Source: Liolophura sinensis (taxonomy: Eukaryota; Mollusca; Polyplacophora; Chitonida; Chitonidae). From it: a stretch of 64,000 nucleotides of DNA. Of this stretch, positions 1 through 64,000 are shown in pieces. The DNA is taken from NCBI RefSeq assembly GCF_032854445.1, contig NC_088299.1, positions 15,927,608 through 15,991,607 on the forward strand, read 5' to 3'. Numbering within the stretch: the stretch's first letter is position 1; each line of letters opens with the position of its first letter. A model generated the notes under the pieces. That model saw only the letters and a list, made by a program, of their open reading frames with translations. It was not told the DNA's origin and ran no database searches. The position numbers were made by a program, and so were the translations under genes.

Positions 1-134
1 GGAGAAATGTCCATAGAGTGGATGATGTCCATCGCAGAAATATCCAAAAGTTGGGGACGGAGGGGATTTACATATACGAAGGAATCTCAGTGCTCATTGA
101 AATCACACGTCATGTACATGTGTAACTATTCAGC

Positions 135-1181
135 TTATGCCGTAAATTGAACTCTTGACCAAGATGACTGAAATAGTTCCTTGACTTCCTTGCGAAACGT
201 TGCTTCAAGACACAAATACACGACAAAATTGCTCACAAAACTGATTTGATGCAATTCGAAAATTACCAAGTTTGCTTTAATATGTCCGAAAGCCATCAAA
301 ATTGCGGGAATGTATACTATAAGCGACACGACTGTCAACGTAAACATAGTAACTGTCACAGAGATCTGCTCCTTTTGGAATTTCACCGACTGCCTCCCTT
401 TTTCGTCGGCTGGACTACCCTCAGGATTGCCAGATGTCGCCGATTCACCAGCATTCGACGAAGCAGACTCCGTGTCACTACTAGACATGTCACCAACGCC
501 CTCTAGTGGAGAAGCCTGAATGAGCTGTTTTGACCTATCTTTCCGGTAAAGTGTCATGGCGAAGATTGTTGCATACGTGAGGGTCAAAACAGCCGCGCCT
601 GTGATAAAAGCACCCAAAGAAAACCAATAAAAATGCACGATGGATTCGAACGAAATGATCTCAGGAGAGAAGCGGCAAAAACCATCGTGAACTCCGTGTA
701 CTATCGTTGGAACAATGGACGCCAATACTGAATACAAGCTAACGATTCCAACAGCGATGAAAGCTCGTCGATGATATGTGGCTTGAGTTTGGCCGACACA
801 CACGCATGCGCATCGATCAAGGGCAATTAATACCAAGAATGGCATGATAAAAAAATACGTTGCATTTCCAATAAAGTGGTAAGATTTACAAGAAAAGTTG
901 GAGGAGGTGCTGAAGCTTAGAGCTTCAAGCGCGATACACAAAGGTAGGAGCATAGAGCAGGCGATAAGGTCTCTGACGGCCATCGATAATATTGCAATGA
1001 TGTATGTGAGACGCTCACCCCGCTTCCCGAATAAGAACAGCACTAAGGAGTTTCCGACCACTCCCGTCAAGCAGAGCACTGCCTGCATTCCGATAGTGAT
1101 GTGCTCCTCAAGACAGCTCTGCAATCCCTTAAGGCCTTCGCCACCTTCCTCTACAAAAGTGTCGTTCTCAAACGATCCCAT
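135..1181 (-). CDS. Rhodopsin-like (class A) orphan G-protein-coupled receptor
   Basis: A 348-residue seven-helix receptor predicted to sit in the plasma membrane and signal through G proteins; the ligand cannot be told. Seen: a short N-terminus with an N-glycosylation site (NDT, residue 6), TM1 with the GNSLVL motif (N44), TM2 with D71, C98 at the top of TM3 and C169 in extracellular loop 2 (expected disulfide), DRC (122-124) in place of DRY, a long Ser/Glu-rich third intracellular loop (about 213-270), TM6 about 273-298, and TM7 with NFVVY (318-322) in place of NPxxY. The open frame extends to 1226, but I chose the ATG at 1181 because it has a Kozak-like context (ACCATGG) and a good 3' splice site (pyrimidine tract, TTTTACAG) ends at 1191. 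The leader therefore probably comes from an upstream 5'UTR exon and the coding region is one exon. Family is clear; subfamily is not. Confidence 0.85.
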   Translation of the reverse strand: MGSFENDTFVEEGGEGLKGLQSCLEEHITIGMQAVLCLTGVVGNSLVLFLFGKRGERLTYIIAILSMAVRDLIACSMLLPLCIALEALSFSTSSNFSCKSYHFIGNATYFFIMPFLVLIALDRCACVCVGQTQATYHRRAFIAVGIVSLYSVLASIVPTIVHGVHDGFCRFSPEIISFESIVHFYWFSLGAFITGAAVLTLTYATIFAMTLYRKDRSKQLIQASPLEGVGDMSSSDTESASSNAGESATSGNPEGSPADEKGRQSVKFQKEQISVTVTMFTLTVVSLIVYIPAILMAFGHIKANLVIFELHQISFVSNFVVYLCLEATFRKEVKELFQSSWSRVQFTA

Positions 1182-1311
1182 GGTACCCGGCTGTAAAAGC
1201 AAGCAAATGCGAAGAGGAAAGATCACATGACAATAATGAAGGTTTTAAAGTTAGCCTATATTTATTTCAAACAACTTACTTGGAGAGAACCCTATATTAA
1301 ATGCAGTATTC

Positions 1312-1317
1312 TACATG
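1312..1317. repeat. Left target-site duplication of the hAT element (tacatg)
   Basis: Identical to 5271-5276 on the other side of the element. It supports a single intact insertion rather than a rearranged fragment. Confidence 0.75.
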
Positions 1318-1327
1318 CAGACCTCTC

Positions 1328-1408
1328 AACTCTCACGCATTTGGCGTGAGACTCACGCATTCGGCTTCAATCTCACGCTCTCACGCAGCTACTTTAAAAT
1401 CTCACGCA
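1328..1408. repeat. Subterminal ctcacgc motif cluster of the hAT element
   Basis: The heptamer ctcacgc recurs about five times, plus one inverted copy (gcgtgag), within 80 bp of the left end. hAT transposases commonly bind short subterminal repeats, so these are candidate binding sites. I see no comparable cluster at the right end. Confidence 0.6.
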
Positions 1409-1654
1409 TTCTGAAGGTTTAGGGTAAAAAATAAAAAAAACACTGGTAATTGTTGCTTTGCTTAAGATATTCAACTGACCAAAGTACGGGTCGTGTCTTC
1501 AGTCATCCGAGGGGATTTCGCATGTTTATTTTTAACCTCCCCAGAGTTGTCGTTCCTGCTTCACCTAGTGATTGAAAAGGAACGATAACTCTGGATAGAG
1601 ATTGCGACGACAGTTCAGATACACGCAATATCTGGCACCACGTGATCTGTCAAA

Positions 1655-4477
1655 ATGTCGGACACGCGGCACAGTTCAGATTCCGATTCCACCTTGGACG
1701 ACATTCTACCCGTAAAACGGACCAAATATACAGGAGCCGCCACTTACAAAAGCAAATTCAATAGAGAATGGATCAAGAAATATCCATTCATCAGCGCTGT
1801 GGAAGGTGACAGTTCTAAGTTTTACTGCAATATTTGTACTCGAAATTTGTCCTGTTCCCATCAAGGGGAAACTGATGTAAAACGTCACATCAGCAGTGAT
1901 ACCCATCAGCAATTTGTGAAGACGAAGAGCAAACAACCTACAATTTCCAGTATGTTTGCTGGCCAGTCATCTGACCTGAATACCAAGGTGATTTTTAATT
2001 CTAATCTTTTGAAGCTTTATTTTTTCGTTGTTTTTCAATACCTCTGTTATCGATAGGCCATTATCATATTATATATTAACTTGAGCAATCTCATCGAAGG
2101 TATTATCTACCCTTGAAGTACCGGTGCTGTATATTATTATCGTTAGATATCAGTATGAACGTACATTTAGGGGCCTACCGATAAATTACGTTGACTGCCG
2201 AGTGTTGAGAAGGACATTAGTAGGTTTATCTATTATTTGTTTGTTTTTGCGATGTATCTCCCTTATTAAAACCATTATGTAATGATTCTCACACTCACCT
2301 ACTACCCTCGAAAACAAAACAACGCTTTTCATTAAGACCATTCCGTGCCCGAGCGGTTTACCGTGCAACGCACAATGATCGCTGAAGGCGCACACCAATG
2401 AGGTTGTGAGTTCATATTCAGTTCCCGTTGACTTTGTCTCCAGCTTTACGTGCGAATTAAGGTTTGCCAGCAACCTGCAGGAGGCCGCGGGTTCCTGCCG
2501 GGCACAGCCCGGTTTCCTGCCACATTAACGCTGTCATATGAGTGAAATAATCTGGAGCACGGCGTAAAACTCCAATCAATCAAACAATCATTAAAACCAT
2601 GGACATGCTATTATTGTTTTCATATAAGTGCTGTGCTTATTCAAATATCAATGTATTTTTATATTACAGGTGATTCGTGCAGAAGTTAAGATGGCAACGC
2701 TGTTGGCCAATCAAAACATTCCCTTGGCATTCTCAAATCATTTAAGTCCGCTTTTCTCAGATATGTTCCCCGATTCTCAAATTGCGAAGAAGTATGCATC
2801 GGCAGCAACAAAATCAACGTGTATGATAATGGTTCCATCGCACCTTATTTTCTGAGGGAACTTGTTGGTTTCATGAAGAACAACCCTTATCCGCTACTTA
2901 CGGATGGCTCCAATGATGTAGGTTTAGACAAAATGAATCCCGTAACAGTGCGGATTTTTGATGTGAGCTGCGGCAGAGTGGAAAGCCGATTTTTGGACAT
3001 GTGTGCCACTAAAGGAAGAGATTCAGCGACCGCTCAAGCGATATTCAATAAAATCGACCAGGTTCTAAACTCAAATGGAATCCCGTGGATCAACTGTGTT
3101 GGCTTTGGTGTCGACAACACCAGTGTTAATCTTGGGGTTAGGAATTCTATATTTACAAGGGTAGAACAACAAAACGCTGATTGTTATTTCATGGGGTGCC
3201 CATGTCATCTTGTGCACAATGTGGCTTGTAGGGCATCTAGTTCATTTTCTGACTTTTCTGGTTTTGACGTTGAGGATATGTGCATTGATGTCTTTTATTA
3301 TTTTGACAAAAGTACAAAAAGAAAGTCAATGCTTGTTGAGTTTGCAGACTTCTGTGATGTCAAGTATCGTCAAGTGATAAAACATGTTAATACACGTTGG
3401 CTAAGTCTGGAAATAGCTGTGAAGAGAATTCTTCAAATGTACCCCGCCCTGAAGAGCTACTTCCTCTCAAACAGTGAGAGTATTCCTCGTTTCAAACGAT
3501 TGAAAGATCTGTTCAATGATCCAATGACAGAAATCTATTTACTGTTCTACAACGCTGTCCTGCCAACGTTCACAGCCGTGAATAGGTTCCTTCAAAGAGA
3601 AGACCCTTGTATTTACGCAATCTACCACCAGCTCCGCAGATTTCTGATGAAGTTGATTGGGAAGTTCATCACCATTCAGCATATGAAAGCTGCCGGGATT
3701 GATCTGATGAGTGTCAACTATTCTGAGACAATGAATCAACTGAAGGATGATCAGCTCTTCATTGGTTTTGTGACAAAACAGAAAGTTCAGAAGTTGTTGA
3801 ATGATGGTGACGTATCACCAAGGGAAGTTACTGAGTTCTATTCGGCAGTGCGTCAATTCTACATGAAAGCTACAAAAGAATGTCTTGCAAAACTTCCACT
3901 AAATGACGACCTGCTTCTGCACGCCCAGTTCGTTGATTTCTTCAGGAAAGATGAGAGTGGATTTGATGATATTGAATTCTTCGTTAAAAAATTTCCACAC
4001 CATTTCCCCTCAACAACGAATGAGATCGAGAAGCTCCAAGAAGAGTTTGTGGAATATCAAATGCTGGAAAAAAGTCACATTCCAGGACAAATCTGGGACA
4101 GCGCCCGCGTCAAACCTACTGAAGATGATAATGACCAGGAACTGGACGAGACTTCGTCTTATTTCCGGATGGATGTCATTTGGGGTCATCTTTCCTCTCT
4201 TAAATTAGTAGACGGCAGCTCTAGGTTTGGAAGGTTGAGTAAAGTGGCTAAATTGATACTTATCCTACCACATTCCAACGCTAGCGAGGAGAGGGTATTT
4301 TCAATGGTGAGAAAGAACAAAACCGCTTTTCGAGGATCGCTGGGAGTAGAGGGCACGCTGTCCTCTTTGATGACCATCAAACTAGCGAACTGTCACCAAT
4401 TTGAACCACCAAGTGAAGTCTTAACCAGCGCCAAGAAGGCCACTCGTGAATACAATTTGTTACACAAGAAAAAATAA
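1655..4477 (+). pseudogene. hAT transposase (BED-type zinc finger plus hAT catalytic/dimerisation domains), frameshifted
   Basis: Exon 1 (1655-1987, 111 codons) starts at ATG and encodes an acidic Ser/Asp-rich leader and a BED-like zinc finger (YCNIC ... KRH ... THQ). It ends at AAG|gtgatt. Exon 2 begins after a good acceptor (tttatattacag) at 2670. The frame is open to about 2855, but the homologous continuation (YDNGSIAPYF onward) lies in another frame, so a small indel must lie near 2815-2835. From there 550 codons run to TAA at 4475-4477. They include the hAT landmarks: an Asp in TDGSNDVGL, an Asp in FGVDNTSVNLG, and the C-terminal dimerisation block with SNASEERVFSMV that holds the catalytic Glu. 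A poly(A) signal AATAAA lies at 4489-4494. It would cut and paste the surrounding element; with the frameshift it is likely dead unless the shift is an assembly error. Confidence 0.88.
2343..2588 (+). mobile_element. tRNA-derived SINE (family 1) inside the hAT transposase intron
   Basis: The head resembles a tRNA (A-box-like tgcccgagcggtttaccg, B-box-like gagttca). The body has the conserved gggcacagcccggtttcctgcc segment shared with the other copies here, and the tail is caatcaatcaaacaatc. The flanks cattaagaccat (2330-2341) and cattaaaaccat (2589-2600) are an 11/12 target-site duplication. The insertion lies wholly in the intron and leaves the splice sites intact. Confidence 0.75.
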
Positions 4478-5276
4478 TCTTTTCAAATAATAAAAGAGCA
4501 CTCACGAGTCACATTCTTGTAACCACTGGCAGTGTAATTGTTTTACCACTAGACCTACCTCCGATCGATGATTCATCGGGCGTTGCCACCTGATTATAAA
4601 TCTGTGTGCCACGTCACCTTATAAGGTTATAAACAGTCACAATGCCGTCTAGCTAGTGTAAATTGTTGCAGACTACTGGCTAATTAAAAAGTGACTAATC
4701 TGATTATATTTTCATAAATATTTTATGAAGCCACTTCACGGTATTTAGATCACGTCTTGCATTGTACATTATCTTCGGTTTGTTGTGTGTTTGGATTGTT
4801 TCCACAATTTGAATAATTTCAGGGAAATACAGTTTCCAATCTGACAAATGGTGTTGGTTATTAGTATTGATTTTCCCCACAAAATCTGTATAGATTTGCA
4901 TCAAAGCGCCTAAAACGAGATCCAAAACGAAGTAGAATACGGAAAGTTTCCTAACAATTCCACATTGGAATAGGGCCTACAGTAAGCTCACTCTTGGACT
5001 TCCAGTTTATTGTCTTAAGGAGAGAATAATATCAAAAGCAGTCCATATTTGCTGATAAATATGATGGTTATTCTTATGTAAAAATAGAAGATATTGTAAA
5101 AACCGTAAGTTAACATTGTCTAATGATTTGCAGTTTTATTCTCCGGAAATGAGCTAGAATGCATCTCGGGCAATCTAGAACCCCAGAGCTTCCAGGGGCC
5201 GCCTAGGCCTAATTGGCTGGGATAGTAACCCAATCTCACTCCTTGGGAACATTTTAGGTTGAGAGGTCTGTACATG

Positions 5277-5700
5277 CGTGGTATGGACATTAATAATAAA
5301 ATACATCATTACACATTCACAGAACGGATCAAAGATGCACTTGAGACAAACAAACATACACTTTATAGGCAGTTATGCCAATGTTATAATACTAATGATT
5401 TGGAGTCCATTTCTAATTTTTTTTATGTGTACTGTTTTAAGATTTCGACTATTGCCCATCCCACCTCAAGTCCCATGTGTCAAGGAGGTTCACGTAACAT
5501 GAAATGTGTCAACTTGGGTGTGATTGCCAAGGATCAATATAATAGTAGCCAGTACAGCAGAATCCTTACCGAGCTATATACCAACGGTACAGGGGTACAG
5601 CTAGCTCCAACTTGGTCGTGCCACTAGCTTCTAAGGGAAGCATTCTGATGTACCGTACTAGCTGCAGTAACATGTTGGCTGCGAAAAATTCTGCTGTACT
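5277..5700. other. Single-copy DNA right of the hAT element, with one inverted array unit
   Basis: No gene recognised. About 5549-5580 reads as the reverse complement of one unit of the 42-bp array that follows (agtacagcagaatccttacc against ggtaaggattctgctgtact), so the array is preceded by a unit in the opposite orientation. Confidence 0.5.
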
Positions 5701-8700
5701 GGCTATAGCGTATGTTGTTTAGGGAAGGATTCCGCTGTACTGGCTACAGTGACATGCTGAAGGGGGATGGAATCTGCTGTACAGGCTCCAGTAACATGTT
5801 GGCTGAGGAAGCATTCGGATATACTGTCTACAGTAACATATTGGTTGGGGAAGGACTCTGCTGTGCTGGCTACAGTTACATCACAGCTTGGGAAGTATTC
5901 TGCTGTACTGTCTACAGTAACATCATAGCTGGGGAAGTATTCTGCTGTACTGGCTACAGTTACATCATAGTTTGGGAAGTATTCTGCTGTACTGGCATCA
6001 GTAACATCATAGCTAGGGAGGATTCTGCTCTACTGCCTACAGTAACATCATAGCTGGGGAAGTATTCTGCTGTACTGGCTACAGTTACATCACAGCTTGG
6101 GAAGTATTCTGCTGTACTGGCTCCAGTAACATCATAGCTAGGGAGGATTCTGCTCTACTGCCTACAGTAACATCATAGCTGGGGAAGTATTCTGCTGTAC
6201 TGTCTGCAGTAACATATTGGTTGGGGAAGTATTTTTATGTACAGGCTACAATAACATCATAGCTGGGGAAGTATTCTGCTGTACGGTCTACAGTAACATA
6301 TTGCTTGGGGAAGGATACTGCTGTACTGGCTCCAGTAACACGTTGGCTGAGGAAGGATACTGCTGTACTGGCTGCAGTAACATGTTGGCTGAGGAAGCAT
6401 TGGGATATTCTGTCTACAGTAACATCATAGCTGGGGGAGGATTCTGCTGTACTGGCTACAGTAACATGTTGGCTGGGGAAGGATTTTACTCTACTGGCTA
6501 CAGTAACACCATAGTTTGGTAAGTATTCTGCTGTACTGTCTACCTTAACATCATAGCTGGGGAAGGATTCTGCTGTACTGGCTACAGTAACATGTTGGCT
6601 GGGGAAGGATTTTACTCTACTGGCTACAGTAACACCATAGTTTGGTAAGTGTTCTGCTGTACTGTCTACCTTAACATCATAGCTGGGGAAGGATTCTGCT
6701 GTACTGGCTACAGTAACATGTTGGCTGGGGAAGGATTTTACTCTACTGGCTACAGTAACACCATAGTTTAGTAAGTATTCTGCTGTACTGTCTACCTTAA
6801 CATCATAGCTGGGGAAGGATTCTGCTGTACTAGCTACAGTAACATGTTGGCTGGGGAAGGAATTTACTGTACTGTCTACAGTAACATCATAACTGGAGGA
6901 GGATTTTGCTGTACTGGCTACAGTAACATCATAGCTGGAGAAGGAATTTACTGTACAGGCTACAGTAACATCATAGCTGGGGAAGTATTCTGCTGTACTG
7001 GCTACAGTTAATTCATAGCTGGGGAAGTATTCTGTTGTACTGTCTACAGTAACATCATAGCTGGGGAAGGATTCTGCTATACTGGCTACAGTAATATTAT
7101 AGCTAGGGAAGTATTCTGCTGTACTGGCTGTAGTAACATTATAGCTGGGGAAATATTCTGTTGTACGGGCTACAGTTACATCATAGCTGGGGAAGTATTC
7201 TGCTGTACTGTCTACAGTAACATATTGGTTGGGGAAGTATTTTTCTGTACAGGCTACAGTAACACCATAGCTGGGGAAGTATTCTGCTATACTGTCTACA
7301 GTAACATATTGCTTGGGGAAGGATACTGCTGTACTGGCTACAGTAACACGTTGGCTGAGGAAGGATACTGCTGTACTGGCTGCAGTAACATGTTGGCTGA
7401 GGAAGCATTGGGATATTCTGTCTACAGTAACATCATAGCTGGGGAAGGATTCTGCTGTACTGGCTACAGTAACATGTTGGCTGGGGAAGGATTTTACTCT
7501 ACTGGCTACAGTAACACCATAGTTTGGTAAGTATTCTGCTGTACTGTCTACCTTAACATCATAGCTGGGGAAGGATTCTGCTGTACTGGCTACAGTAACA
7601 TGTTGGCTGGGGAAGGATTTTACTCTACTGGCTACAGTAACACCATAGTTTGGTAAGTATTCTGCTGTACTGTCTACCTTAACATCATAGCTGGGGAAGG
7701 ATTGTGCTGTACTGTCTACAGTAACATATTGGTTGGGGAAGTATTTTTCTGTACAGGCTACAGTAACATCATAGCTGGGAAAGTATCCTGCTGTACGGTC
7801 TACAGTAACATATTGCTTGGGGAAGGATACTGCTGTACTGGCTCCAGTAACACGTTGGCTGAGGAAGGATACTGCTGTACTGGCTGCAGTAACATGTTGG
7901 CTGAGGAAGCATTGGGATATTCTGTCTACTGTAACGTCATAGCTGGGGAAGGATTCTGCTGTACTGGCTACAGTAACATGTTGGCTGGGGAAGGATTTTA
8001 CTCTACTGGCTACAGTAACACCATAGTTTGGTAAGTGTTCTGCTGTACTGTCTACCTTAACATCATAACTGGGGAAGGATTCTGCTGTACTGGCTACAGT
8101 AACATGTTGGCTGGGGAAGGATTTTACTCTACTGGCTACAGTAACACCATAGTTTGGTAAGTGTTCTGCTGTACTGTCTACCTTAACATCATAACAGGGG
8201 AAGGATTCTGCTGTACTGGCTACAGTAACATGTTGACTGGGGAAGGAATTTACTGTACTGTCTACATTAACATCATAACTGGGGGAGGATTCAGCTGTAC
8301 TGGCTACAGTAACATCATAGCTGGAGAAGGACTCTGCCTTACTGGCTACAGTAACATCATAGTTGGGGAGGATTCTGCTGTACTGGATACAGTAACATCA
8401 TAGCTGGGGAAGTATTCTGTTGTACTGGCTACAGTAACATCATAGCTTGGGAAGTATTCTGCTTTACTGGATACAGTAACATCATAGCTGGGGAAGTATT
8501 CTGCTGCACTGGCTACAGTAACATCATAACTTGGGAAGTATTCTGCTTTACTGGATACAGTAACATCATAGCTGGGGAAGTATTCTGCTGTACTGGTTAT
8601 AGTAACATCATAGCTGGGAAAGTATTCTGTTGTACTGGCTACAGTAACATCATAGCTGGGGAAGTATTCTGCTGTACTGGCTACAGTAACATCATAGCTG

Positions 8701-8950
8701 GGGAAGTATTCTGTTGTACTGGCTACACTAACATCATAGCTGGGGAAGTATTCTGCTGTACTGGTTATAGTAACATCATAGCTGGGAAAGTATTCTGTTG
8801 TACTGTCTACAGTAACATCATAGCTTGGGAAGTATTCTGCTGTACTGGCTACAGTAACATCATAGCTGGGGAAGTATTCTGCTGTACTGGTTATAGTAAC
8901 ATCATAGCTGGGGGAGTATTCTGCTGTAATGGCTATAGTAAAATCATTGC
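5700..8950. repeat. 42-bp tandem array (about 75 units) with higher-order repeats
   Basis: The unit is about 42 bp (cagtaacatcatagctgggg / aagtattctgctgtactggcta). Divergent unit types recur in the same order with a spacing of 1008 and then 504 bp (for example the gaggaagcattgggatattc variant near 6390, 7400 and 7900), so blocks of 12 units have been amplified as higher-order repeats. Because 42 is a multiple of three, several frames stay open for 80-110 codons; I treat these as by-products. No splice junction or exon homology was found in it. Confidence 0.9.
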
Positions 8951-9714
8951 TGGGCCAACCCTTCGAGCTGTGCTGAATAACCTGGGAATTATATCAAAAC
9001 GGTGTCCTTTTTGACATGGATTCTAACTACACAGAAGCCAATATATTGCTGTATCAATTTGAATCCATAGTTGAGGATGTTGAAGTTCCGATATATGACA
9101 CTGGCGTCTCTGGACAGACTTCAGATTCCGAGTTTTCAAACGTTTAATTTGATCTTTGTCTCGACTGGTAAGCCAATAGCTTTATTCTGTGTTACATTGT
9201 ACATTTCGTGTGTTTATTTTAAGATTTAACATTTATTTACTATTATTTCCCTCTGTCCGCTTCACAATAAATATCATTCCTAACGGGGGGGGGGGGTCTA
9301 AATTCATACCTATCTACCGGTACATGTTATTGTACATGTTATAACAGAGTCGTGTACAATATAAATACATACATGTAGTTTGTGGACGTCGGCGTTATAT
9401 GTAAGCAAATGCGAATGTACAGAGATGCTTTGACGACCCGTTTTTGCAAACGTATGCAGAGCAGCAAGACATTTCATGGAGAAATTCGATGTACTTGTTG
9501 TCACTCTTGTAGCTTTTTTTAAACACTGAACTAAATGGCCAAGGTCTGACATCTTGTAAAGGTTGGACTTGTATGATGTTTAAAGACCATATTTGTGAAT
9601 ACGTTTTCACGCTCTTTAACTTGACTTGGCACAGCTTTTATGTTTTCATCTCCCTTAAGTAAATTCAAGGACAATTTCTTACATCGTACACTGATAATAT
9701 AATTAAAACAAATT
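8951..9714. other. Region without an assignable gene; short ORF and poly-G tract
   Basis: Apart from the 43-codon ORF at 9016-9147, this holds AT-rich single-copy DNA and a run of G at about 9284-9296. No RNA gene or conserved domain seen. Confidence 0.4.
9016..9147 (+). CDS. Short acidic ORF (43 aa), unassigned; possibly the 5' end of a broken gene
   Basis: Begins MDSNYTEANILLYQFES and ends SDSEFSNV; acidic and Ser-rich. A donor-like site (ctg|gtaagc) lies just downstream, near 9168. The composition faintly recalls the N-termini of transposon-linked P2X7-like proteins of invertebrates, which is a guess. It directly follows the 42-bp array, so it may be the flank of an amplified element. It may also be chance. 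Confidence 0.2.
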   Translation: MDSNYTEANILLYQFESIVEDVEVPIYDTGVSGQTSDSEFSNV

Positions 9715-9926
9715 CATTTATCTATTTATTTGATTGGTATTTTTCGCCGCACTCAAGACCAGCATTATGGTGAGAGGAAACCGGGCAGAGCCCGGGAGAA
9801 ACCCACGACCATCTGCAGGTTTGTTGACAGACCTTCCCACTTAGTCGAAGTCACAACGACCGCATTGGTGAGATGCTCCTGAGTCATTACGCTGCGCTAG
9901 CGCGCTAACCAACTGAGCTAAAACAA
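9715..9926 (-). mobile_element. tRNA-derived SINE, family 1 (minus orientation)
   Basis: Read on the minus strand, the A-box-like tagctcagttggttagcgcg is at the right end and the body has the accgggcagagcccggga segment. The (ATTT)n-type tail is at the left (tttatctatttatttgattgg). It has an internal deletion between body and head. Confidence 0.8.
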
Positions 9927-11512
9927 ATTATAAAATCGTGAAATATCCATGCTGTACACACATCGTTTCATAGACTCAGCCCATATCTTTCCTTCGACAA
10001 AAGCAAAGGCGATCTTTATGTCAATAGAACGATAATATTTAGACAATTTCGTATGAATTCCTATTGTTTCAAAGTTTTATGGATTATCACGCAAGCCCTT
10101 TCACCTGATTTACATTAACGTATTGAACTTGTCCACTGTGCGGGTGCATGGGCTTGAAATAAATAAATAAACTAAAAAAATACCTTTGCGTTCCGTCTTT
10201 ACCGCTGTTTAAGTCTGGTAAGCCCAAATCCAGTTTGGAACCTGGTGAGCTGCTGAGTCGTTAATGGAATGCTTACAACAATTCCGTAAACGACGCTTTA
10301 ATTGAGTGATTCAGCAGATGTTTTCCTGCTTTCCAGTGCAAATATTAGCCGGGACAATATCCATCAACGTCGTTGAATTAAAAACGTGGATTGTTTGCAC
10401 TGTTAATCAGGTGTTATGGGGCGAAGACTCCTCTTCTTCGTTTGATTTAAGAAAACTGAGTAAATACTTGTTCGTTGACATTGAAGAATACGGCTACACC
10501 AAGTAAAGACACTGTGCACTAGAGTATATATGTAGGACTTAAAACTGCGATGCTCGGGACTTAATTTCGCCACGCACGCGTAACATTACCCCAACTGGGT
10601 GACCTGATTATATACAGCGACAAAAACGTACATGGCAAGTTCAAGCCCTTTCAACTTAGCGTTCCAAAAATCTTCGGGTCAAGGTCACGTTTTCGTATTC
10701 TGTGAGGCCGTGAGCCCCCTACCGTTATCCGAACAGGACTCATAGTCGCCTTACCACTCGCCTGTCTGTCCGTCACCAAGGGTAGAGTTTTCCGGACTTC
10801 GTTTCGTGACTGTCCGTCGTAATGAATGGAGACTTAGTAGGCTACATGGTTTCACCACAATCAATTATGGATTAAAATTGAGTTCCGGCCATTTGTGACA
10901 GTTTTTATGATTGTACTTGTCATGGTTCCAGGATTACGAAGCCGTCTTACACATAAATTAGACTTAGTATTTATTAACTTTGTGACTTACGATAATGACT
11001 TTTAGTTTAATATTATAGGAGTAGTCTTAGACATGACATAAAAAAATGTTAGCGGTTTCAAACATTTCTAGGAATAATGCAACAAGGTAAACCTTCGTCA
11101 TACAAACGGTAGCAAAGTCAGACAAAAAACAAAATGAAAACACACCCCACACATAAAAACAAAGAAACCAAAAAAAATCTTTACGGAGACGTAAAAGTTA
11201 TAAGATGAAAGAGATCATTTTTGGAGAGAAGAAATCAAAAGAAAAAATCTATTTCTTTAACACCCGACTTATATGCAAGGGCTATTTGCCATCCAGTAGC
11301 CAACACATGAGGACTCTTAATCTTGGAACTTTGAAAATCGAGAATAAAAAAACCTCCCTTTTTAAATTTTTTTTTATATTCCGAAATTTTCTTTTCTGTC
11401 AAATGGCACATTACGCCTCGTACACCTCAGAGCCATGGCGGCAAAAAGTGGCGTATGAGTGACTTTATACATGAAGCTTGTAGAACAATGGGTCATCGAC
11501 CAACCTATAGAG
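9927..11512. other. Gene-poor stretch; one possible exon
   Basis: Mostly AT-rich single-copy DNA, with an A-rich segment about 11100-11260. The only coding-like piece is the possible exon at about 10335-10506. Confidence 0.35.
10335..10506 (+). CDS. Possible terminal exon, unassigned
   Basis: An acceptor-like sequence (ttttcctgctttccag) ends near 10335 and is followed by an open frame of about 55 codons to TAA at 10504-10506. The encoded piece has a protein-like composition, alternating hydrophobic (INVVELKTWIVCTVNQVLWG) and charged (DIEEYGYTK) segments. No family recognised and no partner exon identified with confidence; an upstream donor-like ctg|gtgagc near 10243 could pair with it. Could be chance. 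Confidence 0.25.
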
Positions 11513-11522
11513 TCTGGGATTA

Positions 11523-11734
11523 AAAGTCTATCTTAACCCCCTGTGAGTTCAAGTCCAGCTCATGCTGGCTTCCTCTCCGGCAGTTAAGGTCTCCGTGGGA
11601 AGGTCCGTTAGGAACCTGCGGATGGCCGTGTGTTCCCCTCTGTGCGGTTTCCTCCCACCATAATGCTGGCCTCCGTCGTATAAGTGAAATATTCTTGAGT
11701 ACGACGTTAAGCATCAATCAAATAAATAAATAAA
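11523..11734 (+). mobile_element. tRNA-derived SINE, family 1, 5'-truncated
   Basis: Starts inside the head, just before the B box (gtgagttcaagtccagctc). It continues through the shared body (gcggtttcctcccaccataa) and ends in aatcaaataaataaataa. It is flanked by an inverted pair, tctgggatta (11513-11522) and taatcccaga (11735-11744), instead of a direct duplication. Confidence 0.8.
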
Positions 11735-11744
11735 TAATCCCAGA

Positions 11745-14106
11745 TAAAGCTAACCACACAGGAACACACAGGAAGGGTGTAAATCGAATGGTCCTACATA
11801 TTGCGTAGACGCATAACGCTTGTAGCATTTGTTAGATCATGTAAAAAAATGTGACGATTTCAGTCTGTCAATTTATACGCTCAACAACTAGTGTGTTAAG
11901 GATATTCCATGAAAGGCTTTCACTCCAGATTCTCAAATTAAACGAACACCTTTTCTGGTGGACATGGAGAAAACCATCATGGTCTCAGGTGATCAGTTTC
12001 ATAGTTGTTGTATTTCCGCTTTCACCCGGGCAAGGGCCTAGATGTCCTGTCTACAATATCGACTGCCTCTCAGTCATCATCGGAAACTGATGACTGCCTC
12101 CCTCTTGCGTGCATTACCAGCTTTGTATGCTGTTTGTTTCTTATGTATTCCTTTGACAACTAGCGATTTTTTTTTGGGGGGGGGGGGGGTGTCTCGCTAT
12201 TATCGCCTTAGGACGCACCCTTGCGCTCCCAAGGTCAGACTTTACCCTTCAGTTACTGATGTACTACAAGAAGCAATTAACATATATGAAGGAGACACAC
12301 ATAGCTAGGAAGTTGAACCTGGAAATACTGTTTTCCTGCAACCCTTTTGCAAAGCTGTACAAGTCTTCTAAATATTCGCACAGCTTTCATAGCTAAACCA
12401 AAATTAACCCAATTTGTAAACGTGGTATCAAAGTCGTGGGTCCTCCTTGTCAATGGTGTGAAAGGTATACAAAATCACACATTTGCTGAAACCCGTATTA
12501 AAACTTAAATCATGAAACGAACGAGCGACCGAGTGGGTGTCATTCGTATGGGGATTTTCACTGAAAGCGTTGCTCATCTGTTTTCAATTCAGCCATACAC
12601 GAGTAAAATACTCCACACGTACGTACAGCCAGTTGTTCAGCCAGTGCCCAATTTTGCACCAGGAACGTCAGGATCCAATTTCCTGATTATGGGCACGAAC
12701 CCGGGACAGAAATATTCCTGAGTTACCGCGTTGAACACCAATCAACCGAATGAATTAGTCCCAGCAAAAACATAGTGATCCAAAATACACACTGACAACT
12801 TACACGCATGTGTTACACCAAGCGGTAAGTAAGGTATTAATTATTTCACCTGTTTGTCACAATATAGTTGTCCAAAAGTGACCAATAAGTCGACTGTTTT
12901 GTGGTTTGAGATTTAGAGCATGCGGCACTCCCTTCGATTATCCTTGCCAGTGCTCCGAATTTACAGATGGCCAAGTCCCTCTCAGTCGTTTGGTTCTGTC
13001 TCATCATTGACGACTGGTGCCGTAGATGTACTTGTGAATAAACATTACTGGAATAGGCGCAGATACAGCATAACTTATGTTCCTTAGCTTAACTGATCAA
13101 TACGCTTCACTGTGGACGCCTAGGCACTCTAAACGAGAGCCGCTGACAAGCTGATATGTCGCCAGTTCTGCAGAACACCCCAGGCTGATTTGATATGCCA
13201 GCAAACATCTGAATTTTTCCACAAGCTATCTTACTGTACTGATACACGTATATACAAATTTCATTCACAAGCGTTTGAAAAAGACAATCACAAAACATTT
13301 TCTGGTAAAATGTCAAGTACTTTTGATACATTTTTTGACACTTCCATATAAAATCTAATGCTGAAGATCAATGTTTAAATCTGCTCTTTTTCTGTATGCT
13401 GTTTTCTATCTACTTGTTGAATTTTTGCAACAATCATTTCTGTTGAAAGATGAAAAATGATTATGAAACCCCACAAAATAATCAGTGATATCCATTCAGA
13501 TTACTGTTACACACATATATGTCGTATATTAAAGTGAAAAACTCTTTATTAAGGTGTCAGACATAAATGAAATAAACACCAGTGTAGGATGTTTTAACTG
13601 ACAGGAGATTAGCACCGCACTAAAATATTGCTTTACTTGCATCACGGCCATGTCACAGGTCAGGTTCACTGGTGGGAGGAAACCAAGTTGTTCTGAGGAA
13701 ATGACGGCCTCACCAGGTACCTGACAATCCTCTGCAGTGAAGGATAAACTCATGGCATGCATTAGAAAACACTTTTTTTAAATTGGCAACTTCAAGGCTT
13801 GAATCCACAGCAGAGTAGTATCAATGATAACATTGAGTTTTATTGACTAAACGCCATACTTACTACTCATCAATAGCGAGGTTTCCGTATGCACACACAC
13901 AACACTTCAGACAAAACAAGCACCTCTTGTATCACCCTGTCCTTGTCTCTTAGGACATTCATCTCATCACCATTGTAAACAAAATCAGATTTACTGCTGA
14001 CATTTACACATATAAAAGAGGTAAATAGCAAATCTATCTTTCCACTATTACCAGTTTTAAAGACTTGGTGATTCACTAAACACATACCCCACAGAATCAA
14101 TTTGAT
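11745..14106. other. Gene-poor stretch downstream of CENP-M
   Basis: No convincing CDS. A T-run/G-run lies at about 12168-12190. The right-hand part (about 13830-14106) is probably CENP-M 3'UTR: a minus-strand AATAAA lies at 13838-13843, 264 nt past the stop codon. Confidence 0.4.
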
Positions 14107-14655
14107 TTACAAGAGGTTAGGCAAGCCATACTCTTTAGTTGTGTCAATCACAGATGGAGTGATGTACTTCTTGAACCCTGTGGCATTCAGCACCATCTGG
14201 ATTATACGCTTGCCAAGGGCAGACAACTGCGCCTCATCCTGAGACTGGGCACAGAGAGTGTGCATGTTGTACTTGTCAGCCAAGTCTATGACTTGTTCAA
14301 GGTCCACTATGTTCTTGACAGTGTCCTGTACCTTACTGACCACCAGACAGGATCTGCCCAGGAAGTATTCCACGTCAACCTTGCTTAGGCAACTCTCCAC
14401 CACTTTGACGCTCTCCTTGTTAGTCAGGTCAATCATGAAGCAGATGAAGTCTATCCTGGGACGCTCTGCCTCCTTCTCCCTGGGCAAGGGCAATGATGTG
14501 GCTGTCCTGATAGCCACAGAGAAATGTGTGTCAATGTCTATTATAGCACGAGCCAGTCTCTGTTTACCTACACCTTGGCACCCCAACAATAGAACTGTCA
14601 AAGCATTATGACTCGGAGCTTTGTCAAATGCATTGAGAACATCCAAACTGGCCAT
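14107..14655 (-). CDS. CENPM: Centromere protein M (CENP-M), intronless coding region
   Basis: Subunit of the constitutive centromere-associated network (CENP-H/I/K/M subcomplex). In vertebrates it is a small-GTPase-like fold that no longer binds nucleotide and helps stabilise CENP-I at the kinetochore. The 182 residues match the family length (about 180). The most diagnostic part is SLPLP, then RPRID, then YFLG (residues 54-100), in the same order and spacing as I recall for vertebrate CENP-M. The start at 14655 aligns with the vertebrate start; the frame extends 18 codons further, but those residues look non-homologous and contain acceptor-like CAG sites. Odd: residues 25-32 read GCQGVGKQ, nearly a Walker A motif, and 107-111 read SKVQD, like a GTPase G4 motif. 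The whole CDS is one exon, while I recall the human gene being multi-exon. The LYRM7 stop lies only 246 bp upstream on the same strand. Confidence 0.9.
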   Translation of the reverse strand: MASLDVLNAFDKAPSHNALTVLLLGCQGVGKQRLARAIIDIDTHFSVAIRTATSLPLPREKEAERPRIDFICFMIDLTNKESVKVVESCLSKVDVEYFLGRSCLVVSKVQDTVKNIVDLEQVIDLADKYNMHTLCAQSQDEAQLSALGKRIIQMVLNATGFKKYITPSVIDTTKEYGLPNLL

Positions 14656-14901
14656 ACTGCCTACCTGTGTATTACTGTATGGATAAGTAGACACGGGATG
14701 CTGTGGCAAAACTAAAAAGTCAGAGCATATGACAGGGGAACATTTAAAATTCTAATCACTACAGATACCTGTAACTGTACATCTACAGGTCAAGTCACAC
14801 TGGTGTACTATCAGGCTAATTGACAATGAACAAATACAAATGTGTGACATTTAGAGCTATTCCTGAGGCAGATTCCAGTCACTCAGGCCAGTCTCTGTGG
14901 A

Positions 14902-15079
14902 CTAGGGTGTAATGTCTTGCTTGTCACTACATTTCCTTTGCCTTCCTCGAGCAGGTAAAACAGCATCGTCTTTAAATATTGTGTTTTCCCCCAGCAGTGT
15001 ATCCTTTGTTATAACAACCTCTGAAAATACAAGGTCAGCAAAATCACCGACTTTAGTATTATACAAGACAAATGACACA

Positions 15080-15134
<55 letters not shown>

Positions 15135-18100
15135 TAAAAGGACAATTTACATCTTCTAATAAACTTTTCCATAAAAATGCAAACATCTAGTGTCGATGGT
15201 GTCAGTTTTAACCTGTGGAAGATTAGGACTTTGGAAGGAACATGGTCAAATTCTTATCTTCCACCATTTCATCTATCGCTGGTATTAAGAGTTGGCCAAG
15301 ATCCAGTAAGAACAATATCATGTTCCTCTATGTAACTGGCCCTATTCAGCAGCTCAGACACCATGTACTCTGCCCTATTCAGCCAGTCAGACACCATGTA
15401 CTCTGCCCTATTCAGCCAGTCAGACACCATGTACTCTGCCCTATTCAGTAGCTCAGACACCATGCACTCTGCCCTATTCAGCCAGTCAGACACCACATAC
15501 TCTACCCTATTCAGCAGCTCAGACACCATGTACTCTGCCCTATTCAGCAGCTCAGACACCACATACTCTACCCTATTCAGCAGCTCAGACACCATGTACT
15601 CTGCCCTATTCAGCAGCTCAGACACCACATACTCTACCCTATTCAGCAGCTCAGACACCATGTACTCTGCCCTATTCAGCAGCTCAGACACCACATACTC
15701 TACCCTATTCAGCAGCTCAGACACCATGTACTCTGCCCTATTCAGCCAGTCAGACACCACGTACTCTGCCCTACTCAGCAGCTCAGACACCATGTACTCT
15801 GCCCTATTCAGCAGCTCAGACACCACATACTCTACCCTATTCAGCAGCTCAGACACCATGTACTCTGCCCTATTCAGCCAGTCAGACACCATGTACTCTA
15901 CCCTATTCAGCAGCTCAGACACCATGTACTCTGCCCTATTCAGCCAGTCAGACACCATGTACTCTGCCCTATTCAGCAGCTCAGACACCATGTACTCTGC
16001 CCTATTCAGCAGCTCAGACACCATGTACTCTGCCCTATTCAGTAGCTCAGACACCATGTACTCTGCCCTACTCAGCAGCTCAGACACCATGTACTCTACC
16101 CTATTCAGCAGCTCAGACACCATGTACTCTGCCCTATTCAGCCAGTTAGACACCATGTACTCTGCCCTATTCAGCAGCTCAGACACCATGTACTCTGCCC
16201 TATTCAGCAGCTCAGACACCATGTACTCTACCCTATTCAGCAGCTCAGACACCATGCACTCTGCCCTACTCAGCAGCTCAGACAACATGTACTCTGCCCT
16301 ATTCAGCAGCTCAGACACCATGTACTCTGCTCTATTCAGCAGCTCAGACACCATGTACTCTACCCTATTCAGCAGCTCAGACACCATGTACTCTGCCCTA
16401 TTCAGCAGCTCAGACACCATGTACTCTGCCCTATTCAGCAGCTCAGACACCACATACTCTACCCTATTCAGCAGCTCAGACACCATGTACTCTGCCCTAT
16501 TCAGCAGCTCAGACACCATGTACTCTGCTCTATTCAGCAGCTCAGACACCACATACTCTACCCTATTCAGCAGCTCAGACACCATGCACTCTGCCCTACT
16601 CAGCAGCTCAGACAACATGTACTCTGCCCTATTCAGCAGCTCAGACACCATGTACTCTGCTCTATTCAGCAGCTCAGACACCACATACTCTACCCTATTC
16701 AGCAGCTCAGACACCATGCACTCTGCCCTACTCAGCAGCTCAGACAACATGTACTCTACCCTATTCAGCAGATCAGACACCATGTACTCTGCCCTATTCA
16801 GCAGCTCAGACACCACATACTCTACCCTATTCATCAGCTCAGACACCATGTACTCTGCCCTACTCAGCAGCTCAGACACCATGTACTCTGCCCTATTCAG
16901 CCAGTCAGACACCATGTACTCTGCCCTATTCAGCAGCTCAGACACCATGTACTCTGCCCTATTCAGCAGCTCAGACACCATGTACTCTGCCCTATTCACT
17001 CAATCACTGTGTACTCCGCCCAATTCACTCAGGCACTAAGGGCTCTATCTTATTCACTCAGGCACTATCCATTCCATCCTATTCGCTGAGGCATTATTCA
17101 CTGGGGCACTGTGTACACTACTCTTCTCACTCAGACACTATGCACTCTTCTCTATTCACAAAGGCACTATGCACTCTACACTTTTCACTATGTACTGTTG
17201 AGTTAATGTTGTTTATTTTTCGCACAATATGAGCTGGTGGCAAGGTGACACCTTGCCCGTTTCAATACCCTGCACGGCAGCTCCGGGTGAGTGAGTGCTT
17301 GGGGTTTAACGTCGTACTCAACAATTTTTCAGCAGCTCTGGGTGCTAATTCTCGCCACATGGAGTCAAGTCAGTGACAGTGATGTGTGCAGGTCTCCTGA
17401 CTAGTGGGCCTTTTTGTACCTCTCTAAATACCATGCCAAACAAGGAATGTACATACACAATGTACACTGCAGACGAACTGATTATTCGGGTTATTATACG
17501 TGAAAGTCACCTCACACTTGGTGAACGGTTGTCTGCTGAGAGCCCTCATTATGCAATACATGTATGTGTACAAATGTATTTTAGCTAAAAACTAATTTCA
17601 CAGAGAAATATCTGTCATCAGCTTCCCGTGTATCAGTCTACACTCACATTTTGTTTCTTTATAGTCAGAACTGTCCTCCTATTGCAGAATAGTGCCTTTT
17701 CACTTGTTTTCATATCGGGAACCTCCATTAAACAGAGAAAAGATATTCCACGTGAGGTTTCCGAAAACTACTATGATTTAATTTTACCCCTTTTCAGTAG
17801 CACTGTGTGCAAATATTGGAAGACAGTATTTGTTATCACATCTGGAGTTTGCACAACACCGTCACTGGTTTTATGAACAAAATGTTTTAGGATTTCCTGT
17901 AGACAGTTTTACCAAGACGTGATTTACATTTCCCCAGCGAAGGATATGATTATTGTTTTGACTTTTACCAGCAAAAATCACATACAGTGTTCATACAGGT
18001 ATATGAAAACGAAATTCAAGGAGCTTTTTTTTTCATTTTCAAGGTTAGTTTAAACATACCATGGTGCAAATTATAGACTATAGTGTAAGTCTGAATTATA

Positions 18101-21100
18101 GATGCTTTAATTTACATGCATGTATATTAAATAGTATGCTTGCTTTTGCAAGAAATATCTGCCCTTCACCTCTGTAACGCGACACATTCTTTGACCCAAC
18201 TTTGGCTCAGTCAAAAAAAGGATTATGAAGGGCTTCCTCTGGGTCAGTATTTTTTTTTAGCCAGTCACTTTAGCCACTCATCAGATTTTGTAGTAAATAC
18301 TATTTTTCTGTTGCCATACTTCCTAAGCGGCCATGACTCTTCTAGGTCTCCTTCTGTAATTCGTTTTTATCTGCCTTGGTGTAGCTGCTAGAATCAGTTT
18401 GGTCTCTACTAGCTATATCTGGAGTTTATCAAATGTTACATTTAGAACAATTGTCCTCAAAATAATGGACCAATGCTTGGCAGTATGTTTTTGTTTTTTG
18501 AAAAAAAAAATCAATCCTTTTTTCAACCTATCTGCAAAGATCCTAGTAAAATGTAATTTCCTCTATGAAAAAAAATTTGTTACGAAATTAATTTGTACAT
18601 TCAGTTTATTTAAATGCAACATTATGATCAGTACATTGGAGTAACATAGTTTGACAGGAGAAAACCAGATGGCGTACACATTTATGTAACGGCACTTATT
18701 CTGAAACATTTAATTTACTTTGGATAAAAAAAAAAAAATAGTTTATTAAGTGGAAAAGTTAAAATTTTTCATGGAAGGTAACTTCATTTACAGGTGTAAC
18801 TCTACCTTAATTTATTTCCCTTGATGATTTTTTTTTCTACCACTGGCGATGAAAGGCATTCCCCAAAATGCCATGATTCTCATTCATTATTTAACAAGAA
18901 TGATTTCAAGTGTTATTTAATGTCAGTCAACTTGCAACAATGCTGAACTCCATTTGTAGATTTCTGTAAAGTAATTGCCATACAACTGTGATGCTGTTGT
19001 TTCGCCGAGATGAGGCCGTTTGAAATGAAAGTAAGTGAATTATTTTGATAGGAAAAATTGTGAAAATCTGCTAAAAACCCCAGAAAACTCTAATGGTGGA
19101 TTTTGTATAACGTTTGTATTTTTTTCTTAAGTAAATAAATTTGTCACCAAAAACATTCCCATTTTTCCAAATTTTATCGCCATTTCAAAAAATTGTACTA
19201 AATTTGTGACAATGGCGAGAGCCAGCGGAAGCCCTGATTATGGGAGAATTATCTGCGAGCTTCCAATATACAGACTCGGCGGTCAGCAGACAATATTTAA
19301 GTTCTGGACAAACTAAGATTTTCAAGAATTTTCCAGGAGTATTTGTCTTTATTAAGGACTTTCAAGTACTTGAAAATAAAATTGTATTTTTGACGGAGTT
19401 TCAAGGACTGTGTGCACTCTGGTACCCTCCATTTCCTTAGGTATCATTCTCCGGCACAATGTACTGTCTATTGACAGAGTAATTATATACATGCACCTAT
19501 CCCTTGTCATTCTCCCAGTATATAGCTATCCCTATTCGCTCTGCCAGTGTATAGCTAACTCTATTCACTGTGTCAGTATACAGCTATCCCTATTCACTTT
19601 GCCAGTATATAGCTATCCCTATTCACTTTGCCAGTATATAGCTATCCCCATTCACTCTGCCAGTATATAGCTATCCCTATTCACTATTACTAATGTGGAT
19701 CTGCTTGCCATGGTAAATCACTTCACACAGGATAATTATGTCAAGACTTTATTGCGATTCATGTTTTTTATTTTCTTTTTAACCTAGCTATCACAAGTTA
19801 TTTCCCTTGGCTGGATTTGATTTTAACACAGTATGTTCCCTCTTTATGTTGAGGGAGCAGTGTATTTACATATCCTGTACATAATTAGTGTAACACTTAC
19901 GGTAAGTGTTTTCCCCAACCCGTCTCCCCTGCACCACCTCAGTCCGTAATAACTTCTCACTTTCTTCAGCTATTTGAATCAGCTGTGAACAGAAAGGTAG
20001 ATTTAGCCACTATCATGACTACTACAAGAAATAGCAGTGTCCTGTCTGTAACATGCAGAAAAAAGTGAATGGGTGATTTATGGGTTATTTTATGTCTTTT
20101 TTTGTCATGTGATTATACAATCTGAAAATAATGAACAAAGCATTTTCTTCAAGCAGGGTTCTCATATGTGATAAGAAGATAAATTCCAGGACTTTTCAGG
20201 ACTCAAAAAGACAAAATTCAAGCACTGTTCAGAATTCAAAATTGAAACAACAGATGCTGCCTGTCACACTCACACACACGCCCTCAGTCCCGCTTGGATA
20301 TGGCATGATCCCCATCCTGTAACGATGTGTGTGAATGACACTGTCATCCTTTCTGAGAGATAAACTACCATGCTCCAAACTCAGTTTGTGTACAATAGCT
20401 AGCAGCAGGGCTGATGTTCACTTTCATTCCCTAACTTCTCCACATAAAAATTACACACACTCCTGCTGTTCTGGTGAGTTAGGCTGTTTGTCAAGAGTTA
20501 CCTCCCCTATCACATATATTATGTACAGGTAACCTCTTGTTTGTAAGGATCGCCGTGTGTTTATCTGTGCACCTTTTCAACCAATCTTTACATTCTTGCA
20601 ATAATGGCCACTCGACATAAAACTTACATTTCCCTGGCATTTTTCCATGCCCAGGCTGTACTAACAATGGTCAAAATAATACTGTATCAAACAAAATCCC
20701 TGAATACTAACACCAAGGTGCTACAAGATACCAGTCAACCAAGTTGCGGTCCCCAGCGAACACTGAAGACGAGTTGGAAAATAAACAAGGCAGAAATAGG
20801 ATAAAACGTGGAAGGTTTCATACTGTTTTGCTCTTTCACATATGTGACATTAACCTCACTGATCCTCCTGAAATTCAAGCACTTTCAAGGACTTTTATTA
20901 ATAAAACAGTCAATTTCAAGCACTTTCAAGGCCTGGAATTTCAACACAAAAAAAATTCAAGTGCTTTCTAGGTTTTCAAGGACATGTGTGAACCCTGTTC
21001 AAGGCCTACTTTGGAAATAAGTTTCAATAACAAATAAAAGAATGAAACACATCATTAAACAATGTACATCACTATCGGCTCACCTTTTGAATTTCTGATG

Positions 21101-24100
21101 CATCTGTTACATGTTTATTTTTCTTGAACTCGCTGTTTATTTGTACTCTTGCTGCTAAAAAGCAAAGAGACAAAAAAAAAGATAAAGAGATTAGATCAGC
21201 CATAATAAATCAACGGTGAAAGGTGTTATATGGAGATAATGTACTCTACTGGCAGAACACTTTCTAAACCTTCACTTCATCAAGCCAGTAATGTCCAACA
21301 AAACCAACCTTCAGATACTGAACCATGTTAACTCTCCAAACCCTGTGTTGTGGTGAACTTGCCAACACAAATATGGAGGATTCACTGTCCAGTCAGGTTC
21401 CTCTTGGAATCCAATGCCAGTGCCTGTCAAACCAGTGGGCTTCTGAACACTTTCATATGTGCAGTCAAGCAAAGAGAGATTATGAAATTTATAACCGAGA
21501 ATCAACCTTCGTCCTTGCTGACAGTAAGATAATTTATCCAATCAAGTCCTGCTCAGGCTGGCTTCCTCATCCCCATCCCTTGGGAAGGTTTGACACCAAC
21601 ATGCTGCTGGTTGTGGGATTTTCATCCCTAGTTTCTCTGATCATAATGCTGAATGGTGTTGTATATATGAAATATTCTAAAGTACGAAGTAAAATTCCAG
21701 TGAAATAAATAAATAAATACCCCTGCTATCCATGTTACTTTCAGAGGTAATTTATCAATTTTAGTCACCTTTCAGAGCCTCTTCATCTCCATGGAATACT
21801 GTTTCTCTTGTTCTGTGTAGTTGACGAAATACTGACAAAACCTGAAACATTGAAAAGAAAAACCAAAAAATTAGTAATAACATTGTTGGTATTTTTTTTA
21901 TTGATAAGTTTTGCTCACTTTACATGTCGTCCTTAAGAACATAAAGATCTCAAGGACACCTGTCTCATAAAACATGTTTAATTGTTCTTTTTTTTTTCTT
22001 TTTCGGATTAAAATTACACATTTCAGGTTATTTTCCTTCTATAATAATATGACTATTGCCTATTGTGCTTGGTGATTAACCAATTGCTGCTTGATGCCCA
22101 TAATGGGGGTAATCTTTAGGGGTAAGGATACCCGAGTGCCAACAGTAAACCAACGACCTTTGGCAAGTTACTGAAAATGTAATATACAAACTGCTAAAAC
22201 GGCCATCATCAACCACTTTCAGTCAGCTGTGGGGGGAAATATTCAGGTGACCAAATGCCACCTGGAAGACATCAACCTGACCAATTGCCAACTGAAAGAC
22301 ATCTTGCTGACCAAATGACCAAATCAGTGAACAGAAAGCAGAAATGCTGTACCATGTATAAGATATTCCACACACATACAGCACAACTTTCTATTTATTT
22401 ATTTGATTGGTGTTTTACGCCGTACTCAAGAATTTTTCACTTATGCGACGACGACCAGCATTATGGTGGGTGGAAACCGGGCAGAGCCCAGGGGAAACGC
22501 ACGACCATCCGCAGGTTGCTGTCAGACCTTCCCATGTACGGCCGGAGAGGAAGCCAGCATGAGCTGGTCTTGAACTCACAGCCACCGCATTGGTGAGAGG
22601 CTTTTGGGTCATTACGCTGCGCTAGCGCGTTAACCGACTGAGCCACGAAGGCCCAGCATATCTTTCTGACTTTCATATCACCTTACATGTAGATGCAACA
22701 TAAATTAGATTCTTGCAAGTGCATCTCATTCCATGTTGGTGAGCTGACAGGCAGTGGGTTATTCTGATTAGGAATACATGTATATGTCTTGTAGATTGAT
22801 TCAAACATTACACGTGTCATTTATTTGTTTGTTGGATTGCCATACTGGAGACAGAATTAATGGTGGGAGTAAACCCACACTAGTACATGTATGAACATGT
22901 ATTGCTGATATGTGTTACAGTGTATGTGTATTTGATATCTTGGGTGTAACCAGATATACCACAGTGGTTTGCAGCCTTCAAATGTTAGGGAAAAAGTGTT
23001 ATCAAAGTGTCACCTCCCCCACATTGAGAACTACATGATAATGTACTACTGGAGACTGCATATACGTACAAGAATTCCTCATCACTCAGCTAAAGCCAAT
23101 CATTCGGAATGATCAGACTACAAGTACCTTATCAGCCCAACCTTTATACTTATTGTCCTACATAGCAATTATCATGTATCACAACATGTCTGGAGAAGTT
23201 TTCCGTATAAAAACTCATTTGTACGATTTGATCTTAAGCATCACTAAGATTGACACAGTGTGTTGTTTAATAATTCTCACACCGCATGTTGTTGATGTTT
23301 TATATGCTGTTCATTTTTAATATGTTTCTACACCTAGACTGTTTACTGGAAGTCAGATAATGACAGATAGAATTTCTTGAGGCCGTCATAATCTCACTAA
23401 GCATGTTTCGAAATCTCTGAGCAGTTCCTCAGTTCAAAAGTATGTGTTCAAAAACATGGACATCCGGGCATGTGGAATTTTACTTGCATCCAATGGCATG
23501 TACACATGCTACTCACGCAGCCAGAGGTGAAAATACTGTGTAAACAACATGTAAGCTAATACAAAACTTTCACCACAATGCAAGTCCAAAGTTAGGCTTT
23601 CCTGACATTCACAATTTACATATCCTCAGCAGATTGTTCGGTTGTCTCACATACTATAATTTTGGGTTCTCAAGATTTCATCTACTGTTGCCACGATGTT
23701 GTCATCATCACAATTAACAAATTGCCAAATTCATGTGTTAGTAGGAATACTTTAACGTGAACTTAAGCTTTTTGACTCGGGTCCATTGTAGTGAGATAAA
23801 AGGAAGTGGAACTTAATGAAGAAGCAGAGAGCCTTTTAATGTGAGTGTCACCTGGGGTCTGTTCGATTCTCTCCCCCTTGTCCACCGGAGGAGACCAGTG
23901 GCGTCACTGCCGCCACGGAGTCTGACTTCGGTGGGGATGGTGACGTATTGTAACGTCGTAACTTACGCAACTTGACGCGACTTCTGGAACATTGGGAGGT
24001 CACACTCTGTCCTTCGGTGGCCACTGAATCTTCCACCAGTGGCGGTCAGATCGACGAATGGAACACACCCCAGATCTTCTGTGGAACATTTCACACAGAA

Positions 24101-24338
24101 TGCTAAACCTATCTCCACTGGCAATGTGTAGCGCAATGTTGTTGTTGTTGCTGTGTCTCCCGTAAAGCCTTAACAAAGTAATGTTCTTAAAACTCCCTTG
24201 ATTTCTTCGACTGTATTTGCGACTTAATATGTTCCCAATGCATTCACTGTGACTCTGACTTACTAAAGGTATGAAATAAAATAGAATACCGCATGTACAA
24301 CATTGGTGCACTCTACGTACCCGATTTTTTAAACTCAT
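14902..24338 (-). CDS. LYRM7: LYRM7/MZM1-like mitochondrial complex III assembly factor, five coding exons
   Basis: LYR-family chaperone of the mitochondrial matrix that holds the Rieske iron-sulfur protein before it is inserted into complex III. Exons on the minus strand: 24338-24321 (MSLKNR), 21841-21769, 21154-21084, 19982-19901, 15020-14902. All have GT..AG borders and phases 0/1/0/1 that join without a break into 120 aa. Seen: VLSVFRQLHRTR (the LYR-type tripeptide is LHR, as in the human protein), then AARVQINSEFKKNK, LLRTEVVQG and TKDTLLGEN, each matching the human LYRM7 block in order. The first exon carries the same six residues before the Val as human. The C-terminus is about 16 residues longer than human and basic (PARGRQRK). 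Intron 4 holds a 33-bp array, intron 3 a MITE, intron 2 a truncated SINE, and intron 1 a full SINE. No poly(A) signal is visible between its stop and the CENP-M start. Confidence 0.88.
15080..15131. repeat. (TA)n microsatellite
   Basis: An uninterrupted run of about 26 TA dinucleotides in LYRM7 intron 4, 60 bp upstream of the terminal exon. Confidence 0.97.
15342..17005. repeat. 33-bp tandem array (about 50 units) in LYRM7 intron 4
   Basis: The unit is 33 bp (cagctcagacaccatgtact / ctgccctattcag) with few variant positions (ccatgtactctgcc against ccacatactctacc; agcagct against agccagt). As 33 is a multiple of three, both strands stay open for more than 550 codons; the minus frame reads an 11-residue repeat (NRAEYMVSELL). 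The units share nothing with the LYRM7 exons. Degenerate units (cactcaggcactat type) trail to about 17180. Confidence 0.93.
17041..19514. other. LYRM7 intron 4, non-array part
   Basis: AT-rich DNA without coding signal. It holds a family-2 SINE tail (about 17285-17337) and a degenerate stretch about 19310-19430 (aaggactttcaagtacttg ... ggactgtgtgcactctgg) that resembles the MITE at 20154-20997. Confidence 0.4.
17285..17337 (-). mobile_element. Family-2 SINE, 3' fragment
   Basis: gtgagtgagtgcttggggtt followed by taacgtcgtactcaacaatt, matching the left end of the full copy at 43457. Confidence 0.8.
19515..19690. repeat. 28-bp tandem array (about 6 units)
   Basis: Unit about 28 bp (gccagtatatagctatccct / attcactt), in LYRM7 intron 4 about 200 bp from exon 4. 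No exon sequence within the unit. Confidence 0.85.
20154..20997. mobile_element. hAT-like MITE (844 bp) in LYRM7 intron 3
   Basis: The left end cagggttctcatatg and the right end catgtgtgaaccctg form 13/15 inverted repeats with the CAGGG start usual for hAT ends. The flanks are ttcaag on both sides (20148-20153, 20998-21003), a 6-bp duplication. The interior has repeated caagcactttcaagg / ccaggacttttcagg motifs and no transposase frame. Its size and lack of ORF mark it as non-autonomous. Confidence 0.65.
21541..21712 (+). mobile_element. tRNA-derived SINE, family 1, 5'-truncated and diverged
   Basis: Matches the family-1 body from aagtcctgctcaggctggctt to the tail gaaataaataaataaata, with many substitutions. 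In LYRM7 intron 2, 57 bp 5' of plus-strand position 21769, the border of exon 2. Confidence 0.7.
22393..22652 (-). mobile_element. tRNA-derived SINE, family 1, full length
   Basis: Best-preserved family-1 copy. On the minus strand it has the A-box-like tggctcagtcggttaacgcg, the B-box-like gagttcaagacc, the conserved body and a (AAAT)n tail. The flanks cagcacaactttct (22379) and cagcatatctttct (22653) look like a diverged 14-bp target duplication. In LYRM7 intron 1. Confidence 0.88.
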
Positions 24339-25740
24339 ATTTTCCCCCGATGGCGGTATAGTCGGGCTGCATTCAAAATTAAAACTTAGCCAACGGAACG
24401 TTGAGTCGCAATGAAATCTGAAACCTTTAACGATGATTTTAAAGCTTCATTAATCATCTTTAACCATTTAAAATAGTTTTTAAAGCTTAGAATTAAAAAA
24501 AACCTAAAAGATTGATTACATTTGTAGCTTTTTCGTGACATGTACGGATTATCCGAATTTAAATAATTCCGTTTTCGTTTATTTTTAGCGTTACAAATTA
24601 GGTGTCAATTTCCATGGCAATAAACATCATGGCGGACAACTGGCTGTCAACGTACTAACGAAAACATTTAAGAGGTGATATTTAAGATTGCAAAGACTGT
24701 TTAGGTTCATCAACAGAGTTGTTGAATTATGTTTATAGACAGCTTACAGTAAAGGTGGGTCGTTTCTCCAACTGGTAACTGTTTTGTAAAATGGGTTGCA
24801 ATAAAGACTAACACTGTGCATGAAACGAATGCAGTGTACTGAATGTGTAGGTCTGTAGCTAAATAGGCCTAAATGTAGAAGCCTCTTGTGTTTATTCTAG
24901 AGCAGTATTGTCGTACACTGCTCCGAATGACCTAAACTTTCGTCTATGGCCACATACAGATATAGGTTGCTCATTTTGCCTGAGTTTTGTTGATCTTAGA
25001 GAACTTCTTTGAGGTTAGTTGGTTAGTAGAGAGGAGATGATACCTACTAGAAAAAACTTTCAACATCAAAGCTAATACTTTTTGACATTTATTTGTTTTT
25101 AAAAATTATCCTGTTTGGGTGAACTTTTTGGTCATTTACTATGTGTAAATGTATATCTCCTACTAGGTAGGCGCCCAACTGGTAAAGATTTATGCCTCCA
25201 TAGTAGCCTAAAGATGGACTTAGTTGAATCTCTTTTTTGCTACATCTTCCATATCATTTAAGCTTGTGCATGCTTAAGTTTAGCTATTATTGAGCTATTA
25301 TTTTCATAATTACTCCCGTTCAGGTTCTTAGTGCTATAATGGATTTTCATGTACACAGATTTTGGCCCTGCAACTCCTGCTAAAGTAGCAATTTCCCAAG
25401 TTTGTATCGAAGTGGGATGAAATTAAACATTAAACATTTCTGTGATTGCAGAGTATCCAGATATTAAGCACTATATTACTACACATTTTGTATTTCATTC
25501 TATGCAATAGTATGCATGTTCATTTACCGATGAATATTTCAATGTAAAAAACAAGTAAAAAATGGAGGAAGGATTTACTTTCTTCACCGCTGCTTACTCC
25601 CTTCTTACTTTCATGTGTTTCATATCCCTTTGTCTGATAGCTTCCATGTAGTTTATATGTTTGTAGTACATGTTGTTCAACAAAATCTTGATAGTTTCAC
25701 TTTTGTTGGCAGTTTTGTTCTGCTAAGCCAAGTGCCCATC
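24339..25740. promoter_or_regulatory. Shared 5' region of LYRM7 (-) and TMEM232 (+), head to head
   Basis: The two start codons are 1402 bp apart and diverge. Two ATGGCGG motifs at 24350-24356 and 24629-24635 resemble YY1 sites, which are common near animal transcription starts. The second sits in a short upstream ORF (24629-24658, nine codons plus stop). A donor-like cagtaaag|gtgggt near 24753 and acceptor-like ag sites just before 25741 suggest a TMEM232 5'UTR exon about 24600-24752. The transcription start sites are inferred. Confidence 0.45.
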
Positions 25741-28700
25741 ATGCCCGTGACCAAAGTTCCTGTGGTGCACAAATTTGGAATCATCTCCTACAGCCAACGC
25801 TTGCAGTTACAGGAGAGGTTGCTTAAACAGTCTTTTCCAGAAGTACAAGGCTCTAAACAATCAGCTGTACACACATCAAGGTACATGTACATGTGTATGG
25901 ACTAGCTATTATGGAATAAGTATTGTATTTATTTCCAAATTGTGAATGATTTAGTCATAATACTGTTATCATTGTCTTATTTCTCACTTAACTCCTTAGA
26001 TTTGCATTTGAGTTATAATTAACCCTGTATCACTATTAAGGTGTTCAATCCATTAGATGGGGGAGGAAGGCAGATGGTAGGTTTAGGTAAAGATTAGATC
26101 TGTGAGGAAGGCAGGTGGTTAGATTTAGTGGATGATTAGCTGGGTGATAAGGCAGGTGGTTAGGCTTAGGTAAAGATAGATGGGAGAGAAAGGTGGTTAG
26201 GGCTAGGTAAATATTAGATGGATGGGGGAGGCAGGTGGTTATATTTAGGTAAAGATTAGATGGGTGAGGAAGTCAGACGGTTAGATTTAGGTAAAGGTTA
26301 CATAGGTGAGGGAGGCAGGTGGTTAGATTTAAGTAAAGATTAGATGGTTGAGAGAGGCAGGTGGTTAGGTTTAGGTAGAGATTAGATTGGTGGGGGAGGC
26401 AGGTGGTTAGGTTTAGTTGAAGATTAGATTGATGGGGGAGGCAGGTGCTTATGTTTAGGTAAAGATTAGTTGAATGAGGAAGGCATGTGATTAGGCTTAG
26501 GTAAAGATTAGTTGGGTGAGGAAGGCAAGTGGTTATATTTAAGTAAAGATTAGATGATTGAGGGAGGCAGGTGGTTAGGTTTAGGTAAAGATTAGATTGA
26601 TGGGGAGGCAGGTGGTTATGTTTAGGTAAAGATTAGATGGGAGAGGAAGGAAGGTTGTTAGATTTATGTAAATATTAGGTTGATGGGGGAGGCAGGTGGT
26701 TAGGTTTAGGTTAAGATTAGATGATAGGTGGATGAGGGAGGCAGGTGGTTATGTTTAGGTAAAGATTATATGAGTGAGGAAGGCAGATGGTTAGGTTTAG
26801 GTGAAGATTATATATGATGAGGAAGGCAGGTGGTTAGGTAAAGATTAGGTGAATGAGGGAGGCAGTGGTTAGGTTTAGATAAAGATTATATATGATGAGG
26901 AAGGCAGGTGGTTAGGTAAAGATTAGGTGAATGAGGGAGGCAGTGGTTAGGTTTAGGTAAAGATTAGTTGAATGAGGAAGGCAGATGGTTAGTTTAAGAT
27001 TAGATGGGTGAGGGAGGCAGATGGTTAGGTTTGGATAAAACAAGATGGGTGAGGAAGGCAGGTGGTTATGTTTAGATAAAGATTAGAAGGGTGAGGGAGG
27101 CAGGTGGTTAGGTTTAGGTAAAGATTAGATGGGTGAGGGAGACAGGTGGTTAGGTTGAAGTAAAGATTAAATGGGAGAGGGAGGCAGGTGGTAAGATTAG
27201 ATGGATGAGGGAGGCAGATGGTTAGGTTTAGGTAAAGATTAGTTGGATGAGATAGACATGTGGTTATGTATAGGTAAAGATTAGATGGATGAGGAAGGCA
27301 GATGTTAGAGTTAGGTAAAGATTAGTTGGATGAAGAAAGCATGTGGTTAGGGTTAGGTAATGTTTAGCTGGATGAGGAAGACAGATGGTTAGGTTTAGGT
27401 AAAGATTAGATGGTGAGGGAGGCAGGTGGTTAGGTTTAGGTAAAGATTAGATGGGTGAGGGAGGCAGGTGATCAGGTTTAGGTAAAGATAAGGTGAGTGA
27501 GGGAGGCAGTGGTTAGGCTTAGGTTAAGATTAGAGGGATGGGGAAGGCAGATGGTTAGTTTAAGATTAGATGGGTGAGGGAGGCAGATGATTAGGTTTAG
27601 ATAAAATAAGATGGGTGAGGAAGGCAGGTAGTTAGGCTTAGGTAAAGATTAGCTGGGTGAGGGAGACAGGTGGTTAGGTTGAGGTAAAGATTAAATGGGT
27701 GAGAAAGGCAGGTGGTAAGATTAGATGGATGAGGGAGGTAGGTGGTTAGGTTTAGGTAAAGATTAGTTGGATGTGAAGACATGTGGTTATGTTTAGGCAA
27801 AGGTTAGATGGGTGAGGGAGGCAGATGGTTAGGTTTAGGTAAAGATTAGAGGGATGAGATAGACAGGTGGTTAGGTTGAGGTAAAGATGGCATGGATGCG
27901 GGAGAGAGGTGGTTATGTTTAGACAAAGATTAGTTAGATGAGAGAGGCAGATGGTTGGGTTTAGGTAAAGATTAGATGGATGAGGCACACACGGGGTTTA
28001 GGTTTAGGTTTAGGTAAAGATTAGAGGGATGATGGAGGCAGGTGGTTAGGTTTGGGTAAAGATTAGTTGGATTAGACAGAAAGGTGGTTAGGTTTTGGTA
28101 AAGGATTATTCAGGTGAAGAAGACAGGTGGTTAGGTTTAGGTAAAGATTACATGTAGGTGGGTGAAGAAGGCAGGTGGTTAGGTTTAGGTAAAGCTTAGA
28201 TGGGCTTTGATTCTATTGTCTATTCCAAATGGAGTATAATGCTCCAACCCTCGTACATAAACTGCAGAAATGTAGACAACTAAATTCAGACTGAGGTAGC
28301 TAACACTGTAATACCGTTGCGTTTGTTGTTTTGCCTTTAGACTTCCACTGGAAATAACAGAGACCTTCATACAGCAGTACAACAATGCTAAAGGACTGGA
28401 TGAGTGTGAGAAGTTTGAGGACCTGGCTCAGAAGATGCTGGAGAGGATTAAGGTGTAGCCTATGCACTGGGTTTCACACACATGCATTACCATATAACTC
28501 CATAACTGTCCATGTGCCTCCATAGAACCTTTCAATTGTTTGTATAACCTCAGTACATTACCCACATTTCCTTTGCTTTTCATTGTTGTGATGTTGCTTT
28601 TATTATTTATCATGTAATGTAATATACCTTAATAATGAAGGGGTTTTGTTATAGTTGGGATCGTCAGAACTGTTTCTTTGCTTAGCCTAGGTGTAAGTTT

Positions 28701-31700
28701 AATATGGTCACTTATTAATACCATGCAGTTTTTGTTAAAATTTGTGTTTGGTTGCTGAGAGTTCACAAATTTCAGTACATTGGTAAATTGATGATTGGTT
28801 CATTGGTGGTTATATTGTTGATACATACATAGTTGTGGATATTCATTGTTACATTATATTTCAAAACTTAATGTATTTGAAGCAGATTCTTTGTTTTGAA
28901 TACTAAACATTGTCTTTTAGTGTTTCAAAAACAACATTGAGGCATACATACATATGCACCATGCTTTATAACATTGTTCATTACCATGGATGTCATTTAC
29001 CATTTTACAAAAAATGTTAACATCGTAGCTCACACTCATGTAACACACTCAGAATGTGAAAATTTTCTGTGTAAGAGCATTCCAACTGATAAAGATGAGT
29101 CTATGTCTAATTTACTTCTGGAAGTGTGATAATATTATAGACCCTTACATACTCAGACGTGCTGACAGCCTTTCTCTGATGTGTTTGCTGTTTCAGAGAC
29201 GTACTGGAGTAAGGGTAGGTTCTCAGGGTCAGCACATTAACCTTCCCTTGGCCTGGACAGAACTCTCCCAGCTGGCTCAGTGTAAAGGGTCCATCCAGGA
29301 AGGTGGGTAGTGCAGGTCACCATAGCGTAGAAGTCTTGTAAAGGCTCCTTCCAGGAAGGTGAGTAGTGCAGGTCACCATAGTGTAGAAGTCTTGTAAAGG
29401 CTGCATCCAGATAGGTGGGTGGTGCAGGTCACCTTAGTGTGGGAGTGTTGTAAAGGCTGCATCCAGGAAGGTGGGTGGTGCAGGTCACCTTAGTGTGGGA
29501 GTGTTGTAAAGGCTGCATCCAGGAAGGTGGGTGGTGCAGGTCACCATAGTGTAGAAGTCTTGTAAAGGCTCCTTCCAGGAAGGTGAGTAGTGCAGGTCAC
29601 CATAGTGTAGAAGTCTTGTAAAGGCTGCATCCAGATAATTGGGTGGTGCAGGTCACCTTAGTGTGGGAGTGTTGTAAAGGCTGCATCCAGATAGGTGGGT
29701 GGTGCAGGTCACCTTAGTGTGGGAGTGTTGTAAAGGCTGCATCCAGATAATTGGGTGGTGCAGGTCACCTTAGTGTGGGAATGTTGTAAAGGCTGCATCA
29801 AGATAATTGGGTGGTGCAGGTCACCTTAGTGTGGAAGTGTTGTAAAGGCTGCATCCAGATATGTGGGTAGTGCAGGTCACCTTAGTGTGGGAGTGTTGTA
29901 AAGGCTGCATCCAGATATGTGGGTGGTGCAGGTCACCGTAGTGTGGGAGTGTTGTGAAGGCTGCATTCAGATATGTGGGTGGTGCAGGTCACCTTAGCAT
30001 GCGGGTGTTGTAAAGGCTGCATCCAGATATGTGGGTGGTGCAGGTCACCTTAGTATGAGAGTGTTGTAAAGGCTGCATCCAGGAAGGTGGGTGGTGCAGG
30101 TCACCTTAGCGTGCGGGTGTTGTAAAGGCTGCATCCAGGAAGGTGGGTGGTGCAGGTCACCTTAGTGTGGGAGTGTTGTAAAGGCTGCATCCAGGAAGGT
30201 GAGTAGTGGAGGTCACCTTAGTGTGGGAGTCTGGTAAAGACTCCACTCCAGTAAGGTGGGTAGTGCAGGCCACTTTAGTATGGGAGTGTTGTAAAGGCTG
30301 TATCCAGGAAGGTGGGTAGTGCAGGTTACCTTAGTAGGCAGGTGTTTTAAAGACTGCATCCAGATACATGTAGGTAGGTGGGGCAGGTCACCTTAGTATG
30401 GGAATGTTGTAAAATCTGCATCCAGGAAGATGGGTGGTGCAGGTCACCTTAGCGTGTAGGTGTTATAAAGGCTGCACCCAGGAAGGTGGGTGGTGCAGGT
30501 CACCTTAGCATGTGGGTGTTGTAAAGACTGCATCCAGGAAGGTGGGTGGTGCAGGTCACCTTAGAGTGCGGGTGTTGTAAAATCTGCATCCAGGAAGGTG
30601 GGTGGTGTAGGTCACCTTAGCATGTGGGTGTTGTAAAGGCTGCATGCAGGAAGGTGGGTGGTGCAGGTCACCTTAGCCTGTGGGTGTTGTAAAAGCTGCA
30701 TCCAGGAAGGTGGGTGGTGCAGGTCGCCTTAGCATGCAGGTGTTATAAAGGCTGCATCCAGGAAGGTGGGTGGTGCAGCTCACCTTAGCGTGTGAGTGTT
30801 ATAAAGGCTGCATCCAGGAAAGTGGGTGGTGCAGGTCACCTTAGCATGCAGGTGTTATAAAGGTGGTGCAGGTCACCTTAGCGTGTGAGTGTTATAAAGG
30901 CTGCATCCAGGAAGGTGGGTGGTGCAGGTCACCTTAGCCTGTGGGTGTTGTAAAAGCTGCATCCAGGAAGGTGAGTGGTGCAGGTCACCTTAGTGTGCGG
31001 GTGTTATAAAGGCTGCATCCAGGAAGATGGGTGGTGCAGGTCACCTTAGCGTGTGGGTGTTGTAAAAGCTGCATCCAGGAAGGTGGGTGGTGCAGGTCAC
31101 CTTAGCGTGTGGGTGTTGTAAAAGCTACATCCAGGAAGATGGGTGGTGCTGGTCATCTTAGTGTGGGAGTGTTGTAAAGGCTGCATCCAGGAAGGTGAGT
31201 AGTGGAGGTCACCTTAGTGTGGGAGTGTTGTCACAAATGCTCATATATTGGACGATTGCCTGTCCCACTCTTACATGTCTAGTCACTCTGGCTAGTCTCA
31301 ATAATGTTTTACAGAGAAGTCTCTGATATTTGGAGGTTTATTTGTCACCTGGTTAAGGTTGGTACTTTACTCTGGGCTCTCTGCCAATAAACTTGACCGA
31401 GGGGTTGTCATATTAGTGAAATAAGTTCTTAAGCATCAGTTGAGAATGTGGACTCAATCTGCATTATACATTCTTGGATTGATGGTTGTTCGCTACTAAC
31501 CTGGCAAAATCTGCTCAATCTTAGTACCATTTTATGTCCTAGATCTTCACTCTTTTCAGCTGCCTCTGCAACCAATATTTTGGAATGTTCTGAGAGAACT
31601 ATGGCGTGTAGAGAAATAATTTGCACAGTTTCATAAAGGTAACATCTTTAATGACACAACCACATCATTTTTAGTGTAATTTTCATAGTAACTGTATGCA

Positions 31701-34700
31701 GAAATTCTACTGAAAAAGTGGTTTAGTGGTTGGAAAGGTTGAAGATGTCCATTCCCCTGATTTACAGATTGCCTGGATGTGTTGATTATCTCCCTGGATC
31801 AAGCCCCTCTAGAGCACTGTCACATCCCTGCACTGTTCTTCCTGGCTGAGACAATGCTGTATTGGCTGAGAACAGATGTCATTCACCAGCCATATCTACG
31901 GACAGCTGAGATCAAACTACTGAGAGTGAGCAAACAGTTTTCTGTCCCTTGACACAAAGATATTTTACCAAACTTTGTCCGTAACAATAACTGTCTTGCC
32001 AGATGGTTTTGTCACAATTCCAGAATATTAACTAAAACTCCATACGTGTAAATGCTGCATGCTCACAGTCTATATAATTTCGCAGTGTACAGTTCAGATT
32101 TAGACTCGATGACATTATGCATTGTACAGATGGGCCAACTTGTATTCACACGCCTGTTTTACCATCACATGGCGGGAGAACTCAGGGAGGAGAAGGAGTT
32201 CAAGGAGCGACTCTTTACCTACCTAGACGGTAAGATGTAATTGTCAAATTATATTGGTAATAACTTGAATTGGGAAGATCACTGAAGAATTAGTAGGGTG
32301 TGTATCACCTTTACCCGAATGTTGTGTTTTCCTTGTGGTCTGTCAGTCTATCACTCAGTCACTCACACAGTCTGTCTGTCTACATGGCTGAAGAATTAGC
32401 AGGATGTGTATTGCCCTTACCCGAATGCCCTGTTTTCCTTGTGTTGTCTGTCAGTCTATCACTCAGTCACTCACACAACCTGTCTGACTACATGGCTGAA
32501 GAATTACCGTGGTGTGTATCTTCCTTCTGTCTGACTACAGGCTGAAAAATTACCAAAATATCTATCTCCCTTACCCTGATATCCTGTTTTCCTTGTGTTG
32601 TCTGTCAGTCTATCACTCAGGCACTCACACAACCTGTCTGACTACATGGCTGAAGAATTACTGTGGTGTGTATCTTCCTTCTGTCTGACAACAGGCTGAA
32701 AAATTACCAAAATATCTATCTCCATTACCCTAATATCCTGTTTTCCTTGTGTTGTCTGTCAGTCTCTCACTCAGTCACTCACACAGCCTGTCTGTCTGTC
32801 TACAGGACTGAAGGATTACCAGGATATGTAGCTGACTTACCCCAATGTTCTGTTTTCCGTGTGGTCTGTCAGCCTGTCACTCAGTCACTCACACAGTCTG
32901 TCCGTCTGTCTACAGGACTAAAGGATTACCAGGATGCGTACCGCCCATATCCCAATGCCCTGCTTTCCTTACGGTTTGTCATTGCGGTGGGGAAGATCAT
33001 CTTGTCTGATTTGGATCTGGTTACCGCACAAGCAAAGGAAGAGAAGTCTTCATCTGACCAGCCAGACCAGGAAAAGGGGAGTAAGCCACAAACTGTGCAC
33101 AAAGAGAGACAGAAGCTACCGGTATCAGCCTCATCCACGCGGAAAGTAACGACCCCCAAGTCCTTGGCCTCATCATCTAGAGCCACACGCTTCTCATTCC
33201 ACAGTCGGCCAGACTCCACCACATGGGACTCTAAGGTAAGCTGTTTCTCATTTTGTATTCTTGCTGACAACTTTACCAGAAGTCTGGTAAGGACATGTGC
33301 ACTACTTGCCTGTACATATAGCTGTTATTTGACAGTTTGACAAGAGCAGTATGGCAGTATAATTTATTTATAATTTATTTATTTCATTGGTGTTTTATGC
33401 CCTACTGAAAGAATTTTTTATGTATACAACGCAATCAGCATTATGGTTTGAGGAAACTGGGCAGAACCAGGGGGAACCCACGACCATCCACAGGTTGCTG
33501 AGACTTTTCCACGTACTGCCGAAGAGGAAGCCAGCATGAGCTGGACTTGAACTCACATTGACTGCATTGGTGAGAGGCTCCTGGGTCATTGCACTGCACT
33601 GGTGTGCTGACCACCTCAGCCATGGAGGATCCTGTATGGAGTTATGAGGTTTTTTTTTTTCATGCTTGTTGTCTCTGTCAACATGTTTACAGGACTGAGG
33701 TACAGTGTGAAGTAGTGTTTATGCTCTCATGTAACCTTAACGAAGTTTACTCTCACATGGGAGAGTTTGCCAGTGCAACTTGCCAAATGTTGGTAGTTTA
33801 TTCTGGCACTCAAGTTTCCTCCTATAAGTGAAAACTTCTTGAACAAGGCAGTTAAACAAAGGTCAAAAAAAAGAAGAAAACAATGGGAGAACAATTATCA
33901 AAAGAAAAAAAGTGATAAGATTTTGAATACTAGGATGTGTTGTTTAGGCCTAATGAGGTGAAGTTGAGATAAATTCATAGAATAACCTGTGCTGATCAGA
34001 TAACATTCCTTCAGCATACCAAAACATGCACTACATATATGTGTGTGGTTGAATTTGTTAGGGATGTGGATTATGCTCAAGTAATAGAGATTGTGTTTTG
34101 TGTGTACGGACCTGTTCTAGCTGTTCTCCACTGTGTCAAGTAAAGCTTGTGATGCTCACTCTGCATGCTGGGGCAACAGCGGAGCTCTGAGTAGCAGTAT
34201 CCACGACCTAAGCCCCACCCTGTGGCACTCCCTGGATGTCTGGAGGTGCACCAATCATCTGGGCAGAGGGCTCAGTCATGCTCTCCGAGCATTGGCTTGT
34301 TGTGCAAGCGGATTAGCCAATGAAACCTGGTGAGTGAGAAACACTGGACACACCCCCTGAAATGTACACATATTGTCTTGTTCATTTCTGTTTTACTATC
34401 ATCTCTGTGGACTGTAAGGTAAAAATGATCTGCTGTGTACAGATGGAAACGTTTGTCATGATTACGTGTAACTTAATACATTCAGCAAGAAAGATGAGGC
34501 TGGATGGTACAAATGTAGTAACACAGGGAGTGAGATGTGGCTCGGTGGTATTACATGTGCATGTGTTGATGAGTGATCCACAAACATGTCCTGAGGATTC
34601 GCTGCAAAACATGTCCTGTCGATTCGCTGCAAACATGTCCTGTCGATTCAATCTGGACTTGCACCAGATTTCCACATCATGGGGTCTTGAAGACAGTATG

Positions 34701-37700
34701 CGATCAGCAGTGCTTGTGGGGCCACTTGCACAGTCTTTCAAGACCATTTGTATTCTGCTAAAATGGCATGTGTGTGTCACGCCTATAGGAAAGTTTATCA
34801 CAAACTTGCCATTGGTTGATGGTTTATGCCAGGAACAGTGTTGTTCTCAATTCATAGCTGACGGTCACCATATATGCCAGGAATTTTTCATTATGGCATT
34901 TAACAACAATGTAATAAATTCATGTAAATACCCCTCTGGAGACAGTGTTTGGGTGTGAAATGAAGTTTTGGCTGCCCAACTCTCCCTGTTATGTTACATG
35001 TAGGACCTGAAAACTTGTAAAGGCATGATACAGAAAATGTCAGAGCTGATTCCAGTGCCATCACAAACTGCAGTGGACATGTACACGGATGTTTTTGAGT
35101 TATTTTACACTACTGATTACATTCTTTAATATTTTTTCTTTCCTATTTTTTAATCCCAAAGGATTGACACAACCTGTTCCATGTTGATCCTGGCTGAAGC
35201 AGCTAAATCAAACTTGGCTGCTCTAAAGGTGATGCAAAACCTGGCCAAAGGGGAGATTCCCCAAGACTTCCAGGACTCCCCACCAAGCAGCAGGCACACT
35301 GAGGAGTCAGGTAGGCCAGGCTCTAGTCCCACATGATTGAGAAACTGGGTTGTTCCATCGTATGAAATAATAGATCATATGAGATAAAACGTTTGGGAGC
35401 AGGACCTTGATGTCATTTTATGAACGTCAACTTTTCCTTTCCCAGCTCATGACGATGACGTCACATTAAAGACAGTACAAAGGTACAATAGAAACTGATG
35501 CATTGTGGCATTAGAGACATTGGCACTACAATTGATTGTGATGTAACAATGGGTCAAGGTCCTGCTTCTCATAGCGTAAAAAAATATGCCGCATCACCAT
35601 TAGGTTATTTCCTGACAAAATTCCTAAACATGGGTTTATACCCCTTGGTAAAAATTGACATCAATTAACAGTACTACCCTACATTTATACACGTGTATGT
35701 GCTACTTCCGAAAGGTGACTGACATACATATGTGCTACTTCTGAAGGGTCACTGACATATGTATGTGCTATTTCTGAAGGGTCACTGACATATGTATGTG
35801 CTATTTCTGAAGGGTCACTGACATATGTATGTGCTACTTCTGAAGAGCCACTGACATACATATGTGCTACTTCTGAAGGGTCACTCACCTACATACAAAT
35901 ACATGTATGTTGCCTTTGAAATGTGACTGATACACATACACTACTTCTGAAAGGTCACTGACATACATACACCTGCATGCCACTTGCATGTATATATAAG
36001 TTACTGGGTTGTCAGATTTTCCAAAGGGCTTGTAAATGTATCATCTGTGAAAAGGGTTATGAAGAATATTCTGGAATGGCAGAGAGCTGTTAAGTTCATC
36101 ACACTGAAGATTTTATTAGCAAAAAAATGCTTGATGATTTTCTTTAAATGTCTACAGGATCATTTTTATTGGTTTTCTCCTTGCACATGTACTGGCCTTG
36201 TTAATGTCATTAGATAGTCGTTAATAAGTCTATGAATAAAGTACACCATATCAGTATCATTGATGTCCTCAGATACATTCAGCATGGAGAATGGTGACTG
36301 TGGCGAAGAGGATTCACCAGTGAGTGATACCAGCTCTCGACCCTCCCTCAGTGATATATTTGAGCGTAGTGAGGAAGGGGAGACAGAGTCGAGGGTGAAG
36401 CCTTCAGAAATCGACTCCTCCCCTGACAGTTTCCAGGAACAACAACATGTGACAGCAGAGTCACCCATGCAGGACAGACCAGGCAAGGTGCAAGATTGTA
36501 CTGGTGACGGTGGTCAAGAGCAGAGGTGTCAAGAGGATGGCTCACCAGACATTGAACATTCTAGGCAGGAAGATGGGGCACAAGTCACCAGAGGTTTTGC
36601 TGAGGCCAAAAGTAATGATTCTGACCTGGATGGAAAGGGTTCTAAACCAGATGGGAAGGGTTCCAGTCATAAGGAGGAGGATTCCAAATTGGATGGGAAA
36701 GGTTTCAACCAACCCGAGGAGGGTTCTAAGCTAGATGGGGAAGGTTCCAGCCAAGATGAGGAGGGCTCTGTACTGGATGGGAATGGTTCTAGTCAAGAAG
36801 GGAAGGATTCCAGAGGAAATGAGAGACCCAAACCCGTCCTGCGTGACCCAGGTGTGAGTAAACACAACACTGGCAGAGAAGTCTCCTTTGATGAGAACAT
36901 CCAGTTGGCTGTGGTGGAGGAATTGAACACCTCAGATCCAGCCGTTAGTGCTGGTCTGTCTGCCAGTAAGGAGGAAGCCCAGTCCTGTGTGGATTTGGCT
37001 CACCAATCACAGGAGGACTCCTCGGTGCTAGATGCCCTGGACACTAATAAAAGAACTGGTCACAGACAGGACTCTGCGGATCTGTCAGGACGAGGCTCGA
37101 GGGCTAGCTCAGCGCCTACCTTCACCAACCAAGCGGTCAGTACATAGAAGAGCTATTTATTTGATCCTTGTTTAATGCTATGCTCAAAGGGTTTTCACAG
37201 TATTGGAACATGATGGAACAGTGTTGGAACATGGTGCTACAGTGTTAGAACATGGTGATACAGTGTTGGGAACACAATTTTGGAAGAAGTTCAATACTGC
37301 TTGCAAAGTTTATCCTTTTGAATCAAATGGGGAACCATTATGTATTTCATACTTCGTTAACAACATTCTTTGGAAATGTTCACTTCCACATGGATGAAGA
37401 TGGTTAGATTCATCAGTAGAGCAGGTACTTGAATATGTGGCTGATGAACCTCATCTCTTCTAGTCCTGTCCTACACCATATCTCTGCCAAAGAGAGCTAG
37501 ATACAAGTCTGCCTCATACTCACTGACCGCGGGGTAAGTAGGCTCAGGCAAGTTGAACATCACTTAGTCTAAATGAGTCAAGGCTTCCTGTATTATCATA
37601 AATTCAAAAACATATAAACTTGTAAGGAGTTGGCATCACCCTTAGGTTTAAATTAAATAGTGTATCTGTTGTGCGGTTAGCCCAGAACCCCATGGCTGGC

Positions 37701-40700
37701 ATTGGGAGACTGGTATTATGTACACAGAGATCATTGTTTTGTTGAAATCTGGGTGACAGAGTGTGAGCAGCCCTGGTCCACATGGCTTGCATTGGGAGAT
37801 GGGCATCATTTATGCAGAGGTCTGTTTATTTCGATGAATTTTGGTTTACAGAGTGTGGGCAGCTCTGGTCTCCATGGCTGGCATTGGGAGACTCAGACAA
37901 GCAACATGTACAGTGAAAGCAGAGGTTTTTGTTTTGATGAATTGTGGGTTACAGAGTGTGGGCAGCCCTGGTCTCCATGGCTGGCATGAGGAGACTCAGA
38001 CAAGCAACATATACAGTGAAAGCAGAGGTTTTTGTTTTGATGAATTGTGGGTTACAGAGTGTGGGCAGCCCTGGTCTCCATGGCTGGCATTGTGAGACTC
38101 AGACGGGCATCATGTACACAGAGATCATTGTTTTGATGAATTTTTGGTTACAGAGTGTGAGCATCCCTGGTCTCCATGGCTGGCTTTGGGAGACAGGTAT
38201 CATTTACACAAAGATTATTATTTGGTTGAAGTTTAGGTTACAGAGTGTGAGCAGCACTGGTCTCCATGGCAGGCTTTGGGAGACAGGTATCATTTACACA
38301 AAGATTATTATTTGGTTGAAGTTTAGGTTACAGAGTGTGAGCAGCACTGGTCTCCATGGCTGGCTTTGGGAGACAGGTATCATCTATACAGAGGTCTTTC
38401 TTTATTTTGATGAATTGTGGGTTACAGAATGTGGTCAGCCATGATCTCCATGACTGACATTTGGAGACTGGTATCATGTGCACAGAGATCATTGTTTTGT
38501 TGAATTCTGGGTTACAGAGTGTGGTCAGCCCTGGTCTCCATGGCTGGCATTGGGAGACGGGCATCATGTACACAGAGGTCATGGCAGACATTTGCCTCCA
38601 CGGCAGTTCCTCCCACATACAGAAAAGAGCTTTGGTCGGGGACAACGAGGATTTCCGTGAAGTGTTGAGACGACGGATCACGCAGATGCCCCTGTCCAGT
38701 GCAGGGTTGTTAGACTTGGCATTTTTCCACTCCGCAACTGATTCGAAGGATGGCAGTACGTATATTTATTAATATCTGATTAAAATTTGAAGAATATTGC
38801 TATACTGTTTTTATTTGTACCAGATTTAACAGATTTTAGACTGTTAGTTTCTTAGATTTTCTCTTTATTAGGCTGTGTCATCTAGTGCAGTCTGTGCAGA
38901 TTTTCTCTGATTTTCTCTTTATTGGGCGGTGTCATCTAGTGCAGCCTGTGGTTAAATTAGCCCCAACTGATGACTGGTAATTAGGATTTCAAGGCATCAT
39001 TATACATCAGCCCCTTCAGTCATGTCAGTGATTGTTCTAATACAGTACTGATTCGGGGGCAGTAGATCCAGAGTCATTTATGGGTCGGGTCACACCTTAG
39101 ACTTTAAAAGTTGTAACATCCACACCTAGCGGTCAACATTAAGGGGATAATGCAACAACTGGTTTGGCTTGGGTGACCAGATTACTTGTCTTCAGTAAGT
39201 CATCTCAGTGAAGCAGCACTAGATAAAAGAGCAGTGGTAATCTGTCCTGCAACAAGGAGGTACATTTACGTGCACTCTAAGGACTCCTGCGTCATCATAT
39301 GAGTGAAAAATTGTTACGATGTTAAACCCCAAGCACTGGCTCACTCCTAATACAGTATAAGACTTAGTAGGGGAGTTTTGGGTTGGGACTCTTTTGTCGT
39401 CAAAGGTAAGAGTAGTTCTGCTATGTCATGTGACTTGTGAAAAAAGTTAGGTAAGCTTTGTTGACATTAATTTACTGATCACCTGTCCCATCGTGTTCCA
39501 AAGGCACATATCATACCTCTTTCCTTTAGAATCTTCTCAAGTTCACAATTGTTCAGGTTCTTGCTTTTCTTTGTTTTTTGTCTACTCTAAATTACTTTTT
39601 ATGAAACTTTTTAAAGACGCCCATGTTATAGTAAATGTGATCAAAAATAGTTGCTTAACATTTTTGACAGGTCACATGATACAGTTGGGCTGTTTTTACC
39701 TTCACTGATAAAACAGTTCGAACTCGAAACTGCCCCATTCTTTCCATTGAATGTCAGGACTTTACAGTTATACTGTGTGGTATTTGGTTTATAGACTGGA
39801 GTTGGAGGATTCGCTGTGGTGCCATCCACTCTCTGGTGAAGATCTGCCACTGTCTGTGATGGTTAGTTAGTGTCAGTGTGTCATTACATTTTAATGTCTT
39901 GTTTCTGTAGATGAAAGTGACTGGAGTTGGAGGATTCGCTGTGGTGCCATCCACTCCCTGGTGAAGATCTGCCACTGTCTGTGATGGTTAGTTAGTGTCA
40001 GTGTGTCATTACATTTTAATGTCTTGTTTGTGTAGATGAAAGTGACTGGAGTTGGAGGATTTGCTGTGGTGCCATCCACTCCCTGGTGATGATCTGCCAC
40101 TGTCTGTGATGGTCAGTTAGTGTCAGTGTGTCATTACATTTTAATGTCTGGTTTGTGTAGGTGAGAGTGACTGGACTTGGAGGATTCGCTGTGGTGCCAT
40201 CCACTCCCTGGTGAAAATCTGCCACTGCCTGTGATGGTCAGTTTGTGTCAGTGTGTCATTACATTTTAATGTCTGGTTTGTGTAGATGATAGTTACTGGA
40301 GTTGGAGGATTTGCTGTGGTGCCATCCACTCCCTGGTGAAGATCTGCCACTGTCTATGAGGATCAGTTAGTGTCAGTGTGTCATTACATTTTAATGTCTG
40401 GTTTGTGTAATGTCTGGAGTTGGAGGATTCGCTGTGGTGCCATCCACTCTCTGGTGAAGATCAGCCACTGTCTATGAGGATCAGTTAGTGTCAGTGTGTC
40501 ATTACATTTTAATGTCTGGTTTGTGTAGATGAAAGTGACTGGAGTTGGAGGATTCGCTGTGGTGCCATCCACTCCCTGGTGAAGATCTGCCACTGTCTGT
40601 GATGGTCAGTTAGTGTCAGTGTGTCATTACATTTTAATGTCTTGTTTGTGTAGATGAAAGTGACTGGAGTTGGAGGATTTGCTGTGGTGCCATCCACTCT

Positions 40701-43700
40701 CTGGTGAAGATCTGCCACTGTCTATGAGGATCAGTTAGTGTCAGTGTGTCATTACATTTTAATGTCTGGTATGTGTAGGTGAGAATGACTGGAGTTGGAG
40801 GATTCGCTGTGGTGCCATCCACTCTCTGGTGAAGATCTGCCACTGTCTGTGATGGTCAGTTAGTGTCAGTGTGTCATTACATTTTAATGTCTGGTTTCTG
40901 TAGATGAAAGTGACTGGAGTTGGAGGATTTGCTGTGGTGCCATCCACTCCCTGGTGAAGATCTGCCACTGTCTATGAGGATCAGTTAGTGTCAGTGTGTC
41001 ATTACATTTTAATGTCTTGTTTCTGTAGGTGAGAGTGACTGGAGTTGGAGGATTTGCTGTGATGCCATCCACTCCCTGGTGAAGATCTGCCACTGTCTAT
41101 GAGGATCAGTTAGTGTCAGTGTGTCATTACATTTTAATGTCTGGTTTGTGTAGATGATAGTGACTGGAGTTGGAGGATTCGCTGTGGTGCCATCCACTCC
41201 CTGGTGAAAATCTGCCACTGTCTATGAGAATCAGTTAGTGTAAATGTGTCGTTACATTTTAATGTCTGGTTTGTGTAGATGATAGTGACTGGAGTTGGAG
41301 GATTTGCTGTGGTGCCATCCACTCCCTGGTGAAGATCTGCCACTGTCTATGAGGATCAGTTAGTGTCAGTGTGTCATTACATTTTAATGTCTGGTTTGTG
41401 TAGATGATAGTGACTGGAGTTGGAGGATTTGCTGTGGTGCCATCCACTCCCTGGTGAAGATCTGCCACTGTCTATGAGGATCAGTTAGTGTCAGTGTGTC
41501 ATTACATTTTAATGTCTTGTTTCTGTAGATGAAAGTGACTGGAGTTGGAGGATTTGCTGTGATGCCATCCACTCCCTGGTGAAGATCTGCCACTGTCTAT
41601 GAGGATCAGTTAGTGTCAGTGTGCCATTACATTTTAATGTCTGGTTTGTTTAGGTGAGAGTGACTGGAGTTGAAGGATTTGCCGTGGTGCCATCCACTCC
41701 CTGGTGAAGATCTGCCACAGTCTATGAGGATCAATTAGTGTCAGTGTGCCATTACATTTTAATGTCTTGTTTCTGTAGATGAAAATGACTGGAGTTGGAG
41801 GATTCGCTGTGGTGCCATCCACTCCCTGGTGATGATCTGCCACTGTCTATGAGGATCAGTTTGTGTCAGTGTGTCATTACATTTTAATGTCTGGTTTGTG
41901 TAGATGATAGTGACGCGAGTTGGAGGATTCGCTGTGGTACCATCCACTCCCTGGTGAAGATCTGCCACTGCCTGTGATGGTCAGGTAGTGTTAGTGTGTC
42001 ATTGCATTTTAATGTCTGGTTTGTGTAGGTGAGAGTGACTGGAGTTGGAGGATTTGCTGTGATGCCATCCACTCCCTGGTTAAGATCTGCCACTGTCTGT
42101 GAGGATCAGTTATTATCAGTGTGTCATTACATTTTAATGTCTGGTTTGTGTAGATGATAGTGACTGGAGTTGGAGGATTTGCTGTGGTGCCATCCACTCC
42201 CTGGTGAAGATCTGCCACTGTCTGTGATGATCAGTTAGTGTCAATGTGTCGTTACATTTTAATGTCTGGTTTGTGTAGATGATAGTGACTGGAGTTGGAG
42301 GATTTGCTGTGGTGCCATCCACTCCCTGGTGAAGATCTGCCACTGTCTATGAGGATCAGTTAGTGTCAGTGTGTCATTACATTTTAATGTCTGGTTTGTG
42401 TAGGTGAGAGTGACTGGAGTTGGAGGATTTGCTGTGGTGCCATCCACTCCCTAGTGAAGATCTGCCACTGTCTATGAGGATCAGTTAGTGTCAGTGTGTC
42501 ATTACATTTTAATGTCTGGTTTCTGTAGATGAAAGTGACTGGAGTTGGAGGATTTGCTGTGGTGCCATTCACTCCCTGGTGAAGATCTGCCACTGTCTAT
42601 GAGGATCAGTTAGTGTCAGTGTGTCATTACATTTTAATGTCTGGTTTGTGTAGGTGAGAGTGACTGGAGTTGGAGGATTTGCTGTGATGCCATCCACTCC
42701 CTGGTGAAGATCTGCCACTGTCTATGAGGATCAGTTAGTGTCAGTGTGCCATTACATTTTAATGTCTGGTTTGTTTAGGTGAGAGTGACTGGAGTTGAAG
42801 GATTTGCTGTGGTGCCATCCACTCCCTGGTGAAGATCTGCCACAGTCTATGAGGATCAATTAGTGTCAGTGTGCCATTACATTTTAATGTCTTGTTTCTG
42901 TAGGTGAGAGTGACTGGAGTTGGAGGATTTGCTGTGGTGCCATCCACTCCCTGGTGATGATCTGCCACTGTCTATGAGGATCAGTTTGTGTCAGTGTGTC
43001 ATTACATTTTAATGTCTGGTTTGTGTAGATGATAGTGACGCGAGTTGGAGGATTCGCTGTGGTACCATCCACTCCCTGGTGAAGATCTGCCACTGCCTGT
43101 GATGGTCAGGTAGTGTTAGTGTGTCATTGCATTTTAATGTCTGGTTTGTGTAGGTGAGAGTGACTGGAGTTGGAGGATTCGCTATGGTGCCATCCACTCC
43201 CTGGTGAAGATCTGCCACTGTCTTTGAGGATCAGTTTGTGTCAGTGTGCCATTACATTTTAATGTCTGGTTTGTGTAGATGATAGTGACTGGAGTTGGAG
43301 GATTTGCTGTGGTGCCATCCACTCCCTGGTGAAGATCTGCCACTGTCTATGAGGATCAATTAGTGTCAGTGTGCCATTACATTTTAATGTCTGGTTTCTG
43401 TAGGTGAGAGTGACTGGAGTTGGAGGATTTGCTGTGGTGCCATCCACTCCCTGGTGAGTGAGTGAGTGAGTGCTTGGGGTTTAACGTCGTACTCAACAAT
43501 TTTTCAGTCATATGACGACGAAGGAATCATTAGGGTGCATGCACGTGTAATGTGCCTCCTTGTTGCAGGACGGATTTCCACCGCTCTTTTATTTAGTGCT
43601 GCATCACTGAGACGACTTACCGAAGGCAAGTAAGCCGTCCCGCCCGAGCCATTATACTGATACGGGTCAACCAGTCGTTGCACTATCCCCTTCATGCTGA

Positions 43701-46700
43701 ACGCCAAGCGAGGAAGTTACAACTTCCTCTTTTAAAGTCTTAGGTGTGACTCGACCAAGGATTGATCCTGGATCTACCGGTCCCGAAGCGGACGCTCTAC
43801 CAACTGTGCTATCCGGGCCGGTCACTCCCTGGTGAAGATCTGCCACTGTCTGTGATGGTCAGTTAGTGTCAGTGTGTCATTACATTTTAATGTCTGGTTT
43901 GTGTAATGTCTGGAGTTGGAGGATTCGCTGTGGTGCCATCCACTCTCTGGTGAAGATCTGCCACTGTCTATGAGGATCAGTTAGTGTCAGTGTGTCATTA
44001 CATTTTAATGTCTGGTTTGTGTAGGTGATAGTGACTGGAGTTGGAGGATTTGCTGTGGTGCCATCCACTCCCTGGTGAAGATCTGCCACTGTCTATGAGG
44101 ATCAGTTAGTGTCAGTGTGTCATTACATTTTAATGTCTGGTTTGTGTAGGTGAGAATGACTGGAGTTGGAGGATTCGTTATGGTGCCATCCACTCCTTGG
44201 TAAAGATCTGCCGCTGTCTGACCAATGACAAGGCTAAGGAAGGTCTACGGAATGTGGCCTGGGCCACACTTATTCACGCCCATTCCAAGGAGAAAGACGA
44301 CAGAGTCCTGGAGGCTCTCAAAGTGGGAGAGGTAAGGCCTTAGTCAGATCACTCACTAATCAGCACACTGAAGCAGATAAATAGCCTCTGCTACCTACAT
44401 ACTCTTCAGCCACCAGTACACAAGGACATGAATGACATAAGTCATAAAGAGGTGAGTTCTTGCCTACGTCAAGCAGACAGACATGACAAAGGTCAAAGAA
44501 ATAGGTCTTTAGTGAATATAATGCTCAATCAGCACACAGAAGCAGATTTCCTGTCCCCTCTTTAACACCTCTGCTACCAGTACACAGAGACATACAGTGA
44601 GCATAATGCCCAAAACAGTACATATAAATTGTAGGAAAACACCCCTGGAAGGTGATACCTGTGTTGAAGTCAGCACCAGTAAGCCGCTTCTTTTGACTGC
44701 TTGCCTATAGCTTCAGCTTGAATGTTGAGAAAGTGAGATTTGTTATTGTTAACAACAGATTTCATTTGCCAGGTTTGATTGTTTGAGGTAAAGTTCTTTA
44801 ATGATCATTTCTCACCTGCTCCAGCTTCATAGTCCATGATACATGTGTATGTGCATTCCAGTATGTGTGGTTTATGGTCAGAAGACAGATGTTAGACCCT
44901 AGAAGACACAGTACATGTCATCATAGGATTTATAGAGATTTATACTATAATAATTTAATTTTGAACACCAACAATTAATGAATGAATATGAAATTAATCA
45001 AGAGAAAAGTAGTGTGAAATGGAAGCAAATCGGAACTAAATTAACAGATAGATATAAATATGTTTGACTGCTCCAGAGTTTTCTGTACATGCTGTACATG
45101 AAGTATCCACATGTACATGTTAATTTCAGGTACACAGTACTTTAGAGAGTCTGGCTGGAAGTCACATGGCAACACCTGCTAATGTGATCGGAGGGAGGAT
45201 TGCAGCCAGACTGGCCAGCATATATTTACCTCCCCTTCCCTGCCCTGTCAGCATCCCTACTTCTAAGAAGAGCCGAACTCGCAGGTCGCGATACCCAACC
45301 AGTGTCAAGACAGACACCCACTCTCGACAGCCACTGAGAACATCCCTCAGGTAAGGCACTAGTGCACAGAGCCACAGCCTAACTACCCGTTACACTTTTA
45401 GTTTGTACTCCTACAAAGCACTTAATAATCTGAATATCATTTATGTAGTTAAAAGACTTTCTTGTGTATGGTAATAGTGTTGATAAAACTCAGTTTCAGC
45501 ATGTTGTTGTATTGAGATTTTAAATTTTAGTTTTGACATGAAATTATAATGAAAAGCATTATATAATTATTATTATAATTATATAATATTGTTGATATAG
45601 AAACTTTAATTTGGACATATAATAGTATTGATAGCTTTGGTAAAGACATGCAATTGTATTGATAACTTTGATTTGGACATGTAATAGCAACGGTATTAAA
45701 AAATTAGTTTGAGACTTGTAATTGCATTGATAACTTTGCTTTGGGCGTGTAACAGCATTGATAATTTTAATTTGGATATGTGATACCATTGATAACTTTC
45801 ATTTGGACATGTAATTATATTGACAGCTTTGATATGGACATTGATTTGATTTGGACAGCTTTGATATGTACATTGCTTTGATTTGGACAGCTTTGATTTG
45901 GACATGTAATTGTATTGACAGCTTTGATTTGGACAGCTTTGATTTGGACGTGTAATTGTATTGACAGCTTTGATTTGGACATGTAATTGTATTGATAACT
46001 TTGATTTGAATATGTAATTACCTGTATATTCATATGGTTCACGAAGTAAGCTGAAACGTGAACTGATGTAACAGTGTCATGCAGGTAGATGTTTGATCCA
46101 TATGTACATATGCTGATGCTCTGCTCTTATAGGGATGAGGTTACCCTGGCCACAGCGCTACATCAACCACAGCCCAGCTTTAACGTTCGTATGAGCTTTG
46201 ACTTGCGGCGTATTGTGGAGGACCAGGTACAGTATGGTCAGACTTTAGTGTATTGTAGAGGATCAGGTACAGTATGGTCAGACTTTAGTGTATTGTGGAA
46301 GATCGTGTACAGTGTGGTCAGACTTTGGTGTATTGTGGAGGATCAGGTACAGTATGGCCAGACTTTAGCATATTGTGGAGGATCAGGTACAGTATGGTCA
46401 GAGTTTGATGTATTGTGGAGGATCAGGTACAGTATGGCCAGTCTTTGGTGTATTGTGGAGGATCAGGTACAGTATGGTCAGACTTTAGTGTATTGTGGAG
46501 GATCAGGTACAGTATAGCAAGGCTTTGGTGTATTGTGGAGGATAATGTACAGCATGGCCAGTCTTTGGTGTGTTGTGGAGGATCAGTTACATGATGGCCA
46601 GATTTTGGTGTATTTTGGAGGATCAGGTACAGTATAGCAAGACTTTAGTGCATTGTGGAGGATCAGGTACAGTATAACAAGGCTTTGGTGTATTGTGGAG

Positions 46701-47286
46701 GATCAGTTACATGATGGCCAGATTTTGGTGTATTGTGGAGGATCAGGTACAGTATAGCAAGGCTTTAGTGCATTGTGGAGGATCAGGTACAGTATAGCAA
46801 GACTTTGGTGTATTGTGGAGGATCAAGTACAGTATGGCCAGTCTTTGGTGTAGGCCCCTATTGTGGAGGATCAGGTACAGTATGGCCAGTCTTCGGTGTA
46901 TTGTGGAGGATCAAGTACAGTATGGCCAGTCTTTGGTGTATTGTGGAGGATCAGTTACATGATGGCCAGACTTTGGTGTATTGTGGAGGATCAAGTACAG
47001 TATGGCCAGACTTTCATGTGTGGCGAAGATGGGCAGTTTACCCTAGGCATTGCAGTTTCCTCCACTTATAAAACTCACTGTCATCTCATAAGTGAAAAAT
47101 TTGTTGGTACATTGTTAAACAACAATCAAATAAATGTTGCAGTGGCGTAAAGAGCTGCAGGCTGGTTTGGATGAAGAGGAGAGTGGTCGTCAAGAAGCAT
47201 TGGAACGTGAGCAGGCGGCAGAGGAGAGGAGACAGCGACGGCTGGCTGAGGACAAAACCAGAAAGTTCACACAAACAGCTACATAA
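25741..47286 (+). CDS. TMEM232: TMEM232-like protein, 14 coding exons, 1011 aa
   Basis: Human TMEM232 is a testis-enriched protein linked to sperm flagellum formation; the role here is inferred. Exons: 25741-25880, 28341-28452, 29197-29302, 31768-31925, 32130-32229, 32916-33235, 34121-34329, 35162-35310, 36273-37135, 38518-38755, 44150-44331, 45130-45350, 46133-46226, 47143-47286. Every border is GT..AG and all phases agree. Seen: start MPVTKVPVVHKFGIIS; core blocks CLDVLIISLDQAPL and IPALFFLAETMLYWL (exon 4), MADICLHG (exon 10), GLRNVAWATL (exon 11); a Glu/Arg-rich helical tail (exon 14). It is longer than human (about 657 aa) because exons 6 and 9 add Ser/Lys/Asp-rich linkers; exon 9 has degenerate LDGKGSS-type repeats (about residues 547-608). 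Poly(A) signal AATAAA at 47378-47383. Introns 3, 5, 9, 10 and 13 hold arrays that copy an exon junction. The name rests on recalled similarity. Confidence 0.8.
26040..28200. repeat. 42-bp tandem array (about 50 units) in TMEM232 intron 1
   Basis: Degenerate unit (gattagatgggtgagggagg / caggtggttaggtttaggtaaa). It contains many GGTAAAG-type donor-like strings but no sequence from exon 1 or exon 2. It ends about 140 bp before exon 2. Confidence 0.92.
29303..31230. repeat. 56-bp array (about 34 units) copying the exon 3 / intron 3 donor junction
   Basis: Each unit reads ...tgtaaaggctgcatccaggaag|gtgggtggtgcagg.... The part before the bar matches the last 21 bp of TMEM232 exon 3 at about 19 positions, and the part after matches the start of intron 3. 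The real donor (29302|29303) is the first copy. Many later units keep AAG|GTGGGT or AAG|GTGAGT; some have lost it (agataattgggt). Confidence 0.9.
31345..31445 (+). mobile_element. Possible degenerate family-1 SINE fragment
   Basis: Resembles the SINE 3' half (gggctctctgcc ... gtcatattagtgaaataagttctt ... aagcatcagt), heavily diverged. In TMEM232 intron 3. Confidence 0.35.
32286..32915. repeat. About 110-bp array (5-7 units) copying the intron 5 / exon 6 acceptor junction
   Basis: Copies of the intron end (cactcacacagtctgtctgtctacag) joined to the start of exon 6 (gactaaaggattaccaggat and the following ~50 bp) recur at about 32381, 32489, 32535, 32643, 32690, 32801 and 32911 (true acceptor). 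Three older copies have tacatg for tacag and so lack the AG. The copy at 32801 keeps a complete acceptor and near-identical exon start but soon reaches an in-frame TAG. Confidence 0.88.
33366..33637 (-). mobile_element. tRNA-derived SINE, family 1, full length
   Basis: Tail at the left (tttatttatttcattggtgt), body gaaactgggcagaaccaggg, head with B-box-like gagttcaagtcc and A-box-like region on the minus strand. In TMEM232 intron 6. Confidence 0.82.
35690..35975. repeat. 33-bp tandem array (about 8 units) in TMEM232 intron 8
   Basis: Unit cactgacatatgtatgtgct / acttctgaagggt. No exon sequence in the unit. Confidence 0.88.
37690..38517. repeat. About 86-103-bp array (about 8 units) copying the intron 9 / exon 10 acceptor junction
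   Basis: Each unit has gggttacag followed by agtgtgggcagccctggtct and the next ~40 bp, which are the first ~60 bp of TMEM232 exon 10, then ~30-40 bp of intron. Copies start near 37755, 37848, 37950, 38053, 38149, 38238, 38333 and 38427; the true acceptor is 38517|38518. The AG is kept in almost all copies, and the copied exon piece often stays open in the exon frame. Confidence 0.88.
39240..39352 (+). mobile_element. Family-2 SINE, 3' fragment (plus)
   Basis: Reverse complement of the left part of the copy at 43457: tgcaacaaggaggtac ... atatgagtgaaaaattgtta ... gttaaaccccaagcactggctcac. In TMEM232 intron 10. Confidence 0.75.
39780..44149. repeat. 125-bp array (about 30 units) copying the intron 10 / exon 11 acceptor and first ~72 bp of the exon
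   Basis: Period exactly 125 bp. Each unit ends its intronic part with a pyrimidine-poor tttgtgtag or tttctgtag acceptor, followed by DNA encoding (E)SDWSWRIRCGAIHSLVKIC. This matches the start of exon 11 (ENDWSWRIRYGAIHSLVKIC), then an in-frame TGA and ~50 bp of intron. The true exon is the last copy (44150) and differs from the array consensus at shared positions (CGTTAT for CGCTGT, GCCGCT for GCCACT). Units are more alike to each other than to the exon. A family-2 SINE interrupts the array at 43457-43822. Confidence 0.95.
43457..43822 (-). mobile_element. Family-2 tRNA-derived SINE, full length, inserted in the 125-bp array
   Basis: The target duplication cactccctggtg lies on both sides (43445-43456 and 43823-43834). 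The minus-strand head is tRNA-like (gatagcacagttggtagagc for the A box, then ggatcaatcc for the B box). The body ends in a (TCAC)n-type tail at the left. The array unit continues in register after the insertion. Confidence 0.92.
45590..46015. repeat. Irregular ~31-bp array in TMEM232 intron 12
   Basis: Units such as ttgacagctttgatttggac / atgtaattgta with length variants. No exon sequence recognised. Confidence 0.8.
46227..47020. repeat. 40-bp array (about 20 units) copying the exon 13 / intron 13 donor junction
   Basis: Unit tattgtggaggatcag|gtacagtatggccagactttggtg. The part before the bar matches the last ~18 bp of TMEM232 exon 13 (tattgtggaggaccag) and the gt that follows is its donor. 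The true donor (46226|46227) is the first copy. Most units keep CAG|GTACAG; some read CAG|TTACAT or AAT|GTACAG. Confidence 0.93.
47040..47136 (+). mobile_element. Family-1 SINE 3' fragment abutting the last TMEM232 acceptor
   Basis: Diverged SINE 3' half (gcagtttcctccacttataa ... ctcataagtgaaaaattt ... acaatcaaataaat). Its tail ends about six bases before the ttgcag acceptor of exon 14 (47143), so the immediate splice-site context is SINE-derived. Confidence 0.65.
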
Positions 47287-47519
47287 CCTGATCTACATAT
47301 ATCACAAACAGCAAACCAAGATTACTGAGAATTACTCCCCTTTACCACTAAGTGGCACATCAGCGGATGTTAGAGCTAATAAACAAAACTGCTGACAGTA
47401 TCAGAGAGGTATAATAATTGAAGTGAACTTGACAAGTGTGGCTTGTTTCTTGTTTCATTTTAACATAATGATTTATATTTGTTATACTTCACATATTATT
47501 ATTATTTTGTATCTTATGG

Positions 47520-47818
47520 ACTGTTACATGGAACATACATATACACATGTGGATTGTGGTATTTTTATAGACTGTTGTGTGGACTGTTGGATGGAACATA
47601 CATATACACATGTGGATTGTGGTATTTTTATAGACTGTTGTGTGGACTGTTGGATGGAACATACATATACACATGTGGATTGTGGTATTTTTATAGACTG
47701 TTGTGTGGACTGTTGGATGGAACATACATATACACATGTGGATTGTGGTATTTTTATAGACTGTTGTGTGGACTGTTGGATGGAACATACATATACACAT
47801 GTGGATTGTGGTATTTTT
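47520..47818. repeat. 63-bp tandem array, five near-perfect copies
   Basis: Unit atggaacatacatatacaca / tgtggattgtggtattttta / tagactgttgtgtggactgttgg. Copies are essentially identical over their full length, the lowest divergence of any array here. It lies about 240 bp past the TMEM232 stop codon. Confidence 0.95.
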
Positions 47819-48419
47819 CCCAGCTGTGGGAGTTGAAAGTATGTGTATCACAATATTACACCAGTTTCACTGGAATGCTTTTATGCTCTGTTGATTACAA
47901 TTTTTACGGCTAGCCACAACTGAAGGTAATATTGTTTTTAATACCAACGTTTTCAATAATTACGTGCAAAAATTTGTTACTTGTACAAGAAGTATATGAC
48001 CATTTCTCCTCTCATAATACAATGTAACCACTTTTTCCTTGTAAAAGGTTATTGTTCAGGAAGAGAACAGCTGCTGTTAATATTTAATGTTTATACTTCT
48101 ATGTAAGTTTTTGGTGATTGTATTTTAAGTCAACAAAAGAAAGTAAAACCTGTTTGTAAAAACTTACTTTGTCACATCCTTTTTTTTTTTTTCTCTCCTG
48201 GGTTTGCATTAACAACTGGGCGATACCATGCGTAAATGGTGCACCTATATATCAGGTATGCCTGTTAAAATGAATACTTTACTTTGCTTTTGTCTTATTT
48301 CCAAAATCACAGGAGCCGAACTCCAGAAAACTTTATAAATGAAGTCCTATGCAACCCCCATTTGGCCGTAGGGCATGTTGCATGTAGCCTGAGGGACCTA
48401 TGACATACTTCATGTCTGA

Positions 48420-48920
48420 GTTTTGTAGCTGAGGCCTTTCGGCTGTAGCTGGAGGTTTGGGTTAAAGCTAGGGGTGTTGGGTACCATGGTTGTAGCTGGA
48501 GGTTGTAGTTATAGCTGGGGGATTTTGCTCATTATAACCTGGGACATTTGGTTTTAGTTGGGGGTTTTAGTTATACATGTAGTTGGGCAGTTTTGCTTAC
48601 AGCTGGGGGCTTTAGTTATAGGTGAGGGTAGTGGTGGTTATAGCTGGGCATTTTGGCAATAGTTGGGGATTTCGGTTATAGTTGTGGGCAGGGGTGGGGT
48701 GTGGGGTAGTGTGTGCTTTTAGCTGGGGCGTTGTAGCTATAGCTGGGGATTTTGGTTATAGTTGTGGGGGTTTGAGTTTAGCCGGGGGATTTGGTGATAG
48801 CTGGTGGCTTTGGTGATAGTTGGGGGCTTTGGTGATAGCTGGGGGCTTTGGTGATAGCCGAGGGATTTAGTGGTAGCCGGGGGATTTGGTGATAGCTGGG
48901 GGCTTTTAGTCATAGCTGGA
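48420..48920. repeat. Degenerate ~21-bp G-rich array
   Basis: Variants of tagctgggggctttggtga, many with runs of four to five G, so G-quadruplex formation on the plus strand is conceivable. Confidence 0.8.
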
Positions 48921-49200
48921 TTTTTTTATTAGTTATGTTTGTCTAGTTTAGACAAGAGACATCACATGATCAAAATATTTACTACGAACCTCGCATGCTG
49001 CTCAAGTCGTATAAACATACCCATCGTGGCAGTGATGTGAGCAATGTGTCGCATACAAAGGGTCATACTCTTAACAGCTCGTGCCGTTCTCTAACATTGG
49101 CCGCCACCAATACGACTTTGTGAAATCTTGAACAACATGGAGCTCACAGACTAGAGTCACGACACAAGCACTCTGCCTCAACATTTGTTTTATAATAATT

Positions 49201-49229
49201 TTGATTAGGCTCAGACTGAGCCTAATCAA
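49201..49229. other. Perfect 13-bp-arm palindrome
   Basis: ttgattaggctca, spacer gac, tgagcctaatcaa. The arms match exactly. It could form a hairpin but has no T-tract or gene context that names it. Confidence 0.6.
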
Positions 49230-49908
49230 GCCTACTGGCTCCAAAGATCAAGCTTGTCTAACGGTGGCAGTGATGTAAGCGAGTGTAGAGATCGGCACAT
49301 GTGCTGTGAGGAGTATGACAAAGGGAGAGTCATTTAGTGAAAAGGGCCAATCACAAATCTTGAAGTGACCAATACAAAATCAAGAAATTCATGAGGTGTA
49401 AATAAAATAAAATAAAGACATTTCATACATTGTCCATATATTATACAAATATACATGTATATAAATTATGTACAATCTCCTGAAAATCTGTGTGCTGTAC
49501 AACATGGTAGCTATTTGAATTACACCAGAGCAACAGATCTTCACTGTTACACATGGACACGGCCAACATTACATCATCACACCCTGGTACCCGGATTGAC
49601 AACCATAACAAGTTGTCTAACATCAAGTTCATTCATTCAGATTTTAAAAGCAAATATTAAATACTAAAAGATTTCACCACAACATGTCTCAAATCTGTCA
49701 TATGACTCGATAGTTGCCTGGCTGTAATGTTGGGAATGATGCCAGTCTACACAATTACGCAATTCTTCAGGTGATAAAAGGCCCGTAATAACAACAAGTT
49801 GACAGCAGCCTACTACAAATTAGGGTAACCTACTAACTGCGTTCAGCCACTTGAAAAGCCTTAACAGTGAAACAGTAGTCTAGGACCTCAGCAAAAGTAC
49901 CTGAATGA

Positions 49909-50086
49909 TTTATCTATTTATTTATTTGATTGGTGTTTTATGCCGTACTCAAGATTGCCATATTTCACTTATACCACGGCTGCCAGGATTATGGTAGGAG
50001 AAAACCGGGCAGAGCCCACCGGAAACCCACAACCATCTGCAGGTTGTTGACAGACCTTCCCACATACCAAGGCCCCACCTGAAGGG
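49909..50086 (-). mobile_element. Family-1 SINE, 3' part
   Basis: Tail and body only (tttatttgattggtgtttta ... accgggcagagcccac ... cagaccttcccacat). The tRNA-like head is missing. Confidence 0.85.
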
Positions 50087-50204
50087 TTTATCACAGTATA
50101 ACAGTAGTGTGTAAACTGAGTACAACTGCATGAGGCCGTAACAGTAAAACAGTTATCAGGAACTTAAGTACAACCCCATGAGGCCTTAACAGTGAAACAG
50201 CTGT

Positions 50205-50530
50205 CTAATGTACAAACTCAGTACAACCACATAAGGCCTTAACAGTAAACCAGTAGTGTGGAACCCCAGTGCAACCATATGAAGCCTTAACAGGAGTGTG
50301 GAACCCCAGTACAATCAAATGAAGCCTTAACAGCAATATGAAGCCTTGACAGTAATGTGAAATCTCAGTACAGCCACATGCAGCCTTAACAGTAGTGTGG
50401 AACCCCAGTACAACCACATAAAGCCTTAACAGTAAAAAGGTAGTACGGAAACTCAGGACAGCCACATTAAGTGTTAACAATATTGTGGAACCTCAGTACA
50501 ACCACATGAAGCCTTAACAGTATAACAATA
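50205..50530. repeat. Irregular ~50-bp array
   Basis: Repeats of cagtacaaccacatgaagcc / ttaacagtaaaacagtagtg with length changes. Confidence 0.8.
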
Positions 50531-50789
50531 GTGTAGAAACTCAAGAAATATATCTTTAATAAAGCAAGTAGCGCTGAAAATGCACCATACTGCACATAAT
50601 AAACTTTCTCATTTCTGCAACAATGTAACTGTCCTGTAACAGCTTCCAACGAACATTCACATGAATGCATGGATTTGGCAAATGTTGCAGATTGTGTAAA
50701 ACAACTCTCAAAACTGGAGCAAATATAAATCTTGCTTACATCTTTAAACGGCAGTAGTGAAAGGAACATAAAAAGCCAGTGGCATATGC

Positions 50790-51215
50790 ATATACAGCCC
50801 AAAACACCTGTCGCATATACAGCCCAAAACACCTGTCGCACATACAGCCCAAAACACCTGTTGCATATACAGCCCAAAACACCTGTTGCATGTACAGCTC
50901 AAAACACCTGTCACATATATAGCCCAAAACACCTGTCACATATACAGCCCAAAATGCCTGTCACACATACAGCACAAAACACCTGTCACATATACAGCAG
51001 AAAACACCTGTCACAAATACAGCCCAAAACACCTGTTGCATGTACAACCCAAAACACCTGTTGCACATACAGCCCAAAACACCCGTCACATGTACAGCCC
51101 AAAACACATGTTGCATGTACAGCCCAAAACACCTGTCACATACACAGCCCAAAACACCTTCCACACATACAGCCCAAAACACCTGTCACATATATAGCCC
51201 AAAACACCAGTCAAG
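50790..51215. repeat. 25-bp tandem array (about 17 units)
   Basis: Unit acacctgtcacatatacagc / ccaaa. Open frames on both strands follow from the short period and are not genes. Confidence 0.93.
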
Positions 51216-51856
51216 ACGGAGTAAATCCTACAGCTTGAAACATGGAAGTACATGATGTATACATGTATCAATCACTTTTCAAACGTGTGGAATAAAGGAT
51301 GGTATCTTCCGGGAAATACCAACTCAAAGCTGAATAATTCACATATAAAAATGCATACAGTTATCAAAACTGGACTAATCCATGTAAAGAATGGTTCAAG
51401 ACCCATGAAAGTTAAGGTAAATTGTGTATTTGATATACATGTAAGGCTAGGAAGTATAATTTCTAGATTATAACATGATAAAACACATCCTGAATATAAA
51501 TGGAATACCTTTCCAAAGCGAAAACAATATGTGCAGTGTAGCAGCATAAGACACTTGATGATATTAGCACTGGCTTAGTGTCTTAGGATCTCCACATTGA
51601 TCTCTACATTGGTTCAAAATCTGTTCACAAGGACATCCAGGGCAAGTCACAGCAGACATACTGGAGTATGTAGAGTGAGGAAAATCAAGCTCCCTGGTCT
51701 CAAACCATTGTGTATGAACTTGACTGGTTGAAAACGGTCATAGATATCTTCACAGAAAAAGGTGTGACAACAGAAGGATGAACACATGCAAACACAGAAA
51801 GCATTTCCATGGTCCCTCAACATTAATGGAGCAGGTTCCTGTCACGTGTCCTTATC

Positions 51857-51984
51857 TACATTGACACGGAGGTAACTCTACTTTCCTTCCTGGCGTTCTC
51901 TGCAGCACAGATTACTTTACAGTGACAGGGAGATAACTCTATTTTCCTTCCTGGCCTTCTCAGCAGCAAAGACCAGGAGGTGGC
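51857..51984. repeat. 62-bp tandem duplication across the oxidoreductase stop codon
   Basis: gacacggaggtaactctact (from 51861) and gacagggagataactctatt (from 51923) start two similar 62-bp copies. On the minus strand the first copy is the true CDS end, and the second repeats the codons for AAEKARKE-like residues past the stop, in the 3'UTR. Confidence 0.75.
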
Positions 51985-54900
51985 TTCTGAGGCTCTCTTC
52001 TGGTCCAGTTGACAGCAAAGACGAATCACCTGTCTGAACACATCAACAAAATACCATTTATCCCTTTAATGACTAGAAGTGAAAGCTCAAATACTGTTAG
52101 TTTTTTTATTATGACAGAGTTAAAAAAATCCAAAGTTGCCTTGGGATACTTTGTATTATGTCTACATGTTGTGCATTTCACAGGCCTCAAGAATTGTATA
52201 TTATGTATAACTGTATATTATGGGTACTGGCAGGAGTGGTGGTGTGTACTGTTAGGAGGGGTGGGGTGTACTGGGAGGAGGGGTGGATTTATTCGTACGA
52301 GAGGTGAATGTACTGTTAGTGGGGGGGGTGTACTGGGAGGAGGAGCGGGGTGTACTGTTAGGAGGGGTGGGGTGAACTGGGAGGAGGGGTGGGTGTACTC
52401 ATACAAGGGGTGAAATGTACTGGGAGGAGGGGTGGGTGTACTGGGAGGAGGGGTGGGGTGTACTGCTAGGAGGGGTGGGTGCACTGTTACGAGGGCTGGG
52501 GTGTACCGTTTCGAGGGCTGGGGTGTACTGGTAGGAGGGGAGAAATGTACTGGTGAGAGGAGTGGGTGTACTGGTAGGAGGGGTGAAATGTACTGGTACG
52601 AGGGGTGGAGTATCCTGGTGAGAGGGGTGAATACTGGTAGGATGGGTGGGGTGTGTTGATAAGACAGGTGAAATGTACTAGTATGAGGGGTAAAATGTAT
52701 TGCTAGGATGGATGAAATGTACTGGTAGGATGGAGGAAATGTACAGGTAGGACAGGTGAGGCGTACTGGTAAAAGGGGTGGGGTGTACTGGTAGGAAGGG
52801 AGAGGTGGGGTGTACTGGTGCCAGGCTGGGTCTACTGTTGGAAGAGGTGGGCTATACTGGTGGGAGGGGTGAATACTGGTAGAGTGGGTGGGGTGTGTTG
52901 ATAGGACAGGTGAAATGGACTAAAAAGAGAGGTGAAATGTATTGCTAGGATGGGGTTTTGTGTGGGTGAGCCCTGTAAGTGTGTGTTTGTGTGAAGAGTG
53001 AGGGAGTGAGTCAATGAGTGCTTGGGGGAATGCCAAGGGAGGAAGTTACAACTTACAACTCTTAGGTGTGACCCGACCTAGGATTGACCCTTTATCTACC
53101 GCCCCCAAGCAGACACTCCACCCGCTGAGGTACAGGGGTCAGTTGACTGGGGGAGTACTAGGTATGGAAGAAAAACATGAGTGAAGTGTATACGCTGAGA
53201 CCTTTACCTGAAGGGCCTTGAGGAAGGACCTGATTGTCCGATAGTCTGCCCCACCATGACCTGACAGACCCGCTGGAGCATTGCTAAGCTCTGGGCTGTG
53301 TGTTACTGAAACAAAACAAGTGGCTGACCTTACAAGGGCCTAACATTTTAATTCAGGACATAGCTTAGGCCAAAATGTTTTATGACATATCAATTGAATG
53401 AGCATCAGTCCTAATTATTTATTTATTTATTTCATGTGATTATTGCCTTATCCAAGAACTTTTAAACCAGAAACCAGAGTGATCAGAGTGATAACAGGAA
53501 ACTGGACTGATGCAAGGAACTTTAAGTGACCAGAGTGATCACATGAAACCAAAGTGAGCAAGGGAAACTGTAGTTGTCAGAGGAACATTGAGTGACCAGA
53601 GGACACCATAGTGATCAAATGAAACTAAACTGAGCAAGGGAAAGCAGGAGTTATAACACAAAACTAGAGTGATCAGACAAAACAAAGTCAGCAATGGGAA
53701 ACGTAAGATCAAGGGAAACCAGAGTGATCAGATGAAACCAAACTGAGCAAAGGAAACTGGAGTGATCAGAAGAAAACAGAGTGACCAGATGAAACCAAAC
53801 TGAGCAAGGGAAAGCAGGAGTGATGAGAGGAAACCACAGTGACCAGAAGAAACAGTCAGCAATGGGAAACAGGTGATCAGAGAAAACCAGAGTGAACAAA
53901 GGAAACTAGAGTGATCAGATGAAACAAAGCCAGTAATGGGAAACGTGTGATCAAGGGAAACCAGAGTGATCAGAAGAAACAGTCAGCAATGGGAAACAGG
54001 TGATCAGAGAAAACCAGAGTGATCAGAAGAAACCAGTGAACAAAGGAAACTAGAGTGATCAGATGAAACAACGCGAGCAATTGGAAACTGGGGTAATCAG
54101 AGGAAACCAGAGTGACCAGATGAAACCAAACTGAGCAATGGAAAGCAGGAGTGATCAGAGGAAACCACAGTGACTAGATGAAACAAAATCAGTAATGGGA
54201 AACAGGTGATTAGAGAAAACCAGAGTGATCAGATGAAACCATAGTGATCAGGGGAATCCAAAGTGAGCACTGGAAGCTGAAGTGATCAGAGGAAACCAGA
54301 ATGATCAGAGGAAATCAGAGTGATCAGGGGAATCCAAAGTGAGCACTGGAAGCTGAAGTGATCAGAGGAACCAGAATGATCAGAGGAACCAGAGTGATCA
54401 GGGGAATCCAAAGTGAGCACTGGAAGCTGAAGTGATCAGAGGAACCAGAATGATCAGAGGAACCAGAGTGATCAGGGGAATCCAAAGTGAGCACTGGAAG
54501 CTGAAGTGATCAGAGGAAACCAGAATGATCAGAGGAAATCAGAGTGATCAGGGGAATCCAAAGTGAGCACTGGAAGCTGAAGTGATCAGAGGAAACCAGA
54601 ATGATCAGAGGAACCAGAGTGATCAAGGGAATCCAAAGTCAGGAAGGGAAAGTTGAGTGATCAGAGGACACCAGAGTGAGCTAGGAAACCCGAGGGACCA
54701 GAGTAAACCACCACCTTTCCACAAGGTACCGGACAAATAGATTGGAAAACCAAATCAAAAAGACCTGGTTTTGAAAATGCAGCTTCTTAGGTCAAGAGCC
54801 TGGCAGTGGAGCAGCAATCCAGCACACAATGTAGTTCAGCCAACATGAACTCTCAAAAAATAATGTCAACTGCTTCTACCAAGTCATACTGAACGATTAC

Positions 54901-57900
54901 ATACATGTATGTGTAGCAGCTAGAATATAAAGTTGAGATGATGCTAAGAGCTAACACACCTCTCAAGGGGAATGAGAGTCAAGTATATCTCATCCTTTTT
55001 ACTTGAAAGGTCTCCTAGACAACTGTACATGCTTTAATTGCCATTTGTCTCTCCTGAAAAAGTTCCAGTCTCCTAACATGGAGGTACAGAGGTTCACATG
55101 ATCATTTGGGTGATACCTACATGCAAAAGACCAGTGCACTGTACCCAGACAAAACGTGATTGTAGAACTGTTCAGTGAATGTAGAGCTGCCAAGTGTACG
55201 TGCAGTGAAATGCTAAGTTGCCAAATGAGTGCAAAGGTCCCAAATAAATTCAGAGAGGATGGGTGAATAAAGGCTTGGCAGGATCACATTTTTTTAAACC
55301 CTCACACAGTTAATGTACCAAGGAGCTTCACAAAGCTAGATGTACCAAGGGGATACAGAGCTCTAAAGGGGATTAAGGGGATAAAAAGGCTGTTAAGGGG
55401 ATTGATAACTGCAGATAGTTGTCACATAAATAGGAAGAAAAGACGAGTGGCTATGCATGAGACACATAGCAAAATAAAATCATGTGCTCTTAATTATATG
55501 TGCAGGAATTTGAGACAACACCCAAAGATACATTAAAATTAACCAGGAAAGCTGTTTGTCCCATAAGAATGTATACTCTCTTTAAACCATGTGAGAAACA
55601 CCTTTTTGCCTATATCAAGAGTTGATTTTCAATGCCTATGCAGCTATATTCCTGAAATGACCATTTTGGCTGGTTAAAAGTGACCTTTGTACTTACTCAT
55701 TTTTCTGGTGCGGAAATCATATTGATAGACTGGTCCCCCAAACTTACATGTCAGCTCCCCCTATAGGGAACAATTACAATATGTGTAGGTCAACCAGAAA
55801 AAAAACCTATCAGTTTTGTACACAAATGCCTAACATTGGCTGCTTGTCTCATAAAAACAATCTTTGTGTTAGAGATTGGATTTCTGGAGGAAAATGACAA
55901 AAACTGGATACCTCAATCAGTTTTATGATTTCAACATGGAATGTAGCCTTTGCAGAGGGAAAAAGAGGTGTGTTTACTGGATGCGTCAGTAATGAGTTTA
56001 GGCTACTGGATCTTTTCAGATTTTACTGTGTCAGAGACAAAGAACGCGTATATATCAACATCACTATTAGAGACGGGTTTAAAATTATCTTTGATGATCA
56101 CAAATGGAAACTGATCAAGTCAAAACAGAATACCCCAACCTTTATAAATAGCTTTTATCCCCTTATTTTTTTCCAACACAAATTTACCACACTCTTTTTG
56201 TCAGCAAATTTTGACTGAATAATAAATAAATTGAATGCTGTGATGAGAAACTCCGGGTGCATACACACTCATAGGGATCTTTCCAGTCTGAAGCACTGAT
56301 TGACTTAACACACTGTAAGCTTTAACATAAATAAGGGAACCTGGCCACTCACCATGGTGCCATGGACTTTGACTTCTCGTCGGCAGACAGACTCTGTAAA
56401 GGCCACCATGGTGAAGGAGACGGTCTGACCTTGATCAAACTGTAAGTTCACCACCTAGAACATCAAAAACGTCAGAGTGAAGTCTTTAGTGATGTGAAAA
56501 CAAGATTAAAGCTACCAAAGAGCTCAGCTGAAGAAAAAACATGACTGCAAAACTTCTCCTCAATATATAAAAAGCTATTTGAGTTTGCACACTTGACATT
56601 AATACTAATGTTGAGTAACAAATCAGTGACAAAGTCATTAATTTTTTAATTTACCATTACAGGATAAATTAGCATAAACCAGGACTTCCTGGGCAGTACA
56701 ACCACAAGCAGGGCATCAATGATGAAACACCCTTCTTCTTGCATCAGTGTGGTTTACAATGTACAGGTGCAAGCAGGGCTTCAGTGATGAAATAATCCCT
56801 TCTTGTGTCACTGTGGTTTACAATGTACAAGTGCAAGCAGGGCTTCAGTGGTGAAATAATCCCTTCCTGCATCAGTGTGGTTTACAATGTACAGGTGCTA
56901 GCAGGGCTTCAGTGATGAAATAATCCCTTCTTGTGTCACTGTGGTTTACAATGTATAGGTGCAAGCAGGGCATCAGTGATGAAATAATCCCTTCTTGTGT
57001 CACTGTGGTTTACAATGTACAGGTGCAAGCAGGGCTTCAGTGATGAAATAATCCCTTCTTTTGTCACTGTGGTTTACAATGTATAGATACAAGCAGGGCA
57101 TCAGTGATGAAATAATCCCTTGTGTCACGGTGGTTTACAATGTACAGGTGCAAGCATGGCATCAGTGATAAAATAATCCCTTCTTGTGTCACTGTGGTTT
57201 ACAATGTATAGATACAAGCAGGGCATCAGTGATGAAATAATCCCTTCTTTTGTCATTGTGGTTTACAATGTACACGTGCAAGCAGGGCATCAGTGATGAA
57301 ATAATCCCTTCTTGTGTCACTGTGGTTTACAATGTACACGTGCAAGCAGAGCATCAGTGATGAAATAATCCCTTCTTGTGTCACTGTGGTTTACAATGTA
57401 CACGTGCAAGCAGGGCATCAGTGATGAAATAATCCCTTCTTGTGTCACTGTGGTTTACAATGTACACGTGCAAGCAGAGCATCAGTGATGAAATAATCCC
57501 TTCTTGTGTCACTGTGGTTTACAATGTACACGTGCAAGCAGAGCATCAGTGATGAAATAATCCCTTCTTGTGTCACTGTGGTTTACAATGTACACGTGCA
57601 AGCAGAGCATCAGTGATGAAATAATCCCTTCTTGTGTCACTGTGGTTTACAATGTACACGTGCAAGCAGGGCATCAGTGATGAAATAATCCCTTCTTGTG
57701 TCACTGTGGTTTACAATGTACAGGTGCAAGCAGGGCATCAGTGATGAAATAATCCCTTCTTGTGTCACTGTGGTTTACAATGTACAGAAACAAGCAGGGC
57801 ATCAGTGATGAAATAATCCCTTCTTGTGTCACTGTGGTTTACAATGTACAGAAACAAGCAGGGCATCAGTGATGAAATAATCCCTTCTTATGTCACTGTG

Positions 57901-60900
57901 GTTTACAATGTGCAGATACAAACCTGAGATCAACCCATGCTATTTGACACGTATTTGTCATTAACACACAAGCATCAATCAACACAGGAAAACATATGCG
58001 CAAAATCTGAGCTTAACATGTATACAAAACATTTTGGGTTTTTTTAATGTAAATACAGTACTGCTTAATTCTAATGTTGTATCTTAGACATATGTGGGTC
58101 GGAATAACCTTGTATAAAAATATTTTCACAAAATTATTGTCACACACACTGGAATTAGTGAAAATTTTGTGAACTTGATACTATAGGTGTACCTGGTGGG
58201 TAACAACATCATTGTCGCAGTCATACACACATCGCCCGTATGGGCCAGTCCTTAGAGCTTCTGTCACGCTTTCAATGTCAGGAATGTCCACCACAACATC
58301 AACAGGCCAGTGAGTATTTCCCTGGGAAAACACAAGACTGACTTTCAATCTGACTTTCATTCTCAGTTGCAGTTTTATATATACATGTTGTCTTCTCCTG
58401 TTGTAAAAAGAGTAAAAACAGAGTGGATGTTAATCACAGTCCATGCTCTTCACGATACTACCGGTAAACACTTTCAGTACTGAACCTTGATGACCATCTA
58501 CACTGTCCTGGATTATTGCCCTAAAATGTGAAAATATGAAGGAAATTAAAATCACAAGTAATAATAAATACTTACCCTGACTGTTGAGTGAACATGTTAT
58601 TCAATACTGAAAGAAAACAATGTAAAATTTTATATTTTTGTTAGGCCCTCTGGGCGATATGCCCTCTTGAAATTGTCAGTAATATCATTAAACCATAATC
58701 TTGTGCACCGGCCACAGGGAAAATCATCAGGCCAAATTTGCTGAATTTTTACATGGTGCTTGCCAACCTTTAAACCAGCACAACTGAATCGAACAAATAC
58801 ATTTTTGAGACCTTACTGACCTCAGGATTATGAATTTCAATGAAATATTCTCCTTCAAAATATGGCATCTTGTAATTGCCAAAAAACGTTTAAAAATTTA
58901 ATATGCAGGCTTTGTGCAAGAGTGCACAAAACATGCCATTGCAGTTTTCCATAGGAACAGGCATCAAGCTGGCAACAGTCTGTTCTTTCTGTCTTTTGTT
59001 CTCTGCTGTGAGCAGAAGATCAAAGCTACATAATCTCTATGCACTAAATGGCAGTCTCTGGTTCAAATCCAGGGTATTTTTTTTCTCACATTTTTTCGAT
59101 AGCAATCCCTGGAATTTCTGTTCTCAACAGCTAGGTTTTGTGTTGGAATTATCAGAGATTTCTATAAATTCTTGGATCTTGATATTATGCTGCATCCAAA
59201 GTTTGGACATTAGGTCCTGGAAAACAGTGCAGATAGTCAGACTTTTTTGCAGATAAGCAACATCAAGGTAGTGTATACTGTGGGAGGAGATATCTGGAAT
59301 TGTCAGTTTGAGACAAGTGATATTCAGCATTTGTCTACAGATGACAACTGATTATTCCATCCCACAGAATGCACAATGTTTAAATTATACCAAAAAGGTA
59401 AAGAAAAGAGTGATAACTGAGTTAGAAATCATGTGTCAGATCATTGGCTAGTGTCACATATTAATACTGCTTAGTGAATGTAGAATATAACTTTGTGAAA
59501 GTGGGATATTACTTTGTAAATATGGGATATTGCCTTGTGAATGTGGGATATTACTTTGTGAATGTGGGATATTACTTTGTGAATGTGGGATATTACTTTG
59601 TGAATGTGGGATATTACTTTGTAAATATGGGATATTGCCTTGTGAATGTGGGATATTAGTTTTTGAATGTGGGATATTGCCTTGTGAAAGTGGGATATTG
59701 CTTTGTGAATGTGGGATGTTGCTTTGTGAATGTGGGATGTTGCTTTGTGAAAGTGGGATGTTGCTTTGTGAATGAGGGATACTACTTTGTGAGTATGGGA
59801 CATTGCTTTGTGAATTTGGGATATTACTTCGTGAATTTGGGATATTGCTTTGTGAATGTAGGATATTGCTTTTTGAATGTGGGACATTGCCTTGTGAATG
59901 TGGGATGTTGCTCTGTGAAAGTGGGATGTTGCTTTGTGAATGGGATATTGCGCTGTGAATGTGGGATATTACTTTGTGAGAGTGATGTTCCTCTGCTTGT
60001 CATTATCTATGTGTGCATATTCAATCTATTGGCAATTTGATTTATTTCTTTCCTTCTTATTTAATGGCAAGCTCTGGATTTTTTCAAGTGTACAATGATG
60101 GTTAAAGTATTTATTTATTCATTTGATTGGTGTTTTATGCCGTACTCAAGAATATGTCACTTATATGATGGCGGCCGGCTTTATGGTGGGAGGAAACCCT
60201 TGACCGTCCACAGGTTCTTGACATTAGAGCAGAGTGTACAATGCTAATAACAGTACTTCTAAACAAGATCAAAGTGTAAAGGGAGATAACCAGGTTACTA
60301 GATAAGGCTACGTGTTACCTGTTTGACTTGATTCAGGTAAAGCTTGACGGCAGAGTAAGGACATTCCTTCTCCACTTTACAGTCCAGACACCGATTGGCT
60401 GCCCCCTCGGGCTGCAAACACCGGATTAAGGGAAATACATGACAAGCCATTAGGGGAACACATAACAAACCACGACGGGAAAAACATGACAAGCCATTAG
60501 GGGAACACATAACAAACCACGACGGGAAAAACATGACAAGACATGACAGTAGCAGTAACTCATCAGTCACAGTAGCAATAATTCATCTTAAAAGAAAAAT
60601 AACACATAATATAACCACTGGTTATTTTGAATGAGGGCTGTAAAAACAGACCTATGCAACCATTGCCATTTGTTCTGTGCACCACCTGCCTGACTGATGA
60701 CACCCTCATTACAAATTCCTAGCATTATTACCTTGTGTTCCTCGGTAAAGTCTGTCAGCTGTCCGAATGATGACACCCTCATTAACAACTCATAGCATTA
60801 TTACTTTGTGTTCCTTGGTAAAGTGTCTCAGCTGTCCCAATGATGACACCCTCATTACCAACTCCTAGCATTATTACCTTCTGTTCCTTGGTAAAGTCTG

Positions 60901-62158
60901 TCAGCTGTCCGAATGATGACACCCTCATTAACAACTCATAGCATTATTACTTTGTGTTCCTTGGTAAAGTGTCTCAGCTGTCCCAATGATGACACCCTCA
61001 TTACAAACTCCTAGCATTATTACCTTCTGTTCCTTGGTAAAGTCTGTCAGCTGTCCGAATGATGACACCCTCATTACCAACTCCTAGCATTATTACCTTG
61101 TGTTCCTTGGTAAATTGCGTCAGCTGTCCGAATGATGACACCCTCATTACAAACTCCTAGCATTATTACCTTGTGTTTCTTGGTAAAGTGTGTGAGATGT
61201 CCGAATGATGACACCCTCATTAACAACTCATAGCATTATTACTTTGTGTTCCTTGGTAAAGTGTGTCAGCTGTCCGAATGACAACACCCTCATTACAAAC
61301 TCCTGGCATTATTACCTTGTGTTTCTTGGTAAAGTGTGTGAGATGTCAGAATGATGACACCCTCATTACCAACTCCTAGCATTATTACCTTGTGTTTCTT
61401 GGTAAAGTGTGTGAGATGTCAGAATGATGACACCCTCATTACAAACTCCTAGCATTATTACTTTGTGTTCCTTGGTAAAGTGTGTCAGCTGTCCGAATGA
61501 TGACACCCTCATTACAAACTCCTAGCATTATTACCTTGTGTTTCTTGGTAAAGTGTGTGAGATGTCGGAATGATGACACCCTCATTACAAACTCCTAGCA
61601 TTATTACCTTGTGTTCCTTGGTAAAGTGTGTCAGCTGTCCGAATGATGACACCCTCATTACAAACTCCTAGCATTATTACCTTGTGTTCCTTGGTAAAGT
61701 GTGTCAGCTGTCCGAATGATGACACCCTCATTACAAACTCCTAGCATTATTACCTTGTGTTCCTTGGTAAAGTGTGTGAGATGTCAGAATGATGACACCC
61801 TCATTACAAACTCCTAGCATTATTACTTTGTGTTCCTTGGTAAAGTCTGTCAGCTGTCCGAATGATGACACCCTCATTACAAACTCCTGGCATTATTACC
61901 TTGTGTTTCTTGGTAAAGTGTGTGAGATGTCAGAATGATGACACCCTCATTACCAACTCCTAGCATTATTACCTTGTGTTCCTTGGTAAAGTGTGTCAGC
62001 TGTCCGAATGATGACACCTTTACACATTTACTCCTCCCCATCCAGTAGCAGATAAGGTCAAGGTCATGACAGGACTTGGTCATTAGACAGAAACTACTCT
62101 CGTCTTCCCGTCTCCAGTTTCCTCGCACGTAAGAGTGGCCATAGTGCCAAAACCCTAT
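51917..62158 (-). CDS. Gfo/Idh/MocA-type oxidoreductase, C-terminal half (5' exons outside window)
   Basis: NAD(P)-dependent dehydrogenase family; the substrate is unknown. Exons on the minus strand: 62158-61973, 60411-60319, 58321-58193, 56454-56353, 55760-55697, 53305-53208, 52033-51917. All are GT..AG, with phases 0,0,0,0,1,0 joining into 262 residues. Seen: [15 protein letters not shown], then [14 protein letters not shown] (the Cys-His-Asp stretch usual near the active site), [15 protein letters not shown]; exon b has [14 protein letters not shown] with three spaced cysteines; exon c [24 protein letters not shown]; exon d VVNLQFDQG; exon f [18 protein letters not shown]; last exon [17 protein letters not shown]. 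The order fits bacterial-like YteT-type members. The N-terminal Rossmann domain would lie beyond 64000; I found no exon for it in 62159-64000. The intron after exon a holds a 73-bp array copying that exon's donor junction. Confidence 0.87.
52225..52960. repeat. ~21-bp G-rich array in the last oxidoreductase intron
   Basis: Variants of gtgtactgggaggaggggtg. G-rich on plus, C-rich in the transcript. No exon sequence within it. Confidence 0.88.
53005..53143 (-). mobile_element. Family-2 SINE with internal deletion
   Basis: Starts like the family tail (gtgagtcaatgagtgcttgg), jumps to gccaagggaggaagttacaa and ends at the tRNA-like head (cagacactccacccgctgag). About 60% of the body is missing. Confidence 0.75.
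53450..54690. repeat. ~20-bp array (gatcagaggaaaccagagt) with a ~90-bp higher-order unit
   Basis: The short unit is irregular on the left. From about 54240 a longer block (agtgagcactggaagctgaa ... gtgatcaggggaatccaa) repeats five times with little change. Lies in the intron between oxidoreductase exons e and f. Confidence 0.9.
56690..57915. repeat. 64-bp tandem array (about 19 units)
   Basis: Unit aagcagggcatcagtgatga / aataatcccttcttgtgtca / ctgtggtttacaatgtacac / gtgc. Central units are nearly identical. In the intron between oxidoreductase exons c and d; no exon sequence in the unit. Confidence 0.95.
59470..59995. repeat. 21-bp tandem array (about 24 units)
   Basis: Unit ttgtgaatgtgggatattac / t. 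Open frames on both strands are by-products of the 21-bp period. In the intron between oxidoreductase exons b and c. Confidence 0.94.
60108..60228 (-). mobile_element. Family-1 SINE, 3' part
   Basis: ttcatttgattggtgtttta, cgccgtactcaag-type continuation, ggtgggaggaaaccc. Head absent. Confidence 0.82.
60420..60545. repeat. Short ~59-bp duplication upstream of oxidoreductase exon b
   Basis: gacaagccattaggggaaca / cataacaaaccacgacggga occurs twice, with a third partial copy next to the exon b acceptor. Confidence 0.75.
60650..61972. repeat. 73-bp array (about 18 units) copying the exon a / intron donor junction of the oxidoreductase
   Basis: On the minus strand each unit reads gtgtcatcattcggacagct / gacacactttaccaaggaac / acaag|gtaataatgctagg. 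The ~45 bp before the bar are almost identical to the 3' end of exon a ([15 protein letters not shown]), and the gt is its donor. The true donor (61973|61972) is the first copy. AAG|GTAATA or AAA|GTAATA is kept in practically every unit. Confidence 0.94.
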
Positions 62159-64000
62159 CTGAAGTAAACACACACTGGTTACAGCCCATACAGTAAATCA
62201 TCCAGTCATCGAAGCATTTGATTCCTCACAAGCTAAATTAGGCCCTTACAAAAAACTGTATCTGTATTACAGCACACATAATAATTGTTCAAAAGAAAAG
62301 TTAACATTTTACTTAAGGCTACAAATACTTGCGTACACATGTGTGAACAAAAACAGAAACGTCATACATTATGTGTTTTTTTAATAGTGAGACTAATGAA
62401 GACAGAAAAGATTGCATAATCCAGGAAGGTGCACAAACCATACGGTATGAAATAAAAGTTTATGATGTACATGTACAAGATAAGAGTGGCACTGTAACTG
62501 GCACACAGTTCAATCTACGCAGCTACTACCTTGGTGCAGTAATAACGTCCTTTTATTCTACATTGTATGTAGATGTCTTATCTTTATCTTGTATTTCCAC
62601 GTTCATGAAATTTAGACGTGTGAAATTCCCTCAACTCAATGACCACACCTTTAAATTCTCTGTACGACGAGCAAGAAATGAGTTTAGCCAGGTCCTCCAG
62701 GTCTTTCACGTCACCCGGTGGACCGTGTAACATTTTGTAACACAGCTCTCAACCGCCAGGGCTTTAATCTGGAGGACAAATCTCTGCTGGTGAAAGATTA
62801 ACGCCAGTACTGCCTAAGGTGAATTTCCTCAATGTTTCCCAAAAATCGTTGGTAATGTGGAAACGTGCACAAAGGACAGTGACCATTCTGATCAGCACTA
62901 CAGTACAGCTGGATTCTAGCCTTAAATCCTCCTCCATATGCAGACCATGGGCCGACAGTGAGCATGCAAATCTGTTGTCACCATCAGCGCATCATCCAGC
63001 CATTACATGTGGATGATATTCAGATCATGGCTGCTCGACTGGCTTAAGATTTTACGACATTACCAGTAAGTTCAGCTTAGACTTGCACATTTTTTTTTTT
63101 GCTTCTCTGTAAAACTTTGATGGCTGTGTGAAAACTCTTCCATATCCAATCAACCTGAACTAGTTTTTATCTCAAATCCTTCTACGGATTATGAAATTGT
63201 GAAATCTTTTCCACTGCTAGGGTGAACTTCCTTTAATGGCCGAATTAGAATTGACACAGTTTGCATGTGGGAGGTCTGTAAGGTCACATCAGTATTTTCA
63301 TTACACAGCTCCATTCATTGGTCAATGTATTTATTCAAAATCTGACTCAGGGGCCTTTCGATCCTTGCTACTCGCTTGAACATTCATCAGTCTAGAATAG
63401 AGTACATGGTATCCTTGAGAGCTAGATAAAGTATCTAGGTAAAGTACCTCTCCGGGGTTTATCGTGGCCTTGTAATGTATACCCATCTGACAAAGAGGTT
63501 TCCAATTTATCAATGGCTTGTAAATGATTAGAGTCAGTGCGTCTACAACGGAATGGCCATCATGCCGGAGATAATGATGATAACATAATGATGATAAACT
63601 TTGAACATGATATGCAGACCCTCCTAGTATCATCTGCGTGTGATGATCGGAGGACGACAACATCAACCGTGTAGGGGACATGATTGGTGTATGGTCCGAG
63701 GATCATCCCCGTATCATCTGGCAACCTTGGGTGTAGGATTTAAGGTTACGCTGAACTGTACATCAACATTTTGAAAGAACGGATGAAAAACCTAGCTCCT
63801 TGTTTGGACCAAAGTATATAATGAATTTACTATACCATGGAAGCTTAACTTCTGTTGCCAAAAGTGTCATTGTTCCCAATCTTTTGAACGAAAGTGAGGT
63901 TAACTGATCATGTGGCCATAATTAACCACTGTGTTGGTGGAATTAGCCATTGCTGTTAAATGATCAATTATCCACAAGCCCAAAATGTGGTGATCGGCAC
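62159..64000. other. Upstream intron (or flank) of the oxidoreductase gene
   Basis: No exon of the oxidoreductase N-terminal half is visible. Contains one short minus ORF (62584-62733) and otherwise single-copy AT-rich DNA. Confidence 0.4.
62584..62733 (-). CDS. Short unassigned ORF (49 aa)
   Basis: ATG at 62733, stop at 62584. Begins MLHGPPGDVKDLEDLAKLIS; protein-like composition, no recognised family. A donor-like AAAG|gtgtgg lies inside. It could be a fragment of a mobile element or chance. Confidence 0.2.
   Translation of the reverse strand: MLHGPPGDVKDLEDLAKLISCSSYREFKGVVIELREFHTSKFHERGNTR

Follow-up and report, generated by a model that had tools for sequence, protein, structure and literature searches.

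Why should the repeat unit of an intronic minisatellite coincide with an exon-intron junction, and why should this happen six times within two neighbouring genes? The question is raised by the stretch of DNA analysed here (64 kb, referred to as the window), in which three arrays repeat a donor-type unit, made of an exon end and an intron start, and three an acceptor-type unit, made of an intron end and an exon start (Table 1). An earlier note on this DNA had described these six intronic arrays, and TRF, a BLAST comparison and a list of all copies confirmed them. Its interpretation was partly supported, as detailed below.

Five of the six arrays lie in an ortholog of TMEM232. All 14 introns between its hand-read exons are of the GT-AG type, and the gene model yields 1035 amino acids (3108 bases including the stop codon), which match the Pfam family TMEM232 (PF15877) with 348 bits (E 1.2e-103). 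For exon 9, the donor at 37139 was selected on the grounds that it preserves the reading frame. The sixth array belongs to a partial gene, assigned from translations and Pfam to the Gfo/Idh/MocA-like oxidoreductases. This fragment reached 27.4 bits against PF22725 (cut-off 27) and 22.8 bits against PF02894, just under the cut-off of 22.9, while no match at E ≤ 0.001 was found among PDB sequences. The two host genes differ in Pfam family and are therefore unrelated, as had been proposed.

Table 1 Features of the window (positions count from its first base; E, exon of the TMEM232 ortholog; EB1, exon of the oxidoreductase gene)
Feature	Position	Strand	Repeat unit	Decoys	Genuine junction	Exon part found by BLAST	Remarks
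TMEM232 ortholog	25741..47286	+					15 coding exons, single open frame; E1 25741-25880, E15 47143-47286, last base verified
E3 array, donor type	29281..31231	+	56 bp (22 exon + 34 intron)	33	29302/29303	29281-29302	
E6 array, acceptor type	32282..32982	+	~110 bp (44 intron + 66 exon)	4 listed	32915/32916	32916-32981	partial copy at left edge
E11 array, acceptor type	37690..38582	+	~90 bp (28 intron + 62 exon)	8	38519/38520	38520-38582	partial copy at left edge
E12 array, acceptor type	39794..44220	+	125 bp (54 intron + 71 exon)	32	44149/44150	44150-44220	one decoy is a diverged edge copy; split by SINE-like insert
SINE-like insert in E12 array	43458-43822						weak tRNA-like stretch inside
tRNA-like stretch	43747-43818	-					29.2 bits (cut-off 29), E 0.052
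13-bp direct duplication flanking the insert	43445 and 43823						
E14 array, donor type	46210..47017	+	40 bp (17 exon + 23 intron)	19	46226/46227	46200-46226 at most	
Gfo/Idh/MocA-like oxidoreductase, partial	56354..62158	-					
Oxidoreductase exons	62158-61973 (EB1), 60411-60336, 58323-58196, 56456-56354	-					ends of last three approximate
EB1 array, donor type	60705..62018	-	73 bp (46 exon + 27 intron)	17	61973/61972	62018-61973	
Coding repeat in TMEM232 exon 9	36636-36798		42 bp (14 aa), ~4 copies				
Array ahead of an oxidoreductase exon	60425-60546		47 bp				~13 bp ahead of next exon acceptor; no exon sequence
Array	5722-8954		42 bp				long open frames on both strands
Array	15339-16998		33 bp				long open frames on both strands
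hAT-type transposase open frame	2690-4477						PF05699
CENP-M ortholog	14107-14751	-					single open frame
LYR-family gene	~19900-21850	-					several exons

The window is rich in minisatellites, with 78 overlapping TRF rows over its 64 kb. Exon copies were searched by BLAST (word 7, E ≤ 0.01, plus strand), comparing the 15 exons of the TMEM232 ortholog and the four of the oxidoreductase gene with their flanking introns; 1500 bp were searched on each of the two outer oxidoreductase sides. This self-alignment of 19 mapped exons within the window returned copies at exactly six of 36 exon sides, namely the donors of E3, E14 and EB1 and the acceptors of E6, E11 and E12, whereas the other 30 sides showed no exon copy in the flanking introns at E ≤ 0.01. 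The claim that arrays elsewhere lack exon sequence fails for one further array of these genes, the coding repeat in exon 9, which lies entirely within that exon and so differs in type from the six. Two long arrays outside the two host genes carry long open frames on both strands, as would be expected of units with a length divisible by three.

Cutting the six arrays into copies gave 113 decoy junctions in total. Identity to the array consensus ranged from 0.82 to 1.00 for 112 of them and was 0.77 for one edge copy. The identity of the genuine copy is near the top in EB1 (0.99), tied for the highest value in E11 (0.96), middling in E14 (0.93), low in E3 (0.86) and E12 (0.93), and lowest in E6 (0.85). 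Two of the coordinates given earlier for the arrays, 29303 and 46227, indeed mark where the intron starts at a genuine donor; the other four (60650, 32286, 37690 and 39780) fall at or close to the array end that is remote from the exon, within the intron, and not at the junctions, which are found at 61973, 32916, 38520 and 44150. The genuine junction is always the outermost copy, as the note had stated. Nevertheless, this position is no independent evidence, because any other choice would put repeat sequence into the mRNA and the coding constraint leaves nothing else.

The array ends differ between types. Donor arrays terminate near whole units, unlike the acceptor arrays of E6 and E11, whose left edges (32282-32346 and 37690-37734) contain no recognisable intron-tail half-unit. 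When the intron-tail part was aligned to the left edge, 119 of 500 shuffles scored as well for E6 and 419 of 500 for E11, compared with one of 500 for E12.

Most probably (roughly 0.8), the arrays, which are of the kind known as mirages, go back to tandem duplications that by chance included a junction; they then grew within the intron and were tolerated, the outer site being the one used. This seeding would have occurred six times, in two neighbouring genes of a genome rich in minisatellites, and intronic growth through slippage or unequal exchange would have followed in each case. The spliceosome presumably keeps to the junction that is joined to the exon body, by exon definition and with degradation of faulty messages. 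With the outer junction in use, the decoys would be selectively neutral by-products. Among the causes that had been proposed for the arrays, the best fit is expansion that is tolerated as long as the outer splice site can still be used. Two observations count against this explanation. The left edges of E6 and E11 without an intron-tail part are not what one duplication covering the tail of the intron and the head of the exon would predict, and junctions are hit more often than random seeding would give.

The latter point was quantified with a chance model, in which each array (also the six at junctions) was reduced to a single unit and seeds with the unit lengths found here were scattered randomly across the spans of the two genes. 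The model omitted an 11-bp row of 2.3 copies (33358-33382), overlapping TRF rows of one array, arrays lying outside the two genes as mapped, the gene of the LYR family, and exons of the oxidoreductase gene located past 62158 or below 56354. For 16 arrays, the expected number of junction-spanning arrays was 2.10, 1.69 and 1.17 at a minimum overlap of 3, 8 and 15 bp, respectively, and the probability of at least six was 0.010, 0.003 and 0.0003. For 15 arrays, after removal of the array in exon 9 and of seed positions lying entirely within exons, the corresponding expectations were 2.40, 1.93 and 1.34 and the probabilities 0.018, 0.006 and 0.0004. The observed six arrays thus represent a 2.5- to 5-fold excess over the expected 1.17 to 2.40, obtained post hoc in one window, and the P values overstate the evidence because the finding was picked for looking striking. 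The excess of junction overlap in this window is modest to moderate.

Since junction overlap lies somewhat above random seeding, chance may not fully account for the seeds. The arrays might instead be born preferentially at junctions, where instability linked to transcription or splicing (e.g. R-loops, or the repair of breaks at the borders of exons) would seed duplications; junctions would then be true hot spots of minisatellite birth, and mirages would recur across animal groups as a general property of genomes rather than a peculiarity of lancelets. The P values of 0.0003 to 0.018 speak for this view; the earlier argument that six starts at junctions call for a common cause rests on the same excess. 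The calculation is post hoc and covers 15 or 16 arrays of one window, and long units often span junctions anyway: by unit length alone, the arrays of E6, E11 and E12 each had a 17-36% chance of doing so, depending on the rule. Furthermore, 9 or 10 other counted arrays of the same two genes span no junction. We regard junction-preferred birth as unlikely, though it is the strongest of the alternatives.

The splice dinucleotide is intact in 99 of the 113 decoys, where 97.7 would be expected if it were conserved like the average dinucleotide of these arrays. GT is kept in 27 of 33 donor decoys of E3, 16 of 19 of E14 and 17 of 17 of EB1, and AG in three of four acceptor decoys of E6, seven of eight of E11 and 29 of 32 of E12 (the diverged edge copy being one of the 32). 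Decoy sites are thus neither purged nor preserved. Conservation of exon part and intron part of the decoys differs by about 0.06 at most. Computed from exact positions, the use of 97 of the 99 intact decoys would cause a frameshift or add a stop codon. We also compared donor strength, taken as a simple match count to the U1 consensus CAG|GTRAGT. In E3, 22 of 33 decoys score no lower than the genuine donor, five of them higher; the genuine donor is equalled by 11 of 19 decoys in E14 and by 12 of 17 in EB1, and beaten by none in either array. By this measure, the outer copy is not distinguished from the others. Since use of nearly all intact decoys would be harmful and yet many E3 decoys match U1 as well as the genuine donor, the outer site would have to be picked by something beyond simple strength, or misuse would have to be tolerated.

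The number of intact decoys and the five superior donors of E3 could also be taken to mean that the arrays are functional, offering redundant or alternative splice sites for variant transcripts. A human minisatellite is indeed said, by the title of the paper, to provide multiple splice donor sites. Retention of the dinucleotides matches the neutral expectation, however, and nearly all intact decoys would disrupt the reading frame, so that we hold a function of the arrays to be very improbable.

For the three acceptor arrays the exon parts could be compared with related proteins. Translated exon parts of E6, E11 and E12 were scored against homologs, with gaps treated as unknown bases and insertions omitted. 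In E12 the genuine copy scored 110.7; the decoys averaged 84.9, with a maximum of 100.7 (seven of seven homologs). The corresponding values for E11 were 85.0 for the genuine copy and at most 74.0 for decoys (one of two homologs). For E6 they were 78.5 and at most 44.0 (two of five homologs, the other three not covering the exon), a difference that partly mirrors relatedness, one of the two homologs, P0001, being a close relative of the TMEM232 ortholog (85% identity over 48% of the query). No decoy reached the score of the genuine copy in any of the three arrays (0 of 32 in E12, 0 of 8 in E11 and 0 of 4 in E6). All seven E12 homologs lose similarity near common acceptor and donor edges, as read by eye, and therefore the E12 intron probably predates its array. 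A stretch upstream in P0001 resembles the intron tail of the window, 11 to 17 of 1000 shuffles, depending on the frame, being as good. An array shared with P0001 does not follow from this, the likeness to the exon copy (LSLR) being within chance (90 of 1000 shuffles).

The 13-bp duplication that flanks the SINE-like insert is part of the repeat unit, and the insert is therefore younger than the E12 array. The gene content (TMEM232, CENP-M) makes an animal host probable, and the interspersed SINEs of the window presumably resemble those of molluscs. An assembly artefact, i.e. arrays wrongly expanded or misplaced, has a precedent in haplotype 1 of the amphioxus globin gene BflGb6, apparently mis-assembled in the genome draft (PMC3087553), and is least probable of all, since the copies differ among themselves, one array holds the insert with its duplication and an artefact would hardly be expected to yield junction-spanning units at six places; the copy number in the assembly may nevertheless be wrong.

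Chance duplication across junctions with subsequent expansion hence remains our preferred reading, and by their anatomy we assign the six arrays to the mirage-type minisatellites. They are a well-populated new instance of this class, and with 113 decoys they offer a ready natural test of splice-site choice among near-identical copies, for which decoys with a better U1 match than the real donor are particularly useful. They also call for caution, as gene predictors can mistake repeat copies for exons, which was argued for PGBD5 of lancelets (PMC3902484). If the host is not a lancelet, mirages are more widespread than the accounts in PMC3087553 and PMC3902484 report.

Among the matches listed in a literature search on molluscs and bivalves, no title concerned junction-spanning arrays besides that on lancelet PGBD5. 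The human minisatellite mentioned above repeats splice donors (by title), as do the donor arrays here, but its unit is reportedly much shorter (~12 bp, with several donors used), compared with 40-125 bp in the junction units. The original paper on mirages is said to be Canestro et al. 2002. Tandem repeats at human exon-intron boundaries have been described (PMC2812944), and the Rogers model explains intron gain by tandem duplication of a segment containing AG/GT (cited in PMC3087553). Both resemble the present case in that tandem duplications carry splice signals and repeats lie at boundaries; in contrast to intron gain in the Rogers model, the intron of E12, at least, appears to predate its array here. 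The passages on tandem repeats in a huntingtin paper (PMC2206037) describe no junction arrays.

The earlier statement that no named system of this kind is known was wrong, the class having been published as mirages in amphioxus, where it affects Adh3 and the globin genes BflGb6 and BflGb9 (PMC3087553) as well as TnC and PGBD5 (PMC3902484). Mirages can affect 5' and 3' exon boundaries alike; their units range from 10 to about 160 bp in length, AG/GT is retained in many copies though not in all, and length (and somatic) instability is reported in lancelets (PMC3087553, PMC3902484). Adh3 data and RT-PCR of the globins suggest undisturbed regular splicing (PMC3087553), and in BflGb6 the boundary copies are reported to escape homogenisation (PMC3087553, PMC3902484). 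In the window, the unit spans the exon-intron boundary in six of six arrays, both 5' and 3' exon boundaries are affected, with three donor and three acceptor arrays, and most but not all decoys keep AG/GT. The junction-spanning anatomy is thus the same as in amphioxus; unlike there, six arrays occur in two adjacent genes, with up to 33 decoys per array.
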